The notes under the pieces: generated by a model | What the model saw: the letters and a program-made list of their open reading frames with translations, nothing else | Database searches by the model: none | What the model was told of the DNA's origin: nothing | Assembly (NCBI GenBank): GCA_037176725.1 | Contig: JAZBRS010000057.1 | Span: 89,797,501-89,861,500, forward strand | DNA from: Posidonia oceanica | Taxonomy: Eukaryota > Streptophyta > Magnoliopsida > Alismatales > Posidoniaceae | DNA: 64,000 nucleotides | Direction of reading: 5' to 3' | Made by a program: the position numbers and the translations under genes | Shown: positions 1 to 64,000 of the stretch, piece by piece | How the letters are laid out: each line of letters starts with the position of its first letter | Position numbering within the stretch: the stretch's first letter is position 1

Positions 1-487
1 CTTGTTCCACTGCTTTTGGCATGGTACAAGTCAGTCGGTCTGTCCCCCCTTGTCTAGGGGTCGTGTCGGTGTTAGTGGAGGGTACCGCCCATGCTTCAGC
101 AGGGTCGAGGCCACCAATGCACCACCCTGTTATTACCTGAGCTTTGGGCCAGGAGTTAGACAGGGGACCTGCTTTTTCTGACCTGGAGTCTGTCTAAATC
201 CACTGCCCACGAGTGCGTCCTAGTAGGTCATCTACTCAGGACATGCATGGTGAGAGAGCACATCTTAGGACATTCATTTGCATGTGTGCCATTCATGCCA
301 CCCCTAATAACTCTTTATCGCATACAACCTCTAACATCTTTACTCTTTTGCAGGTACGTGCGGGATCCGCTGCCCGGACTCTGAGCGTCCTTCCTCTAAG
401 CTACTTGTCGCTTCCGGCGGTAGCTTTCCTTAGGCTTTACTTCCTTCTCTCTCGTCACAGCTTCCGCTCACTTAGACTCAGTCAGCA
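1..487 (+). other. Leader of element A upstream of gag
   Basis: No convincing coding frame is seen. The region could be 5' untranslated leader or the decayed tail of an upstream ORF1, which relatives carry before gag. A pyrimidine stretch ending in CAG at about 343-353 resembles a splice acceptor but has no visible partner donor. Confidence 0.4.
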
Positions 488-2632
488 ATGGCCCAGTCTG
501 TCGGTGGGCTCCACTTTACCGTTGATTCGGAGGGGTTTACCACTTGGGTCCCTCCAGATTTCACTTCTGTTCGCTCTGTGCCCTCTATGACACCAGGATT
601 CCATCCTCAGGCGTCTAGGGCACTCCCTTCTACTGCGGGTCTTTGGCAAACTTGCGCCACTCCGGATCCGATCGTCGAATCTGTCTCGATGACCGCCCCT
701 TGCGTTCCGGAGGCGCCTCTGACCCCTTCGTCCTTGGGATATGTTGCTCCCGACATCCCTTCTACAGCGGCGACCTTTGCTTTAGGTTCTCAATCTCTTG
801 AGTCTGCCTTCCGGCCGGTCTTGCAATTCAGTGTTCCCACTCACGGGTCTCCTGAAGTGCGGTATCGGCACCTGATGGAGCTTGCCCACACACTGCAGGG
901 TATGGCTCTATCAGTTCGACCCTCTTGTATTCCTGTTGCCCCTGAGGTTCCTCTGCGGCCTGCTGTTGCACACACTGCACTCCTGCCTAGACCATCGCCC
1001 CAGCTACACACTGCACCAGTGATGGGGGCGCGGCATCTGTCTCCTGCTTCTGCACAACACTATGCACTACATACAACTCCATTTCCTGGTGATCAGTCTT
1101 TTGGGCTGGTTGGAGCACAGTATCCCACTGGTTCGCTGCCCAGCATCGCGCCTGTGCAGCAACTGTTGCTCCAACAATCTGTACCTCGCACCACACAGCA
1201 TGTTACCTACCCATCCCCCTTGCATCAAGTTCAGAACCCAGCATACTTTCCTACCTACACTGCACGCATGCACGGATACACCGGCCATCCCGTTGCTCCA
1301 CCAGGCGACGTGATGGTGGATCTGGAGGAGCACTGAGGTGCGACCCACTCGGCGTATGTGGTTCCTACCCCTGCTGCACCATCCCCTATGGCAGCTAATC
1401 TAGACCCCATCAATGACAGAATGGACGTTCTGGAGAAAGTACTACGTCTAGTGCAGGTCAAGGACCACCAGTCTTACCAGTTTCGCGACCTCTGTCTCTT
1501 TCCCGAGGCCGCACTCCCTTTGAAGTTCCGTATCCCGGTCTTCGATAAATACAATGGTAAAGGCTGTCCTATTTCGCATCTGAAGGCTTACTGCGGGGAC
1601 CTTGCTCAGCTTCAGGCTGATGAAAGGCTCCTTATCTGCCTGTTTCAGAAGAGTTTGACCGGCCCCGTACTCAAGTGGTTCACTTCCCTTAACATGGCAG
1701 CGGTTCGAACTTGGACTGATCTTTCTCAGGCCTTCCTTGAGCAGTATGCTTTCAACCTCGACTTGATCCCCAAGAGGGAGGATCTTGTCGCCATCCAGCA
1801 GAGACCCCAAGAGCCATTCAGGGAGTATGTCGGTCACTGGCGCTCCTTAGCCGCCCAAGTCAAAGATAAACCCTCCGAGGAGGATTCTATCGAGATGATC
1901 GTTAAAGGGGCGTTGCCAGTGATTGGGACTCTGCTTTGCATTCAGCACATCACTAGTCATGCATCGCTGATTAGGGCTGGTGTCTGCGTGGAAAGCTCGC
2001 TGCGAAGTGGGCATTTCCCCGCACTTTCTGCATTGGCTAGGCAGGTCAACACCTCCAACAATCGCCACAACAGCAATAATAACAACTCCGCTCCTGACTG
2101 TTCCGAACAGCGCACTGAAGCACGTGTCAATCTTCCTGAAGAGCCTGCCTATGCAGAGAGTCAACTAGACCCTTTTCCGCTAGAGCACGCACCTAATTTT
2201 GCACCCACTGAGCACTCTATCACCGTCGAGCCTGTGCATCATGTCGCACTCGCTCGGCAAGGACTCCATCCAGGGCAAAGACGACCTCGTCGGGCTGAGT
2301 GTGATTACACGCCTCTCCCCGAACCACGGAGCGTCATCTTCCCTCAAGTTGAGTCGCTCCTGAGGCTCCCGGCTGTCCGTCCATCACCAAATCCCCCTCC
2401 GTGGTGGCATGATACGGATCAGTTCTGCAGTTTCTATCGGGCCACCGGGCACTCGACGGACAACTGCCTCGCTCTCCGGGATGCCGTTCAACGCCTGATC
2501 GACCGCAGGATCATCAGCGTTGGCGAGCAGGAGCCTGCACATACGCATACACCTGCACTTGCACTTGCACACCTTAGTGTAGCCAATCCTTCCTCCGTCG
2601 GAACATCGGGGGGTTACCCCAATCTTTTCTGA
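488..2632 (+). pseudogene. gag: Tat/Ogre-type gag with one in-frame stop
   Basis: Capsid and nucleocapsid polyprotein of a Ty3/gypsy element. Two stretches in the same frame (488-1336 and 1358-2632) are separated by a single TGA at 1334-1336, giving about 714 codons overall. The first 280 residues are Pro/Thr/Ser/His-rich and low in complexity. The retrotransposon gag domain follows, with FRIPVFDKYNGKG and later LTGPVLKWFTSL, then a terminal half-finger in Tat style (CSFYRATGHSTDNC) and DAVQRLIDRR. The frame ends without a fused protease. Start chosen as the first ATG of the long frame; an earlier start in the lost 5' region cannot be excluded. Confidence 0.8.
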
Positions 2633-3056
2633 ATCCTGCTCTGCTCTGGTGGATCCTTCTGGTCCCCATCGGCGCGATCCCCTTCTTCTGTCCTCCCTAT
2701 CTTGTCCGAGGGATGCTCGGGGATGCAACGGCAGCATCGACAGCAAGACCAGGTGCAGCGTCATCTAGGTAAGTTCTTCTCCAACTTTTGCAACCCCAGT
2801 GCTCCCCGCACTGCCAACAGTGGACCCCGCCAACAACATCAGCAGCGTAGGAGCGAACCCAGCGCCTCCCTCCCGAGGTTGCTGACAGGTAAGCCCTTCT
2901 AACCTCTCTTTTGTTTTCTGCATTGTCTTTTCTTTTCGTTTTATTTTATTTTTGCGGTTTTTTCGCCTTGCTTGAAAATCATAAAAAGCATAAAATCAAC
3001 AAAACTCATTAAAAAGCATGCATCCCTTCTACTTCTTGCATTCATCTCATCATTCG

Positions 3057-5400
3057 AGTTGGCAACCCTAACTGCTCGGCGATAGGTCCGTTAACCTGTC
3101 ATCCTCGGGTTGATATCCCTAACTATTCGGCGATAGGTCCGTTAACCTATCACTCTGCATATTCTGCTGCACACATTTGCCACTCTCTGCACATATCATC
3201 TCATTTATCACTCTACACATTCCTCTGCACATTCACGCCATCCTACACATATTTATCACTCTGCATGCTCATTTTGCACATATCTGTCATCATGCATATC
3301 ACCTTCTGCACATACATGCCATTTCTTGCATCCTATAAAGCACAAAAACGCCAAAAAAATCAAGAAAATCAAAAAACACAAAAATATTTTCTCGCATTGC
3401 TGTTGGTTTTCCCTTTTATGTTTTCTTAAACCTAAAAAACCATAAAAAATACAAAACCGATGCAAAAACCTAAAAACATGCTTGTCCCTTCCCTTCTAAA
3501 AAATACAAAACCCATAAACATTTGTATAATCAGAAACCTAGCTATGGACAAGCAAGCAGCGCTTGGAGGATGTCAAGCAGTGACAATCTCAGGCAGAACT
3601 CACTCGAACAGCGCCATCTCTTGCATGTGGCTACAAAGTGAGATTGAGAGCAGAATAGAGCATCTCGTTGAGTTTTAGAACACTACAAGCGAAATCCACC
3701 TTATCAAGAGAGTCCACCGAACATGGAGAGGACCGAAGCAGAGCGGAGCATAGCCAGAGGCTGTAAGCACACATCGCAGAGGCTGAGGGTGTCCGCTGAT
3801 CAGCCGAACTCTTAATGCCTCATCAGGGACCGCTACCCCAAGAGGGCGAGGACATGCATATCCCAAAAGAATAGAGATCATGTGAGCAAAAGAATATGAT
3901 AACTTGATATGCATGCTGAGCGCAAAAGAAAAATGAAGAAAGAAGTTGAAGAAAGAAGGCGCTCATGAGAGGAGTGATTCGGATGAGCGTCAAAGCCACC
4001 TCAGTTATCAACATCAAGCGCCACACTGGCAACTGCACAATACATCATATCTGGAGGACCTGGCCCCACCCTCCGAGCGCAAAGCATGCTCCAACCCCTG
4101 TGCAGACAACACTTATTTCCAAGAAGGCTAGATGCAGATCCAATCACTCATGAGGGGAAAAGAAACATCATCCTGTGAGCGTCAAAAGCGGTAGTCGGTC
4201 CCCGAGGAATTAAGACGGAGGCCGTGAAGCTGCATCCAACGCTTCTGCTACCTACCTGCAGCCAAAGGCTATTCTCTGCGAAGCCAAAGCCTCATCCTGA
4301 GCCAAGAGTGAGAAAGAGAGCCACCGACCACAACTCGGCATGGCGTTGCTCGAGGATCGAGTCTCCTGAGTCAGGAAGTACAGAAGCACCCTTTTAGCGC
4401 AGTTGCTTTTGAGTCCAAAGCCACCAAAAAATGCATTCTGTAATAACTTACCTTCTCTTCACCCTGTTTTCGAAAATCGGAGCCAAGGATGAGCACTCTT
4501 TGCCTGACCTCGCTCAGAGGCTCTGCGTTTTTCAAAGTTTTGCCGCCCACCGCGTTGGGTAGGTCCTTGATGACCGGCATGTCCCTCGTTTGTCACCTCG
4601 TGACGCTACGAAGCATGCCCGCGCTGAGACCATTGCACACCCACCACGGGGGGTTTCCTATTTTCTATGTATCCGTCCGCATTCCTCATTCTTTGCATCC
4701 GGGCTGGCACCCCTAACTGCTCGGCGATGGGTTCGTCAACCTATCATCCATCCGCCCATTCATCCACCCTTGCATTCTGGTGCCAGGGGCGCTTCGGTTG
4801 TCCCCTGGTATCATCCTGATACCAGGGACATCTTTTTTGGCTATCCTGTGGTATCGTCCCCCTCGCTCAATCGGGTTGGCAGCCCTAAACTGCTTGGCGA
4901 TGGGTCCGTCAACCTATCACATTGCATTCTTTGTTCCATTGCATTCCCCACGCCGTCAAGTCAAGCCACCAAACATCCCCAGCCAATCACTCCCGGGCTG
5001 GCACCCCTAACTGCTCGGCGATAGGTTCGTCAACCTATCATCCATTCATCTATCCATCCTCGCATTTCGGTGCCAAGAGCGCTTCGGCTGTCCCCTGGTA
5101 TCATCCTGATACTAGGGGCATCTTTTTTGCTGCCCCTTGGTATCCCACTTCCATCTGCATTGGGCTAACATCCCCAACTGTCGCGGGAGCGTCTCTGGAC
5201 CTCTGCCGCACCTTTTGGTTCGGTATCCCGCCCCCTTTCCACCCTCATTCGGGCTGATAGCCCTAAACTATCCGGTGATGAGTCCGTTAACTCCTCATTC
5301 AGGCTGATAGCCCTAACTATCCGGTGGTGAGTCCGTCAACTCTTTAGAGGGCCGATACCCCCTAACTATCCGGCGATAAGTCCGTTAACTTATCACCCCT
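3057..5400 (+). repeat. Dispersed about 45-bp hairpin repeat, GATAGGT-CCGTT-ACCTATC type
   Basis: About eight copies of a unit containing CCCTAACT, TCGGCGATAGGTCCGTTAA and CCTATCA. They lie near 3057-3108, 3109-3155, 4701-4751, 4875-4920, 4998-5043, 5252-5300, 5301-5345 and 5345-5395. Each contains an inverted repeat; arm bases vary between copies (GATAGGT, GATGGGT, GATGAGT, GATAAGT) and the opposite arm mostly varies with them. Confidence 0.75.
4803..4827 (+). repeat. Perfect 11-bp inverted repeat around TCC
   Basis: Arms CCCTGGTATCA and TGATACCAGGG with a 3-base spacer. A second copy at 5093-5117 has one mismatch in the right arm. Element B carries the same locus in reverse at about 47983-48000 with shorter arms, and in both elements it is followed by a GCGCTTCGG block (read in element sense). 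Confidence 0.8.
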
Positions 5401-5452
5401 TTCGTCATAGTTTAATAGCATTGTGTTGCATGGCATTAGCACCACATCATCG

Positions 5453-5905
5453 CACGGACATGGCGTGCTTAGGATTCAACCCTTGACTAGCGTATTGCCT
5501 AAGGTATCATCCTCGGCACCCACAAGACTTTCGCAGCTTGCCGGCTTTGGATGATACTCGCAGTAGTGCGCGGCCTTGGGATCGTTTTTTCAGTTTCGCA
5601 TGTCCGGCGTTCCATTGTTTATACACTGCATAACATTAGCATTTCATTGCATGACATCATATAGCTTCCTTGTGTCCTCTATAGAGTCAGTCCTAGTACT
5701 GCATTCCATCATTGCACGGACATGGCGTGCTTAGGATTCTAACCCCTGGCTCACGTATTGCCTAAGGTATCATCCTCGGCACCCGCAAGACTTTCGTAGC
5801 TTGCCGGCTTTGAATGATACTCGCAGTAGTATGCAGCCTTGGGATCGTTTTCCCGGTTCCGTATGCCCGGCGCTCCACTGTTTATACCCTGCATTCCACT
5901 GCATA
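5453..5905 (+). repeat. Direct repeat, about 190 bp, offset 262 bp
   Basis: A segment beginning CACGGACATGGCGTGCTTAG near 5453 recurs near 5715. Both continue through CGTATTGCCTAAGGTATCATC and the CGCAGTAGT block, ending near GTTTATAC. No coding frame is shared by the two copies. Confidence 0.8.
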
Positions 5906-6510
5906 ACATTGCATAACATTGCACCCTTATTGCGTTGCTACTCCTCTGTGGTCCTTACACTAACTTCCACATTCCGCTTTCCCGGGCATTGCGTGCCCAC
6001 CATCGCATGCACATCCACAGCATCTTTACTTTTCAGCCTTTATTTTCAGCACTTACTTTCAGCCTTTATTTTCAGCACTTTCCTTGTAGTACTTTACTTT
6101 CAGCATCTTTACATTCAGTCTTTTACTTTCAGCACTCGCATCGCCTATGCCTACAGCAGAAGCTTGGCAAACGGCACCCCCGCGCTAGAGCTGCACACCG
6201 CTCAGTGCACCCCCTCGTCCGGCTCTTCCGAAGTATTGTCCGACGATCCTGCATTGCATTCTCTGCCTTTTCCACGTGCATGCATCACCCGCTTTCCCCC
6301 CAGAGGAGTCTAGCGCAATGGGCATTAGCGTAGGCATCACATTTGCATTAGCGTAAGCATTACATCTACATTCATCCGCATTCGGCGACGAGTCATAAAT
6401 TTCGGTGCATCCATCGAATAAGTGACTCACGTCTACAACAACATTTGGATCTCTGGTCAAATGGGGTGTCTTGTCGACCCTGAGCAGCGGCCTCGGTCCC
6501 CTTGACCTTG

Positions 6511-6526
6511 CTCAGGGAGGGGCATC
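6511..6526 (+). promoter_or_regulatory. Polypurine tract of element A
   Basis: CTCAGGGAGGGGCATC directly precedes the LTR start TGTTGACACC. Near-identical tracts abut LTR B (reverse complement at 45803-45818) and LTR C (58450-58465), so it is very probably the plus-strand primer site. Confidence 0.85.
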
Positions 6527-6589
6527 TGTTGACACCCCATTTTGACAGGCTGAATTAATGGATCTCTCGACCGGCTAGGAAAAACCTAA

Positions 6590-8060
6590 AACCACACCCT
6601 CCCTTTCAACCTAAAACCATCCAAAACCTTAACCTAAAACCATCCAAATCTAGGCCCAAACCCACACCTTTCTCTTCCTCTTTCCCCTCAAAACAAGCCC
6701 AAACTCAACCTAGAATCACACCCATTTCCCGAACCCAAAAACTACCCAAAAACCATAGGTAAACTCACCCTTCCCAACTTAGCAAGTCTACCAAAAAGCC
6801 CTTAAAATTTCAAACCAAAACCACTCCCAAAAACCCTAGAAAACCTAGGTAAAACTATTCTTTTTCTACACCCCAAAACCCCTCCAAAACCCTTCCAAAA
6901 TCCAAAACTAAACCCTTGATCCAACACTAGAGACTCTAGGCCACACACCCACCAAATTTCACCCCTTTTCAAAACCTCTAAACCCTCTATTTACCCAAAT
7001 TATCCTTTTCTTTTTCCTGGATTATTCTTTTCTCTCTCCTCTCTCTCTCCTGATTATCCTCCCTCTTTTCACTCCCTTCTCTCCCTTCTTCCTGCCTAGC
7101 TGTGGGCCCACCTTGTACATCTCTCTCCTCTGTATTGTATTTGCATTTTTATTCTATTTTTAGCTTATTCCTTGATTTTCTAATATTTATTTTCCTTCCA
7201 CTCCTCTCTTTCTCCTTTCCTCCTCCACTTCCTCCTTTTCTTTCTCCTTGTCCCTTTCTTTTCTTTTCTTCCACTAAATCCTTAAAAAACCTTTAAAAAC
7301 CTTTGAAAACCTTTAAAATTCTAAAACAAAAGAGAAACAAATCAAAATCCTAAAAAGAAATAATTAAAAACTTAAACAAACAATTAAAAACCAAAACCTA
7401 ACTAAATCCGACTAAAAAAGGGAAATTAAGAATGCCATCTAAAAAATACAAAACAAACAAAAGAAAAATGTTATAAAATCAAGTAAAAAACCAAAATATA
7501 ATCAAAACAAAACAAAAGTAAAAACCTCATTGAAAATAATCAAAAACAAATCCTGAAAAAGAAGAAAACAATTAAAAACCCTAACACAAGTAATTAATTA
7601 AAAAACACATAACAAATCTAAAAGAAACAATCAAAAAACTTGAAACAATTTAAAAACACTTAATTAAAAACTCAATAAGAAAACTTAACTAAAAAATATT
7701 AAAAGAATTTAATAAACAAAATCAAAAAATTTTAAAAAAGACTTAAGGAAAAAAAATCCAAAAAACTAAAAAACTAAAACTCCTCCTAACTAATTAAAAA
7801 GCAATCCATTAAAGAACCCTAATTAAAAAATCCCAACTTAACAAGAAAAACTTAACTAAAAAACAATTAAAAAACTTAACAAACATTTAAACAAAATCAA
7901 AAAACCATTTAAAGAAAACTTAAATCAAAAGAGCAATTAAAAAAAAAACTTAGAAGAAGAAAACCATTAACAAGTTCAAAAGAGTAATTAAAAAACAAAA
8001 AAATTAAAAACAATTCACTTTGAAACAAATCCAAAAAGAAGCAAAACTTAATTAACCCAA
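6590..8060 (+). repeat. G-depleted low-complexity tract in LTR A
   Basis: About 1.5 kb of A/C- and then A-rich sequence with short AAAACC and AATTAAAAA motifs and very few G on the element's sense strand. A pyrimidine-rich run at 7020-7275 is included. The solo LTR has the mirror tract at about 56570-58020, C-depleted on plus and therefore G-depleted in element sense. Confidence 0.75.
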
Positions 8061-8775
8061 TTTTCCTTTTCTTTCTTTCCTTCCTTCTTCCTATTTCTCT
8101 TCTTATTTCCTTTTTCCTTTTTATTTCTTATTTTCTCTTCTCCTACAGCAGCTTTCTTCCTCCTTCCTCTATTCTTGTTTTTTCAGCCAGCACCCTCTCC
8201 CAATCGACAACACACCATTCTGTGCTCCTGCCAAACAGACCCATACTCTAGACCCCTGCCACCACCTTCACCTACGCACAAGAAGAAAACCCCAGTCAGC
8301 CAAGAAACAAGGTGGAAAAAGGTGGAAGGAGGGAGGAGAAACCAGAAATTTAAAAACAAAAGACCAAAAAGAACAGACGATGGGAGAATACATCTAGAAC
8401 ATCCACAGAACTCCTCCCTCTCCCTTGTGCACTCCACCGGAAGAGAAAAGCCAAGCAACCCAAGAATTCAAAACCCAACAGACCTTGACAACCCATCTTT
8501 CTCTTCTAAACTTCCAACACACACACTCCATTGAAGAACTTCCACCACGAGCCTCCTAAAATCCCCAAACTTGGCCACTGGATTCACCCGACAACCACCT
8601 TCACAGAACACCCAAGATCTCCCCCCGAGGCCACCCACGCTTCCGACATTCCACTACAAACACTTTCACCTCCTTTTTTTTTCAAAAACTTCAAACACCC
8701 ATAACTCTCTCCACACCCAGTAGAATCTACTTCTGTTTCTTCCTACACGTTTCCCAGCTAACCACCTAGCCGCCT

Positions 8776-9311
8776 GTGCCCTTGCCTCGGCCTGGAATGC
8801 CGCACCCACCTCAGCCACCGCAGGCGGAGCTCGGCCGGATCAGATCTTCCTCCGGGCGACCAAACTCGCTTCTAGAAGCGTCGTCACCTTCCTCGGAGAC
8901 CAAGGAACTCCCCCGAACCGCCTCAACCACCCAGCACGCCGCCGCACGCCGCCACAACCTCCTCCCGGCCTGCCGAAAACCACCTAGGTGGGTGGCCTCC
9001 TCCAGTGTGCGAAAAGGTAAAACAACCTCCTCGAGCTTCCCCTCTTTCCCCTCTTGCTTCTCGACTTTTCCCCGGGCCGTTTCGTCAACCACGCCGCCCG
9101 CACGAGATCGCCGGAGACGCCTTCTTCTTCGGCACCGGCAGCATCCGCAGCGGCCGCTCAGCGCCCCCGCGCACCACCTGGCGCCGCCTGCTGCTCCGCC
9201 ACGCTCCGACGGCCTCCCCCGTGCTCCGCCCAGGCCACGTTGCGCCGTCCTCCGCCGTTCCAGAGAGCTCGCCGGTGAGCTCCGGCCGTAGCTCCTGTAG
9301 TAGGTAAGCAA
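8776..9311 (+). other. GC- and CpG-rich segment within LTR A, probably non-coding
   Basis: Strongly GC-rich and open in several frames on both strands. The translations are low-complexity Pro/Ser/Arg/Ala sequence and do not match the GC-rich segment at the equivalent place in the solo LTR (54900-55600). It ends at TAGTAGGTAAGC, which resembles a splice donor. Best read as a CpG-rich promoter or leader part of the LTR. Confidence 0.5.
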
Positions 9312-9819
9312 CAGTTTCGTTTTATTTTTATTTTTTTGTTAGCTTAGGATGTTTGCATGTGCATTGCATTTCCATCGTTTAAGCTTTTTAATATTACACG
9401 TAGCTCCTTCCACAGTTGAGGATTCATTTAAATTTGCATTGAAATCATATGAAATTGAGGTTAAAATCTATAGTTGTTTCTATTTACACATCAGTCCGCT
9501 TGCAGTTCATTTTTTTTAATTTTCTTTTAGTTTAGGTCCTGCAACTTAGTTTTATTACTTTTAGGTCCTTTTCTGCATTTTTCCATGCATTGCACCCATG
9601 CATCATCGCATTTAGCACTCTTTTCACACACTCAGGTATGTCTAGCTCCCCTGAATACGGGAGGACCTGTTTTGCACACCCTTAGGCCCCCTTTTACACT
9701 TAGAACCTATCTTCTCCCCTATTCTGGCATTCTGCCTTAAAGTCTGAATGCCTTCAGATCCGACCGTTGGATCTTCTCAACTAAGCTACCTGGGCGACCC
9801 CGGCGGAGCGCTCTTCAGC

Positions 9820-9864
9820 ATGGACCAATCAGATTTCCGATCAGGCATCAGATTTCTAAGGTAA
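9820..9864 (+). other. Conserved 14-codon short ORF ending on a splice-donor-like site
   Basis: Reads MDQSDFRSGIRFLR and stops at TAA, where the stop overlaps AGGTAAGT. The solo LTR has the same ORF at 53704-53748 on the minus strand, equal in length, with six conservative-looking changes and a stop at the same place. Just upstream both copies keep an inverted repeat AGATCC-GACCGTT-GGATCT and a block CGGAGCGCTCTTCAGC. It could be an upstream ORF or simply a splice or leader signal. Confidence 0.35.
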
Positions 9865-9932
9865 GTCCTCTTGAACTTCGGCAGCATCTTTTGCATATCA
9901 TTCGTGTTGCATGGCTTCTATACGCTCTATTT

Positions 9933-10415
9933 CGCTTTGTTTCTTGCACCGTTTTGCATGCCACTTTGTTTCTTGCACCGTTTTGCTTGCCCGACTTTGT
10001 TTCTTGCACCGTTTCGCGTGTCGCTTTGTTTATCGCATCGTTTTGCGTGTCCGACTTTGTTTCTTGCACCATTTTGCGTGCCGCTTTGCTTCTTGCACCG
10101 TTTTGCATGCTCGACTTTGTTTCTTGCACCGTTTTGCGTGCCACTTTGTTTCTTGCACCGTTTTGCGTGCCCGACTTTGTTTCTCGCATCATTTTGCATG
10201 CTGTTTTGTTTCTTACACTGTTTTGCGTGCCTGACTTTATTTCTCACATCGTTTTGCGTGCCGCTTTGTTTCTTACACCGTTTTGCATGCCAGCTTTGTT
10301 TTTCACATCGTTTTGCGTGCCGCTTTGTTTCTTGCACCATTTCGCATGCTGCTTTGTTTCTCGCACTGTTTTACGTGCCGCTTCGTTTCTTGCACCGTTT
10401 TACGTGTCTTACGTT
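9933..10415 (+). repeat. 30-33-bp tandem array in LTR A, about 16 units
   Basis: Units read roughly TTTGTTTCTTGCACC followed by GTTTTGCGTGCC with an optional CGA. The core GCACCGTTTTGCGTGC has inverted ends (GCAC/GTGC). All six frames stay open through much of the array, giving spurious cysteine-rich ORFs. The solo LTR keeps about seven units at 53070-53245. Confidence 0.85.
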
Positions 10416-10699
10416 ATTTCCTCTCGCATGCCGCTCGCATTGCCTGTGTTTCACCGTTGTTTTGTTTTGTCGCCTGCATTTGCATATAGGGCAGTGATGC
10501 TTACTGCCTGGAGTTCTCACGAGCCAGGTTTCGCCCGGTTCGGAACACAGACAGCGTTGCTGAGCGCTTAGACTGCACGTTTACTTTCTTGCATTACATT
10601 CCATCACTTAGAGCACACCTTTGAGCATTTAGATAGGCATTCATTGGCACTTAGGCATTCAAAGTCTGCATTTCCCTGCGTATGCGAGCGTAAGCCTAG

Positions 10700-10770
10700 A
10701 AAGACCGATTCTTGGGCGTGTCGGGGGTGCCTAACACCTTCCCCGCGCGTAACAGGAGTCCTTGCCCTTT
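10700..10770 (+). promoter_or_regulatory. LTR block shared by all Tat/Ogre LTRs in the window
   Basis: Contains GTCGGGGGTGCCTAACACC, then TTCCCCGCGCGTAACAGG and AGTCCTT. Counterparts on the minus strand lie at about 52715-52775 (solo), 43145-43205 (LTR B) and 49930-49990 (LTR C). A second shared block GGTGGCGACTC lies near 10940 (52530, 43010 and 49820 in the others). Their position near the 3' end of the LTR suggests R/U5. Confidence 0.65.
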
Positions 10771-11159
10771 CTCTTGGCCCGCAATGACCATATTGCCCTT
10801 GTCCTAGGCACGAGTCACATCATTTGCATTCATTTGCATCTCATTTCTTTTGCATTGCCTTGCATTGCATCTTTTGCTTGGTTTTGTGTGATTATTCGCG
10901 CATTTCTCCAGTTTTCCTTGTCTCTCGATCTAATAGACTTGGTGGCGACTCCGATTTGTCTTATCTTCTTCTTTTCTTCCCCTTTTTCCCTTTTTTAAAT
11001 GTTTTCGAGTTAAGTCTTCCTTCTCGGACACAACCGCTAATAGTGAGCCTGATTCTGATCGGTGCACGCGAGCTTTGGCAATGTACATGGACGATCTGAA
11101 CACCGAGATTACTACACCAACTACTAATTACTATTTCAATGATGTGTGTCTCATTCATT

Positions 11160-11861
11160 ATAGAGTGGCAAATTAGTGATGTTGATTACATTTCTGATAT
11201 GGGTTCATTGATGTAAAGAAAATTTGATAAATATTGGGATGTATGCAATTTGATTTTGTCTTTTGGATTAGTTATTGATCCTCGATACAAGTTGAAGTTT
11301 GTTAAGTATGCTTATCAAGAAATTTATGATGCATTGACTGATTCTTATATTGGAGTTGTCAACATGAAGCTACAAGATTTGTTTTCAGAATATGTAGATT
11401 CTTCAGATACACCAACGTATTGTACTGCATCTTATAGTCATGAAATGGTTGTTAAGAAAGGCACACAAACAAATTCTGGTTTTACTAGAGGATTTCTTTA
11501 ACACATCAAGAAGAAGACTAATGTTGCAATCAATGTTCAAAAAACAGAATTGGAGTGGTATTTGGAGGAAGAGTTGTTTCCCTTGAATCCTAATGATGAC
11601 CTACCATTTGATATTTTGCACTAGTGGAAGCATAATGTACCAAGATTTCCTTTTCTAGCAAAGATGACTAGTGATGCTTTAGCCATTCCTGTTTCAATAG
11701 TTACTTCTGAATCTGCTTTTAGTTGGGGACGTAGAATCATTGATGATACCCATTCTCAGTTGACTCCTGATATGATAGAGGCTTTAGTTGGCACAAAGTA
11801 TTGGTTGCCATCACTTTTTGAGAAATTATGTAAGTTAATTGCTAATACTACTTTATTTTGA
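11160..11861 (+). pseudogene. hAT transposase C-terminal fragment
   Basis: One frame read through three stops (near 11213, at 11499-11501 and near 11622) shows a RICESLEEPER-like hAT order: RKFDKYWDVCNL, then LVIDPRYKLKFV, then ELEWYLEEELFP, and the dimerisation region PRFPFLAKMTSDALAIP with SESAFSWGRRIIDD and LTPDMIEALV. No BED finger or catalytic core is present upstream, because element A ends at 11066. A transposase remnant, not a domesticated gene, given the stops. Its terminal inverted repeats were not found. Confidence 0.8.
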
Positions 11862-12699
11862 TTTTTGTTATACAATCAAACGTTATATCTATCAAATTTC
11901 CTTTGTTTTACTATTGATAGGCACCGACATCGTTGCTATTGATTGAGATTGGCTATTATTATTGTATTCTGAGTTGATTGAAAGTTTAAGCATAAGATAT
12001 CTAAGTATCTTTCAAAATTAATTCATTCATTTATTTTACTTTGAGCATAGTGTATATATATTCACTAATCAAGTTATTTTTTCTTTTGTAGGTGTGATTA
12101 ATAAGCATGAGACAAACCAAGGGTCAAGGAATTTAACAATATCATGTGCAAGAACTTTGATTTTTTGTCGTTGTATTTTTTAGCACAACTTAGAATATTT
12201 TGTTGTTTGTTTGTGTTTGAACTTATGTTATTATTTTTTATTTAAACATAACTTGAACATTTGTTATTTATTTGTGTTTGAACTTTTGGTCCATTTATGT
12301 CGATGAAGAATTGAAATTATGATTAGTTCTTGTTTGAAGAAACTTTGTAATTATAATTTATGATTTATGGTTAACACTTATTGAATTATTATTGTCGATA
12401 TTTGATTACCATGTTGTTTACATTTACTTTCTGTAAAAACAGATTATATATTTATTGAATAGTATTCACTAAATAATTAAATTATTATTTTACAATTATA
12501 AATTAATTATTTATAGATTTATAATATTTATATTTCAAATATTTCGAATAAATATTTATTAATATTTAATACAGATACTCCGACGACGAATGTCAAAATT
12601 AACTTGCGTACGAATTTTTGAATTGGAATTCGGACATCGAGAGAATCACTTCGTTACACCCCCATGTACATGTAGTATTCCTGCACTAGCTCAAACCCC
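11862..12699 (+). other. AT-rich intergenic DNA and probable PORR gene promoter
   Basis: Strongly AT-rich to about 12560, where a GC-richer stretch begins. No gene or repeat was recognised. TATTTATA-like runs at 12520-12560 could serve as TATA elements for the gene at 12700. An in-frame ATG at 12664 is closed by a TAG at 12673. Confidence 0.4.
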
Positions 12700-14175
12700 A
12701 TGTCGTCGTTGTCGTCTATCTCTACCTCAAGGTGGCGAGGGGTGTCGAGCCTGAAGGTAGCCTGGCGCCGCGACCCCGCCCTCGACGCCGCCATCACCGC
12801 CGACAAGAAGTACCGCCTCTGCTCCCGCATTGTCCGTGAGGTCCTCGGCGAGCCCCGCCGCGCCATCGCCGTCCGGTACCTCGAGAACCGCCGCGAGAGG
12901 CTCGGCCTCTCCCTCAGGGTCAGGACCTTCCTCTCCCGCTACCCGACGCTCTTCGAGGTCTACCAGGACCGCATTGTCAAACCCAACGGCAGCAGCAGCA
13001 ACAGCGCTCAGGAGGTCCCTTTCCTCAGGCCCTCCATCTGTTTGACGGAATTCCTCAGCGAGGAGAGGAGGGTGAGGGAGGAGAACGAAGGGGTTGTCGT
13101 TGGTAAGATTTGTAAGCTTCTCATGATGTCGAGGGATCGGGCCGTTAGTGCCGAGAAGCTCAACAATGTCAAGAGGGATTTCGGCTTCCCTGATGACTTC
13201 TTGACCAGTGTGCTGCCAAGGTATGTACTTTTTCTAGCAGTCACATGTTGATGACTTTCCGAATCGTATTTGGAAGTTAACTTTTGCAGCTGGACTTTCT
13301 TTCGTTGTTATAAAATTCACTGAAATGACACTATTATGTATGTTCCATGGTAAGTGGCTATTCTGATGCCAAATTATATTTCTATCTACTATAGCATGGG
13401 ATTATTAGATCAGGCTGGTTTTTCAGACTGCGTTATGCAGTAGTTATGTCAAATGCCTGAATTTATGATTTGGGTATTAGAATTCTTGCTTTTTTTTTCA
13501 AACAGGTACCCTGAGTTTTTCAGGTTGGTTGGTGGTGGCTCAGGGACATCGTTTGTGGAGCTTGTGTCGTGGAATGACAAGTTTGCCAAGTCAGTTATTG
13601 AGACAAGAGCGGAGGAGGAGGCAGAGCTAACTGGTATTAGGATGAGGCCCAATTTCGTGGTTCGGCTTCCGGCTGGGTTTTTCTTGAGGAGGGAGATGCG
13701 GGAGTGGGTGAGGGACTGGTTGGAGATGCCTTACATTTCACCTTATGCTGATGCCTCAACATTGGAAAGGGCTTCACCACAGATGGAGAAGAGGATGGTG
13801 GGGGTTCTTCATGAGGTTTTGTCGCTCACCGTGCTAAGGAGAACACCCGTCCCTACTGTTGGCAAGTTCAAGGAAGAGTATCTGTTGTCAAATGAGTTTG
13901 GGAGTGCATTCACAAGGCATCCAGGGATATTCTATGTGTCATTGAAGGGTGGGATCAAGACAGCAGTGCTGAGAGAGGCCTACCGGAATGGGGTGCTTGT
14001 TGACAGGGACCCACTGCTAGAGATAAAGGACAAGTTCATGGAGTTAGTGGAGGAGGGGCATCAACAGTGGTTGGAACAGATGAGGCTGAAAAGAGAGGCT
14101 ATGAAGAAAGAAACAGAGATGACAATAGTGAGAGACACCGAATCATCTGACCAGGAGTATAGTGAATCAACATGA
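12700..14175 (+). CDS. PORR-domain organellar RNA-binding protein, two exons
   Basis: Exon 1 is 12700-13220 and exon 2 is 13506-14175, joined at CCAAG/GTATGT...AACAG/GTACC to give 396 residues. The family (PORR, formerly DUF860; maize WTF1 is the founder) binds organellar group II intron RNA and aids splicing. Seen: an acid-free, Ser/Arg-rich N-terminus of about 25 residues (likely organellar presequence), then family landmarks in order: RTFLSRYPTLFEVY, LMMSRDRAVSAEKL, DFGFPDDFL, YPEFFRLV, ALVRRLPAGF-like VVRLPAGFF, MPYISPYAD, FGSAFTRHPGIFYVSLKGG and REAYRNGVLVDRDPLL. A Lys/Glu-rich tail closes it. The start is the first ATG after an in-frame stop at 12673. Exon 1 is much more GC-rich than exon 2. 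Mitochondrial versus plastid targeting cannot be decided. No stop or frameshift was seen. Confidence 0.9.
13221..13505 (+). other. Intron of the PORR gene
   Basis: GT-AG intron of 285 bases, with donor GTATGT and acceptor after a T-rich tract (TTTTTTTTCAAACAG). It splits the Arg codon before YPEFF, so the splice restores the conserved PRYPEFFRL sequence. Confidence 0.9.
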
Positions 14176-16944
14176 ATTTGACTTGTGAGATATCGAGATA
14201 AATTGTTCAAGGTTGGCATCCCTGATTCTGTCATGAATGATCCATGTAAAGACAGACCATCATCATCGTACTATAGCATGTGAGAGTCACAGGATACAAA
14301 ATATGTCTTTTTATGTATTCTTCCGAAGCCTCCACCTCACTGAACAAGCTACCGCCATTTCAGTGGATAAGCCATCATTACGTACCGTAACTGACTTCTT
14401 CAAATGCAACTTGTGCCTATCTGATATCAGTTGTCTAAATGTCGATAAATACATTTGTTTCTGTTGATAATTAAATTTAAAGTCTTAAAAGTTGAAATAT
14501 CCTTGCAAGCTTGTTAAACTTTGAACCAATTATATTACAATTGCTTGAGGCCATTTGTTTCTTTTCCTTTATGCAGTGTTTGCTGTACAGCTAGGAAGGA
14601 AGGTTCTTTTTCTGTATGGGAAATCAAATTGCTGGAAGATTGTCTACAAGGTACCCATAGATATGTGTAGGTGGTTGTCAGATCTCTGACGATTTCAACA
14701 CGTATGCCACAACCAGCTTAATTATTCTTTTCTGAAAATTTCCCATCAAGCTCATTGAGCTATATAAGTACATATAGCATGCAGCCAACATGATTGCATG
14801 TATCAGATTTTAAATATCATTTTTTTAACCTTACTAGAGATAACACCTTGATCTACACAACAACCACCATTCCATGACCCACTATGTGTGGGCAACATGA
14901 ATCCTCTCACTCCATTTATTTCTATCCATTGTTACATCCTCTGTAAGGTGTGGCTGTAAGTCTTACACTTGGTTGGCATTATAAGTTTTACACTTTCTGC
15001 CAACCTAGCACAACCTTCCTTAACCCAGGCTTGGGACCAACTATACTAAAAGTAATACCATAGTGAACCCTTGATCTTTAGGTCCCAAATATGTTTGAAT
15101 TTCAGCTGTTTATCTTAAGCATTTCTTAATTAATATAAGATAAGTACTCTTGTAAGCATGAAGTTGAGAAGCTGGACAATGAGATAGAGAAGAAGATGCT
15201 ATATCAGATTTAGATTTTTCTTTAAAAAGAGAAGTAAAGGAGGGTGCAAACAACCAACATGATAATATATGGATTAATACAAAGTTACGAAACCATTCTT
15301 TGCTTTAATGATTAGTATGTTCCTTAATCATGTTTACGAATAGAATTATCTTACATGCTTAATCATTACCTATTATTTACTCTATTTATTAGTTTGTGGA
15401 ATTTAAGTAGATTTAGGTGACGACACTTGCTTCCATGATTTTGTGACAACTTAGTATTCAAAGTTTCCAAATTACCAAAGTCGTACATAATTTTTACATT
15501 CCTAAAACACGTACGATTTCAAAGCCCTATGTTGCTTTATTCTGTCCTTCTATTCCTTGCAACTACCACTATTATCCCTTCACAATAGAAAATGGAATTC
15601 ACCTTTTGTTTTGTGGTATTTAAGTAAATGAGCTCGTGAGAATATTTTTATGAATTTCCTGTACATATAGGATTAAAAACATTAAAAAAATTAATTTTTA
15701 AACTTCAGTGAAGTCTACAAGCAAACTACTCCTTTTTGAGTCTCTTTAGTATAAGGTTCTGAATAAGTTGTAGTCTTTTCCTCTTATCATCCCCTTACTC
15801 TCTCCGAAGAATAACATTTTTAATTAGGTCCGAGGCTATAAAAGGTCTTCACCTTAGTTGGGTTTTTTATATCAAAAAACATATATAGTTTTCATCTGTT
15901 ATAATCTTAAAAATTCTATAAATTGAATTGCATCAAATAATTCCCACTCGACAAAAGTGGGATTCTTGTTTGGGATAAGCTTGTGTTGGCAGTTTTGAGA
16001 ATTCAGAGAAGGTAGTGATTTTACACCTTACAAACAAAAATTTCTATTGATCTCAAATATGTAACACTCAAGATTTAGTTTAATTCATATCTGTTTTTAA
16101 GGACATGAATATACACATTTCAAATCCAGATGATATCTTTATTTGTACTATGAAGATATGGATATGGTAAATACTTATATCCATACCATAGCTGATCTGT
16201 TCACATCCCTAGCCTTAAACCATGTTTGGCCTTCCAAAACTGAGTGAACTAGATAATACTGTTTTCTCTTTCATATGTTTTCAAAAATTTCCTATATCAT
16301 TTAGTTTTTCCTATGAAAGCACTTGGTGCACCTCTGAAATTGGAATTTGATTAATTTCACAGTTCAAATGTTGATACATGTGGTATTTGCTTGATAACTT
16401 GCTTATGATGATAATTACTTCAATTCTCATTGTACATCAAGGTCTTGTGATATTCATTAGCATATGCTTAATTTGTAGTATTGTTAAATAATCATGACAT
16501 ATATTGTTCAGTTATATAGTTAGAGAGCATTTTATAACAAGATTAAAAAAAATAGAAAAGTTGACACTGATCAATTGAATAATTGAATTATTTGGCAGCT
16601 AATCATCGCGGTTGTTGCCCAACTTGTGTCCAACTGGCCAACTTTGATCTCCTGGTTCACCTCATAGTTGTCATTGTGATTAAACTTGGTAAAGGCAGGG
16701 AACATACATAGTGAATGTCTAATGTTGCACTGACCGACTCTCCTCTCCCTTTCCATGATCGCATTCAATAACCTATGAAGCTCACCTGTACTCAGGTTTG
16801 TTACCTCCGTTATTGAAATGTATAATCTGTGAATTGTTACTTTTTTTTCTGAAATTTGTGTAGTATGTGAAAATCTGTGCTTAGAATTGTTGCCTTATTG
16901 TGGAAAGATCTTATTCGACATGGTTCTTTTTCTTGTTGCACTTA
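14176..16944. other. AT-rich intergenic DNA downstream of the PORR gene
   Basis: The first 300-400 bases are probably 3' UTR. A TTATGCAG/TGTTTGC site at 14573-14579 could be an acceptor of a 3' UTR intron. Nothing else was recognised: short frames only and no tandem array. Confidence 0.4.
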
Positions 16945-17404
16945 GGATCTGTTTGGAATCACTTTTATTCAGATTCTGCTATTAGTTTTTAGTAGAAGCT
17001 GAAAAAAACCTAAAAGTAGTTTCAAACGGGTATTTGCCATTCAACTTCTCTCAAAAGTTCCAATATTTAGATAGACAATCCATGTGTATTTTTGTATAGT
17101 GTTGGTGGAAAGAAGCTTTTGGTAGAAGTTGGAGAAAATAGCACCATAATGTCTTTAATATCATTGTTCTTTTTAAACATTTACTTTAAAATACAATTAC
17201 TATTAATAATCTATGCTACTAATTCTTGTACTTTAAAGTAATTGGAGTATTACTAGAAGTTAGTTTCTATTAATAGGTCTTTTCTTTCTCAAACAAAATT
17301 CTAGAAATAATTCAAAATTTAGTTTCTATAAAAACTCTCAGAAGCTAGTTTTTGAAAATAATTTAAAATCTAATTTTTAGGTTTAAGAGGCTCCAAACGG
17401 ATCC
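16945..17404. mobile_element. Tourist-like MITE (PIF/Harbinger type), 460 bp
   Basis: Termini GGATCTGTTTGGA and (reverse complement of the right end) GGATCCGTTTGGA form an inverted repeat with one mismatch. A TTA target duplication lies on both sides (16942-16944 and 17405-17407). TTA targets and GG...GTTTGG ends are typical of PIF/Harbinger MITEs. No coding capacity. Confidence 0.85.
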
Positions 17405-17689
17405 TTAGTAACAAATATCTTTTCCTCTCAAAAAGTAATGAATGTCTTTCCACATTGGGACCGTAGCGAGTCCATTGATTATTGGATTCACAAGTAGAGG
17501 AGATTAACCTTTCTCTAAAAAAAAAAAGAAAAACAAAAACCAGTAGAGGACATTAAATATCTGGTGCATCCGACTGTGTCTATGGGTCTTCAGAGGGATC
17601 ATTGCAGAAAACCTCTATATTTTATGTAGTTGTTTCATTCTATGCTCCAATTTGTTATAATATAAAGAATCACCCTTTGATTGCAGTTT

Positions 17690-17850
17690 AATATGAATAA
17701 TTGCAAACTGATTTGTTTAGTGTCATATGTTTTAATAATTGCATAGTAGATTGTGTCGTGTTATATGTTTGAATAACTGCGAAGTGGTTTATGTCAGTAT
17801 CATATGTATGAATAATTGCGAAGTGGTTTGTTTCATCTTATATGTTTGCA
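17690..17850. repeat. 38-39-bp tandem repeat, four units
   Basis: The landmark AATAATTGC or AATAACTGC recurs at about 17700, 17738, 17776 and 17815, followed by AAGTGGTTT-like and CATATGT-like sequence. A short minisatellite with no coding function seen. Confidence 0.65.
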
Positions 17851-18023
17851 TTTGGATAAATATTCCATTCCTCGTTGAGTCCGGCCTACCTATATATTTC
17901 AATAGTTCTGTGCCACTCTCAAGAAAGCAATGATACGATTTGCGTCAAAAGTTTTTCTTCAGAAATCACAAGGCTTTGATCAACACAAGCAACTTGAAGA
18001 GCCCATGGAAGAAATAGAAGGTA

Positions 18024-19146
18024 GTTAATTATTTGATGGTATCTTGTATTATCATTGATTTTCTTTTCAATATTTTATACTTCAAAACACATCACTTTGG
18101 TACTTTAAATATTAATCGTCAATTACTTTAATACTGTTATTAGTGGGAGTATGTTTTATAATAAAATTTGAACGAAAATACCTTTGAGGTTGTATTCTTT
18201 ATTCTTCTCCATTTTTTCCTCTTTTTTTTTTCATTTCTTCACTTTGCTATTTTGAACTTTTGTAGTGAATCACTTTGGTACGTCCATGAATGGAAGTGGG
18301 TTTTACAATAATTCATGAATGAAAATACTCTTTACGTTATATCTTTTCTTTTTCTTTATTTCTTCTTCTTACATTTTTTTTGTTAGATTAAAGTGATTTT
18401 TAGCAGGATTGATGATTGATATTGTAATGTATCTAATATATGTATTTTTCAATTGAATCAATGAAATTTTTTTATCATAAAGTAATGAATGAATATTGTG
18501 TATTGTTTTACTTTATTTTCTTGTAAATGAAGTTACTACTGTCACTAACATTCCAAAAATCAAGTTTTGAATTTAAATTCCTGTCTTAACACATAAAATT
18601 CTGGACAGGGATTTAGATTTAAAGTTTGATTTTTGGAATATTAGTGATAGTAGAAGTTATTATCTTCATTTACAAGAAAATAAAGTAAAATAATACATAA
18701 AATTCATTCATCGATTCAATTGAAATATATATATATTGGATATATTACAACACTAATCATCAATCCTGTTAAAAATCACTTCAATCTAAAAAAAAAGTGA
18801 TAAGAAAAGAAAAAGAAATGAAGAAGAAGTGATATAAAGTTACAGTTATTTTTATCCACAAATTATTATAAAACTCACTACCACTTACGAAAGTACTAAA
18901 GTAATTGATTGTAAAATTGATTGTAAAAGTTTAATGTACAATAATGATGAAATGAAGAAATAGAAAAGAGTAAGGAATATAACATTAGGAGTATTTTTGT
19001 TCAAAAGTTTTTATAAAACATACTTCCACTAACGGAAGTATTAAAGTGATTGATAGTAAAAGTTTAAGATATCAAAGTGATGTGTTTTGAAGTACAGTAT
19101 TAAATTGAACATCAGTGATAGTACAAGATACTATCAAGTAATTAAC
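18024..19146. mobile_element. Foldback element: about 560-bp inverted repeat arms
   Basis: The left arm (18024-about 18585) and right arm (about 18595-19146) are reverse complements over nearly their whole length, with scattered mismatches and small gaps. Matching landmarks are GTTAATTA at the outer ends, CTTCAAAACACATCACTTTG and AAGTATGTTTTAT. The axis lies in the AATCAAGTTTTGAATTT / AAAGTTTGATTTTTGG stretch near 18590. No ORF and no clear target duplication. The transcript would fold into a very long hairpin. Confidence 0.8.
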
Positions 19147-20570
19147 TTATTTTTTTTTAAAAGTTCTGCATGTATTGGGATTCGAATATGTAATCTCTCA
19201 GTTGGAGTATTAGTCATATACCAAATGGATTATACTTTGTTTAATTGAAAAGTAATGTAGTTGTGAGTGCATGTAGCTAACATGATTGTATATACTCTAT
19301 TTTCTCTTCTTTTTTTTATTTTTTAAGTAAACTTCGACTCCAACAAATGTAAAATTAAAGAATGTTGTTGTTTATGAACTGAACTACAAGATGTACGTTA
19401 TGATGTTCAAAATTTGAAAAATACAAGCAAAATGGATATAGTCACATACAAGCCCAAGTCACTATTCCAGAAATTGCATCTTCGAAAGAGTCATTCTAAT
19501 TATTTTATGAGTTGTTAGAAATTTCCAGACGATGTTGAAGTATTGAAGTTTGATGCTATGTCGTGACATTTACAATATTACCCATTGAGGTCGTGGGTCT
19601 ATTTTATTTTTTTTCGTTTTTTTAAAAAGTATCCTTGTGTATTGAACTATCATACTATAAAGTTCTTGTAAATATCACGATCCTTCAACTAATAGCCTTA
19701 GGTTTTAGTAAAATTCAATGGTTGAACTTAAATATTTTAATCCTTTTTTGAAGATAGCTAAGTTGATAGGAACTCTTTGTGATACTGTATAAGAGCTCAA
19801 ATCCTTGATATTACGCATAATAATATTGGTGTTGTGGAATTCAAACTCTTTTGACCTTTTGTAAAAGTACAAGGGGAGCTTACCACTTGTCCAAGAGACT
19901 GTAGATAAATACTTAATCAATGTTTTAAAAAAATGGAAAACAACCTTAGTATGAATCGAGTTTCTAAACATTTTTTGAACTAATGAGGTTTAAATAGGTG
20001 TTTAATGAAAATAATGGTTGACACTAAAAAAAATAACTGAATAACAACATGCTTGCAGTCAAACAACATTCATCAAATTATCTCAATATATAAAATTATC
20101 ATTCAAACACAAGTAACTTAATTCAAAACACATAACTTGAACATATATAGTTATCATTCAACCATGAGTAATTTAATTCAAAAACATAAATTAATTAACT
20201 AAATAAGTAACATATATAAGTAAGCAACTAAATACCTAGGAATCAAATTTTGTCAATGACAACAAATCAACATCATACTACCAAAAAGTCTTCTTTAGAA
20301 AATAATGATTGAAAAATGACCCATTTTTACTCACAAAACGTCTCCTTAAACAAACCAAACTTATTTGAATAAGCGTTTAAAGTTTATCCATTTAAAGACC
20401 ATGTAAGTGCAAAACAAAATGGTACCATGTAAAAAACGTTTAAATGTCGTTTAAATCATCATTATTTCGATTGTTTTGGAACAATGGTTCTAATGACTAA
20501 AAATAAAAACTTAAAAGTTTAGCAATTAAAGTATGTTGTAGACAATAAAATAGGTTAAAAGATTGTAGAG
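19147..20570. other. AT-rich intergenic DNA
   Basis: No gene, array or element end was recognised. Short frames such as 19705-19971 on the minus strand have low-complexity AT-driven content. Confidence 0.4.
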
Positions 20571-20573
20571 TTA

Positions 20574-21571
20574 GGTGGTGTTTGGTAAATTGGTAAATAA
20601 GTGTAGAAAAATAAGTGTTGAAAATAAGCACTTATTACTTATTTAAGAGCTACTAATTATGTTTGGCAATCACTAATTGATGTGCATCTTGTTTGGTAAA
20701 AATAAAAAGTATAACATTTTTGTCCTTAATCTCTAAAGAAATTCAAAATAACAATTACCAAAATAATATATAAGAAAACCCTCATAAATATATTTATTTA
20801 CACATACACCCTCATAAATTCATATGTATACACATCTACTCCTATAAAATCATAACCTTTACACATAAAATATGTAGTTGTATGTACAAAATGATAAATG
20901 ATATATATGTAATATGTTATAATTCTATTAGACTAAAAATATACCATCAAAACACTTTTTTATTTGAATTATGGACTTACATATAAATTTTTCTAAAACA
21001 ATGAATGATAATGTGATTTTTGCAATTGTAAATTATATTGAGCTAAAATATAGGTTCATAAAAATGAGCAGTTGTTACAAACCTATTTTGATAATAAATA
21101 ATTTTAAAAACCTTTTATAAATCATTAGACATAGATGTAATTTCACTAAAAAAGTGTGGATTAAGATAATTACTATATTATTAAAAATATATAGGAAAAT
21201 ATAATTTTATCATTATGATAGATTAAAATGTAACTTTTACACAGATTTTCACAAAATATGGGCTTTTTTGTAAATTATCCAGCAAAGGGTGATATGGTAA
21301 AAAGCACATTATTATTTTGTAAAAATGTATATTAATTATAGGACAAAATATTTATGTTTTTGAGTCGAAATCAAATGATATAGATGGTATTTGAAATTAT
21401 CTTAATCACTTAAGTTTAAGTGGTAAAAATAAACAAGATGAGATCACTTATGAAATTTCACTTATTTTAATGACTGCTAATGGATAAGTCTTATCCATTA
21501 ATAGTTAACCAAACACGTCAATTGCTTATTTAAGCAATAAGTACTTAAATAAGTGGTTATCAAAAAAGCCC
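20574..21571. mobile_element. Long PIF/Harbinger-like MITE, about 1 kb
   Basis: Left end GGTGGTGTTTGGTAA and right end (reverse complement) GGGCTTTTTTGATAACC are imperfect inverted repeats. Subterminal ATAAGT/ACTTAT repeats extend the pairing inward. TTA duplications flank both ends (20571-20573 and 21572-21574). The interior is AT-rich without coding frames. Confidence 0.65.
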
Positions 21572-21651
21572 TTAGATATTAAATTAAAAAACTATAATTA
21601 AGAAAAACATGATCCTTAATCTATATTAATGTGGTAATACAATAAGAACTC

Positions 21652-22112
21652 TTGATAGTTATAAAATCTACGATTCACTTTAAAATAGTATTTAAACTAG
21701 CGCTAGTTAAGAACAAACTCACCAACTACCAACTAGGGTTCATTTGTTTAAGGATATTCTCACCGATTCCTAAAGAGTTTGCAACACATGCATTGCATAA
21801 TTCAACGAAGAAGATTTTGTATCTCTTCAACTAAATTTTTGATCCTGATCAGTAGAATCCCCGTTTGAATATTTCTTTGCTTCCAATGGTAGTTACAAAA
21901 TCTACGGTTCATTTTAAAATAGTATTTAAACTTGTGCTAGTTAAGAACAAACTCACTAACTAGGGTTTGTTTGTTTAGGGATATTCTTATCCATTCCTAA
22001 AGAGTTTGCAACGCATGTGTTGCATAATTCAACATACAAGATTTTGAATTTCTTCAACTAAAATTTTGATCCTCATGGATAGAATCCCCGTTTGAATATT
22101 TCTTCGCTTCCA
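21652..22112 (+). repeat. Tandem duplication, two copies about 234 bp apart
   Basis: AAAATCTACGATTCA at 21663 recurs as AAAATCTACGGTTCA at 21897. Both copies share GTATTTAAACT, TAGTTAAGAACAAACTC, AAAGAGTTTGCAAC and TTGAATATTTCTT before ending in GCTTCCAAT. The second copy runs straight into the LINE fragment, so the unit probably belongs to that element. Confidence 0.8.
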
Positions 22113-22123
22113 ATATTATTATT

Positions 22124-22375
22124 AGACAAGGAGAACATCTATCTCTATTTTTAGTGATTGTCGCAAATACGCACATATACAACATACTTAACCTTGGACG
22201 AAGGAACAATCTTTTCAAAGATATTTCTTTCTCAAGTAATGGTTCATCGATTCTCAACATTCAATATGTTGATGATATTTTTATTTTTCTTGAATCCTTT
22301 GAACATAACGTAATTATTCTCACTAGAATTTTATGTTGCTTCCGATTACATCTACCTTTAAAAATCTATTTCGAC
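22124..22375 (+). pseudogene. LINE (non-LTR) reverse transcriptase fragment
   Basis: Begins RQGEHLSLFLVIVANTHI, matching the RQGDPLSP-type motif of plant L1 reverse transcriptases. NIQYVDDIFIFLESFEHN follows, with the catalytic YxDD box (YVDD), then a degraded segment where the SGLKIN motif would be. Only about 80 residues of the palm domain remain. No endonuclease or poly-A tail was found. Confidence 0.7.
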
Positions 22376-22949
22376 TACTTCTCTTTCTGGAGTCGGCACT
22401 ATCGCGCATGTGCATGGGATTTGTTAGTCTCGTTCCTTCATTGTTTTGCACTCGTCCATACGTTTGTTTTGCTCTTCATTTGCCTCTTGCATGTCACCAC
22501 AATGAATTGGTTTTGCACTAATTCTTTTGTCTTTTCACAAAGAGTTCATGTACTTGTTTGCATTCTAATTTAGACTCGACTTATCAGTGTGAATGCTTGC
22601 TGGTTTTTTCGTTTTGAATCATGCTTTGTGTTTTGTTTTGCCGTTGTGTTTGGATCCATATATACAGTTATTTTCTGATCTGATTTGATCACTTAGTGCT
22701 TTGGATATGTCTCTACCTCTTTTCATATGTTTCTTGGAACGTTGGTCTATTGAGGATATACAAACAGTATACAACACATAGTATACAGGCACCTTTTTCT
22801 CTCAACATTATCCGTTTTTATTTTTATTTTTGAAAAGGAGAAACATCTCCAGGCTTAGATTAAACTGTCCAAAAGGATGCAATTACAGATGGGAGTGAAA
22901 GATGTCCAAAAGATCTCCAGGCTCAGTTTTGTCCACTTCTTTGCACCTT
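22376..22949. other. Unassigned stretch before the Copia gag
   Basis: Moderately GC-balanced with no recognised protein. A TATATA box near 22660 and the sequence TTTTTCTCTCAACA near 22790-22804 could be the U3 and end of a Copia LTR belonging to the gag that follows, but no matching second LTR or primer-binding site is visible. Confidence 0.3.
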
Positions 22950-23420
22950 TGATCTCCTAATCATCGTCGATGGGAGTGAAAGATGTCCTTCACCCACCAT
23001 CTCTACCATTGATCCTACACCCAATCAAGCCTATGCTTATCATGGGTTCCAAAAGATCAAATACTTCTCAGCTGGCTACTCTCATCTCACTCTGAGGATA
23101 TCTTCTCTGAAATGGTCACATATGACACATCCTTTTACGTGTGGACTACACTCAAGCAAGCCTTTGGTGCACCTTCTCACACTAGTCTTCTCCAGTTATC
23201 TATTTATCTATCCAGTTGCAGAATCTGAAGAAGGGTAAGGGTGGCCTCTCTGTTGTTAGCTTCCTTCGAAAATCTAAGTGCATCATCTATGAACTTGCCA
23301 CTTCCGGTTGATCAGCCTCTCTCCACCGTTGCATTCAACGCTGTTATCTTCAACAACTTGGGACCAGACTTTAGTGAATATTGAATGCCATGTGCTGCAG
23401 GGCATTCACAGATTCGTCCC
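22950..23420 (+). pseudogene. gag: Copia (Ale-like) gag, N-terminal part
   Basis: Frame-broken but recognisable UBN2-type gag: a NQAYAYHGF-like segment, SSHSEDIFSEMVTYDTSF, then VWTTLKQAFGAPSHTSLLQL, KKGKGGLSVVSFLRKSKCI, and NNLGPDFSEY in another frame. It resumes at 28960 after about 5.5 kb of other DNA, so it marks the outermost host element of the nest. Confidence 0.7.
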
Positions 23421-23725
23421 CTATAAGTATCCTGAACAAACCAAAGAGAATGCCATTACTTGTTTGGTGTAGGACTTAAAAAAGAGTGGAGATATAAGAT
23501 TAGGACGAAGATAATGACAAAGTCTTGGTAGTTTGTTCAAAGAATGCCATGACTAGAACAAACAAGTAATAAGGCGAACCCAGAATCATAGGAAATGCTT
23601 GATGCACATGATTACAATCACATAGTGTGAATCTTCTATCGCAAGAAGTGATACACTCTGGGTTGATAAAAAAGCAAAATAGTGACCATCAAGTCTTAAA
23701 ATAAAAGATTACCAGTTAAAGAACT

Positions 23726-23800
23726 TCAGTCCCTGGTTGCAACAGTTTCATTTGACTCTCTTACATTAGCCTCCCAAAGGACATCTTCGTCATTTTCCAT
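23726..23800 (-). pseudogene. Exon-like block of unknown origin
   Basis: After a TTACCAG acceptor on the minus strand it reads MENDEDVLWEANVRESNETV and stops after four more residues. It could be a terminal exon captured with the other fragments. Not recognised. Confidence 0.25.
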
Positions 23801-24448
23801 CTGGTAATTAAATATTTCTTCAAACAAAATATAAGTTTACGTAAAGATCACAAGTAATGCACGATATATCATATGATCTTATATAACGTAAAAACCCATA
23901 GTACTTGCCAGAGAAAAATCAATTGCTAGGAAAAGACACTGATGCTTGCTTATGCTTCTCCTTTTATCACATGGGTGAACACCCTACATTCAAAATATCC
24001 AATACGGAAAGCATAATGGCAAATGTTATTATAGGAATACAAAAAAAAGAAGTAAACAATCTTCTATTGAAAGAGTAGAGAGGTTATCTGAGAACACTTA
24101 TTAACCATAAGCAACATAATATAATAAGCTACATAAAGTTAATATATAATTATATATCATTTAAGAGCTAAGACTTAAGATGAGCTTGAAAAATGCAAAA
24201 TAGAGTAGGTCTTCTCACATCAACATTAGATGATTATGAAACATGTACACACATCAACTTTCGCAAAACATATCGTCAATTTTTTTTTGATTCATACATG
24301 AATAAAACTTCAAAACTCTCTTGCTATTTTTGTATTTTAAAATAGTAAACATAGTAACAGGTATCAATTGTGCCTTAATCCCACTATAAAGGAAAATATT
24401 ATCCATGTTTAATTTATCACAATGACAATTTTATCACTGGAGACATAC

Positions 24449-24625
24449 CTTGGCAACTCCATAGAAGCAACAGAGGATAAGTTGGTCAATATGCCGATTG
24501 AAAAAAAGGAAGGTCCTTTGGTTAAGTAGTTGTTGGATGAGATAACAGACACATTCCTGAACTTGGTGTGACAATTGTAACTTTTCAGACAAGCTTCTAA
24601 TTCTAATGGCAGTTAATTTAACAAT
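24449..24625 (-). pseudogene. Retinoblastoma-related (RBR) exon fragment
   Basis: A 177-base open block between a TTTTGTAG acceptor and an AAG/GTATGT donor, giving 59 residues that start IVKLTAIRI and end [17 protein letters not shown]. This is the conserved pocket B-box segment of plant retinoblastoma-related proteins, and the exon borders fall where the family changes exon. No stop is present. The next RBR exon (IIYNYRKQPQ region) was not found downstream, and the neighbouring exon-like block at 25261 is not RBR. Inference: a captured exon rather than a working gene. Confidence 0.85.
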
Positions 24626-25260
24626 CTACAAAATACAAGAGCATAAACAAATGAGATAAGGAAATACAATTTTTGGAAAATGTAATTATTGTTTTTTGGA
24701 AATTGCATCAAGGATACAAATTGAAATGCATACTGATAAAATTGCATGTACCCTAAAGAGTGTTTGAAGAACAATTACCTTACTGAACAAAACACTAATT
24801 CATGGCTTTCCATAAACAATCTATTGCCATCTCTAACTGCATTCAATACACAAGAAATCAAAACTAGAAATCCAGAATATTTTACTAAAAAAATAGGAAA
24901 AGTGTCCTTTACAAATTCAATCAGCCAACTCATCTAGTCCTGACTTCACATAGACTCAAACAAGTAAGCATGAGACAAAAGTATTCTGATAACAACTACA
25001 ATACTTGCCATAAGTTGTAAAAGTTTGGATAATAAAGTTTGAGAAATTCTTTGTTCAATTTGCTGACATACCTTGCCACTAGACATGGCCATGATAACCT
25101 AACAAGTATAATCTAGCAAGTACTTTGGACAGTCCAAGTGAAACATAGTAGTTACCTACAATCAAGACAGAACTGTTATTGATGATATCACAATATAGAA
25201 ATGAAATGAAATGTATCTTAAAAAGGCACTTAATTTTACATAGAATGCATGAACAAATAC

Positions 25261-25454
25261 CTCTCCACCAATATAATAGTTCAATCGCCACGATGAATTG
25301 TTGTAAATGAAACAATCCCCAACCTATATTCCAATTCGCACATGCTCCTCTGTTTCATGGAGAAGTTGAAAGGCAACCTGAACCCCTTCCTCATCCACTG
25401 GTCTGCCACTATCCAAATAAGAAGAAACAATATCTGGCTTATTAAATTGTTTTC
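25261..25454 (-). pseudogene. Exon-like block with one stop, unrecognised protein
   Basis: Minus-strand block from a TACATACAG acceptor to a GAGAG/GTATTT donor. It reads NKPDIVSSYLDSGRPVDEEG, then VQVAFQLLHETEEHVRIGI, a TAG stop, and VGDCFIYNNSSWRLNYYIGG. It has real-protein character and is in frame across the stop, but I cannot name the family. It is upstream of the RBR exon on the same strand. Confidence 0.5.
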
Positions 25455-26229
25455 CTGTATGTAGCAAATATAGATCTAAGTTTTCGAGTGGACCTCAACA
25501 AGAAATTCACTTAGGATAAGTGAAATTGGTCTTGCTAAACAAAAAAAAATGTAAAACAAAATAAAAAAACTTGACCTAAAATCAAATACACTAAAAGCGC
25601 AATAACAATGAACTACTTCATAGACAATTTACATGTTATGTGTAATCTTACACCCTCATATCATCTAATCTCTCATGAACTACTCTATAGATCTAAATGT
25701 TCTGATAAATGTCAACAGGACTCAAGATTAATTTTTAAGTCTAAAAAAAAAACATGTTTGAATCATGGGAAAATATACATATTAAGGCATGCTAAGTAAA
25801 AACATTTAAAAATGAAGAAAAAAAACTACCTTGCAGGAATTCTTAGTAGTGTAACAAAATTGAGTTGCTTTCTATTATAGTGCAAAATTGAGCTGCTCCA
25901 TAAACAATGTTAAACATAAACTTCTAGTCCCATATCATATAAGGACTCATGAAAGTAAATTTTTTTCATGCTACTGGATTGTTATAATGTCATACTGTTG
26001 AGCTTTTCAACTTCTTCCCTCATAAGATAGCATTTCATAACCTTCATATTTTCATTGTGCAAGAAAACAGATAAAAGTATGGATATATAATCATGTCTAG
26101 AAGGCAAAGCAAAACTAGACTGATTTTTTATTACGATTTTGAATATTTAGGTACAACTCAATCAGAGTTAAGTGCTAAAAGTGCACTTTAAACCACTTCA
26201 GTATTTTCATGTATAAAAAATGGACACAG

Positions 26230-26345
26230 ATAAGCCATTACCTGAATGCGGTTGCTATGTGAGAAATCTGAAATAGCTCGATGCTCTGACAAGCCCTCAT
26301 GTTCCCTCTGCCTTTCCCTTGCTATTTGCATGATCAGCTAGAGCC
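26230..26345 (-). pseudogene. Short exon-like block, unrecognised
   Basis: The minus strand reads ARERQREHEGLSEHRAISDF, then SHSNRIQ before a CAG/GTAATG donor-like site. Charged, probably helical. It may be a third captured fragment. Weak support. Confidence 0.3.
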
Positions 26346-27149
26346 GAGCCTGCCATCCTCTTATCCTCAATAAATCTCACTAGGCGTGCTTAGGTTGGCC
26401 ATCCTCATGATCAGTGCCCGAACCATCATGGCTTCCCCAATCTCAATCCTGCTCTTCTATTCTACAAGAACGGGCATCTCTTTGTTGGCTTGCTGTTTGC
26501 ACCCACTCCCTCACAAGTCTCACCCGCTCGCGCTTTGTCTCACTAAGCCACTCTGCCCTTTGGCTCTCAATCCCTCTAGGGCTAGAGATACAGGCTCCAT
26601 GATGCACCATTCCTCTCTCAATCATCCATCCCCTCACAATTTGCCTCACCTCATGAGCTTCATCACGGTAGCAACGAGAGAGGATGACGAGGAACCCAAT
26701 GTGTGGTGGAGGAAGTAGGTGAAGAACGGGAGAATTGAAAAGGAGGCTTGAAGAAGCAGAGTGGGAGAGGAAAAACCTAGAAAAAACCTCCTCCTCACTT
26801 GAGATGTTGTTTTTGGAGCGGAAGACAGCCAACATGTGATTTGCTTCATGGCAGCCGATCTGGGGATGGAGGAGGAGCAGGAGGACGGCTGCTTCATGGC
26901 AGATCTGGGGATGGAACTGTTGTAGAGGAAGAAGCAAAGAGAAAGGGTTTGGTTTGGGAGGAGATTGTGGGATTTAGGGAGGAGTGAGAAAGGAATAGAG
27001 GGAAAAAGGAGAAGGATCGCATGCGTGAAATTTTTAGGATGTTTAGTGAGGACATTGCGAGAAAATGTCCTTCATCATTATTTAGCTAGGAAATTTCTTC
27101 GCGAAGTCCTCACTATATGTCCTTGCAATTCCTTAAATTTCTAGTAGTG

Positions 27150-27888
27150 GCTTGGATAGCTCTTGAAGATGGAAATGAAGCACTTTGAACTAGAATATTA
27201 CCTTAGTAATGTAGAGTATGCAAGGTGTGCTCTTAGAGGTCCAATAGGGGTCTTATTTATAGGAGAAATCCAAGTGAGCAGTGTCTCTAACGACTAGAAT
27301 AATCTCTTCAACGTTTTGAAACGGCTAGTTGAACGGAACACCGTAATAATCCGGAATGCTGTTAAACCAAGTAGACTTTCCAACTCACGATCAAAACGGA
27401 ACGTTGTTCTGAACCGGACTGCCGTTCAGTATCGGAGTGCCGATTTACACCCGGGTGCCGTTTTGATGTTTTCTTTTAAGCCCATTTCCAAACCCTTGCG
27501 GCCCGTTACTGTAGAGCCCATATCAGAACGGAATGTCGTCTGATAACCGTGCGCCATTTTTGACTTTGATGCACACTCTGTTTATATTCCTATTTTCTAT
27601 ACAATTGATCTTTCTCATAAGATCATGTTGATACTTTACAATCATTTACAATATATCATAAGTAAATTACAACATTTATTTCCAGATTGTATAAACATTG
27701 ATTTTCTATTCTTCAGCAGATATTTCAGTCTTCTTGGATGCTTTGAATATGATGAAAATCACATTGTTCTTCCTTTTGCATCATATATCAAATCATGCTA
27801 TATCTTTCTCAAATAATCATGTCAAGCATATAAAAACACATCATATTTATCATCAAAATAAAATATACATTTGAAATATTTTCCAACA
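27150..27888 (-). repeat. Truncated Copia-like LTR (D-like), minus orientation
   Basis: Shares GGTCTTATTTATAGG and the terminal block ATCATCAAAATAAAATAT...TTCCAACA with the LTR at 29468-30772. On plus its left end is cut at the CACTA terminus. No polypurine tract follows the right end (GGCATGACC follows), so it is a solo LTR remnant. It carries CGG/CCG palindromes at 27310-27545. Confidence 0.6.
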
Positions 27889-28029
27889 GGCATGACCATC
27901 CCAGTGATGTCTCCGGCAAATATGACCGATGCCACTGCTCCAAAAGAAGGTAAGTCCCAACTCCAGTGGCATATAAGCATAAAAAAAACATTTTTTATCA
28001 TTAGACATTTTTAGGTTTTGAAATTTTGG

Positions 28030-28160
28030 AGCAAGAAGTCTCGAGTGAAGACGACGATACGAGTTCTAGTCATAAGCTCGAGGGTGGCGGACATCCCGTT
28101 GGACGAGTACTCGTAGAGGAAGTACGGGCAGAAGCCCATCAAGGGCTCTCCATACCCTAG
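28030..28160 (+). pseudogene. WRKY group IId exon with stop at the signature W
   Basis: Reads SKKSRVKTTIRVLVISSRVA, then DIPLDEYS, a TAG stop, and RKYGQKPIKGSPYPR. It ends at CCTAG/GTCTG, the conserved R-type intron position of WRKY genes. The upstream SKKSRVK stretch is the end of the group IId zinc-cluster region. The stop (28114-28116) replaces the Trp of the WRKYGQK heptapeptide, the residue that packs the DNA-binding sheet. The second exon with the remaining zinc ligands was not found. Clearly non-functional. Confidence 0.9.
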
Positions 28161-28959
28161 GTCTGTTCGATCAAAATCCAACCGTTTCTACTCTATTCCT
28201 CTTGGGTCTTTCACGGTTTTTCTTTTTATATCAATAAAGATAAAATAGACATTTGCACATTTCATAATCATTTTTAAATAAGTGCAACCAAATAGGATTA
28301 TAGAACAAGAAGAATAAGCTAGATTTTTTTTACTAGATTTTTTTTATTGTCAAAAAAACTAGCTATTCTCATAATCATTCTATCCATAATCATTACCAAA
28401 CACTATCGTAGTCGTGTATGCAGAGGCGGCCATCCGTCGTATCTACCTCTAGGTTGGGGAAGGTGTAGCCAATCGTCTGACCCGGCATCTCTCTCTCCGT
28501 CTTCGTTAGTAAAGACAAACACGGATCTATATGGAAGGGGTGATGGAAGAAGACAATGGCAGTGATGGCTTGTCTGAGTGACGAAAGTAACGGTGGTGAG
28601 AGTGGTTGCATGCGCTTAAAATGGCAATCCATTTGGCTTGCATGTTTGCCACGCCGTGAGAGAGTTGGGTGTGGTGAATTCCTGGTCTTTCTCGTAATGT
28701 ACATGTCGCTACTGCATCGTCAATTGGGCATAGAGTGAACTCCCTATCTTTCTCCCAAGTATTTGGACAAGTCTCTCCTACACCACGCTTCAAAAAGTCA
28801 ATAGTAAAGGAGTAACCTGAGAAATTTCCAGAAATTGTAGGACTATACTACCACTTGTATCTGTACTAGTATATTTGTACACTCTCTAGATATATATACA
28901 ACGTGACAGGCCTAAGATGGATAGTACCTGACTCATTCCTCTCTCTCTCTCTCTCTTGC
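28161..28959. other. Unassigned stretch between WRKY fragment and gag remnant
   Basis: No protein was recognised. A CT microsatellite lies at about 28940-28958 next to the point where gag homology resumes. Frames on both strands at 28347-28793 overlap and look random. Confidence 0.35.
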
Positions 28960-29467
28960 ACTTTCGCCCCTCCACCACTTTCGATGAGGTTTTTGACCTC
29001 CTTCTATAGGAGGAACATCTTCTAAAACGGTTGGGTAACTCTATGTCCTTAGTGGGTTCTGCACTTACAGCTACGACCACCACTTCTTCTGCTCCTTCCA
29101 CTGCTGGCACTTTTGACCCAAGCTCCTCTACCTCTGCATCTTTTCCACCACTCATGGTCGTGGACGAGGGAGAGGACGTGGTCGCGGACGTGGCCTAGGT
29201 GGTCGTATTCCTTTCTTCCCGCAAGGCGCATACTTCCCTGGTTGTCGCCTTTCAGCCCCAGCATGTTCTCCGACACCAACATACACTCCGCGCCCACCTT
29301 TGTTGTCCACACCACCCTCTATTAGCAACAATCCTACCACAGTTTGCCAGATCTGCAATAAAATGGTTCATACGGCCAGGTTTTGCTATGATCGAAACAA
29401 CTTTGCTTATGCTGTCGATAACGCTACCGATGCTCTCTCTGCTACTACTCTACAAGACTATGGATGG
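28960..29467 (+). pseudogene. gag: Copia (Ale-like) gag, C-terminal part with zinc knuckle
   Basis: Continues the gag of 22950-23420: TTFDEVFDLLL, an Ala/Thr/Ser linker, a Gly-Arg run (RGRGRGRGRG) near 29157-29200, a Pro-rich segment, then the CCHC knuckle CQICNKMVHTARFC (CX2CX4HX4C) and ALSATTLQDYGW. It is cut at 29468 by LTR D exactly where the protease region should begin. Several frame changes and stops are present. Confidence 0.8.
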
Positions 29468-31418
29468 TGTCTATGTAGGATTAACAGAATTCTCTAGAGG
29501 AGGGTGAATAGAAAAGTTTAATAAATTTGAAATTTCTTCATTGTTTTTAAGTTTTTTGATAATTATAAGTACAAATATATCAATGATGATCTGAAATAAC
29601 TAAGTAAAGCAAGTATAGAAGAAGATGAGAGACAATGAGAACACTATAGATTTATAGTGGTTCGGTCAACTCCGGCCTAGTCCACTTCTCGAGATCTCCT
29701 CGAGAGTTCCCTTAAACTTAAAAGAACTTACTTGTATGACGATTCCCTAGCCAATCCGCAAAAATTGCGGTACCATCTCACAACCGGAGAAACTTTAGAC
29801 CTTTTGAAGTTTTACAAAACTTTTTTTTACAACTCCAAGTAATTTGATCTCTCAATCAACAATGCAAGACTGAGTGTATAAGGATTTGAAGCTCACTTAT
29901 TTCTCTCTATGGGAATAATGAGAATTTACTTGGAAAACTCTTCTCTAAATGGAAATTTGAGCACTTGAGCTTGGAAACCTTTCGATGTGATGTGAATTTA
30001 GCTTAAAATCAATTTGTGTATCAAACATGGGTTAAGGGGGGTCTTATTTATAGGAATAAAATAATTTTGAAATGTGTTAAACACTTTCATTTTTCTCTCT
30101 AACGGATACAAACGACTATTGGATCGGTATGCCGAAATATTTCAGTCAGCCGATTTTCTTCTGTAGTTTATAATGGTCGAGACATTCGGTAGTCCGAAAA
30201 TAATTCGGTGTGCCGAAAATGTTCTCAGTTGTAAACTCCGTTTGCCCCAGATTTCGGTATATCGAACCCATCCGTATGCCGAAATCAACCTTGAACAAAA
30301 AATGATTTTTCTAAAGCTTTTACTTAGGTTCAACAGTAGCCCAATAATCCAGATTTCGGTATACTGATCCCATCCAGTATGCTGAAATCAACCCTGAACC
30401 TATATGCAAGATTTTTCTAAGATTTTCCTACTTGGTTCATGGTTATTCCTGTTTTTCTAGGATTTTGACTTGTTTGGGAGATCATTATACATCCTAGATA
30501 TTACAAAAAGAGAAATGAAAAATTACATCAATAATTTTATAATAAACTCAACCGTAATCTTTTGATCTTGATTTTCTTTGATTTCTCTTTGAGTTCTTCC
30601 AGAAGTCTCCATGTTTCTTCCTTCATGGTATGTATCTTCCTTGTGAGTCCTTTCTTGGAGTTTTTTCACTTTATAGGCTTAAACATTTCTCACATAGTAA
30701 TATTAGTCCAAAAAAATATATAGATGACTTTTTTATCATCAAAATAAAATATTCAGGTGTATATTTCCAACAATCTCTTCCATTTTTATGATGACAAAAA
30801 CTTAAAGATTTAATCTATATGCTCCCCCTATCAATAAGCATGGGTTTGAAAAAATATTTATCAATGATTTTCTTTCCCTTGTTATAAGTATATTTTTATA
30901 AACTATTGCTCCCCCTAATTATCATAATTTTAGTCAAGTATGCACAATATCACAATATAATATCTTCTCCCCCTTTTTTGTCATGAGCAAAAAGATATAG
31001 GTGTTTAAATCAAAATGGGGATGTATATTTCCAAAATGTATATTTAGCATATGCATAAAAGATATAGCATTCCTTGATATTTTTACAAGATAATTGAATG
31101 TGATATTTAAATTAAACAAAATCAATAATTAACAAGCCAAAATTTTTGGCATACTGAACAAAAATGGTAGACCGAACCAGAGCATTTTTGTTTTATTTAG
31201 GCATTCATAATCATTCTCATAACCATTTGCATAAATGTCAGAAACAATTATCATATATTTTCATAATCATTCATAACCATTTTCAATCATATAATTTCAT
31301 AAATGATCATAAAATTCATCACAAAATTTTATACTGAAGCATAACATTCATTTAAAGTTTACATAAACATGCGAACATGACACATAATCACAAAACTATG
31401 GAAGTAGAGGTGGTGGAT
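29468..31418 (-). mobile_element. Element D: Copia-like LTR plus start of interior, minus strand
   Basis: LTR 29468-30772 (TGTCTATGTAGG...TTCCAACA, 1305 bp) is followed on plus by a tract whose complement is purine-rich (AAAAATGGAAGAGAT). Interior DNA follows with repeated GCTCCCCCT (AGGGGGAGC in element sense), seen also in element E. In element sense this is the 3' LTR. The interior is broken at 31419 by element E. No coding part of D lies in the window. Confidence 0.7.
30125..30395. repeat. CGG-N-CCG palindrome cluster in LTR D
   Basis: About eight imperfect palindromes of the type TTCGGTATGCCGAA, arranged as four adjacent pairs (near 30125-30155, 30180-30220, 30250-30285 and 30355-30390). 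Confidence 0.7.
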
Positions 31419-32526
31419 TGTTGGGATTCTAGGCTTCATTAGAGGGGGTGAATAGTGAATTAAATACTAAGTGCGGAATTTTAAACTAACTTTGACAATC
31501 TTAAGTAATTTATCAAGTAAATGAAATGTAGAGCTAGATTTTGGATATTAAACTAATAACATACAAAGAAGGGAATGAGAGGCAATGAGATTACTCAAAT
31601 GATTTATAGTGGTTCAGCCTCCCCAACTTAGTCCACTCCTCGAAAAAACCCCTCGAGAGTTACCTTAACCTTGATCCTATTCCGGGCCAAGATCTTACCG
31701 TACACTCTGATGAGACCACGCCCAAACCCTCGCAAAAACCTCGGTAACCCTTCTCGCTCACGAAGAAGAAAATCACTCAAGAAAGGAAAATTACAATTCT
31801 TTTTCAACTCTTTGTATATCTTCCAAAACACTTTTGGTAGGTGGAAATGATACTCTCTTAGCTTGGGAAATGTCTTTCAAAGATATGAGTGAAATGCTTA
31901 ACAAAAGGATGGGAATTTAGCTCAACAACTTGTATATGATGTGCAATATACTTGTTTAATCTCTAGTGTGAAATATAAGTGTAGTGGTATCCTATATATA
32001 GGCATGAGTTAGAATAAACACGTGTAAAATGAGCTCACAATTTAGACATGTGCTAAACACCTCTAATTTCCTCTCAAAATAGACATGTGTTAAACACCTC
32101 TAATTTCCTCTCAAAATAGACATGTTAAACACCTTTAAAATCCTCTCAAAATAGACATGTGTTAATTATGTTCTAGATGTACAATAAGGTTGGGGTGCTT
32201 CTTGCTAAACATGGTTTGTTTTTGGGCTTATGGCTATTTTCCTAAAACACTATGGGAGTGTTTAGGAGATATTTACAAGTTCCTAGAATACAACATACTC
32301 TTTTACATGATTCTTAAATATATATAATCTTAGTCTTCATTCTTTAATTGTTTTGACTTGATCTTCAATTGAATTGCCTTGATCTTCCTTATTGATTTAT
32401 TCTTTGCCAATATCCTTTCTTCTTTTTCCAAAGTCCATGAGAACTTCTTTCTTGACGTATTAAGAAGGTGAGCTCATAAATATGTTTTGTTATCATCAAA
32501 ACCGAGATGAGACATTTTTGCCAACA
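31419..32526 (-). repeat. 3' LTR of element E
   Basis: On plus it begins TGTTGGGATTC and ends TTTGCCAACA. It carries iterons with GTGTTAAACAC at 32043-32167: three full units plus a partial unit, one shortened by two bases. Confidence 0.85.
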
Positions 32527-32541
32527 ATTTCTCCATTTTTG
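32527..32541 (-). promoter_or_regulatory. Polypurine tract of element E
   Basis: The minus strand reads AAAAATGGAGAAAT directly before the LTR start TGTTGGCAAAAATG. Confidence 0.7.
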
Positions 32542-33798
32542 ATGATGACAATAACCACAAATATTCAAAGCTATAAAAATGACTCTCCATTGGAATATGC
32601 ATGAAAATATATCAATAAAAACTCAATACTCCTCCTAACTATATGCGTCCAATATAAAATGTCAAAACATATATAATCTTAACCAATGACTCATGCACCC
32701 TCTTATCTTTCATTAACATGATAAGCTCAAAAACATAGCTTTGGAAAACCTATCCTATTCTTCTCCCCATTTTTGTCATAAGCAAAAAGAATAGAAGGCA
32801 TAAATCCAAAGAAATATAAGCAACATAAGCAAGAGCATTATCAAAACAGATATGCAACTAAGTATCAATGTAAGCTTATCCCCTTTTTATTAATATAAGG
32901 ATATTCAATAAGGCATCAAAACCAGTGTTAAAATAATAGGAATCTACTTCATCCTCAAAGGTAATTAATATTCAATAAGCATCCAAATCATATAAATATT
33001 TATAGATATTCAGTAAGCTCCCCCTTTAAGCATAGATTTTTTTTTGCCAAAATTTACCAATTGTTAAAAGATATCAATTGTTAAAAAAAATACCAATTGT
33101 TGGAAAATATTCAATGTTAATACAATAATTGTTGAGATATTTAATATATTCAATGTGCTCCCCCTATCGATGAGTATGGATAAATAAAATTTATTCCAAA
33201 ATAGATTATAAAGATCAATAACGATTCATTTCAAAGTATTTTTCATAAAAGCTCCCCCTTTCATCAAGTATGTATAAAAAAATAGTTCAATGGAAATCAT
33301 AGCAAAATACTTATAAAGATTCAAGAGTAAGATACCAATAATCAATATGACCACAAGTCATAATTAACAAAAATTTGATTAAAAAAACAGATTTCCAGTC
33401 AATTCGGCAAACTGGATTAAATCGGCAGACCGAATCAGGAGATTTCGGTATTTCGGTCCAAAAACAGTATTCCGAACTAGTTTGAAAATTTAAAACAGAG
33501 ATAAATTTTCAGGGAATAATACCAATTGTTTGTAATGTAAATTCATGATAAATTGAGTGAAATTCCATCCAAATAATTTCATTAATCAATAAATTTAAAA
33601 CAATTAAAAACATTCTTTTTAATGGGATTTCTAATATTTGTCAATGATTAATAGTCCTATGTACCTTCCTTCTTGGAGAAATCAAGTACCAAGTAGAGAT
33701 TTTGGTATCTACTTAATTTTGGGTCCAAATGGATTAATCTTATTGTTTCTCATTTTAGGGATCCATTTATCTCTTTCTTCCACTTTCTTGATGACAAA

Positions 33799-35108
33799 TT
33801 AAAATTTTTCATCATTCTTAGCTCTTACAAATCCATTTTTATATGGAATAACATTTCTAGAAACATTTTCACTTCTATGCTTCCTTTCATCAAAAGTTTT
33901 CTTCTTATGAGTAATCTTACTAACATCATTAAGCAAATTTTCATTTTTGAACTTTAATGATGCAAAGTCACTTTCTAAGACATCAATTCTATCTTTCATA
34001 ATATTCAACTCATTTGTTAAGATATCATTTTCCATTTCAAATGCTTTATTCTTACTTCTTAAATCATTATTTTCATTTAAAAACAACTCCTATTCATGAG
34101 ATATATCCATAAAACTCTTGTTTAAACTTTTGTATTTGCCATTCAATGACTTATATTCCAAATCAAGCTCATTAATGGCATCAAGTAATTCATCTATAGA
34201 AGAATCTTCAAAATTATCTAAAGATATTACCTCACTAGCCATAAAACATGAGTGGCCAAACTCACCATCTTCATTGGAAGAAGAATTGCTATCGTTCCAT
34301 GTAGCTTGAAGAGCCTTCTTCTTCTTGAATTTTCTCTTGTTTTTCTTTTGAATTCTTTCTTTATTTAAGAATGACTTGAACTTGTTAGTAATAAAAGAAA
34401 AATCTCTCTCATTCGAATCATCCAACTCGATCAAGGCATTAAGTGCAATACTCTTATTTTCTGGAACTTTTTCAATTTCTTTTTCAATCATTTGTACTTC
34501 ATAGGAAGTGAGATTTCCTATGAGTTCTTCTAGTGAGTAATTGGAGAGGTTTTTTGCCTCTTCAATAACAGTAGTCTTTTCTCCCATTTTGGAGATAAAG
34601 ACCAGAGGATTTTTCTAACTAGCTCACTTTGGAAAAAGCTTTTCCCAAGAGATTGCAAATTATTTGTAATCTCAGAAAATATAGTAAACATATTACCAAT
34701 GGATTCATTGGGTTGCATTTTAAACATTTCATACTTATGTACAAGTATATTGATTTTTATTTCTTTTACTTGACTTGTTCCCTCATGAGTTACTTCTAAA
34801 TTGTGCCATGCATCATGAGAAGTATTACAATTAAAAATTCGATTGAATTCATCTTGACTAATAGCACAAAATAAAGTGTTCAATCCCTTAGCATCTAAAG
34901 TAGCTAATTTCATTTCATTTTCATTCCATTTCTTATAATCCTTCTTACTAGGAGTATAACCAAATATGACAATGTTCTATAAATCAAAATCAACAGATTT
35001 GAGGTAAATTTGCATTCTACACTTCCAATAATTATAATTTGTGCCATCGAATAAAGAAGGTCTATATAAGCTTTGTTCCTATACAATGTTATTGTTAAAT
35101 GAAGCCAT
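33799..35108 (-). pseudogene. gag: Copia-type gag of element E
   Basis: ATG at 35108 (MASFNNNIV), with an early stop. It then shows the gag order LFDGTNYNYWKCRMQIYLKS, DAKGLNTLFCAISQDEFNRI, AWHNLEVTHEGTSQVKEIKI and KYEMFKMQPNESIGNMF (UBN2 type). After a frame change near 34587-34530 come NYSLEELIGNLTSYEVQM and a Lys/Arg-rich segment, then a long acidic to coiled-coil tail (SIDELLDAINELDLEYKSL and beyond), with a stop at 34087-34089. No CCHC knuckle was seen. The interior 32542-33798 is non-coding, with GCTCCCCCT repeats and a CGG/CCG palindrome pair at 33400-33480. Confidence 0.8.
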
Positions 35109-35151
35109 TTAAACTAGAAGATGTTTAAATCTTATATTCTAGAAAAATCAA

Positions 35152-35163
35152 GCTCTGATACCA
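35152..35163 (-). promoter_or_regulatory. Primer-binding site of element E, initiator tRNA-Met type
   Basis: The minus strand reads TGGTATCAGAGC, two bases after the end of the 5' LTR. This is the standard sequence complementary to the 3' end of plant initiator tRNA-Met. Confidence 0.95.
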
Positions 35164-35165
35164 CT

Positions 35166-36062
35166 TGTTGGGATTCTAGGCTTCACTAGAGGGAGGGTGA
35201 ATAGTGAATTATATACACAGTGCGGAATTTTAAACTAACTTTGACAATCTTAAGCAATTTATCAAGTAAATGAAATGCAGAGCTAGATTTTAGATATTAA
35301 ACTAATAACATACAAAGAAGGGGATGAGAGGCAATGAGATTACTCAAATGATTTATAGTGGTTCAGCCTCCCTAGCTTAGTCCACTCCTTGAGAAGACCT
35401 CTCGAGAGTTACCTTAACCTTGATCTTGTTTCGGGCCAAGATCTTGCCGTACACCTAGACGAGACCACACCCAAACCCCTACAAAAACCACGGTAACCCT
35501 TCTCGCTCCCGGAGAAGAGACTCACTCAAGAAAGGAAAATTACAACTCTTTTTCAACTCTTTCTATATCTCCCAAAACACTTTTGGTAGGTGGAAATGAT
35601 ACTCTCTTAGCTTGGGAAATGTCTCTCAAAGATATGAGTGGAATGCTTAACAAAAGGATGGGAATTTAGCTCAACAACTTGTATATGATGAACAATATAC
35701 TTGTCTAATCTTTGGTGTGAAATATGAGTATAGTAGTGTCCTATATATAGGCATGAGTTAGAATAAATATGTGTAAAATGAGCTCATAATTTAGACATGT
35801 GCTAAACACCTCTAATTTCCTCTCAAAATAGACATGTGTTAAACACCTCTAATTTCCTCTCAAAATAGACATGTGTTAAACACCTATAAAATTCTCTAAA
35901 AATAGACATGTGTTAAACACCTATAAAATCCTCTCAAAATAGACATGTGTTAATTGTGTTCTAGATGTGCAATAAGGTTGGGGTGCTTCTTGTTAAACAT
36001 GGTTTATTTTTGGGCTTCTAGCTATTTTCCTAAAACACTATGGGGGTGTTTGGGAGATATTT
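35166..36062 (-). repeat. 5' LTR of element E, interrupted by element F
   Basis: Matches 31419 onward with few differences, but has one more GTGTTAAACAC iteron (35793-35956: four full units plus a partial). It ends at 36062 with TATTT, the presumed target site of element F. Confidence 0.85.
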
Positions 36063-38132
36063 TGTGACGCCCCGACACGTCACACAATAGCATCAAATAC
36101 TACCCTAATAAATATTGATCAATTTAAAAGAAAATTAAGATACAAATGACATTAAAATAACATTTTTACAAACAAACTCCCCGGAACCCCTAGTGTGCGG
36201 CTATGTGGCTCTTATACTGCACTAGGACTGGACCGTACCTCAAACCTGCACCTGAAAATCAAAATACAAAACACGCGTGAGTGACATATAAGTTACCCAG
36301 TACGTGCCCACCAAAAACACGAAGCAGATTACATATAAATTCGATCCTAAGGCGATTTAAACCAAAACCATTGAAATTCATTGCTAATACCATGCTATTT
36401 AGAAAACACAACCAATCTCTTTCTGAAATCACATGCCTTCGCAAAACTTTCACATTTTTCCACAAATACCATGCAATTCTCAATATCCAACTGAAACCAC
36501 CTCAAAACCATACACATGCACATAGCGATTCAAATCTCACCGAACACCCTGGCCACAGGTGAACGACCCTAGCCACAAGCAGTTGCTGAAGACACAAGCT
36601 TCCTCTCAACTGCAATGTTGCGGTGGAACACCCCGTGTGGGAGAACGACCGCCCTGGCCAACAAGCCTCAATTATCATTTCCATGATCATTACCATGATC
36701 ACAATCATTCATTCTTTACACGGGGTTGCATTCTCTGACGCCCCTTTGGTGCCCAAGCGTCTGGGGACTCTAACCCCAGTCCCAGCCAGCACCGGCATAG
36801 AGGGTAATTTGTTTGTTTCAACGGGTTCTGCTGTACTGCTAATCTCACCCTAGGCGACTGACTCTCGATCATATAGGGGTATCAACCATCCCTAGTCCAC
36901 CGGTCAGAAGCTTCGGTCTCTTGTTCCTTCAAAACCACGGAAATCATTTTCAAATCATGCATCTCTTTTCCAAAATCTTTTGGAAATCCTTTCAAAATCA
37001 TTTCTCATGTGTTCGTAAATCATTCATAAAGCCAAAGCCTCCACAAAACCATTACACTACTTGGCAAAACCAATTGCAGCAAAAACCCAAGCAATTCTTC
37101 TTTAGAAAACATTTTAACTCTGATTCGGTAGACCAAAAATATTCAGTCGACCGAATCAAGGGCTAAGTTCAGCCTCAGGCTCTAAAAACGTCACACCGAA
37201 AATTTTCCAGTTGACCGTTTTTCCCTAAAACGGCAAACCATAAACTTCCGGTCAACCGAACCAAGCCCTGGGTTCCCCACTTAGTAGCCAAAACGGCAGA
37301 CCGAATACGCTCAGTATGCTGATTTCTGGGTGAATTCGGCATTCCGATCAAAAACGGTTTGCCGATCTTGACTATGGCGGAAAACAAAAACAGGGCCGAT
37401 CCAAAATCGCCCAAAATGGAAACCAAGATCGGTTCCACCACAAACATCCAAAAATCTCACAAAAATACTAGAATCAAAGCCATATAGGTGCTCTACAATT
37501 GAGCACAAACATCAAACCATTCCATGCATTATAGACCACGAAATAAAATCACAAAGCCACGAAGCTCAAAACGAACCAAATCCATTTCTCAACCAAAACC
37601 ATTCAAAATCCACAATAAATCCTAGAATACTCATGGCATAGCAAAAGCACACTCCAATCCACATTTTTGGCACAATTGAAAGGAAAAGAAGGGGGTAGGA
37701 ACATGTACTCAACTCCGGCGAACTCCTCCTCCACTTCACCCCTCCTCCGACCGGCCGACGAGCTCTTCTTCTCCTCCTCAGGCCAACAGACCTCTCCTCC
37801 CTCTCTGGCTCACCTCCTCCTCTTCCTCAGCACTGGAGCTCCTCTTCCTCGCCAACCAAATGCCGATGAAGTGGTGGCAGACGCGTGGGAGAAAAGAAGA
37901 GAAGAGGACTGGCACTGTGGAGTGGGTAAATTGCATTCTTTCCCTTTCTCTCCATAAAATCACACACATGCCCTCACTTTCCAATGCCACCAAAACCACA
38001 CAAGTCCAGGGAGCCAGAGATAAATCCACAAGAGAGAAACAAACACCCAACACACAAAACAATATGGGAATTGATTTTCCATAAATATTAATTGAAATTA
38101 ATTATGGAAAATCCAGATATTATATTCTAACA
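36063..38132 (-). repeat. 3' LTR of element F
   Basis: Bounded by TG...CA and followed on plus by CCCTTAAAAGAAATTTCGTC, the complement of the chromovirus polypurine region. It holds a CGG/CCG palindrome cluster at 37120-37380 (about five pairs). Confidence 0.85.
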
Positions 38133-38150
38133 CCCTTAAAAGAAATTTCG
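38133..38150 (-). promoter_or_regulatory. Polypurine tract of element F
   Basis: The minus strand GAAATTTCTTTTAAGGG abuts the LTR start TGTTAGAATA. A GACGAAATTTCTTTTAAGGG context is common to plant chromoviruses. Confidence 0.8.
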
Positions 38151-38214
38151 TCCTCGAAATTCACTTCTAATAGAACAAATGAAGGTATCTACAATATATA
38201 TCCGCTTCCCGCTC

Positions 38215-38598
38215 CTAAGTGGCTTCCTCGACGCTATGGTGCTGCCACTGAACCAGTACCAAGGGTATGACCTTGTTCCTGAGAACCTGCTCCTTACGAT
38301 CCAGTATCTGAACAGCATCCTCTTCCATGGACAAGTCCTCCCGCAGTTCTGCTGACTGTACTGGTATAATCTGGGATACATCTGTCAAGCACTTCCTCAG
38401 CATTGACACATGAAAAATGCTTTGCACACTTGAGAGTTCCGGAGGCAGATCCAATTTATAAGCTACTTCACCAACTCTTCTAACAATCTGATAAGGGCCA
38501 ATGTAACGAAGACTCAGCTTTCCTAGCTTCCCAAACCTTGCCACTCCCTTAGTTGGTGACACCTTCAGAAAAACGAAGTCTCCCACTTCGAATTCCAA
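38215..38598 (-). pseudogene. Integrase C-terminus and chromodomain of element F
   Basis: Begins EFEVGDFVFLKVSPTKGV (the GPY/F-type module, with YIGPYQIVRRVGEVAYKLDL) and ends in a chromodomain-like segment with ILDRKEQVLRNKVIPLVLVQ and HHSVEEAT, then a stop at the position where family members carry Trp. The chromodomain is thought to direct integration to heterochromatin and defines the clade. Confidence 0.85.
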
Positions 38599-38628
38599 AG
38601 GCCTTCGTCTCCTGTCTGCATAGCTCTT

Positions 38629-39612
38629 CTACCTGCTTTGTGCAGCCACCAACCTCTTCCGAATCAGGTCCACTTTCTCTTGATATTGCTGGACAATCTC
38701 AGGGCCTACAAGCTGGCGTTCTCCAACATCGCTCCAACAAGTGGGTGTGTGGCACGGTCTACCATACAGTGCCTCATATGGAGCCATCCCAATGTTGGAA
38801 TGATAACTGTTGTTGTAGGCAAATTCCACTAGCGGCAGATAATCTCCCTAGCTTCCTCCAAAGTCCAGAGTACAAGTCCTCAACATGTCTTCCAGTGTCT
38901 GAATTGTTCTCTCTGTCTGACCATCTGTCTGGGGGTGGAAAGCGGTACTATAGTTCAACACTGTACCAAACGCTTCCTTCAACGCTCTCCAGAACCTCGA
39001 TGTGAACCAGGTATCCCTGTCAGATACAATAGATATTGGTACACCATGCAGCCGAACAATCTCAAACACATACAACTCTGCCAGCTTCTGCAAGGGAAGA
39101 CTCACCCTCATAGGTAGGAAATGAGCTGATTTCGTGAGCCGATCAACGATTACCCATACTGTATCATTCTTCCTTCTTGTCCTAGGTAATCCAGTTACAA
39201 AATCCATCGACACCTGTTCCCACTTCCAAACTGGAATGTCCAAGGGTTGCAGCATCCCTCCAGGTTTCTAACATTCAATCTTCACCATCTGGCAGGTTGT
39301 ACACTTAGCAACATGCTCAGCAATCTCCTTCTTCATCCCAGGCCACCAGAAATTTCTCCTCAGATCCTTATACATCTTAGTGCTTCCTGGATGAATGGTA
39401 TACCTGGATCGGTGAGCCTCTTTCAATAAGCTCTGTTTCACCTCCTCCACTTGAGGTACATACAGACGCAAGTCATATCTGAGCCCACCGTCTGCCCCAA
39501 CTGAGAAATAGGGTGCCTCTCTTGCCTCCATTCTTCTCCAAATTCCAGGAACAAAAGGATCAAACTGCTGAGCTGCCACAACAGCCTCAATCATACTCGG
39601 GTGAACAGACAA
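38629..39612 (-). pseudogene. Integrase of element F
   Basis: Zinc-binding H2C2 region (HPGSTKMYKDLRRNFWWPGM with CTTCQMVK), stop, then the catalytic core with Asp in MDFVTGLPR, the second Asp in SDRD and the Glu region in [15 protein letters not shown], stop, then EFAYNNSYHSNIGMAPYEAL. Three frames are separated by stops at 39268, 38848 and 38629. All three catalytic acidic positions remain visible. Confidence 0.9.
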
Positions 39613-39639
39613 GTTTGTTAAACATACTCGAGCAGATCC

Positions 39640-40354
39640 TTAAGACTGCCTTCGTGGTCTGCACCCAACCAACCCTTCCAGAAGATGCCACTCTCTAATC
39701 ATCTGGCTGGCCATAGTGTAGGTACGCCTACTCAGAGCATCTGCAACCACTTTCGCTTTCCCTGGGTGGTAGGACAGACTGAAGTCATAATCCATAAGGT
39801 ACTCCATCCACCTTCGCTGTCTCAAGTTCAAATCTTTCTGCGTGAATATGTATTTCAAACTATTCGCCATACAAGTAATGCCTCCAATTCTTCAAGGCAA
39901 AAACCACAGTAGCTAACTCCAGATCATGGGTGGGGTAATTCTTCTCATGGTCTTTAAGCTGGAGGGATGCATAAGCCACCACTTTACCATTTTGCATCAA
40001 GACACACCCCAAGCCGGTTCCACAGGCATCACTGTATACCGTGAAACCACCACTCCCTGATGGCAAAGTCAAAACAGGAGATACGACCAGCCTAGTCTTC
40101 AGCTCATGGAAGCTCTCTTCACACTGTCAGTCCCACACAAAAGAGACTTCCTTCCTGGTTAGCCTGGTTAGAGGTTCTGCTATCTTGGAGAAATCGTGGA
40201 TAAACCTCTGATAATATCCTGCTAAACCCAAAAAACTCCCGATCTCTGTGACTGACTTCGGCCTGGCCCAACTATTCACTTCTTCAACCTTAGCTAGATC
40301 AACCGTGATTCCTGCTCTTGAGATGACGTGTCCAAGAAATGCAACTTCTTCCAA
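39640..40354 (-). pseudogene. RT connection and RNase H of element F
   Basis: [20 protein letters not shown] and [20 protein letters not shown] end the RT thumb/connection. RNase H follows with [37 protein letters not shown] and [16 protein letters not shown]. Stops lie at about 40127 and 39860, and a frame change at 39860-39870. Confidence 0.9.
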
Positions 40355-40393
40355 CCAAAACTCACATTTAGAGAACTTTGCATATAGCTGATT

Positions 40394-41077
40394 CTACCTC
40401 AGTGTCTCTAACACAGCTCTCAAATGCATCTGGTGAGTCTCTATGTCAGGTGAGTATACTAGCACGTCATCTACAAATACCACTACAAACTGATCCAGAT
40501 AGGGCCTGAACACCTTGTTCATCAGGTCCATGAAAGCAGCTGGTGCATTGGTCAACCCAAATGGCATGAACAGGAACTCATAATGGCCATACCAAGTCCG
40601 AAAGGCTATCTTCTGTACATCGGACTCCTGAATCCGAAGCTGGTGATAACCTAACCTCAAATCTATCTTGGAGAAGATAGAAGCTCCTTGTATTTGGTCA
40701 AACAGGTCATCAATTCTAGGCAATGGGTATTTGTTCTTGATGGTAATCTGATTCAGCATCCAATAGTCAATACACAATCGGAGTGAACCATCTTTCTTCT
40801 TCACGAACAACACCAGCGCTCCCCAAGGTGAGACGCTAGGCCGGATAAACCCTTTGTCCAGCAGTTCTTGCAACTGGCTAGTGAGATCCCTTAATTTGGC
40901 AAGCGCCATTCTATACGGGGTCTTTGAGATAGCACCAGATCCCGGCACCAGATCAATCTGAAACTCTACTTCTCTGTGTGGCGGTATACCAGGTAACTCC
41001 TTAGGAAACACATCAGGATACTCTTGCACCACTGGTATGTCTTGTATCCTTATAACTGGTGAGGAGGATACCGTCAC
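40394..41077 (-). pseudogene. Reverse transcriptase of element F
   Basis: Nearly complete palm and fingers in one frame: [74 protein letters not shown] and the catalytic [11 protein letters not shown] stop at 40394 comes before the thumb. Trp replaces the usual Arg in CIDYWMLN, consistent with a C-to-T change. Confidence 0.95.
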
Positions 41078-41135
41078 ACTGGCTGGTAGCCCACACTACC
41101 CTTTGCTAAATGGCGAAAGGCCTTCATTACTGAGA

Positions 41136-41612
41136 TTATCTTCTTTGGTCCTCCTGTCTATTCCCTTGGACCATACACCATCCCTGGCCAGGACATTCCA
41201 CCACCACCCTCTTCTTGGCACAGTCTATTACCGATGCATGCTGTGCCAACCAGTCCATCCCCAGAATGGCATCGTATTCTTGCTTGTCCATAACAATCAA
41301 ACTGGCCTTGAAGTCCATCTCACCCAGCTTCACATCAATGGACTCCAAATACTTCCATACCAGGCTGTGCTCTCCCAAGGGAGTCACCACATCAAGATGA
41401 AAGGTTAGTCTTGTCAGCCTCATGCCAATTTAAGCTACAAATGACTCAGATATAAAAGAGAAGGAACTTCCTGAGTCAAACAAGACTCTAGCCATTCTGT
41501 TAGCCACAAGAAAAGAACCTGGTATAGCACAACACAACAACAAACCACATATCATTACCAGGGAAATAGTACTGGATACATTACAATACACAATATCCAT
41601 AGTACACGTCAC
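41136..41612 (-). pseudogene. Aspartic protease of element F
   Basis: The active-site motif VLFDSGSSFSFIS is followed by a stop at 41430, then DFKASLIVMDKQEYDAILGM and DWLAQHASVIDCAKK. The retroviral-type protease would cleave the Gag-Pol polyprotein. The region 41078-41135 links it to RT. Confidence 0.85.
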
Positions 41613-42736
41613 TCCTGCTCCTTACCCTCCACCACGTCCCCTGAAGGACCAGCATCAGGAGCAGCTATGGAAAATACCCGTCCCTTGGTCGGCTGGTGGG
41701 GTGTATCTCCAACAGGCTTTGGAGGCTTAGGACAGGTCTGTTGAATATGCCCAAACTTCTCGCAATTATAGCATCTCATGCAGCCCAGATTCTGTTGCCT
41801 GTTGTAGCAATTGATGGCTACATGTCCTGGCTTCCCACAAATGTAACAGGTCCTTGGTCCCCTGCTCGAGCCTGTCTGGCTATGTCTAATACTTCCTCTC
41901 CCAGAAACACTATGCCCTTCCTCAGTAATAGAGTCCGAGCGCTCCTTCCTCTTCTGTCCAGAACTCCAAAAACTTCCAGAGCTTGACCCTCTAGGTGTAT
42001 AAGGTCGCTGAGTAAACGCCTTCCCCTTTCCCGTAGGGCGCTCTTCCCGGAACAACTTGTGGTCATCCTCATATCGTGCCGCCAGTTCCACTGCATCCAC
42101 CAAAGTTGGGCACCGATAACCCAAAACCCTCGACTGGAGAGCTGGGTTCAAACCCTCCACAAATCTCTTTGCTCAGTGCTTCTCAGTATCAAACAGCTGA
42201 GCAAACTGCTATAATTGAGTGAAAGCTGACTCATATTCTACCATCGTCATGTTCCCTTACTTTAGGTTCCGGAAATCTCTGTCTAGGCGAACCCGCTAAT
42301 GCTCTGGAATATACTTCCCATAAAATACTTCCTGGAACTCCTTCCAAGATATCACCAGCAAATCTGTGTCAGCGAACTTGGTACGGCGAACAGACTTCCA
42401 ACATTGGTCAGCTTCGCCCTTGAGCTGGAAGGTTGCCAGTCGAACCCACTTCTCCACTGGGCACTCCAGACTCTCCAGAATCTTCTCTACCTCAGAAAGC
42501 CCAGTCTCAGCATACTTTGGTTTGCCTCGACCCTCAAAGTTGGGCGCACCTAGCTTACGGAACTGAGAGATCCATGGATCTCCCTTGGCCTCGTTGGAGC
42601 TACTCCTCCCAAGGGATTGGACAAGTCCCTGCGCCATCTTGCCCAGCTCCTGCCGCACGCCCTTCCATCCACCTTCTTCTTCCAAGCTAGAACTGGATGC
42701 TGACACTCAGCCCTTGCCTCTGCCCTTGGGCGGCAT
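41609..42736 (-). pseudogene. gag: Gag of element F with two CCHC knuckles
   Basis: ATG at 42736 (MPPKGRGKG), stopped after nine codons. It continues in another stretch with WISQFRKLGAPNFEGRGKPK, VEKWVRLATFQLKGEADQCW and SWKEFQEVFYGKYIPEH, stop, then ALQSRVLGYRCPTLVDAVEL and two knuckles, CYICGKPGHVAINC and CYNCEKFGHIQQTC. At least three stops or frame changes separate the parts. Confidence 0.9.
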
Positions 42737-42848
42737 CTTGCTATCGCCACAAAACAAGACACAGAAAGAAAGATCAGTGCAATTGACAAATATTGTATAG
42801 TCCTAAGGAGCCACTAGACCGGACACTACTAAGCTGGTGCACTTAGTG

Positions 42849-45802
42849 TGTAGTAATCCTGAAAATTGGCATGTCCATGCATGATGCCAAAGCTCGCGTG
42901 CACCGACCGATTATAGGCCACTGATAGCGGTGGACCTGAGGAGGGACATTCGACTCGAAAAACACCAGAAAAGCAGAGACGAACGCAAAAGGAAAACAAA
43001 AGAAAAGACAAGGAGTCGCCACCTAATTTATTAAAATGGAAAAACTAGGAAAACCGTGAAAGAAACATGCAAAGAAGACTTATGCATTTTAAAATCATGC
43101 AAATCCGATCCAAGTGTGTGACACAGAGTCAATGCTGTCTAGAGAAAGAGTAAGGACTCCTGTTACGCGCGGAGAAGGTGTTTGGCACCCCCGACACGTC
43201 CGAGGAATCAGTCTTTCTAAACTGATCCGCTATTGTGTGGCAAATGTTGGTGTAAAATGTTGGTTTATGTTCGCCCTAAGGCGGTATGCAATATGCAATT
43301 ATAAACCATGCAAAGCTTAGCAAACCTTGTTTAAAAGTGATTAAATAAAGTTTAAAATGCTACAAGGGGGTGGAAATAGGTCGGGAAAACACAAACAAGG
43401 CGCGAAATCTGAAAACCATTGCTAAACTATGTGCTGGGGTACTAAACATGCCCTAGGAGCAATCAAACACAAAAAATGAGGTTCGAGTCGAAAACGGCAC
43501 AAGGAAACAGAGTGCAGCAAACTTAAAGTGTTGGACGCTGGCATAACCAGCGTCCAACATAAGACGCTGGGAAACCCAGCGTCCTACACAGAAGATAGGA
43601 AACCTGTAGAACATGCATGCACAACTGATAAAACATGATATCAATACCAAGTAAAAGCCATAAACAGAGTAGAGCAAGCCAAACAATCAGAGCAACAACA
43701 ATCGAAACATGAAAACTAAGAGCGGGCGTGAAATCTGGAAGCCACAGTCCCAGAGTGTTGAACGCTGGGCACAACCGCGTCTAACATAGAACGCGATGAT
43801 CTCAGCGTCCAACATAGAGAGGCAGATGCACAAACTGGAAGGAAAACTGGGCTCATGGATCATTAAAAAAAGTTTACAACTTAATGAAAGTAGATGAGAA
43901 CTCAGCATACACTCAGAATCAAATCAACAACTCATAGGAAAAGGGATTCAGAAGCATATATTGGCAGCAAAGCTTAGAGGTGTAAAACACTACAACTACC
44001 GGCGTCTTATGTAAGATGCTGGCAACAACAGCGTATAACACTTCAGAGACAGATTCATAAGAAAACTAACATGCAACTTAAATGAAGCCATATGTAAACC
44101 TACAAACAGCTGAAAGAGGACCTAAATACTAACATGCATGCATGGATCAAACAAAAATTCAAGCAAAATCGCTTTGAGCAGTTATTAAAGCAAAGCAAGC
44201 ACACAGGAGCGTAAGACGCTAAGGAAGCCAGCGTATAATGTTAAACGCTGGCGCACCCAGCGTCCAACACCCAAGCAGGCCATCTTAAAGACAGAAAAAG
44301 GAAAACCACACTGGAAAATAACATGATTTAAAACATGGCATCTAGAAGCATGAAGGAAAGCATACGTGACATTAAACCATATAGCATGTTCATTAAACCT
44401 TATTAGCAAGAGAAACAGCAAAGGAAAACAGCAAGGTCGTTGGACGCTGCCACAAGGCACGTCTAACGTTAGACGCACCAGGTCATGCGTCTAACAAGTC
44501 GGGGTACTTTCCAGCAAGAAACAACATCCAAATCGATCAAAAATGGGAAACTAAATAGCTGGGAAGCAAGAGTGAGCAAAGACAAGTCTAAAAATGTGCT
44601 TGGTGTCAAAAATGGGTGAGTGGATTGCTCCACCCACCTCCTCCCTCTCGTCGCTGGTTTCCATGGCTACTTCGGCCATCTGTGAGGCCGACGAGCCATG
44701 GTGATGGACTGTGAAGCTCCGCGCGAGTGAGGGAAGACTTTCCAGACCTTAAGCAAGCCACAGGGTACGCGAGGGAAGCTGCCACACACTCACAGGCCAG
44801 CGGCCTCGTGCGGACGGCAAATCCATCACCAGACTCCGGTGAGCAAGGTGGTGGAGCTACGTGCATGGTGAAGTGCATGTGGAAAAGAGTCTACTATGCT
44901 ACCATAAGTGTGTCTAAGCTAAGGGTTGAAGAAGATTACCTGTTTGCAGCCCGGAATGGTGTCCCGCAATCGGCCGGCGAAGGTGGACGGCGACGGACAG
45001 CGAGCTCCAGAGGGTGGCCGGAGCATGGGAGAAGGTTCGGGAGGACTGCTCACAAGTTGGGAAGCACTCTGGGAATCACTCGAGGCTCGGGAGGATTCTG
45101 AATTCTGAGCAGAATGGGTGTGGTGATGGAAAAAGAAATGATGGGTTCTCTTTTGTTCACCGGTTTTGCAGAGATGGCAGGCGAGGTGCAGAGGGCGGTG
45201 GAGAGAGCTGGAGCCACGGCTGAGGGTGTGGGCATGTCAGGAGATGGTAGAGGAGTAAGTGGAGTCAGGTCTGTAGGTGTCATGTGGGCGAGGCAGTGGA
45301 GAAGGCTGTGAGGAGCAAGTTGCCGGCGAAGGTGGGAGGTGGCAGGCCGGAGAGGATGGGTAGTTACTGCGGCTTGTTTTTAGCGTTTGGAAGGAGTGGG
45401 TAATAAGTGAGGAGTGGACGTGAGGTCGTGGGGTGGCAAGAGAGGGCGGAGGGCGGCCAAAGGGCGCTGGCCATCCTGACACATTGGACGCTCACTGGAG
45501 CCACGTCCAATGTAAGACGCCAGCACAGACAGCGTCCAACGTTGGACGCTGGCACAGGCAGCGTCTAACGTCCCAGAGGTGTTTCAAGGCTGTTTTTGGG
45601 AATTTTGGCTTAGGTTAAGGTTTGGTTTAAGACTAAGGTAAGGATTGGGACTGGTTTAGGTGGGTTTAGGAGAGATCAAGGTCTAGGTCAAGGTTTAGGT
45701 TAGATTTGGGTAGGGATTGGAAATGGTTTGTCAGGCCGCGATCTCGAGCAAACCTCCAAGGAAATCCACCAACTTAAAGCCTGTCAAAATGGGGTGTCTA
45801 CA
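42849..45802 (-). repeat. LTR B (3' LTR of element B), 2954 bp
   Basis: On plus it begins TGTAGTAATCC, the same eleven bases as the solo LTR, and ends GGGGTGTCTACA. It contains the GGTGGCGACTC and GGTGCCTAACACC-type shared blocks near its left end, six clusters of GGACGC palindromes, a GC-rich segment (44630-45350) and a C-poor tract (45590-45720). Confidence 0.85.
43529..45572. repeat. Paired GGACGC palindrome modules in LTR B
   Basis: Clusters at 43529-43583, 43757-43820, 43998-44042, 44208-44275, 44436-44495 and 45482-45572. The clearest is 43529-43559: arms TGTTGGACGCTGG and CCAGCGTCCAACA around CATAA, a perfect 13-bp inverted repeat, followed by GACGCTGGG-AAA-CCCAGCGTC. Confidence 0.9.
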
Positions 45803-45818
45803 GATGCCCCTCCCTGAG
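45803..45818 (-). promoter_or_regulatory. Polypurine tract of element B
   Basis: The minus strand ends CTCAGGGAGGGGCATC and abuts the LTR start TGTAGACACC, identical to the tract of element A. Confidence 0.85.
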
Positions 45819-46444
45819 TGAGGTCAAGCGTAGCGAGATCGTGGCTCAGGGTTGACAGGACACCCCGCCTGACGTCAGCGGGAGCAAAATGTTATTGGCA
45901 CGAGTCACTTATTCGGCAGATGCACCGAAAGTCATGACTCATTGCTGCAATGTGAAATGCAAATGTAGGTGCAAATGCTGATGCAATGTGATGCTAATGT
46001 AACTACCTAGCATGTGATGTTGGTGCAAAGTGATGTGATGTATGCTAATGTGACGCGATGTAAAGGGATGCTGAAAAGGCTGCGATGCAATGCGATTACT
46101 TGGCAGCTAGTCCAAATTTGCGCAAAAGGTGGCACCGGACAAAACTAACATGCTTGCCGTTCAGGCAGTTGGGGCTGCTAGTCCGGAGGAGGCAAAAGAT
46201 AGCTTGTCCTCGCCCAAGGAAGCAAGTGAGCGGCCAGGGCCGTGCAAAATAAAGGGGCAAAATCCCAAAAATGTGCGAGAGAAGAGGGGGGCACCTCCTC
46301 CTGCTGAGCTAGAAAGCAAGCAAGAAAAGGGACATCCTCTCCTACTGAGAAGGCAAGCGGGACCTCGCCTGCCAAGAGCGAAGTCGCGCAAAAGATGATG
46401 GTTGGTAAGTTTTGGACCTATCGACCGGAAAGGGGGAGAAGAGC

Positions 46445-47905
46445 GATAAGTTCTGGACTTATCGACCGGAAAGGACGAGTTTCGGATCATTAGCCAAGGA
46501 AAGTGATAAGATTTCGGACTTATCGGCCAGAAGTGATGGTTTCGAAACATCAACTGGGGGATGCAAATGCAGATGATAAGATCACAGACTTATCGGTCAG
46601 AAGTGATGGTTTCGGAACATCAACCAGGGGATGCAAATGCAGATGATAAGATCACGGACTTATCAGCCAGAAGTGATGGTTTCGGATCATCAATCGAGGG
46701 AAGCAATTGCAGATGATAAGATAACAGACTTATCGGCTAGAAGTGATGGTTACGAGCATCAGTCGAGGGTTGCAAATGCAGATGATAAGATAACGGATTT
46801 ATCAGCCGGAAGTGTTGGTTTTGGATCATCAGCCAGGGGTGCAAATGCAGATGATAAGATCACGGACTTATCAGCTGGAAGTAATGGTTTCGTAGCATCA
46901 GCCGAGGGTTGCAAATGCAGATGATAAGATAACAGACTTATCGGCCAGAAGTGATGGTTTCGGATCATCAGTCGGGGGGTTGCAAATGCAGATGATAAGA
47001 TCACTGACTTATCAGCCAGAAGTGATGGTTTCGAATCATCAGCCGGAGGGATGCAAATGCAGATGATAAGATCACGGACTTATCAGCCAGAAGTGATGGT
47101 TTCGGATCATCAACTGAGGGTTGCAAATGCAGATGATAAGATAACGGGCTTATCAGCCAGAAGTGATGGTTTCGGAGCATCAGCTGAGGGATGCAAATGC
47201 AGATGATAAGATCACGGACTTATCAGCCAGAAGTGATGGTTTCAGATCATCAGCCCGGGGATTGCAAATGCAAATGATAAGATCACGGACTTATCGACCA
47301 GAAGTGATGGTTTCGGATCATCAGTCGAGGGTTGCAAATGAAGATGATAAGATAACGGACTTATCGACCAGAAGTGATGGTTTCGGATCATCAGTCGAGG
47401 GTTGCAAATGAAGATGATAAGATAACGGACTTATCGACCAGAAGTGATGGTTTCGGAGCATCAGCCGAAGGTTGCAAATGCAGATGATAAGATCACAGAG
47501 TTATCGGCCAGAAGTGATGGTTTCGGAGCATCAACCGAAGGTTGTAAATGTAGATGATAAGATCATGGACTTATCGGCCAGAAGTGATGGTTTCGGAGCA
47601 TCAGCCGAAGGTTGCAAATGCAGATGATAAGATCACAGAGTTATCGGCCAGAAGTGATGGTTTCGGAGCATCAACCGAAGGTTGTAAGTGTAGATGATAA
47701 GATCAATGACTTATCGACCAGAAGTGATGGTTTTGGAGCATCAGCCGAAGGTTGCAAATGCAGATGATAAGATAACGGACTTATCGGCCAGAAGTGATGG
47801 TTTCGGAGCATCAGCCGAAGGTTGCAAATGCAGATGATAAGATAACAGACTTATCGGCCAGAAGTAATGGTTTCAGAGCATCAGCTGAAGGTTGCAAATG
47901 CAGAT
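46445..47905 (-). repeat. 70-bp tandem array in 3' UTR of element B, about 20 units
   Basis: Each unit carries two hairpin-like parts (plus strand): GATAAGATCACGGACTTATC and GTGATGGTTTCGGATCATC, joined by AGCCAGAA and GGGTTGCAAATGCA. Units differ by scattered substitutions, mostly transitions. Spurious ORFs run through the array. Confidence 0.9.
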
Positions 47906-48479
47906 GAACCCGTGACAGCCAGGTATGTCAACGAGGGAAAGAAGGGGAAGTGATACCACAAGACAGCCAAAAAAGATGCCCATGGTATCAGGATGATACA
48001 GGGGACAACCGAAGCGCCCTTGGCATCAAAAAACGGAGAATGCGAACAAAACTATCGTGTTTGCCGACTGAGTAGTTAGGGGTACTAGCCTGGTGATGAG
48101 GATCCGAGCGAGGGTGCTCAGCGGCCTTGCTTGATTTGATGGCGCTGGTTTGCAGAGATTCTGGCATCTAGATAGAATGTGAGGGCTTTCTTGCAGCTTC
48201 CTCGTGCTGAAAGTCCTGGTCGCTGCTCCTGACTCTGTGAACTACTCAATGCGCCTCCTGCAGCATTCTGGCAGCAAACCTTGCTAGAGGCCCCAAGGCT
48301 TGAATGGCAAGAACACATATGCATTAAGCCAATTTCAAACAGAAGTAGATGGCACAAAATATCCTTGCATTGATTGAGTCCTGATTACATGCCTATGACA
48401 GACCATAGAAGATACAACCTGACTCAAAGTGGAACATGCAAGCAATGGTACAAACACCCTAACTGGTTCAGGCTCTCTT

Positions 48480-49659
48480 TGACCTCCTGGAATCAGGGAA
48501 AAGAGGTGTGCCAGGTGGGATCTCGCGATGGGCCAGAGTCCCTACACCTCAGTCACATACTCATAGTGCACCTCGAGCCTTTTGCAGCCGCGATGTCTGT
48601 CGACTGCACTCCATGGCGCATCAGGTTAACAAGTTCTGTTGTAGTAGCAATTGAATTGAGAGGATAGGGCTGAAGAAGACTAGGTGCCGTGCTGTCGACA
48701 AAGGCGCCCTACTGAAAGTCGAACTACCGCATGACCTGGATAGGGTGATACTCCACACCCCCGGTGAACCCTGGCAGCACCACTAGTCGCATGTCGCGGG
48801 TGCTGAAGAAAATAGTGAATGATTCAACAGCCGATGGGATGATACGCCAGGTTACTGCATCATTCGTTAGCTTTGACAGCTTCTCGTATTCTTCCTGGAC
48901 GCTCTTGATAGTTTTGGCATGGCCGCTATTGCAGTATGTCTCAAAGGCTTGTCTTTGGGGGTGCAGGATATCCATCTCTAGATGTCCGGCCAACCAAATC
49001 TATATGAGGGCCCCGTAGCCGTAGAAGTGGCGGCAGCGGTGCGAAACGCGGTCCAGCCCGTGGTAAGTCTCTACTAGGACAATTGGTGCCAAGTCGATCT
49101 ACTGAGTCACCACAGCGAGTGCAATATCAGTAACCTCGATCGCGACCGTCATCCGACCGTGGCTGAAAACTAGCTCACCTAGAAAGCAGGTAACAAAACC
49201 TCGGAGCCACAACTCATCTCTTAGCTCGGCACGCTTCTCGGTAGCTTCATCAAAGTATCCTAGGTGGAGCATGGGCACGGGCCCGTTGGTGCAGACCAAT
49301 CTTTGCTGCCAGTTCACTGTGGAGAGTCCAGTCAGCTGGCTCAAAACTACAGCATAGCCGTCACGTCTCGTGAACACAACCGGTCCCATGATCTTGGAGA
49401 AGCTGCAGATCCGACGTACTTCTTCTAACGTGGGCGTCAGCTCTGTTCTTTCGAAGTGGAAAACATGGTGTGCCGGTTTCCAGAATCTTACAGTAGCGCA
49501 CAGGAGATGTCGGCTCACCTCTACATCAGCTACCCTCAAAAGCTTAGACGGTATGCCCCACGAGTGCAGCTTCTCATGGTCATCTTCGGTGAGTTTGCCA
49601 ATCCACTCTCGAAGGGTCTTGGAGCAATGTGTCAGGGTCACCAAAGTGGGGAAATCCAT
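48480..49659 (-). pseudogene. ORF1 remnant of Tat/Ogre element (DUF7745-like)
   Basis: ATG at 49659: MDFPTLVTLTHCSKTLREWI, then VRFWKPAHHVFHFERTELTP, SKIMGPVVF, LRGFVTCFLGELVF, TAG at 49099-49101, and onward in the same frame with DLAPIVLVETYHGLDRVSHR and LAGHLEMDILHPQRQAFETY. It stops at 48724, and further broken segments (ELVNLMRHGVQSTDIAAAKG) run to about 48480. The pattern resembles the extra ORF found upstream of gag in Ogre-type elements, whose function is unknown. Family assignment is from memory of the pattern, not a search. Confidence 0.65.
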
Positions 49660-50257
49660 TGCACAAGAGAGAGAATGCAGGCAACTAGTGCAAAGCCTCG
49701 AAGTACTTGTAACCAAGGTTGTTCATCAGATCATATACAAGCACATTGTAACCATGCGACCGAACGGCTCGAATGTGTCGAAAACAGCAAAGGCTGAAGA
49801 AAAGAAAACAAAACTTGGAGTCGCCACCTAGTCTATTTGGAAAACCGGAAGATAAGGAAAATCGGAAAAACATGTAAAATAAATAAAATACAAAGGATAT
49901 GACACAAGGTCATTACTGGCCAGAGATCGGGTAAGGACTCCTATTACGCATGGGGAAGGTGTTAGGCACCCCCATGCGCCCGAGAGAGTTGGTTTTTGTG
50001 GACTATTCCGCTCGTTTGTGGCTAATGTCAGCAATGATGCCATTTGCTATACGCCCAAAGACGATATGCCATGCCAAATGAAATATGCTATATGTCTTTT
50101 GAAAACATGCTAAATATCTTAGAAATATGCCGAGAATGAAAGTTAAATGCCTCAAAACACTGTAGATATGCAAATCATGTTGGATGATTAAAATCAAAGC
50201 AAACGGACCCAAAACCAATGTTGTAAAACTGCAAAATGTAATTCAGTTTACTGAAAG

Positions 50258-52406
50258 TGTTGGACGCTGGGATGTACAACGTCCAACATTGGACGCGTAG
50301 ATCCATGCATCCAACACAGAGAGTTCAGAAATAAAACATGCATCCTAATGTGCTCAGCGACGCTGACCGCATCTTGGAAAGAGGGATCTCAATCCACAAG
50401 AACCTCGGGCAGTATGCATCATTGCTCTAATGTAATGCAGGTGAGAAACAAAACGTCGGAGAAACCATGCAATGCAAGGACGTGACATGCAAAGGGAAAC
50501 ATTGATCAAGCGACATGCATGGATGCTAGGGCATGCATTGGAAGCGATCAGTTGCGAAAAACAATGTTCGAGACGAAATCCACGCTTAAAAACAAAGTGC
50601 AGCAGGTTAAAGTGTTGGACGCTGAGATCACCAGCGTCTAACATTGGACGCAGGGACTCTCAGCGTCCAACAGACTAAAACCAGATTCCGCAGAAAGCCA
50701 ATGCATGCTTTGAAATTTGATGATTTTGATGATGTATGAAAACCATGGATAGCTAATCATGTCAGAAAATTTATGCTAAGGAAAACAAGAAATTAGAGGC
50801 AAGACACAGGCGCCAAAACTGGATTTTAAATGCCTGATTTTTAAAGATGCATGCCCAATATTTTGCAAACATGATGCAAATGCAATGAGGCAACTAGGAA
50901 CATGCAGAGCATGCTAAATGATCAAGACAGAAACCAGTATGCATTGAATCAAGGAAGCAAATCATCAGAATTGGGTTCAGCCAAGTAGGAGTGTTGGACG
51001 CGAGCAGCACTGCATCCAACGTTGGACACAAGTACTTACTGCGTCCAACAAACTGAACAAGATTCAAACTGATAAAGCACATGATTAAAATACAAATAAA
51101 GGAAATAAAACACTAGATTCAAAGCATGGAATGAAAATGAGTGTATGCTGATGCAAGCTGCATGTAATGTAACCAAAAAATAATTAAATGCTCTGAGACA
51201 GAGAAAATATGCAAAAAAGAGGAACAGAGGTGTTGGACGCAAGGATTGGCAGTGTCCTACGTTGGACGCTCCCGATTCTGCGTCCAACGCATGACGGAGC
51301 ATTCAGATTGAGAAAATTATTTTTAAGGTATTAAAAATGTTTTACAAGAAGGAAGCATGATAAGAATAACTTAAAATCTTTGCAGGCAGCATGAATCAAA
51401 CATAAAAATTAATCAAGACATTTCTGAGATTGAAAACATGTAGACAACACTCAGTAGTGTAGGACGCTAGCTCTGGCTGCGTCCTATGTAGGATGCATCA
51501 AATATAGCTTCCCACGCACTGCCAATGATTCTCAGAGAATCATGCATGCAAATCAGTTCAAATCGAAGCATAAATCATCCCCCAAGCAAGAATAGACATT
51601 CACGATCATAACCATGCAATTATTATAAAAAATGGATGCTTAAAACATCCTCCCCACCTCCACTTGATCAACGTGGGAATCCGATGAGTTTTCTGGCCAT
51701 AGTATGGCCGAGAAGTCATGGTGCTCGGCTATGAAACTCAGTGAAGGCTTGGGGAGGATCGAGGCTGGGTCATGCAACGTAAGAAAGCTATTCTCAGGGA
51801 TGGTTCACTGCACATTCATTGGTCGCCGGCCTAGTGTGGGTGAACCCATCGCCGGAGTTGTAATAAAATGAAAAAAATAGTGACTATGTGCAAGAGAGCT
51901 CAGATAACATGCATCGAAACGAACATAGGCAATATAGGAATCAACACTCTAAGCTAAAGAGGGAGGATACCAACCTGTTTTGATGGTTGGTGTAGCTTCC
52001 CTTCGCCGGCGGTTCTCCTTGGGTTTGGACGGCAGTGGCAGTGGCTGGATGGCTAGGTTGAGCTCGTGAGAGGTCTGGGCAAGCTCGAGGTGGCCGGAGG
52101 TGTGAGAGTTCAGGTGGCAATGCATTTGTTTGCTCTGGGAAAGACTCTCTCAGTAAATGGGTGCTGGCCTTCACAAATGAAGAAGAAAAACTCTTTTTAT
52201 TTGGTTGGCATGGCTTGTAACATGGGAATTGGAAACGAGGGGTCTCAGATATGGCTGGGATAAGGTTATGGATGGAGGGTACAATGGTATTTGCACTCTA
52301 AGAGACGATTGGAATCCAAAACCATTCTCTATCAGTGCCGGTGTGTTGGACGCATATCTGAGCAGTGTCCAATGTAGGACGCTGCATCAGGTTACGTCCA
52401 ACACCT
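50258..52406. repeat. Paired GGACGC palindrome modules in LTR C
   Basis: Modules of about 62 bp at 50258-50322, 50611-50671, 50990-51053, 51230-51292, 51455-51500 and 52344-52406, plus 58095-58160 beyond the solo LTR. The typical form is GTGTTGGACGC, about 10 bases, GCGTCCAAC, immediately followed by a second TTGGACGC...GCGTCCAACA. Confidence 0.9.
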
Positions 52407-54009
52407 TGTAGTAATCCGAATCAGAATCAGGCTTACTATTGGCGGCGATGTCCGAGGAGGAGGGCTCAACTCGAAAACACTTAAAACAGAGGAGAAAAGA
52501 TAAGAAAAGAAGAAGATAAGACAATTCAGAGTCGCCACCGTGTCTATTATCGGGAGACAAGGAAAACCGGGGGAAATGCATGAGTTAACACGCAAAACCA
52601 AGCAAGAAATGCAAAGCAAAGCAATGCAAAGGAAAACAAATGCAAATACATGCAAATGAGATGACTCATGCCTAGGATAAGGGCGATATGGTCATTGCGG
52701 GCCAAAAGACTGGGCAAGGACTCCTGTTACGCGTGGGGAAGGTGTTAGGCACCCCCGACACGCCCGAGAATCGGTCTTTCTAGGCTTACGCTCGCATACG
52801 CAGGGAAATGCAAATTGGAATGCCTAAATGCCAATGAATGCCAGAATGAATGCTCATAGGTGTGCTCTAAGTGGTAGGATGCAATGCAAGGAAAGTAAAC
52901 GTGCAGTCTAAGTGCTCAGCAGCGCTGTCTGTGTTCCAAACCGGGCGAAACATGGCTCGTGAGAACTCTAGGCAGTAAGCATCACTGCCCTATATGCAAA
53001 TGCAAGCGGAAAAGCAAAACAACGGTAAAACCATGCAGATGCAGGCGACATGCAAGAGAAAACGACGTAAAGCATGCGAAATAATGCAAGAAACGAGAGC
53101 GGCACGCAAAATGGTGCAAGAAAACAAGATCGGCACGCAAAACAGTGCCAGAAACAAAGCGGGCACGTGAAACGGTGCCAAAAGTGAAGTGGGCACGCAA
53201 AACGGTGCCAAAGACAAAGCGGGCACGCAAAACGGTGCCAAAAGCGGCGGAATAAAACCTCGGCAAAACCATGCAGATGCAAATGCAAAGAGAGAGGACA
53301 AGAGAAGCGAAAGGGGAGGCAAACAGTGTGTGTGTGAGAACAGACACTGTTTAAGGGCTACACAGAGTAGGTGTGAAGACCTACAATGGGGAAAATGAGC
53401 AAGTGGAGGGATTACCACTGCTTTGCGACTGTTTCCCACTAAACCGCCCCACGATGTGTCTCGCACGCTGCCCAAAGCTCGCGGTGCGATCGGATCGTGG
53501 AAAAGGGGGAGGAAAGTCATAATTAGTGGTGAATCCAGGGGAAACGCAACACAAAGTACTTGGGAATACACGAAAAAGGGGGGCAGAGTTGATAGATAAG
53601 AAGAGGAAGTCCTATTCTACATGTTCGAGGAAACAGAAAGCGAAAACGATGCATGCAATGCAAATGGTGTGCAAATGAATGCTGTGCAGGGGTTCAGGAA
53701 GACTTACTTGGGAAATTTGAAGCCTGATCTGAGATCTGCTTGGTCCATGCTGAAGAGCGCTCCGCTGGGGTCGTCTAGGTAGCTTGTTTGAGAAGATCCA
53801 ACGGTCGGATCGGAAGATATCCCAGCTTCAAGACAGAGGGGCCAAAACAGGGGAGAAGAATAGATCTAAGTGTATAGGAGGTCCTAGGAGTGTGCAAAAC
53901 AGGTCCTCCCTTGTGAATGGGAGCTAATGACACTTAAGTGTGTGCAAAGGATGCAAAATACTAGAATGCATGAGTGCAATGCATGCAGAATGCAAGAAAA
54001 AGGCTTAGG

Positions 54010-54850
54010 GGTGATTTTTCAGAAAATTGGGGACTTAAATGCAATTTTTGAAAGGATGGGGGTCTAAATGCAAAGATTTTGAAAAGTTTGGGGCTTTTAT
54101 GCAAGGATTTTGAAAAAAGGAGGGTCTGCATGCAATTTTACAAAAGACAGGGTTTAAAATGCAATTTTCCAAGATGAGCATGCATCAGGACAAACTTTTG
54201 AAATCATGTGGCAAGTTAGAATGCAATTTTGAAATCATTAGGGTCCAAAATGCAATTTTTCCAACAAAACAGGGATCTAGTGGGTCTGGGAATGCAGATG
54301 GGGGACCTATATGCAATTTTCCAAACATGTGGGGGCTAAAATGCAATTTTATAAGCAAAATATGCATTTAAATGATTTTTATAAGCATGCAGAGGACCTA
54401 TGTGCAATTTTCAAATTATGCAAGGTCAAAAATGCAATTCTGTAAGCAAAATATGCATTTAAAAGTATGCTGTGCACTGGGGAAGGACCTATATGCAAAA
54501 ATCAAAAAGCATGGGGGAAATAATGCAATGCAATAAGCAAAAATTGGAAAATAAAAGCTAAGTTAACAAGACAGAGGACTAAATTGCAATTATGGAAAAC
54601 AGTAAGGACCTAAAATGCAATTTTATATGGCAAACTTAGAGCATTAAATCAGATTAATCAACTGCAGGACTAACATGCAATAATCAAAAGTTGGAGGGCC
54701 AGAATCAAATTTATTTATGAAGGAAAGCACAGTAAAAGACTGACACGCAAATAAAAAGAACTACATATTTTTCATGCAATTTTATATGGTTTTAATTCAG
54801 AATAAAACATATTTAATCAGATAAAGGACCTGAAAGCAAATAAGCAAGAA
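54010..54850 (-). repeat. Degenerate array of GGNCTAAATGCAATTTT units in solo LTR
   Basis: The plus strand repeats GGACCTAAATGCAATTTT-like units every 40-50 bases, roughly 16-18 times, with variable AT spacers. LTR A has only two related sites (about 9535-9600), so the array expanded in this copy or contracted in A. Confidence 0.75.
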
Positions 54851-56379
54851 CTGGGACCAGAAATGCAATATGCGGTAAAATAGCCAAGATAGCAGAAAAT
54901 AAATACACAGTAAAATGGCCGACGGCCATGGACACTGTAGCAAAAGCTACCAGTGTCCATGAACGCCGGCATAGGGGGGCTGGTGTTGCGCAGACTGGCG
55001 GGCGGGCTTCACCAGGACTTGACGGAGCTCGGGCGACGTCCGGCAAGGTTCGACGCTGCCTGGAGCGGGCCGGAGGAGTCGCCGGAGGTCTGCAGACCTC
55101 CTCAGACACAGTCCGGGCGGACGAGGCGGCGTCAACGCGATCTGAAGGCTGGAGCATGCTTCTGGGGCCCGTGCGGAGCTGGGACGCCTGCTGGAGCGGC
55201 GTTCTGCAGACCGGAGCGGCGGGACATGCAGTGAAGCTCACTGGAGAAGACGACGCTGACCCGGCGATGACCCGGCGCAGGAGAGAGAGAAACCCTAATC
55301 TAAAGGGCGAAGAAGCGAGAGGGGAAGAAGACTAACCTAGGGATGAAGAGAAATACCTGTTCCCGTGGCTGGAGCGTCCTCCCGACGTCGGCTGATCCAG
55401 AGGTCGACGGCGAGCTCGGTCTGGCTGCTGCGGGCGTCTCCGATGGCTTCTGGGCGTCCGGTTCTGCTCAGTGCGATGCCCCGGAGCTTGCTAGATGCTC
55501 AGATGCGAGCTTGCAGGCCGGAGGCAAGAGTCGGCTTTTTTGGGTGCTGCTGGTTCTGCCGGAGACGGGGGGAGTGATCTGTCGCTCCTCGGGCTGAACG
55601 GGACCTTCTGGCAGGTAGCTAGGTGTTTGGTGAAGGCGTGTGGAGGCCTGAATTGGTCAGTGGAGGTCTGTGGAGGGAGTTGGCTGATCGGTTGATTTCT
55701 GGACAGAAAAAGGTGTAACTGTTTGTGGTGGCGGGTAGGAACTGTGGTGGGTTGCTGGGCTGAAGGCTGGGTGGTTTGGAGAGGTGGTGTTCAGGTGAGG
55801 AACTGGGAAGAGTTTGGGAAGGATTGGAGGTCTGTGGATTCGGGAATTTTGAAGTGGAAAGTGATGGGTTCTGTGGTGGAATTTCAGGCGCTTTGGGGTG
55901 AATCTAAGATGGTTTTTGGGCGTGGAAGGGAGGAGGTGGATGCTGGGATTCTGGGTGTGTTTGGGGGTTGAAAATGGAAGGGATTTGGTGATTGGAACGG
56001 GCTTGGTTTCAGGGGAAGAGGAAGAGGAAGTTGCTGCTGGTTTCAGAGGAGGAAGAAGGAGGGGAATGCTGGGAATTCTCTCTGGATTCCTTAGCTCTCT
56101 CTCGGACAACAAAAAAGAGGGGGGTGCCTCGAAAGAGGTGGAGTGCTAAGGCTTTATCAGCGGAGCTGGGTGCGCTGAGGATTTTCAAATCCTGTCGGCG
56201 CCGAGCACTGGAGCTGGAATTGAGAGGAGGCCGGCGAGTCGACAGGCAGTAAATGCCCACTGGAAAAGGCGCTGAGAGACGAGAGAGGAGAAGCGAGCTG
56301 TTGCTGATCTGATGGAGGGGGAAGAATTGAATTCAAACGGAGGGAGGGAGCGCTGTTGCAGGCCGCGGGAAGAAAAGAA

Positions 56380-57470
56380 GAACTGAAGGAGAAGAAGGAA
56401 GAAGAAGGGTGGAGGAGGGACGGACCGCGGGCCGGGCCGCGAGCTGAAAAGGAAAAGAAAGAAAAGAAAGAAGGGAGGTGGAACGGGCCGGACTGGGCCC
56501 AGCAGGAGAAAAAGAAGAAGAAATAGGAAGAAAGGGAGAAATGGAAGGGAAAAAGAGGAGAAATAAATTAGATAAAAATAAAATAAAAATAGATAAAATT
56601 ATTAGAATGATTGTGTTTTAAGTTAGGACCTTGATTAAGTTTTTTAATGATCGTTTTTGGTTAGTTAATTAGGTTTAGAGGGATTTTGGGTTTGATTAGG
56701 GTTTTAAGGGTTTTCTTTGTCTTTGATTTGTTTTTTTATTTTGATTAAATGTTTGTTAAGCCTTTTAGGTTGTTTTTTCAATTATGTTTTTCTTGTTAAA
56801 TACTTGGGATGTTAATTAGGGTTTTTTAAAGTTTGTTTTTAGATTAATTAGAGTGGGTTTTAGATTTTTGGGTTTTAGTCTTTTAGGATTTTTATTAAGT
56901 CTTCTTTAAATTATATTTTGATCTTTTTGTTTGTTAAGTTCTCTTGATGTTTTTTAGTTAAGTTTCTCTTGTTTAATTAAGTGTTTTTAAATCTTTGATT
57001 GTTTCTTCTTTTTTTTTTTCTTTTTAATTAAGTTTTTAAGTTGTTCTTTTTAGATTTGTTAAGTTAAGTTTTCCATTAATTATTTGTCTTAGTGTTTTTA
57101 ATTGTTTTCCTTCTTCTTAGGGTTTGCTTTTTGATTATTTTGATAGGGTTTTCACTTTTGGTTGGTTTTGATTGCATTTTAGTTTTTTCCTTGATTTTAC
57201 AGCATTTTCTTTTGGTTTGTTTTGCATTCTTTAGCTTGCATTCTTAGTTTTCTATTTTAGCTAGATTTAGTTGGGTTTAGGTTTTTAATTGTTTGTTTAA
57301 TGTTTTTAATTATTGTTCTTAGGGTTTTGGTTTGTTTTCCTTTTGTTTTAGAGTTTTAGAGGTTTTTAAGGGTTTTTTAGGGACTTAGTAAAAGAAAGAA
57401 AAAGAAAGGAAAAGGAGGAGGAAAAGGGAGAAATGGAGGAATAAAGAGGAAGGGGAGGAGTTGAAAGAAG
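56380..57470 (-). repeat. Purine-rich and T-rich low-complexity part of solo LTR
   Basis: GA-rich runs at 56380-56560 and 57390-57470 flank about 800 bases of TTTTTAATTAAG-like sequence. This is the mirror image of 7270-8160 in LTR A. Confidence 0.7.
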
Positions 57471-58194
57471 ATAATTTTTTGAAAGTCAAAGAAAATGCTA
57501 AAAACAAGATAAAAATAGGAAAAAGATTGAGAAGAGATAGGAGCACAAGGGGGGCCCACAGCCAGGCAAGAAAAAGGGAGAGAAGGGGATGCAAAGAAGG
57601 AGGATAATCAGGAGAGAGAGAGGAGAGAGAAAAGAATAATCCAAGAGAGAGAAAAGGATAATTTGGGTGAATGGAGGGCTTAAAGATTTTGAAAAGGGGT
57701 GAAAATTGGGGAATGTGTAGCCTAGGGCTTCTAGTGTTGGTTCTAGGGCTTTGGTTTAGTTTTGAGAAAGTTTTGGAAGGGTTTTGAGGTGTAGAAAGGG
57801 GTTAGTTTTACCTAGGTTTTCTAGGATTTTTGGGAATGGTTTTGGGTTGAAAATTTCTAAGTGTTTGGGTAGATTTGCTAAGTTGGGAGTGATAGGTTTT
57901 CCTATGGTTTTTGGATAAGTTTTGGGCTTGGGAAATAGGTGTAGGCTTAGGTCAAGTTTAGGCTTGATTTGAAGAGAAAGACGAAAAAGGTTGTGGTTGT
58001 TTTGACCTAGGTTTAGATCCAGAAGTCACCAGAAGGTCCCAATTGGTTCAAGCCTATCAAAATGGGGTGTCAACACACCCCAAAGAGCTGAAAGGTGTTA
58101 GACGCTGGGTTTTCTTGCGTCATACATATGACGCAGGTATATCCAGCATCCAACGTGCCAGAGAGTATTTTTGGATATTTTTGGGTGTTTTTGG

Positions 58195-58345
58195 TTGGAT
58201 TTTTTATTGGTCTTGGGTTTAGGCTTGGTTTAGGACAAGGCTTTGGTTTAGGCTTGGTTTTGGACAAGGCTTGGTTTTGGCTTGATTTTGGACAAGGCTT
58301 GGGTTTAGGTTTGGTTTTGGACAAGGCTTGGGTTTAGGTTTAGTT
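58195..58345 (-). repeat. 24-27-bp minisatellite in U3 of LTR C
   Basis: On plus, GGACAAGGCTT(G)GGTTT and GGCTTGGTTTT alternate about six times. Open frames through it are repeat artefacts. Confidence 0.8.
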
Positions 58346-58449
58346 TGGGATTGGTTTTGGGATTGGTGAATAGGTGGGGGCCGCCACGACCGAGCACATT
58401 CCTGGGAGAAAAACAGTCGACGAAGGACTACAAAATCAGGGTGTCTACA

Positions 58450-58465
58450 AATGTCCCTCCCTGAG
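58450..58465 (-). promoter_or_regulatory. Polypurine tract of element C
   Basis: The minus strand CTCAGGGAGGGACATT abuts the LTR start TGTAGACACCC. It differs from A and B in two bases. Confidence 0.8.
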
Positions 58466-58796
58466 CGAGGTCGAGGGAACCAAGGCCGCTGCTCAGGGTT
58501 GACAAGACACCACGACTGTAGTCGGTGGGAAGCAGTGTTGTTGTTGGCATGAGTCACTTATCCGGTGGATGAATCGAAAATCATGATTCGTTGCCACAAT
58601 GCAAATGCTAAATGTAAATGCTAGGATGCAATGCTGATGCTAATCCTACAATGCCGATGGCATGCTGGTGCTCATAAGCGCTAAAGTCCGTTTAGGGTGC
58701 GCGAGCAATGCATGTGTATGTAACACTAATGCGGATAATGTGATGTTGCAGATCGCTGAGCTCTGTCGCTCTAAGCGACCAGAAAGGGGATGATGT

Positions 58797-60745
58797 GATA
58801 AGTGTTGGACTTATCGACTGAAATAGATAAGTTTCGGACTTATCGGTTGAAAAAGGTGAATAGATAAGTTTCGAACTTATCAGCTGGAAAAGAGGATATG
58901 ATAAGTTTTGGACTTATCGGTCGGAAAAGGATATGATAAGTTTCAGACTTATCAGCCGGAAAAGAGGATATGATAAGTTTCGGACTTATCAGCCGGAAAA
59001 GGGGATAGATAAGTTTCGGACTTATCGGCCGCAAAAGAGGATATGATAAGTTTCAGACTTATCAGCCGGAAAAGGGGATAGATAAGTTTCGGACTTATCA
59101 GCCGGAAAAGAGGATATGATAAGTTTCGGACTTATCAGCCGAAAAAGAGGATATGATAAGTTTCAGACTTATCAGCCGGAAAAGGGGATAGATAAGTTTC
59201 GGACTTATCGACCGGAAAAAAGGATATGATAAGTTTTGGACTTATCAGCTAGAAAAAGGGATAGATAAGTTTCGGACTTATCAGCCACAAAAGAGGATAT
59301 GATAAGTTTCGGACTTATCAGCCAGAAAAGGGGATAGATAAGCTTCGGACTTATCAACCGGAAAAGAGGATACGATAGGTTTCGGACTTATCAACCAGAA
59401 AAGGGGATAGATAAGTTTCGGATTTATCAGTCGGAAAAGAGGATAAGATAAGTTTCAGACTTATCAGCTGGAAAAGAGGATATGATAAGTTTCAGACTTA
59501 TCAGCCAGAAAAGAGGATATGATAAGTTTCGGACTTATCGGCCGGAAAAGAGGATATGATAAGTTTCGGACTTATCAGCCGGAAAAGGGGATAGATAAGT
59601 TTCGGACTGGCCAGTCGCAAAAGGAGATAGATAAGTTTCAAACTTATCAGCCGGAAAAGGGAATAGATAAGTTTCGAACTTATCAGCCGGAACAGAGGAA
59701 TAGATAAGTTTTGGACATATCAGCCGGAGTAGATAAGTTGTGGACTTATCAGCTGGAATAGATAAGTTTCAGACTTATCACCCGAAAAAGAGAATGGATA
59801 AGTTTCGGACATATCAGCCGGAAAAGATAAGTTTCGGACTTATCAACCGGAATAGATAAGTTTTGGACTTATCACCCGAAAAAGAGAATGGATAAGTTTT
59901 GGACTTATTAGCCGGAAAAGAGAATAGATAAGTTTCGGACTTATAAGCTGGAATAGATAAGTTTCGGACTTATCAGCTGGAAAAGGGAATAGATAAGTTT
60001 CGGACTTATCAGCCGGAAAAGATAATGGATAAGTTTCGGACTTATCAGCCGAAAAAGAGAATAGATAAGTTTCGAACTTATCAGCCGGAATAGATAAGTT
60101 TCAGAGTTATCACCCGAAAAAGAGAATGGATAAGTTTTGGACTTATTAGCTAGAAAAGAGAATAAATAAGTTTCGGACTTATCAGTCGAAATAGATAAGT
60201 TTCTGACTTATCAGCTAGAAAAGGGAATAGATAAGTTTCGGACTTATCAGTCGGAAAAGATAATGGATAAGTTTCGGACTTATCAGCCGGAATAGAGGAA
60301 TAGATAAGTTTCGGACTTATCAGCCGGAAAAGATAATGGATAAGTTTCAGACTTATCAGTCGGAAAAGAGAATAGATAAGTTTCGGGCTTATCAGCCGGA
60401 ATAGATAAGTTTCGGACTTATCACCTGAAAAAGAGAATGGATAAGTTTTGGACTTATCAGCCGGAAAAGAGAATAGATAAGTTTCGGACTTATCAGCCGG
60501 AATAGATAAGTTTCGGACTTATCAGTCGGAAAAGGGAATAGATAAGTTCGGACTTATTAGCCGGAAAAGATAATGGATAAGTTTCGGACTTATCAGCCAG
60601 AAAAGAGAATAGATAAGTTTCGGACTTATCAGCTGGAATAGATAAGTTTCAGACTTATCACCCGAAAAAGAGAATGGATAAGTTTCAGACTTATCAGCCA
60701 GAAAAGAGAATAGATAAGTTCTGGACTTATCAACCGGAAAAGGAT
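58797..60745 (-). repeat. About 31-bp hairpin tandem array in 3' UTR of element C, roughly 60 units
   Basis: The unit is GATAAGTTTCGGACTTATC plus AGCCGGAAAAGAG-type spacers of 6 to 18 bases. Arms GATAAGT and ACTTATC enclose TTCGG. Arms are mostly conserved; spacers vary in length and sequence. Element sense reads GATAAGTCCGAAACTTATC. Confidence 0.95.
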
Positions 60746-62628
60746 TGATAATGGGAATAACAAAACCCGTTGACAGTTTGGGGTGTCAGCCCGAAAAGAA
60801 GAGACAATACCAAGAGGCAGCAAAGATGCCCCTGGCATCGAGGGCGACCACAGGCCAGCGAGTCTATCAAGCAAGAGGGGTGATGACAAGTCGGATGACT
60901 TGTGACCACAGATGCGAGATGCAACGGGAATGTGATACCACGGGACAGTAGAAAAGATGCCCTTGGTATCGGACAGGAAATACCAGGGAGCAGTCGAAGC
61001 GCCCTTGGCATCAAGAAGCTGAGAATGGAGACAAAACTAACGTGCTTGCTAACTGAGTAGTTTGGTGTACCAACCCGGTGCTAGACAGTTTGACGGGTGT
61101 CAACCGAGTAGTTTGGGCTACCAGCCCGGTGCTAGGAAACTCCAGACAAGACTATCGTGCTTGCCGACCAGAATGCTAGACACTTTGACGGATGTCATCC
61201 ATACAGTTAGGGCTGCCAGCCCGGTGTAGAGGATAAGACCAAGGAGAGATGCCCTGGGCGAAAGTACTGTCCCAACTAGTTCATCCAAAAAGCAGTGGGC
61301 CTACCCCTGGCTGAGAATGGTTCGATGCCTTGCAAAGTCGAAAGGGAGAGTAGAGAAGTAATTGATGTATGCATGAGTTATGCAAAGCTTGGTGCATGAT
61401 TGATTTATTTATCTTGAATATGCATGATTTATGCAATTTCTATTATAGATGCATGATTTATGCAATTTTATTGTTTGTAGATGCATGACTTATGCAATTT
61501 TTGCTTGTAGATGCATGATTTATGCAATTTTGTTTGTAGATGCATGATTTATGCAAATTTGTTGTTTACAGATGCATGATTTATGCAGTTTTTTGTTGCC
61601 CTCAGCATTTGGAATGCTAGGAATGCCCGCTATATAGAAAAGAGTAGTCCTCAACTCACGAGACTCTACCTGGACTCCTAGATAGTAGGTGGCTCTCTGG
61701 AATGGACGGTGTCTCAGAAGGTGGTGCGTCTGGTGGTGTGGTGAGAAACAAAGCTCCATGCCAAACTCTCTAGGACCTACACCTACTCTTTTATTTTTCA
61801 TTTTTCTTTTTTTTTTACTCCCTCATAGGTTTGCAGGTTTACTCTAACCCTGGCTTGGAGGTAAAAAACGCCTGGCCTAGTGTTGGGGAGCTGTTGCAAG
61901 ACAGGGGTAGCTAGTCCCTAGAGGATTTGTGGGATTTCCAGGCATATGCTCCGACTCCTCTCCAAGATGGTCGTAGGGATAGGGCTAATCTGCTCACCTC
62001 TATCTCTAGGGCTGACTTCTATCTTTGACTTCTGTCTTCCTCTTTTTTTTTATGCCCTTTTAATGACTGATTTTTTTGGTTGATTTTTTCTTTTGATCTT
62101 TTCTTTTCTTTTCTCTCTCTTTTTTTTCTTCTTTTTTTTTTCACTCTCACTCTCAGCCTATCATTTTCTCTCCCTCTGGAGGTATAGGTCCTATGAGGAG
62201 TTTGGACATTTCGCTCTATTTTTTTATTGGATGGTGGCTCCCTTACTTGCTAGGACATCTAGGTAGTGTCAACTGAGGAGGAACAAACTCTTTCCAAGCA
62301 GGCTAGCTATTCCGATTTTTGTCATCAGGCATGATTATTACGAATGAGGATTTTTGTACATCATGAATGAGTATGATTGATTTTGATTGATTTTTTTTTT
62401 TTTTTGATTATCATGAATGAAGATGATTGATTTTGATTTTTTTTTTGACTAATGCTGCTACAAATGCATGTTGATTTTATATGCTACAGAAATGCTAAAA
62501 AGGAAAGGTATGTAATGCCAAGAATGTATGCAGACGCAATTTTCAAATGCAAGATTGTGAAGCAATGAATGCATGGAATAAAATAGAAAAGGAGAAAAAC
62601 TCTGCAAGGCAAGGATACATGCCTCAAG
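60746..62628 (-). other. Remaining 3' UTR of element C
   Basis: Contains blocks homologous to the 3' UTRs of A and B (AGATGCCC...GGTATC, GAAGCGCCCTTGGCATC and ACCAGCCCGGTG segments at 60800-61220), the array at 61375-61595, polypyrimidine runs (62040-62150) and ATCATGAATGA repeats (62330-62460). No protein was recognised. Confidence 0.65.
61375..61595 (-). repeat. 36-40-bp tandem array with TGCAT-GATTT-ATGCA, about six to seven units
   Basis: Each unit holds the inverted repeat TGCATGATTTATGCA followed by T-rich spacer and TTGTAGA. It is distinct from the larger array at 58797-60745. Confidence 0.85.
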
Positions 62629-64000
62629 TCATTGGTAGTACTTCTTGAGGTAGCAAGAATTGACCGGTCCTGATTGCACAACCTGGTCCATGTCCTCAAG
62701 GATCACCGCACCATCGGAGAAGATTTGCTTGACAATGAAAGGGCTGCGCCAATTGGACCTGAATTTGCCACGGGTGTCAGGCAGATGAATAGCTCGCAAG
62801 ACTAGGTCACCGGGTGCGAGATGTCGGGGTCTAACCTTCTTCTGATAAGCTTTGGCCATGCGCCTCTGATAACATTGGGCATGATGCATGGCCTGCAATT
62901 TGTGCTCGTCGATCAGATTCAGCTGGATGCAGCAGTCTTCAATCCATTCTGCCTCCTCCAGCTCAGCTTCTCGTAGGATCCGAAGTGATGGGATCTCTAC
63001 CTCGATGGGCAAAACAGCCTCCATGCCATACACAAGTGAATATTGAGTTACCCCTGTTGATGTCCGGACCGATGTTCTGTACGCCCAAAGGGCATATGGA
63101 AGCTTGTCATGCTAGTCCTTATGAGTCTCAGCCATTTTTTTCAGGATCTTCACAAGATTTTTGTTGGCTGACTCAACTATGCCATTCATCTACGGCCGAT
63201 AAGGTGAGGATCTATGGTGATCTTGAAACTCTGGAGATAGTCCTCAATCGTCTGGGCTACGAAGTTCTTGCCGTTATCAGATATGATGGCGTACGGGACC
63301 CCGTACCGGGCAATGATGTTGTTCCTGATGAACTTTTCCATTGCCGTGGTTGTGACATTCTTGTACAAGGCCGCCTCCACCCACTTGGTGAAGTAATCAA
63401 TCGCTACCAAGATAAAGCGATGACCATTGGAGGCTGCGGGATGAATAGCCCTGATGACGTCAATTCCCCATGTAGAGAAGGGCCATGGTGACGACATGCT
63501 GTGCAATTGCTATGGGGGAGCATGAATGAAGTTCCCATGGATCTAGCAGTTGTGGCATCTGCGCACAAACTGGCAGCAATCTGCCTCCATGGTTGACCAG
63601 AAATAGCCATGAAGCATGATCTTCTTGGCTAGCAACACACTGTTCATATGAGGGCCGCATGTCCCTACATGAACTTGGAGCATCAGTGTGTCGACTTCTG
63701 TCTTGTCCACACAGCGAAGGAGCATTTGATTGTAGGATCTCCTATAAAGGTGTCTTGCTCCTAGCACAAATCTTGACGCTAGACGCACCAAAGTCTTCTT
63801 GTCGGCCGCCGAAGCACCAGGCGGAAATCTGCCAGACTCCAGGAAGGTCTAGATGTCATGGAATCAAGGGAGATGATCTGAGGGGTTTGCCTCGTCAATG
63901 CTCATGCAGTGTGCAGGCTGCTCTATACGTGTGACTGACACGTCCACTGTATGGTCCTCTGATATGGAGAGCCAAGATGCTAAAGTTGCCAGCGCATCCG
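62629..64000 (-). pseudogene. RNase H end and integrase of element C, partial
   Basis: From the right edge: DALATLAS (RNase H end), a linker with two stops, the integrase zinc module (HVGTCGPHMNSVLLAKKIML, CQFVRRCHNC), then the core: first Asp in WGIDVIRAIHP, second Asp in IISDNGKNF and the Glu expected in the NGIVESANKN segment, which follows a stop and a small frame change. Then come YALWAYRTSVRTSTG, MEAVLPIEVEIPSLRIL and a C-terminal module VRPRHLAPGDLVLR with FIVKQIFSDGAVIL, ending at 62629. Two of the stops sit at positions where relatives have Trp. Confidence 0.9.

What the first reader, a model, noticed from the sequence alone, without database searches (positions are those of the whole stretch)
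3057..60745. A conserved hairpin, GATAAGTCCG-N-CTTATC, in the 3' UTR arrays of all three Tat/Ogre elements
In element sense A has forms like GATAAGTCCGTTAACTTATC, B has GATAAGTCCGTGATCTTATC and C has GATAAGTCCGAAACTTATC. The surrounding repeat units differ completely (about 45 bp dispersed, 70 bp tandem, 31 bp tandem), yet the stem and the CCG at the loop persist. In A several arms change together (GATAGGT with ACCTATC, GATAAGT with ACTTATC), which points to selection on pairing. Hypervariable 3' UTR tandem repeats are known in Ogre-like elements; a conserved hairpin core is the new part.
Basis: partly seen in the sequence, partly recalled or inferred. Interest (0 to 1): 0.78.

Follow-up and report, generated by a model that had tools for sequence, protein, structure and literature searches.

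The report
Shared hairpin repeat in Ogre-type retrotransposons
Three plant jumping-gene remnants of the Ogre type carry the same small foldable motif, repeated 8 to 56 times just before their right end; the motif is real and shared, but the evidence that its folding is kept by selection is thin.

Summary
The motif is real. All 73 window matches to GATAAGTCCG (up to 1 mismatch; 2.3 expected) lie in the 3' UTRs of three elements. I collected 86 hairpin units: 8 in A, 22 in B, 56 in C.
YGG plus pyrimidines precedes 60 of 86 stems, B's 70-bp unit holds two related hairpins, and one hairpin sequence is identical in B and C. This is one diverged repeat, not one hairpin in unrelated repeats.
Pairing evidence is limited. 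Two of seven stem pairs show double changes, all seven such cells in A. A has 5 G·U and 0 A·C cells; B plus C have 4 and 7. C's array folds as well antisense. Template switching could also match the arms.
A shows gag but no pol, B an ORF resembling the plant mobile domain, C an integrase. That all keep the array hints at a cis-acting role. Best guess, at 0.4: a multicopy RNA site for export or packaging. A conserved polypurine-tract hairpin turned up too. I reached no relatives outside the window.

The parts
3081..5394 (+). Element A: 8 hairpin (HP1) units at 3081, 3132, 4726, 4899, 5020, 5277, 5326, 5375 (20 bases each; stem 7, loop 6)
46404..47907 (-). Element B: 70-bp tandem array with 22 HP1 units and a second related hairpin (TGATG..CATCA) in the 70-bp units; last two units C-like
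58797..60742 (-). Element C: array of 56 HP1 units, spacing 36/37/29 (twice 35) bp
1337..2632 (+). Element A gag ORF (PF03732), directly followed by the 3' UTR; no pol domain found in the ORFs scanned
2633..6526 (+). Element A 3' UTR up to the 3' LTR (TG at 6527)
49099..49722 (-). Element B ORF with similarity to plant mobile domain (below Pfam cut-off) and DUF7745 (above it); PMD is an extra-ORF domain reported for many Ogre elements
63189..63509 (-). Element C integrase core (PF00665)
4799..4830 (+). Second shared hairpin HP2 (TGTCCCCTGGTATCA-TCC-TGATACCAGGGACA), copy 1 of element A
5089..5120 (+). HP2, copy 2 of element A
47977..48007 (-). HP2 of element B
60958..60992 (-). HP2 of element C (larger loop; not the minimum-energy fold of its stretch)
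6463..6538 (+). Hairpin enclosing the polypurine tract and the first bases of the 3' LTR, element A
45791..45866 (-). Same hairpin, element B
58438..58513 (-). Same hairpin, element C
10943..10952 (+). TGGCGACTCC, putative primer binding site at the LTR end (A); also 43012-43021, 49817-49826, and 52528-52537 with 1 mismatch, all three on the - strand

Best explanation
One ancestral short repeat, about YGGYY-GATAAGT-CCGNN-ACTTATC, sat in the 3' UTR of an Ogre-type ancestor and was amplified separately in three families. Shown: the core is shared and its arms can pair. Inferred: each unit is a small hairpin in the genomic RNA that binds a protein (host, or Gag/nucleocapsid), and the array acts in cis as a multicopy site that helps unspliced or full-length RNA to be exported or packaged. 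Inferred: amplification comes from abnormal strand transfer in reverse transcription, as proposed in print for Tat/Ogre 3' UTR repeats.
For: The core is confined to the three 3' UTRs within this window. Families whose LTRs are diverged (A-C about 73-75% over the two long blocks; B against A or C only patches of roughly 61-78%) still share it. In A, 54 of 56 stem cells pair, with double changes at two pairs and 5 G·U but 0 A·C cells. In C, stem sites vary less than the upstream linker (14 of 770 against 51 of 440 non-CpG cells, p = 1e-12). The array is kept while coding content differs (A gag without pol found, B PMD-like ORF, C integrase), as expected of a cis-acting part. [quoted passage not shown] mouse IAP and musD elements meet it with structured RNA transport elements (PMC12786077, passages).
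Against: B and C show no covariation (rows) and no sense-strand G·U preference. C's array folds at least as well on the antisense strand (mean z -3.2 against -2.7), as any palindrome would. In C the stem is not clearly better kept than the non-CpG loop (p = 0.08), and the tests treat tandem units as independent. In B some linker stretches are as invariant as the stems. Minimum-energy folds of one B unit (z -1.0) and of A's triple repeat (z -0.8) are hardly better than shuffles. Missing pol in A and B may be later deletion. There is no protein, transcript or assay evidence.
Confidence: 0.4

Rival explanations
1. By-product of replication: a palindrome makes reverse transcriptase or DNA polymerase pause and switch template. 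This both amplifies the unit and repairs one arm from the other, so arms change together without selection on RNA.
For: Template switching in DNA replication is reported to create and maintain hairpins with multibase compensatory changes (PMC8794818, abstract and opening text); its extension to reverse transcription is my inference. [quoted passage not shown] Strand-symmetric folding in C and mostly perfect arms in B and C fit.
Against: G·U cells in A (5, with 0 A·C) are not what arm copying makes. In C the core is conserved well beyond its upstream linker, which mere amplification need not give.
Confidence: 0.3
2. DNA-level palindrome: GATAAG/CTTATC is a twofold binding site for a host transcription factor (GATA- or MYB-type; recalled, not tested), so the array is an enhancer or silencer and RNA folding is incidental.
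For: Strict primary-sequence conservation of the right arm (3 of 385 cells changed in C; 20 exact copies in B's array). Symmetry on both strands. Sireviruses carry repeated palindromic motifs thought to be regulatory, though in their LTRs and at env (PMC2829016, passages).
Against: A's arms change to GATAGGT/ACCTATC and GATGAGT/ACTCCTC, which would alter such a site yet keep 7 and 6 pairs. The array lies in the element's interior, not in the LTR.
Confidence: 0.17
3. Shared descent only: the repeat is an inherited stretch of 3' UTR that has had too little time to lose its palindrome; no function and no mechanism keeps it.
For: One hairpin sequence is identical in B and C (41 rows, 40 distinct). 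Other blocks, such as that of HP2 and the polypurine region, are alignable too.
Against: A's 3' UTR of 3.9 kb aligns with B's and C's only in a few blocks (7 and 6 blastn rows), so the core outlasted much of its surroundings. The B-C listing was cut at 13 rows and is mostly array.
Confidence: 0.13

Closest known systems
Hypervariable 3' UTR tandem repeats of Tat/Ogre elements (Macas et al. 2009, not held, known here through PMC7004042; Gmr9/GmOgre minisatellites, PMC3305785)
   Same: Position between coding region and 3' LTR; tandem arrays of variable period; also in elements lacking pol through large deletions (PMC7004042, passage).
   Different: Those reports stress variation. Term searches of the main texts of PMC7004042 and PMC3305785 found no hairpin, palindrome or secondary structure. 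Here a core is shared between families.
Retand POL-3'LTR arrays (Vicient 2025, PMC11963269, parts 1-3 of 5 read)
   Same: Repeat arrays of 8-100 bp units, often next to the 3' LTR; repeats described as family-specific.
   Different: No hairpin or secondary structure in the text (term search; 'palindrom' only in the reference list). Retand's antisense TRP28 ORF was not found here: 0 of 12 antisense ORFs of 75 aa or more in the three 3' UTRs.
Sirevirus repeated palindromic motifs and PPT inverted repeat (Bousios 2010, PMC2829016, sections 6-8 and passages)
   Same: Conserved palindromic microdomains in otherwise diverged plant retroelements, with a CGG-CCG signature; an inverted repeat at the PPT/3' LTR junction.
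   Different: Ty1/copia; those motifs sit in LTRs and at env. Their PPT repeat has its left arm bordering the PPT; here the outer arm lies further upstream and the tract is itself partly paired.
RNA transport elements of IAP and musD (RTE, MTE; PMC12786077, passages)
   Same: Proposed working analogy: structured cis RNA in an LTR retrotransposon that lets unspliced RNA leave the nucleus.
   Different: Those have known export factors or a complex fold; here many small hairpins and no binding data. No homology claimed.

Membership tests
Ogre lineage (Ty3/gypsy, Tat) | Extra ORF with plant mobile domain (57% of Ogre elements, PMC6317226) | tested here: inconclusive
   Element B ORF 49099-49722: PMD 2.4e-6 (27.4 bits, below Pfam's cut-off of 34.9) and DUF7745 2.9e-6 (27 bits, above its cut-off of 26). 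A distant relative of A's gag (P0007, 28% identity) carries DUF7745. Not shown for A or C.
Ogre lineage (Ty3/gypsy, Tat) | Tandem repeats in the 3' UTR | tested here: met
Ogre lineage (Ty3/gypsy, Tat) | Integrase/gag of LTR-retrotransposon type | tested here: met
   rve in C, gag in A; lineage not resolved by a tree
Ogre lineage (Ty3/gypsy, Tat) | Archaeal-type RNase H between RH and INT, and RT phylogeny | not testable with these tools
   C's pol upstream of the integrase lies outside the window; no pol found in A and B
Ogre lineage (Ty3/gypsy, Tat) | Primer binding site type | tested here: inconclusive
   TGGCGACTCC at the LTR ends (1 mismatch in C); its match to tRNA-Arg is recalled, not tested
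[quoted passage not shown]
   No antisense ORF of 130 aa or more in the three 3' UTRs; 12 of 12 antisense ORFs of 75 aa or more (6 A, 5 B, 1 C) scanned without a TRP28 match
CTE/RTE-like RNA export element | Position between coding region and 3' LTR | tested here: met
   that export elements of retroviruses often lie there is recalled
CTE/RTE-like RNA export element | RNA structure kept by selection | tested here: inconclusive
   Two covarying pairs, all in A; no sense bias in B and C
CTE/RTE-like RNA export element | Export of unspliced reporter RNA through an export factor | not testable with these tools
   needs an assay
Any Rfam family | Match at gathering score | tested here: not met
   0 matches in 64 kb

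The most novel reading that the evidence does not exclude
Ogre-type elements carry a lineage-wide, multicopy RNA hairpin element (HP1 array, HP2 and a polypurine-tract hairpin) in the 3' UTR that is read by a protein for export, packaging or plus-strand priming. The notorious hypervariability of these arrays would then be turnover of a conserved functional unit, and Ogre-derived plant satellites would descend from it.
Probability: 0.22. Interest if true: 0.72.

Novelty: new variant of a known kind. Interest (0 to 1): 0.42.

Why it matters
Ogre elements make up 45% of the Lathyrus sativus genome and their 3' UTR repeats seed satellite DNA (PMC7004042, passages), while origin and function of the related Retand arrays are described as unknown (PMC11963269). 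A shared core gives a concrete unit to test: is it an RNA site that selection keeps, or a palindrome that copying errors keep?

Tried and rejected
Pseudoknot or kissing pair between upstream CGG and loop CCG: no association across units (C 138 of 165 pairs against 138.8 by shuffle, 55 of 56 units; B 59 of 66 against 60.2; A 24 of 24, uninformative).

Sense-strand signature (G·U over A·C cells, 41 rows): holds in A only (5 to 0), not in B (1 to 2) or C (3 to 5); further cells with other mismatches are 2 in A, 12 in B and 5 in C.

General excess of structure in the 3' UTR: in 100-base windows the mean sense z is -0.6 for A's 3' UTR, 0.0 for B upstream and -0.9 for B downstream of the array (10 windows), -0.4 for C upstream and -0.5 for C downstream (5 windows); A's gag has -0.9 and B's LTR -0.9. 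So there is no broad excess outside the C array (-2.7) and, more mildly, the B array (-1.2).

Relatives: the hairpin pattern in viral contigs gave 76 contigs with a single match each, taken as chance. Two C integrase pieces and A's gag there gave one 15-residue match (L077, not pursued) and nothing. Plasmids gave nothing for the polypurine region. A gag protein search gave 7 hits without genomic context.

Rows dropped: unit 60558 (4-base loop) was left out (55 of 56 C units) and of alignment A2. A2 took 41 of 86 units: 8 of 8 A, 13 of 22 B, 20 of 56 C, one per distinct hairpin sequence within each element save that unit, which over-weights variants. One search used 19 of 22 B units. The second B hairpin was aligned from 19 of 21 candidate places: one with an indel and one diverged were left out. 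HP2 used 4 of 5 candidate copies, the fifth misaligning. Units were found by left arm and loop, which biases those towards conservation; the right arm is free of that bias. Alignments A1, A4 and A5 were set aside (A1 and A4 misaligned; A5 replaced by the longer A6). HP2 has no double changes and neither has the polypurine hairpin, so both rest on conservation alone.

Changed on re-checking: the upstream shared stretch was first written as CCGGY; counted, it is YGG plus pyrimidines in 60 of 86 units and CCGG in 30 of 86. Further ORFs of the 3' UTRs were scanned; one weak DUF3796 match below its cut-off in A (3256-3495, - strand) is taken as chance. The PMD row was lowered to inconclusive.
Full report
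What is there. The window looks like plant DNA (plant-only domains such as PORR) with three Ogre-type LTR retrotransposon remnants. Element A (+ strand) has gag at 1337-2632 (Pfam gag 1.1e-11), no pol domain among the ORFs scanned, a 3' UTR from 2633, and a polypurine tract with the LTR start at 6527. Element B (- strand) has an ORF at 49099-49722 with plant mobile domain (2.4e-6, below Pfam's cut-off) and DUF7745 (2.9e-6, above it) similarity, a 3' UTR with a 70-bp array at 46504-47907, and an LTR start at 45802. Element C (- strand) has an integrase, an array at 58797-60742 and an LTR start at 58449. LTR ends are marked by TGGCGACTCC, with 1 mismatch in C. Plant mobile domain ORFs were found in 57% of Ogre elements (PMC6317226, passage), which points B to Ogre; placement by RT was not possible. 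B's 5' and 3' LTR ends are only about 62% alike, so B may be a mosaic. A further gypsy-type element at 36-43 kb (gag, protease, RT, RNase H, integrase and SH3_Tf2-1 pieces; probably a chromovirus, recalled) has no such array.

Is the motif more than chance? Yes. GATAAGTCCG with up to 1 mismatch occurs 73 times against 2.30 expected (largest shuffle 6), all 73 in the three 3' UTRs. The hairpin pattern occurs 33 times against 0.00. I collected 86 units, 8 + 22 + 56. A covariance model from 41 of them, searched without filters, gives no match outside the three 3' UTRs at E <= 0.1; many antisense echoes appear because the unit is nearly palindromic. Perfect hairpins of 7 or more pairs with loops of 3-9 number 44 in C's 3' UTR (2.1 by 10 shuffles), 7 in B's (1.2) and 4 in A's (0.9), but a 24.9-kb control stretch also has an excess (36 against 18.4).

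One repeat, not three backgrounds. YGG plus one or two pyrimidines stands before the stem in 60 of 86 units (8 of 8 A, 19 of 22 B, 33 of 56 C). B's 70-bp unit contains a second hairpin, TGATG-N-TCCGAAAC-CATCA, which aligns with C's TGATAAGTCCGAAACTTATCA with changes and a lost base in both arms. B's last two units have C's form, and one hairpin sequence is identical in B (46445-46463) and C (60713-60731).

Is pairing under selection? Over 41 rows (40 distinct), 90.3% of cells pair against 88.1% in shuffles, with 7 double-change cells against 1.2 (0 of 500 shuffles as high); but only two of seven pairs carry them, and the number of such pairs is not unusual (95 of 500). All seven cells come from A: five rows with G-C at pair 5 and two with G-C at pair 4. 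In A alone 54 of 56 cells pair, 96.4% against 91.3% by shuffle (1 of 500 as high); double-change pairs (325 of 500) and further pair types (476 of 500) are not in excess. Among departures from Watson-Crick pairing, A has 5 G·U and 0 A·C cells, B 1 and 2, C 3 and 5. In C, non-CpG stem cells change less than upstream linker cells (14 of 770 against 51 of 440, p = 1.3e-12) but not clearly less than non-CpG loop cells (7 of 165, p = 0.08); the loop CpG changes in 22 of 110 cells. These counts treat units as independent, which tandem copies are not. Windows across C's array fold better than shuffles on both strands (mean z -2.7 sense, -3.2 antisense); B's array does so mildly (-1.2 and -0.8). So A hints at RNA pairing, while B and C show conserved sequence only.

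How it probably works. Best supported: an inherited palindromic unit amplified per family. The step to function is inference. Three remnants with different coding content keep the array, the polypurine hairpin and HP2, which is what cis-acting RNA parts would do. Ogre RNA is partly spliced in pea and Medicago (PMC6317226), so an export aid is plausible, and IAP and musD use structured RNA for this (PMC12786077). Against this stands the copying-error rival: template switching in DNA replication can create and maintain hairpins (PMC8794818, abstract and opening text), and strand transfer was already proposed for these repeats (PMC7004042, passage). I give 0.4 and 0.3.

Known or new. 3' UTR arrays of Tat/Ogre/Retand elements are well known and called hypervariable (PMC7004042, passages) or family-specific (PMC11963269, parts 1-3 of 5 read); soybean Gmr9/GmOgre has five interleaved minisatellites there (PMC3305785, passages). 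Term searches for hairpin, palindrome and secondary structure found nothing about these arrays in PMC7004042, PMC3305785 or PMC11963269. Library searches for Ogre with stem-loop, Retand with palindrome (65), plant Ty3 LTR elements with hairpin and polypurine tract (57), retrotransposon tandem repeats with hairpin and template switch (88), and constitutive transport element with plant LTR elements (93) showed nothing on the point, judged from titles and abstract starts. Only open-licence papers are held; Macas et al. 2009 is not. I therefore call it a new variant of a known kind.

Beside it. All three elements have a hairpin around the polypurine tract and LTR start (GGGGTGTC with GACACCCC outside, CCCTGAG with CTCAGGG inside): 59 of 63 cells pair, with no double change, and a slid version has one; the z-scores of the folds are -3.7 (A), -0.8 (B) and -2.6 (C). 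It recalls the inverted repeat at the Sirevirus PPT/3' LTR junction (PMC2829016, section 8) but is arranged differently.

Limits. The host genome search did not complete (eight tries), no related plant DNA could be reached, and the whole test rests on three elements in one window.

Noticed in passing
6463-6538 (+), 45791-45866 (-), 58438-58513 (-): Conserved hairpin enclosing the polypurine tract and the first bases of the 3' LTR in all three elements (59 of 63 cells paired); comparable to, but arranged differently from, the Sirevirus PPT inverted repeat.
   Followed up: partly
4799-4830, 5089-5120 (+); 47977-48007, 60958-60992 (-): A second shared 3' UTR hairpin, CCCTGGTATCA-TCC-TGATACCAGGG type, inside an alignable block of about 80-110 bases shared by A, B and C.
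   Followed up: partly
60886-60903 (-): A perfect 7-bp hairpin ACAAGTC-atcc-GACTTGT just upstream of C's array, possibly a far-diverged unit.
   Followed up: no
43022-45801 and 49827 onward (-): The two LTR ends bounding element B are only about 62% alike and the 3' LTR is again followed by TGGCGACTCC, so B looks like a mosaic or neighbouring remnants rather than one clean insertion.
   Followed up: partly
12676-14175 (+): Plant organelle RNA recognition (PORR) domain gene in two ORF pieces between the retrotransposons.
   Followed up: no
31418-32274 and 35165-36062 (+): An 898-base direct repeat, 89% identical, with 37-bp subrepeats; possibly LTRs of a copia element, as a copia-type gag piece lies at 34530-34976.
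   Followed up: no
18023-19147: A region of about 1.1 kb that matches its own reverse complement at about 73%, a large inverted repeat.
   Followed up: no
9935-10406 (+), 53101-53244 (-): Second tandem array inside the LTRs of A and C (29/30- and 60-bp units built on GCACCGTTTTGCGTGCC), by eye also partly palindromic.
   Followed up: no
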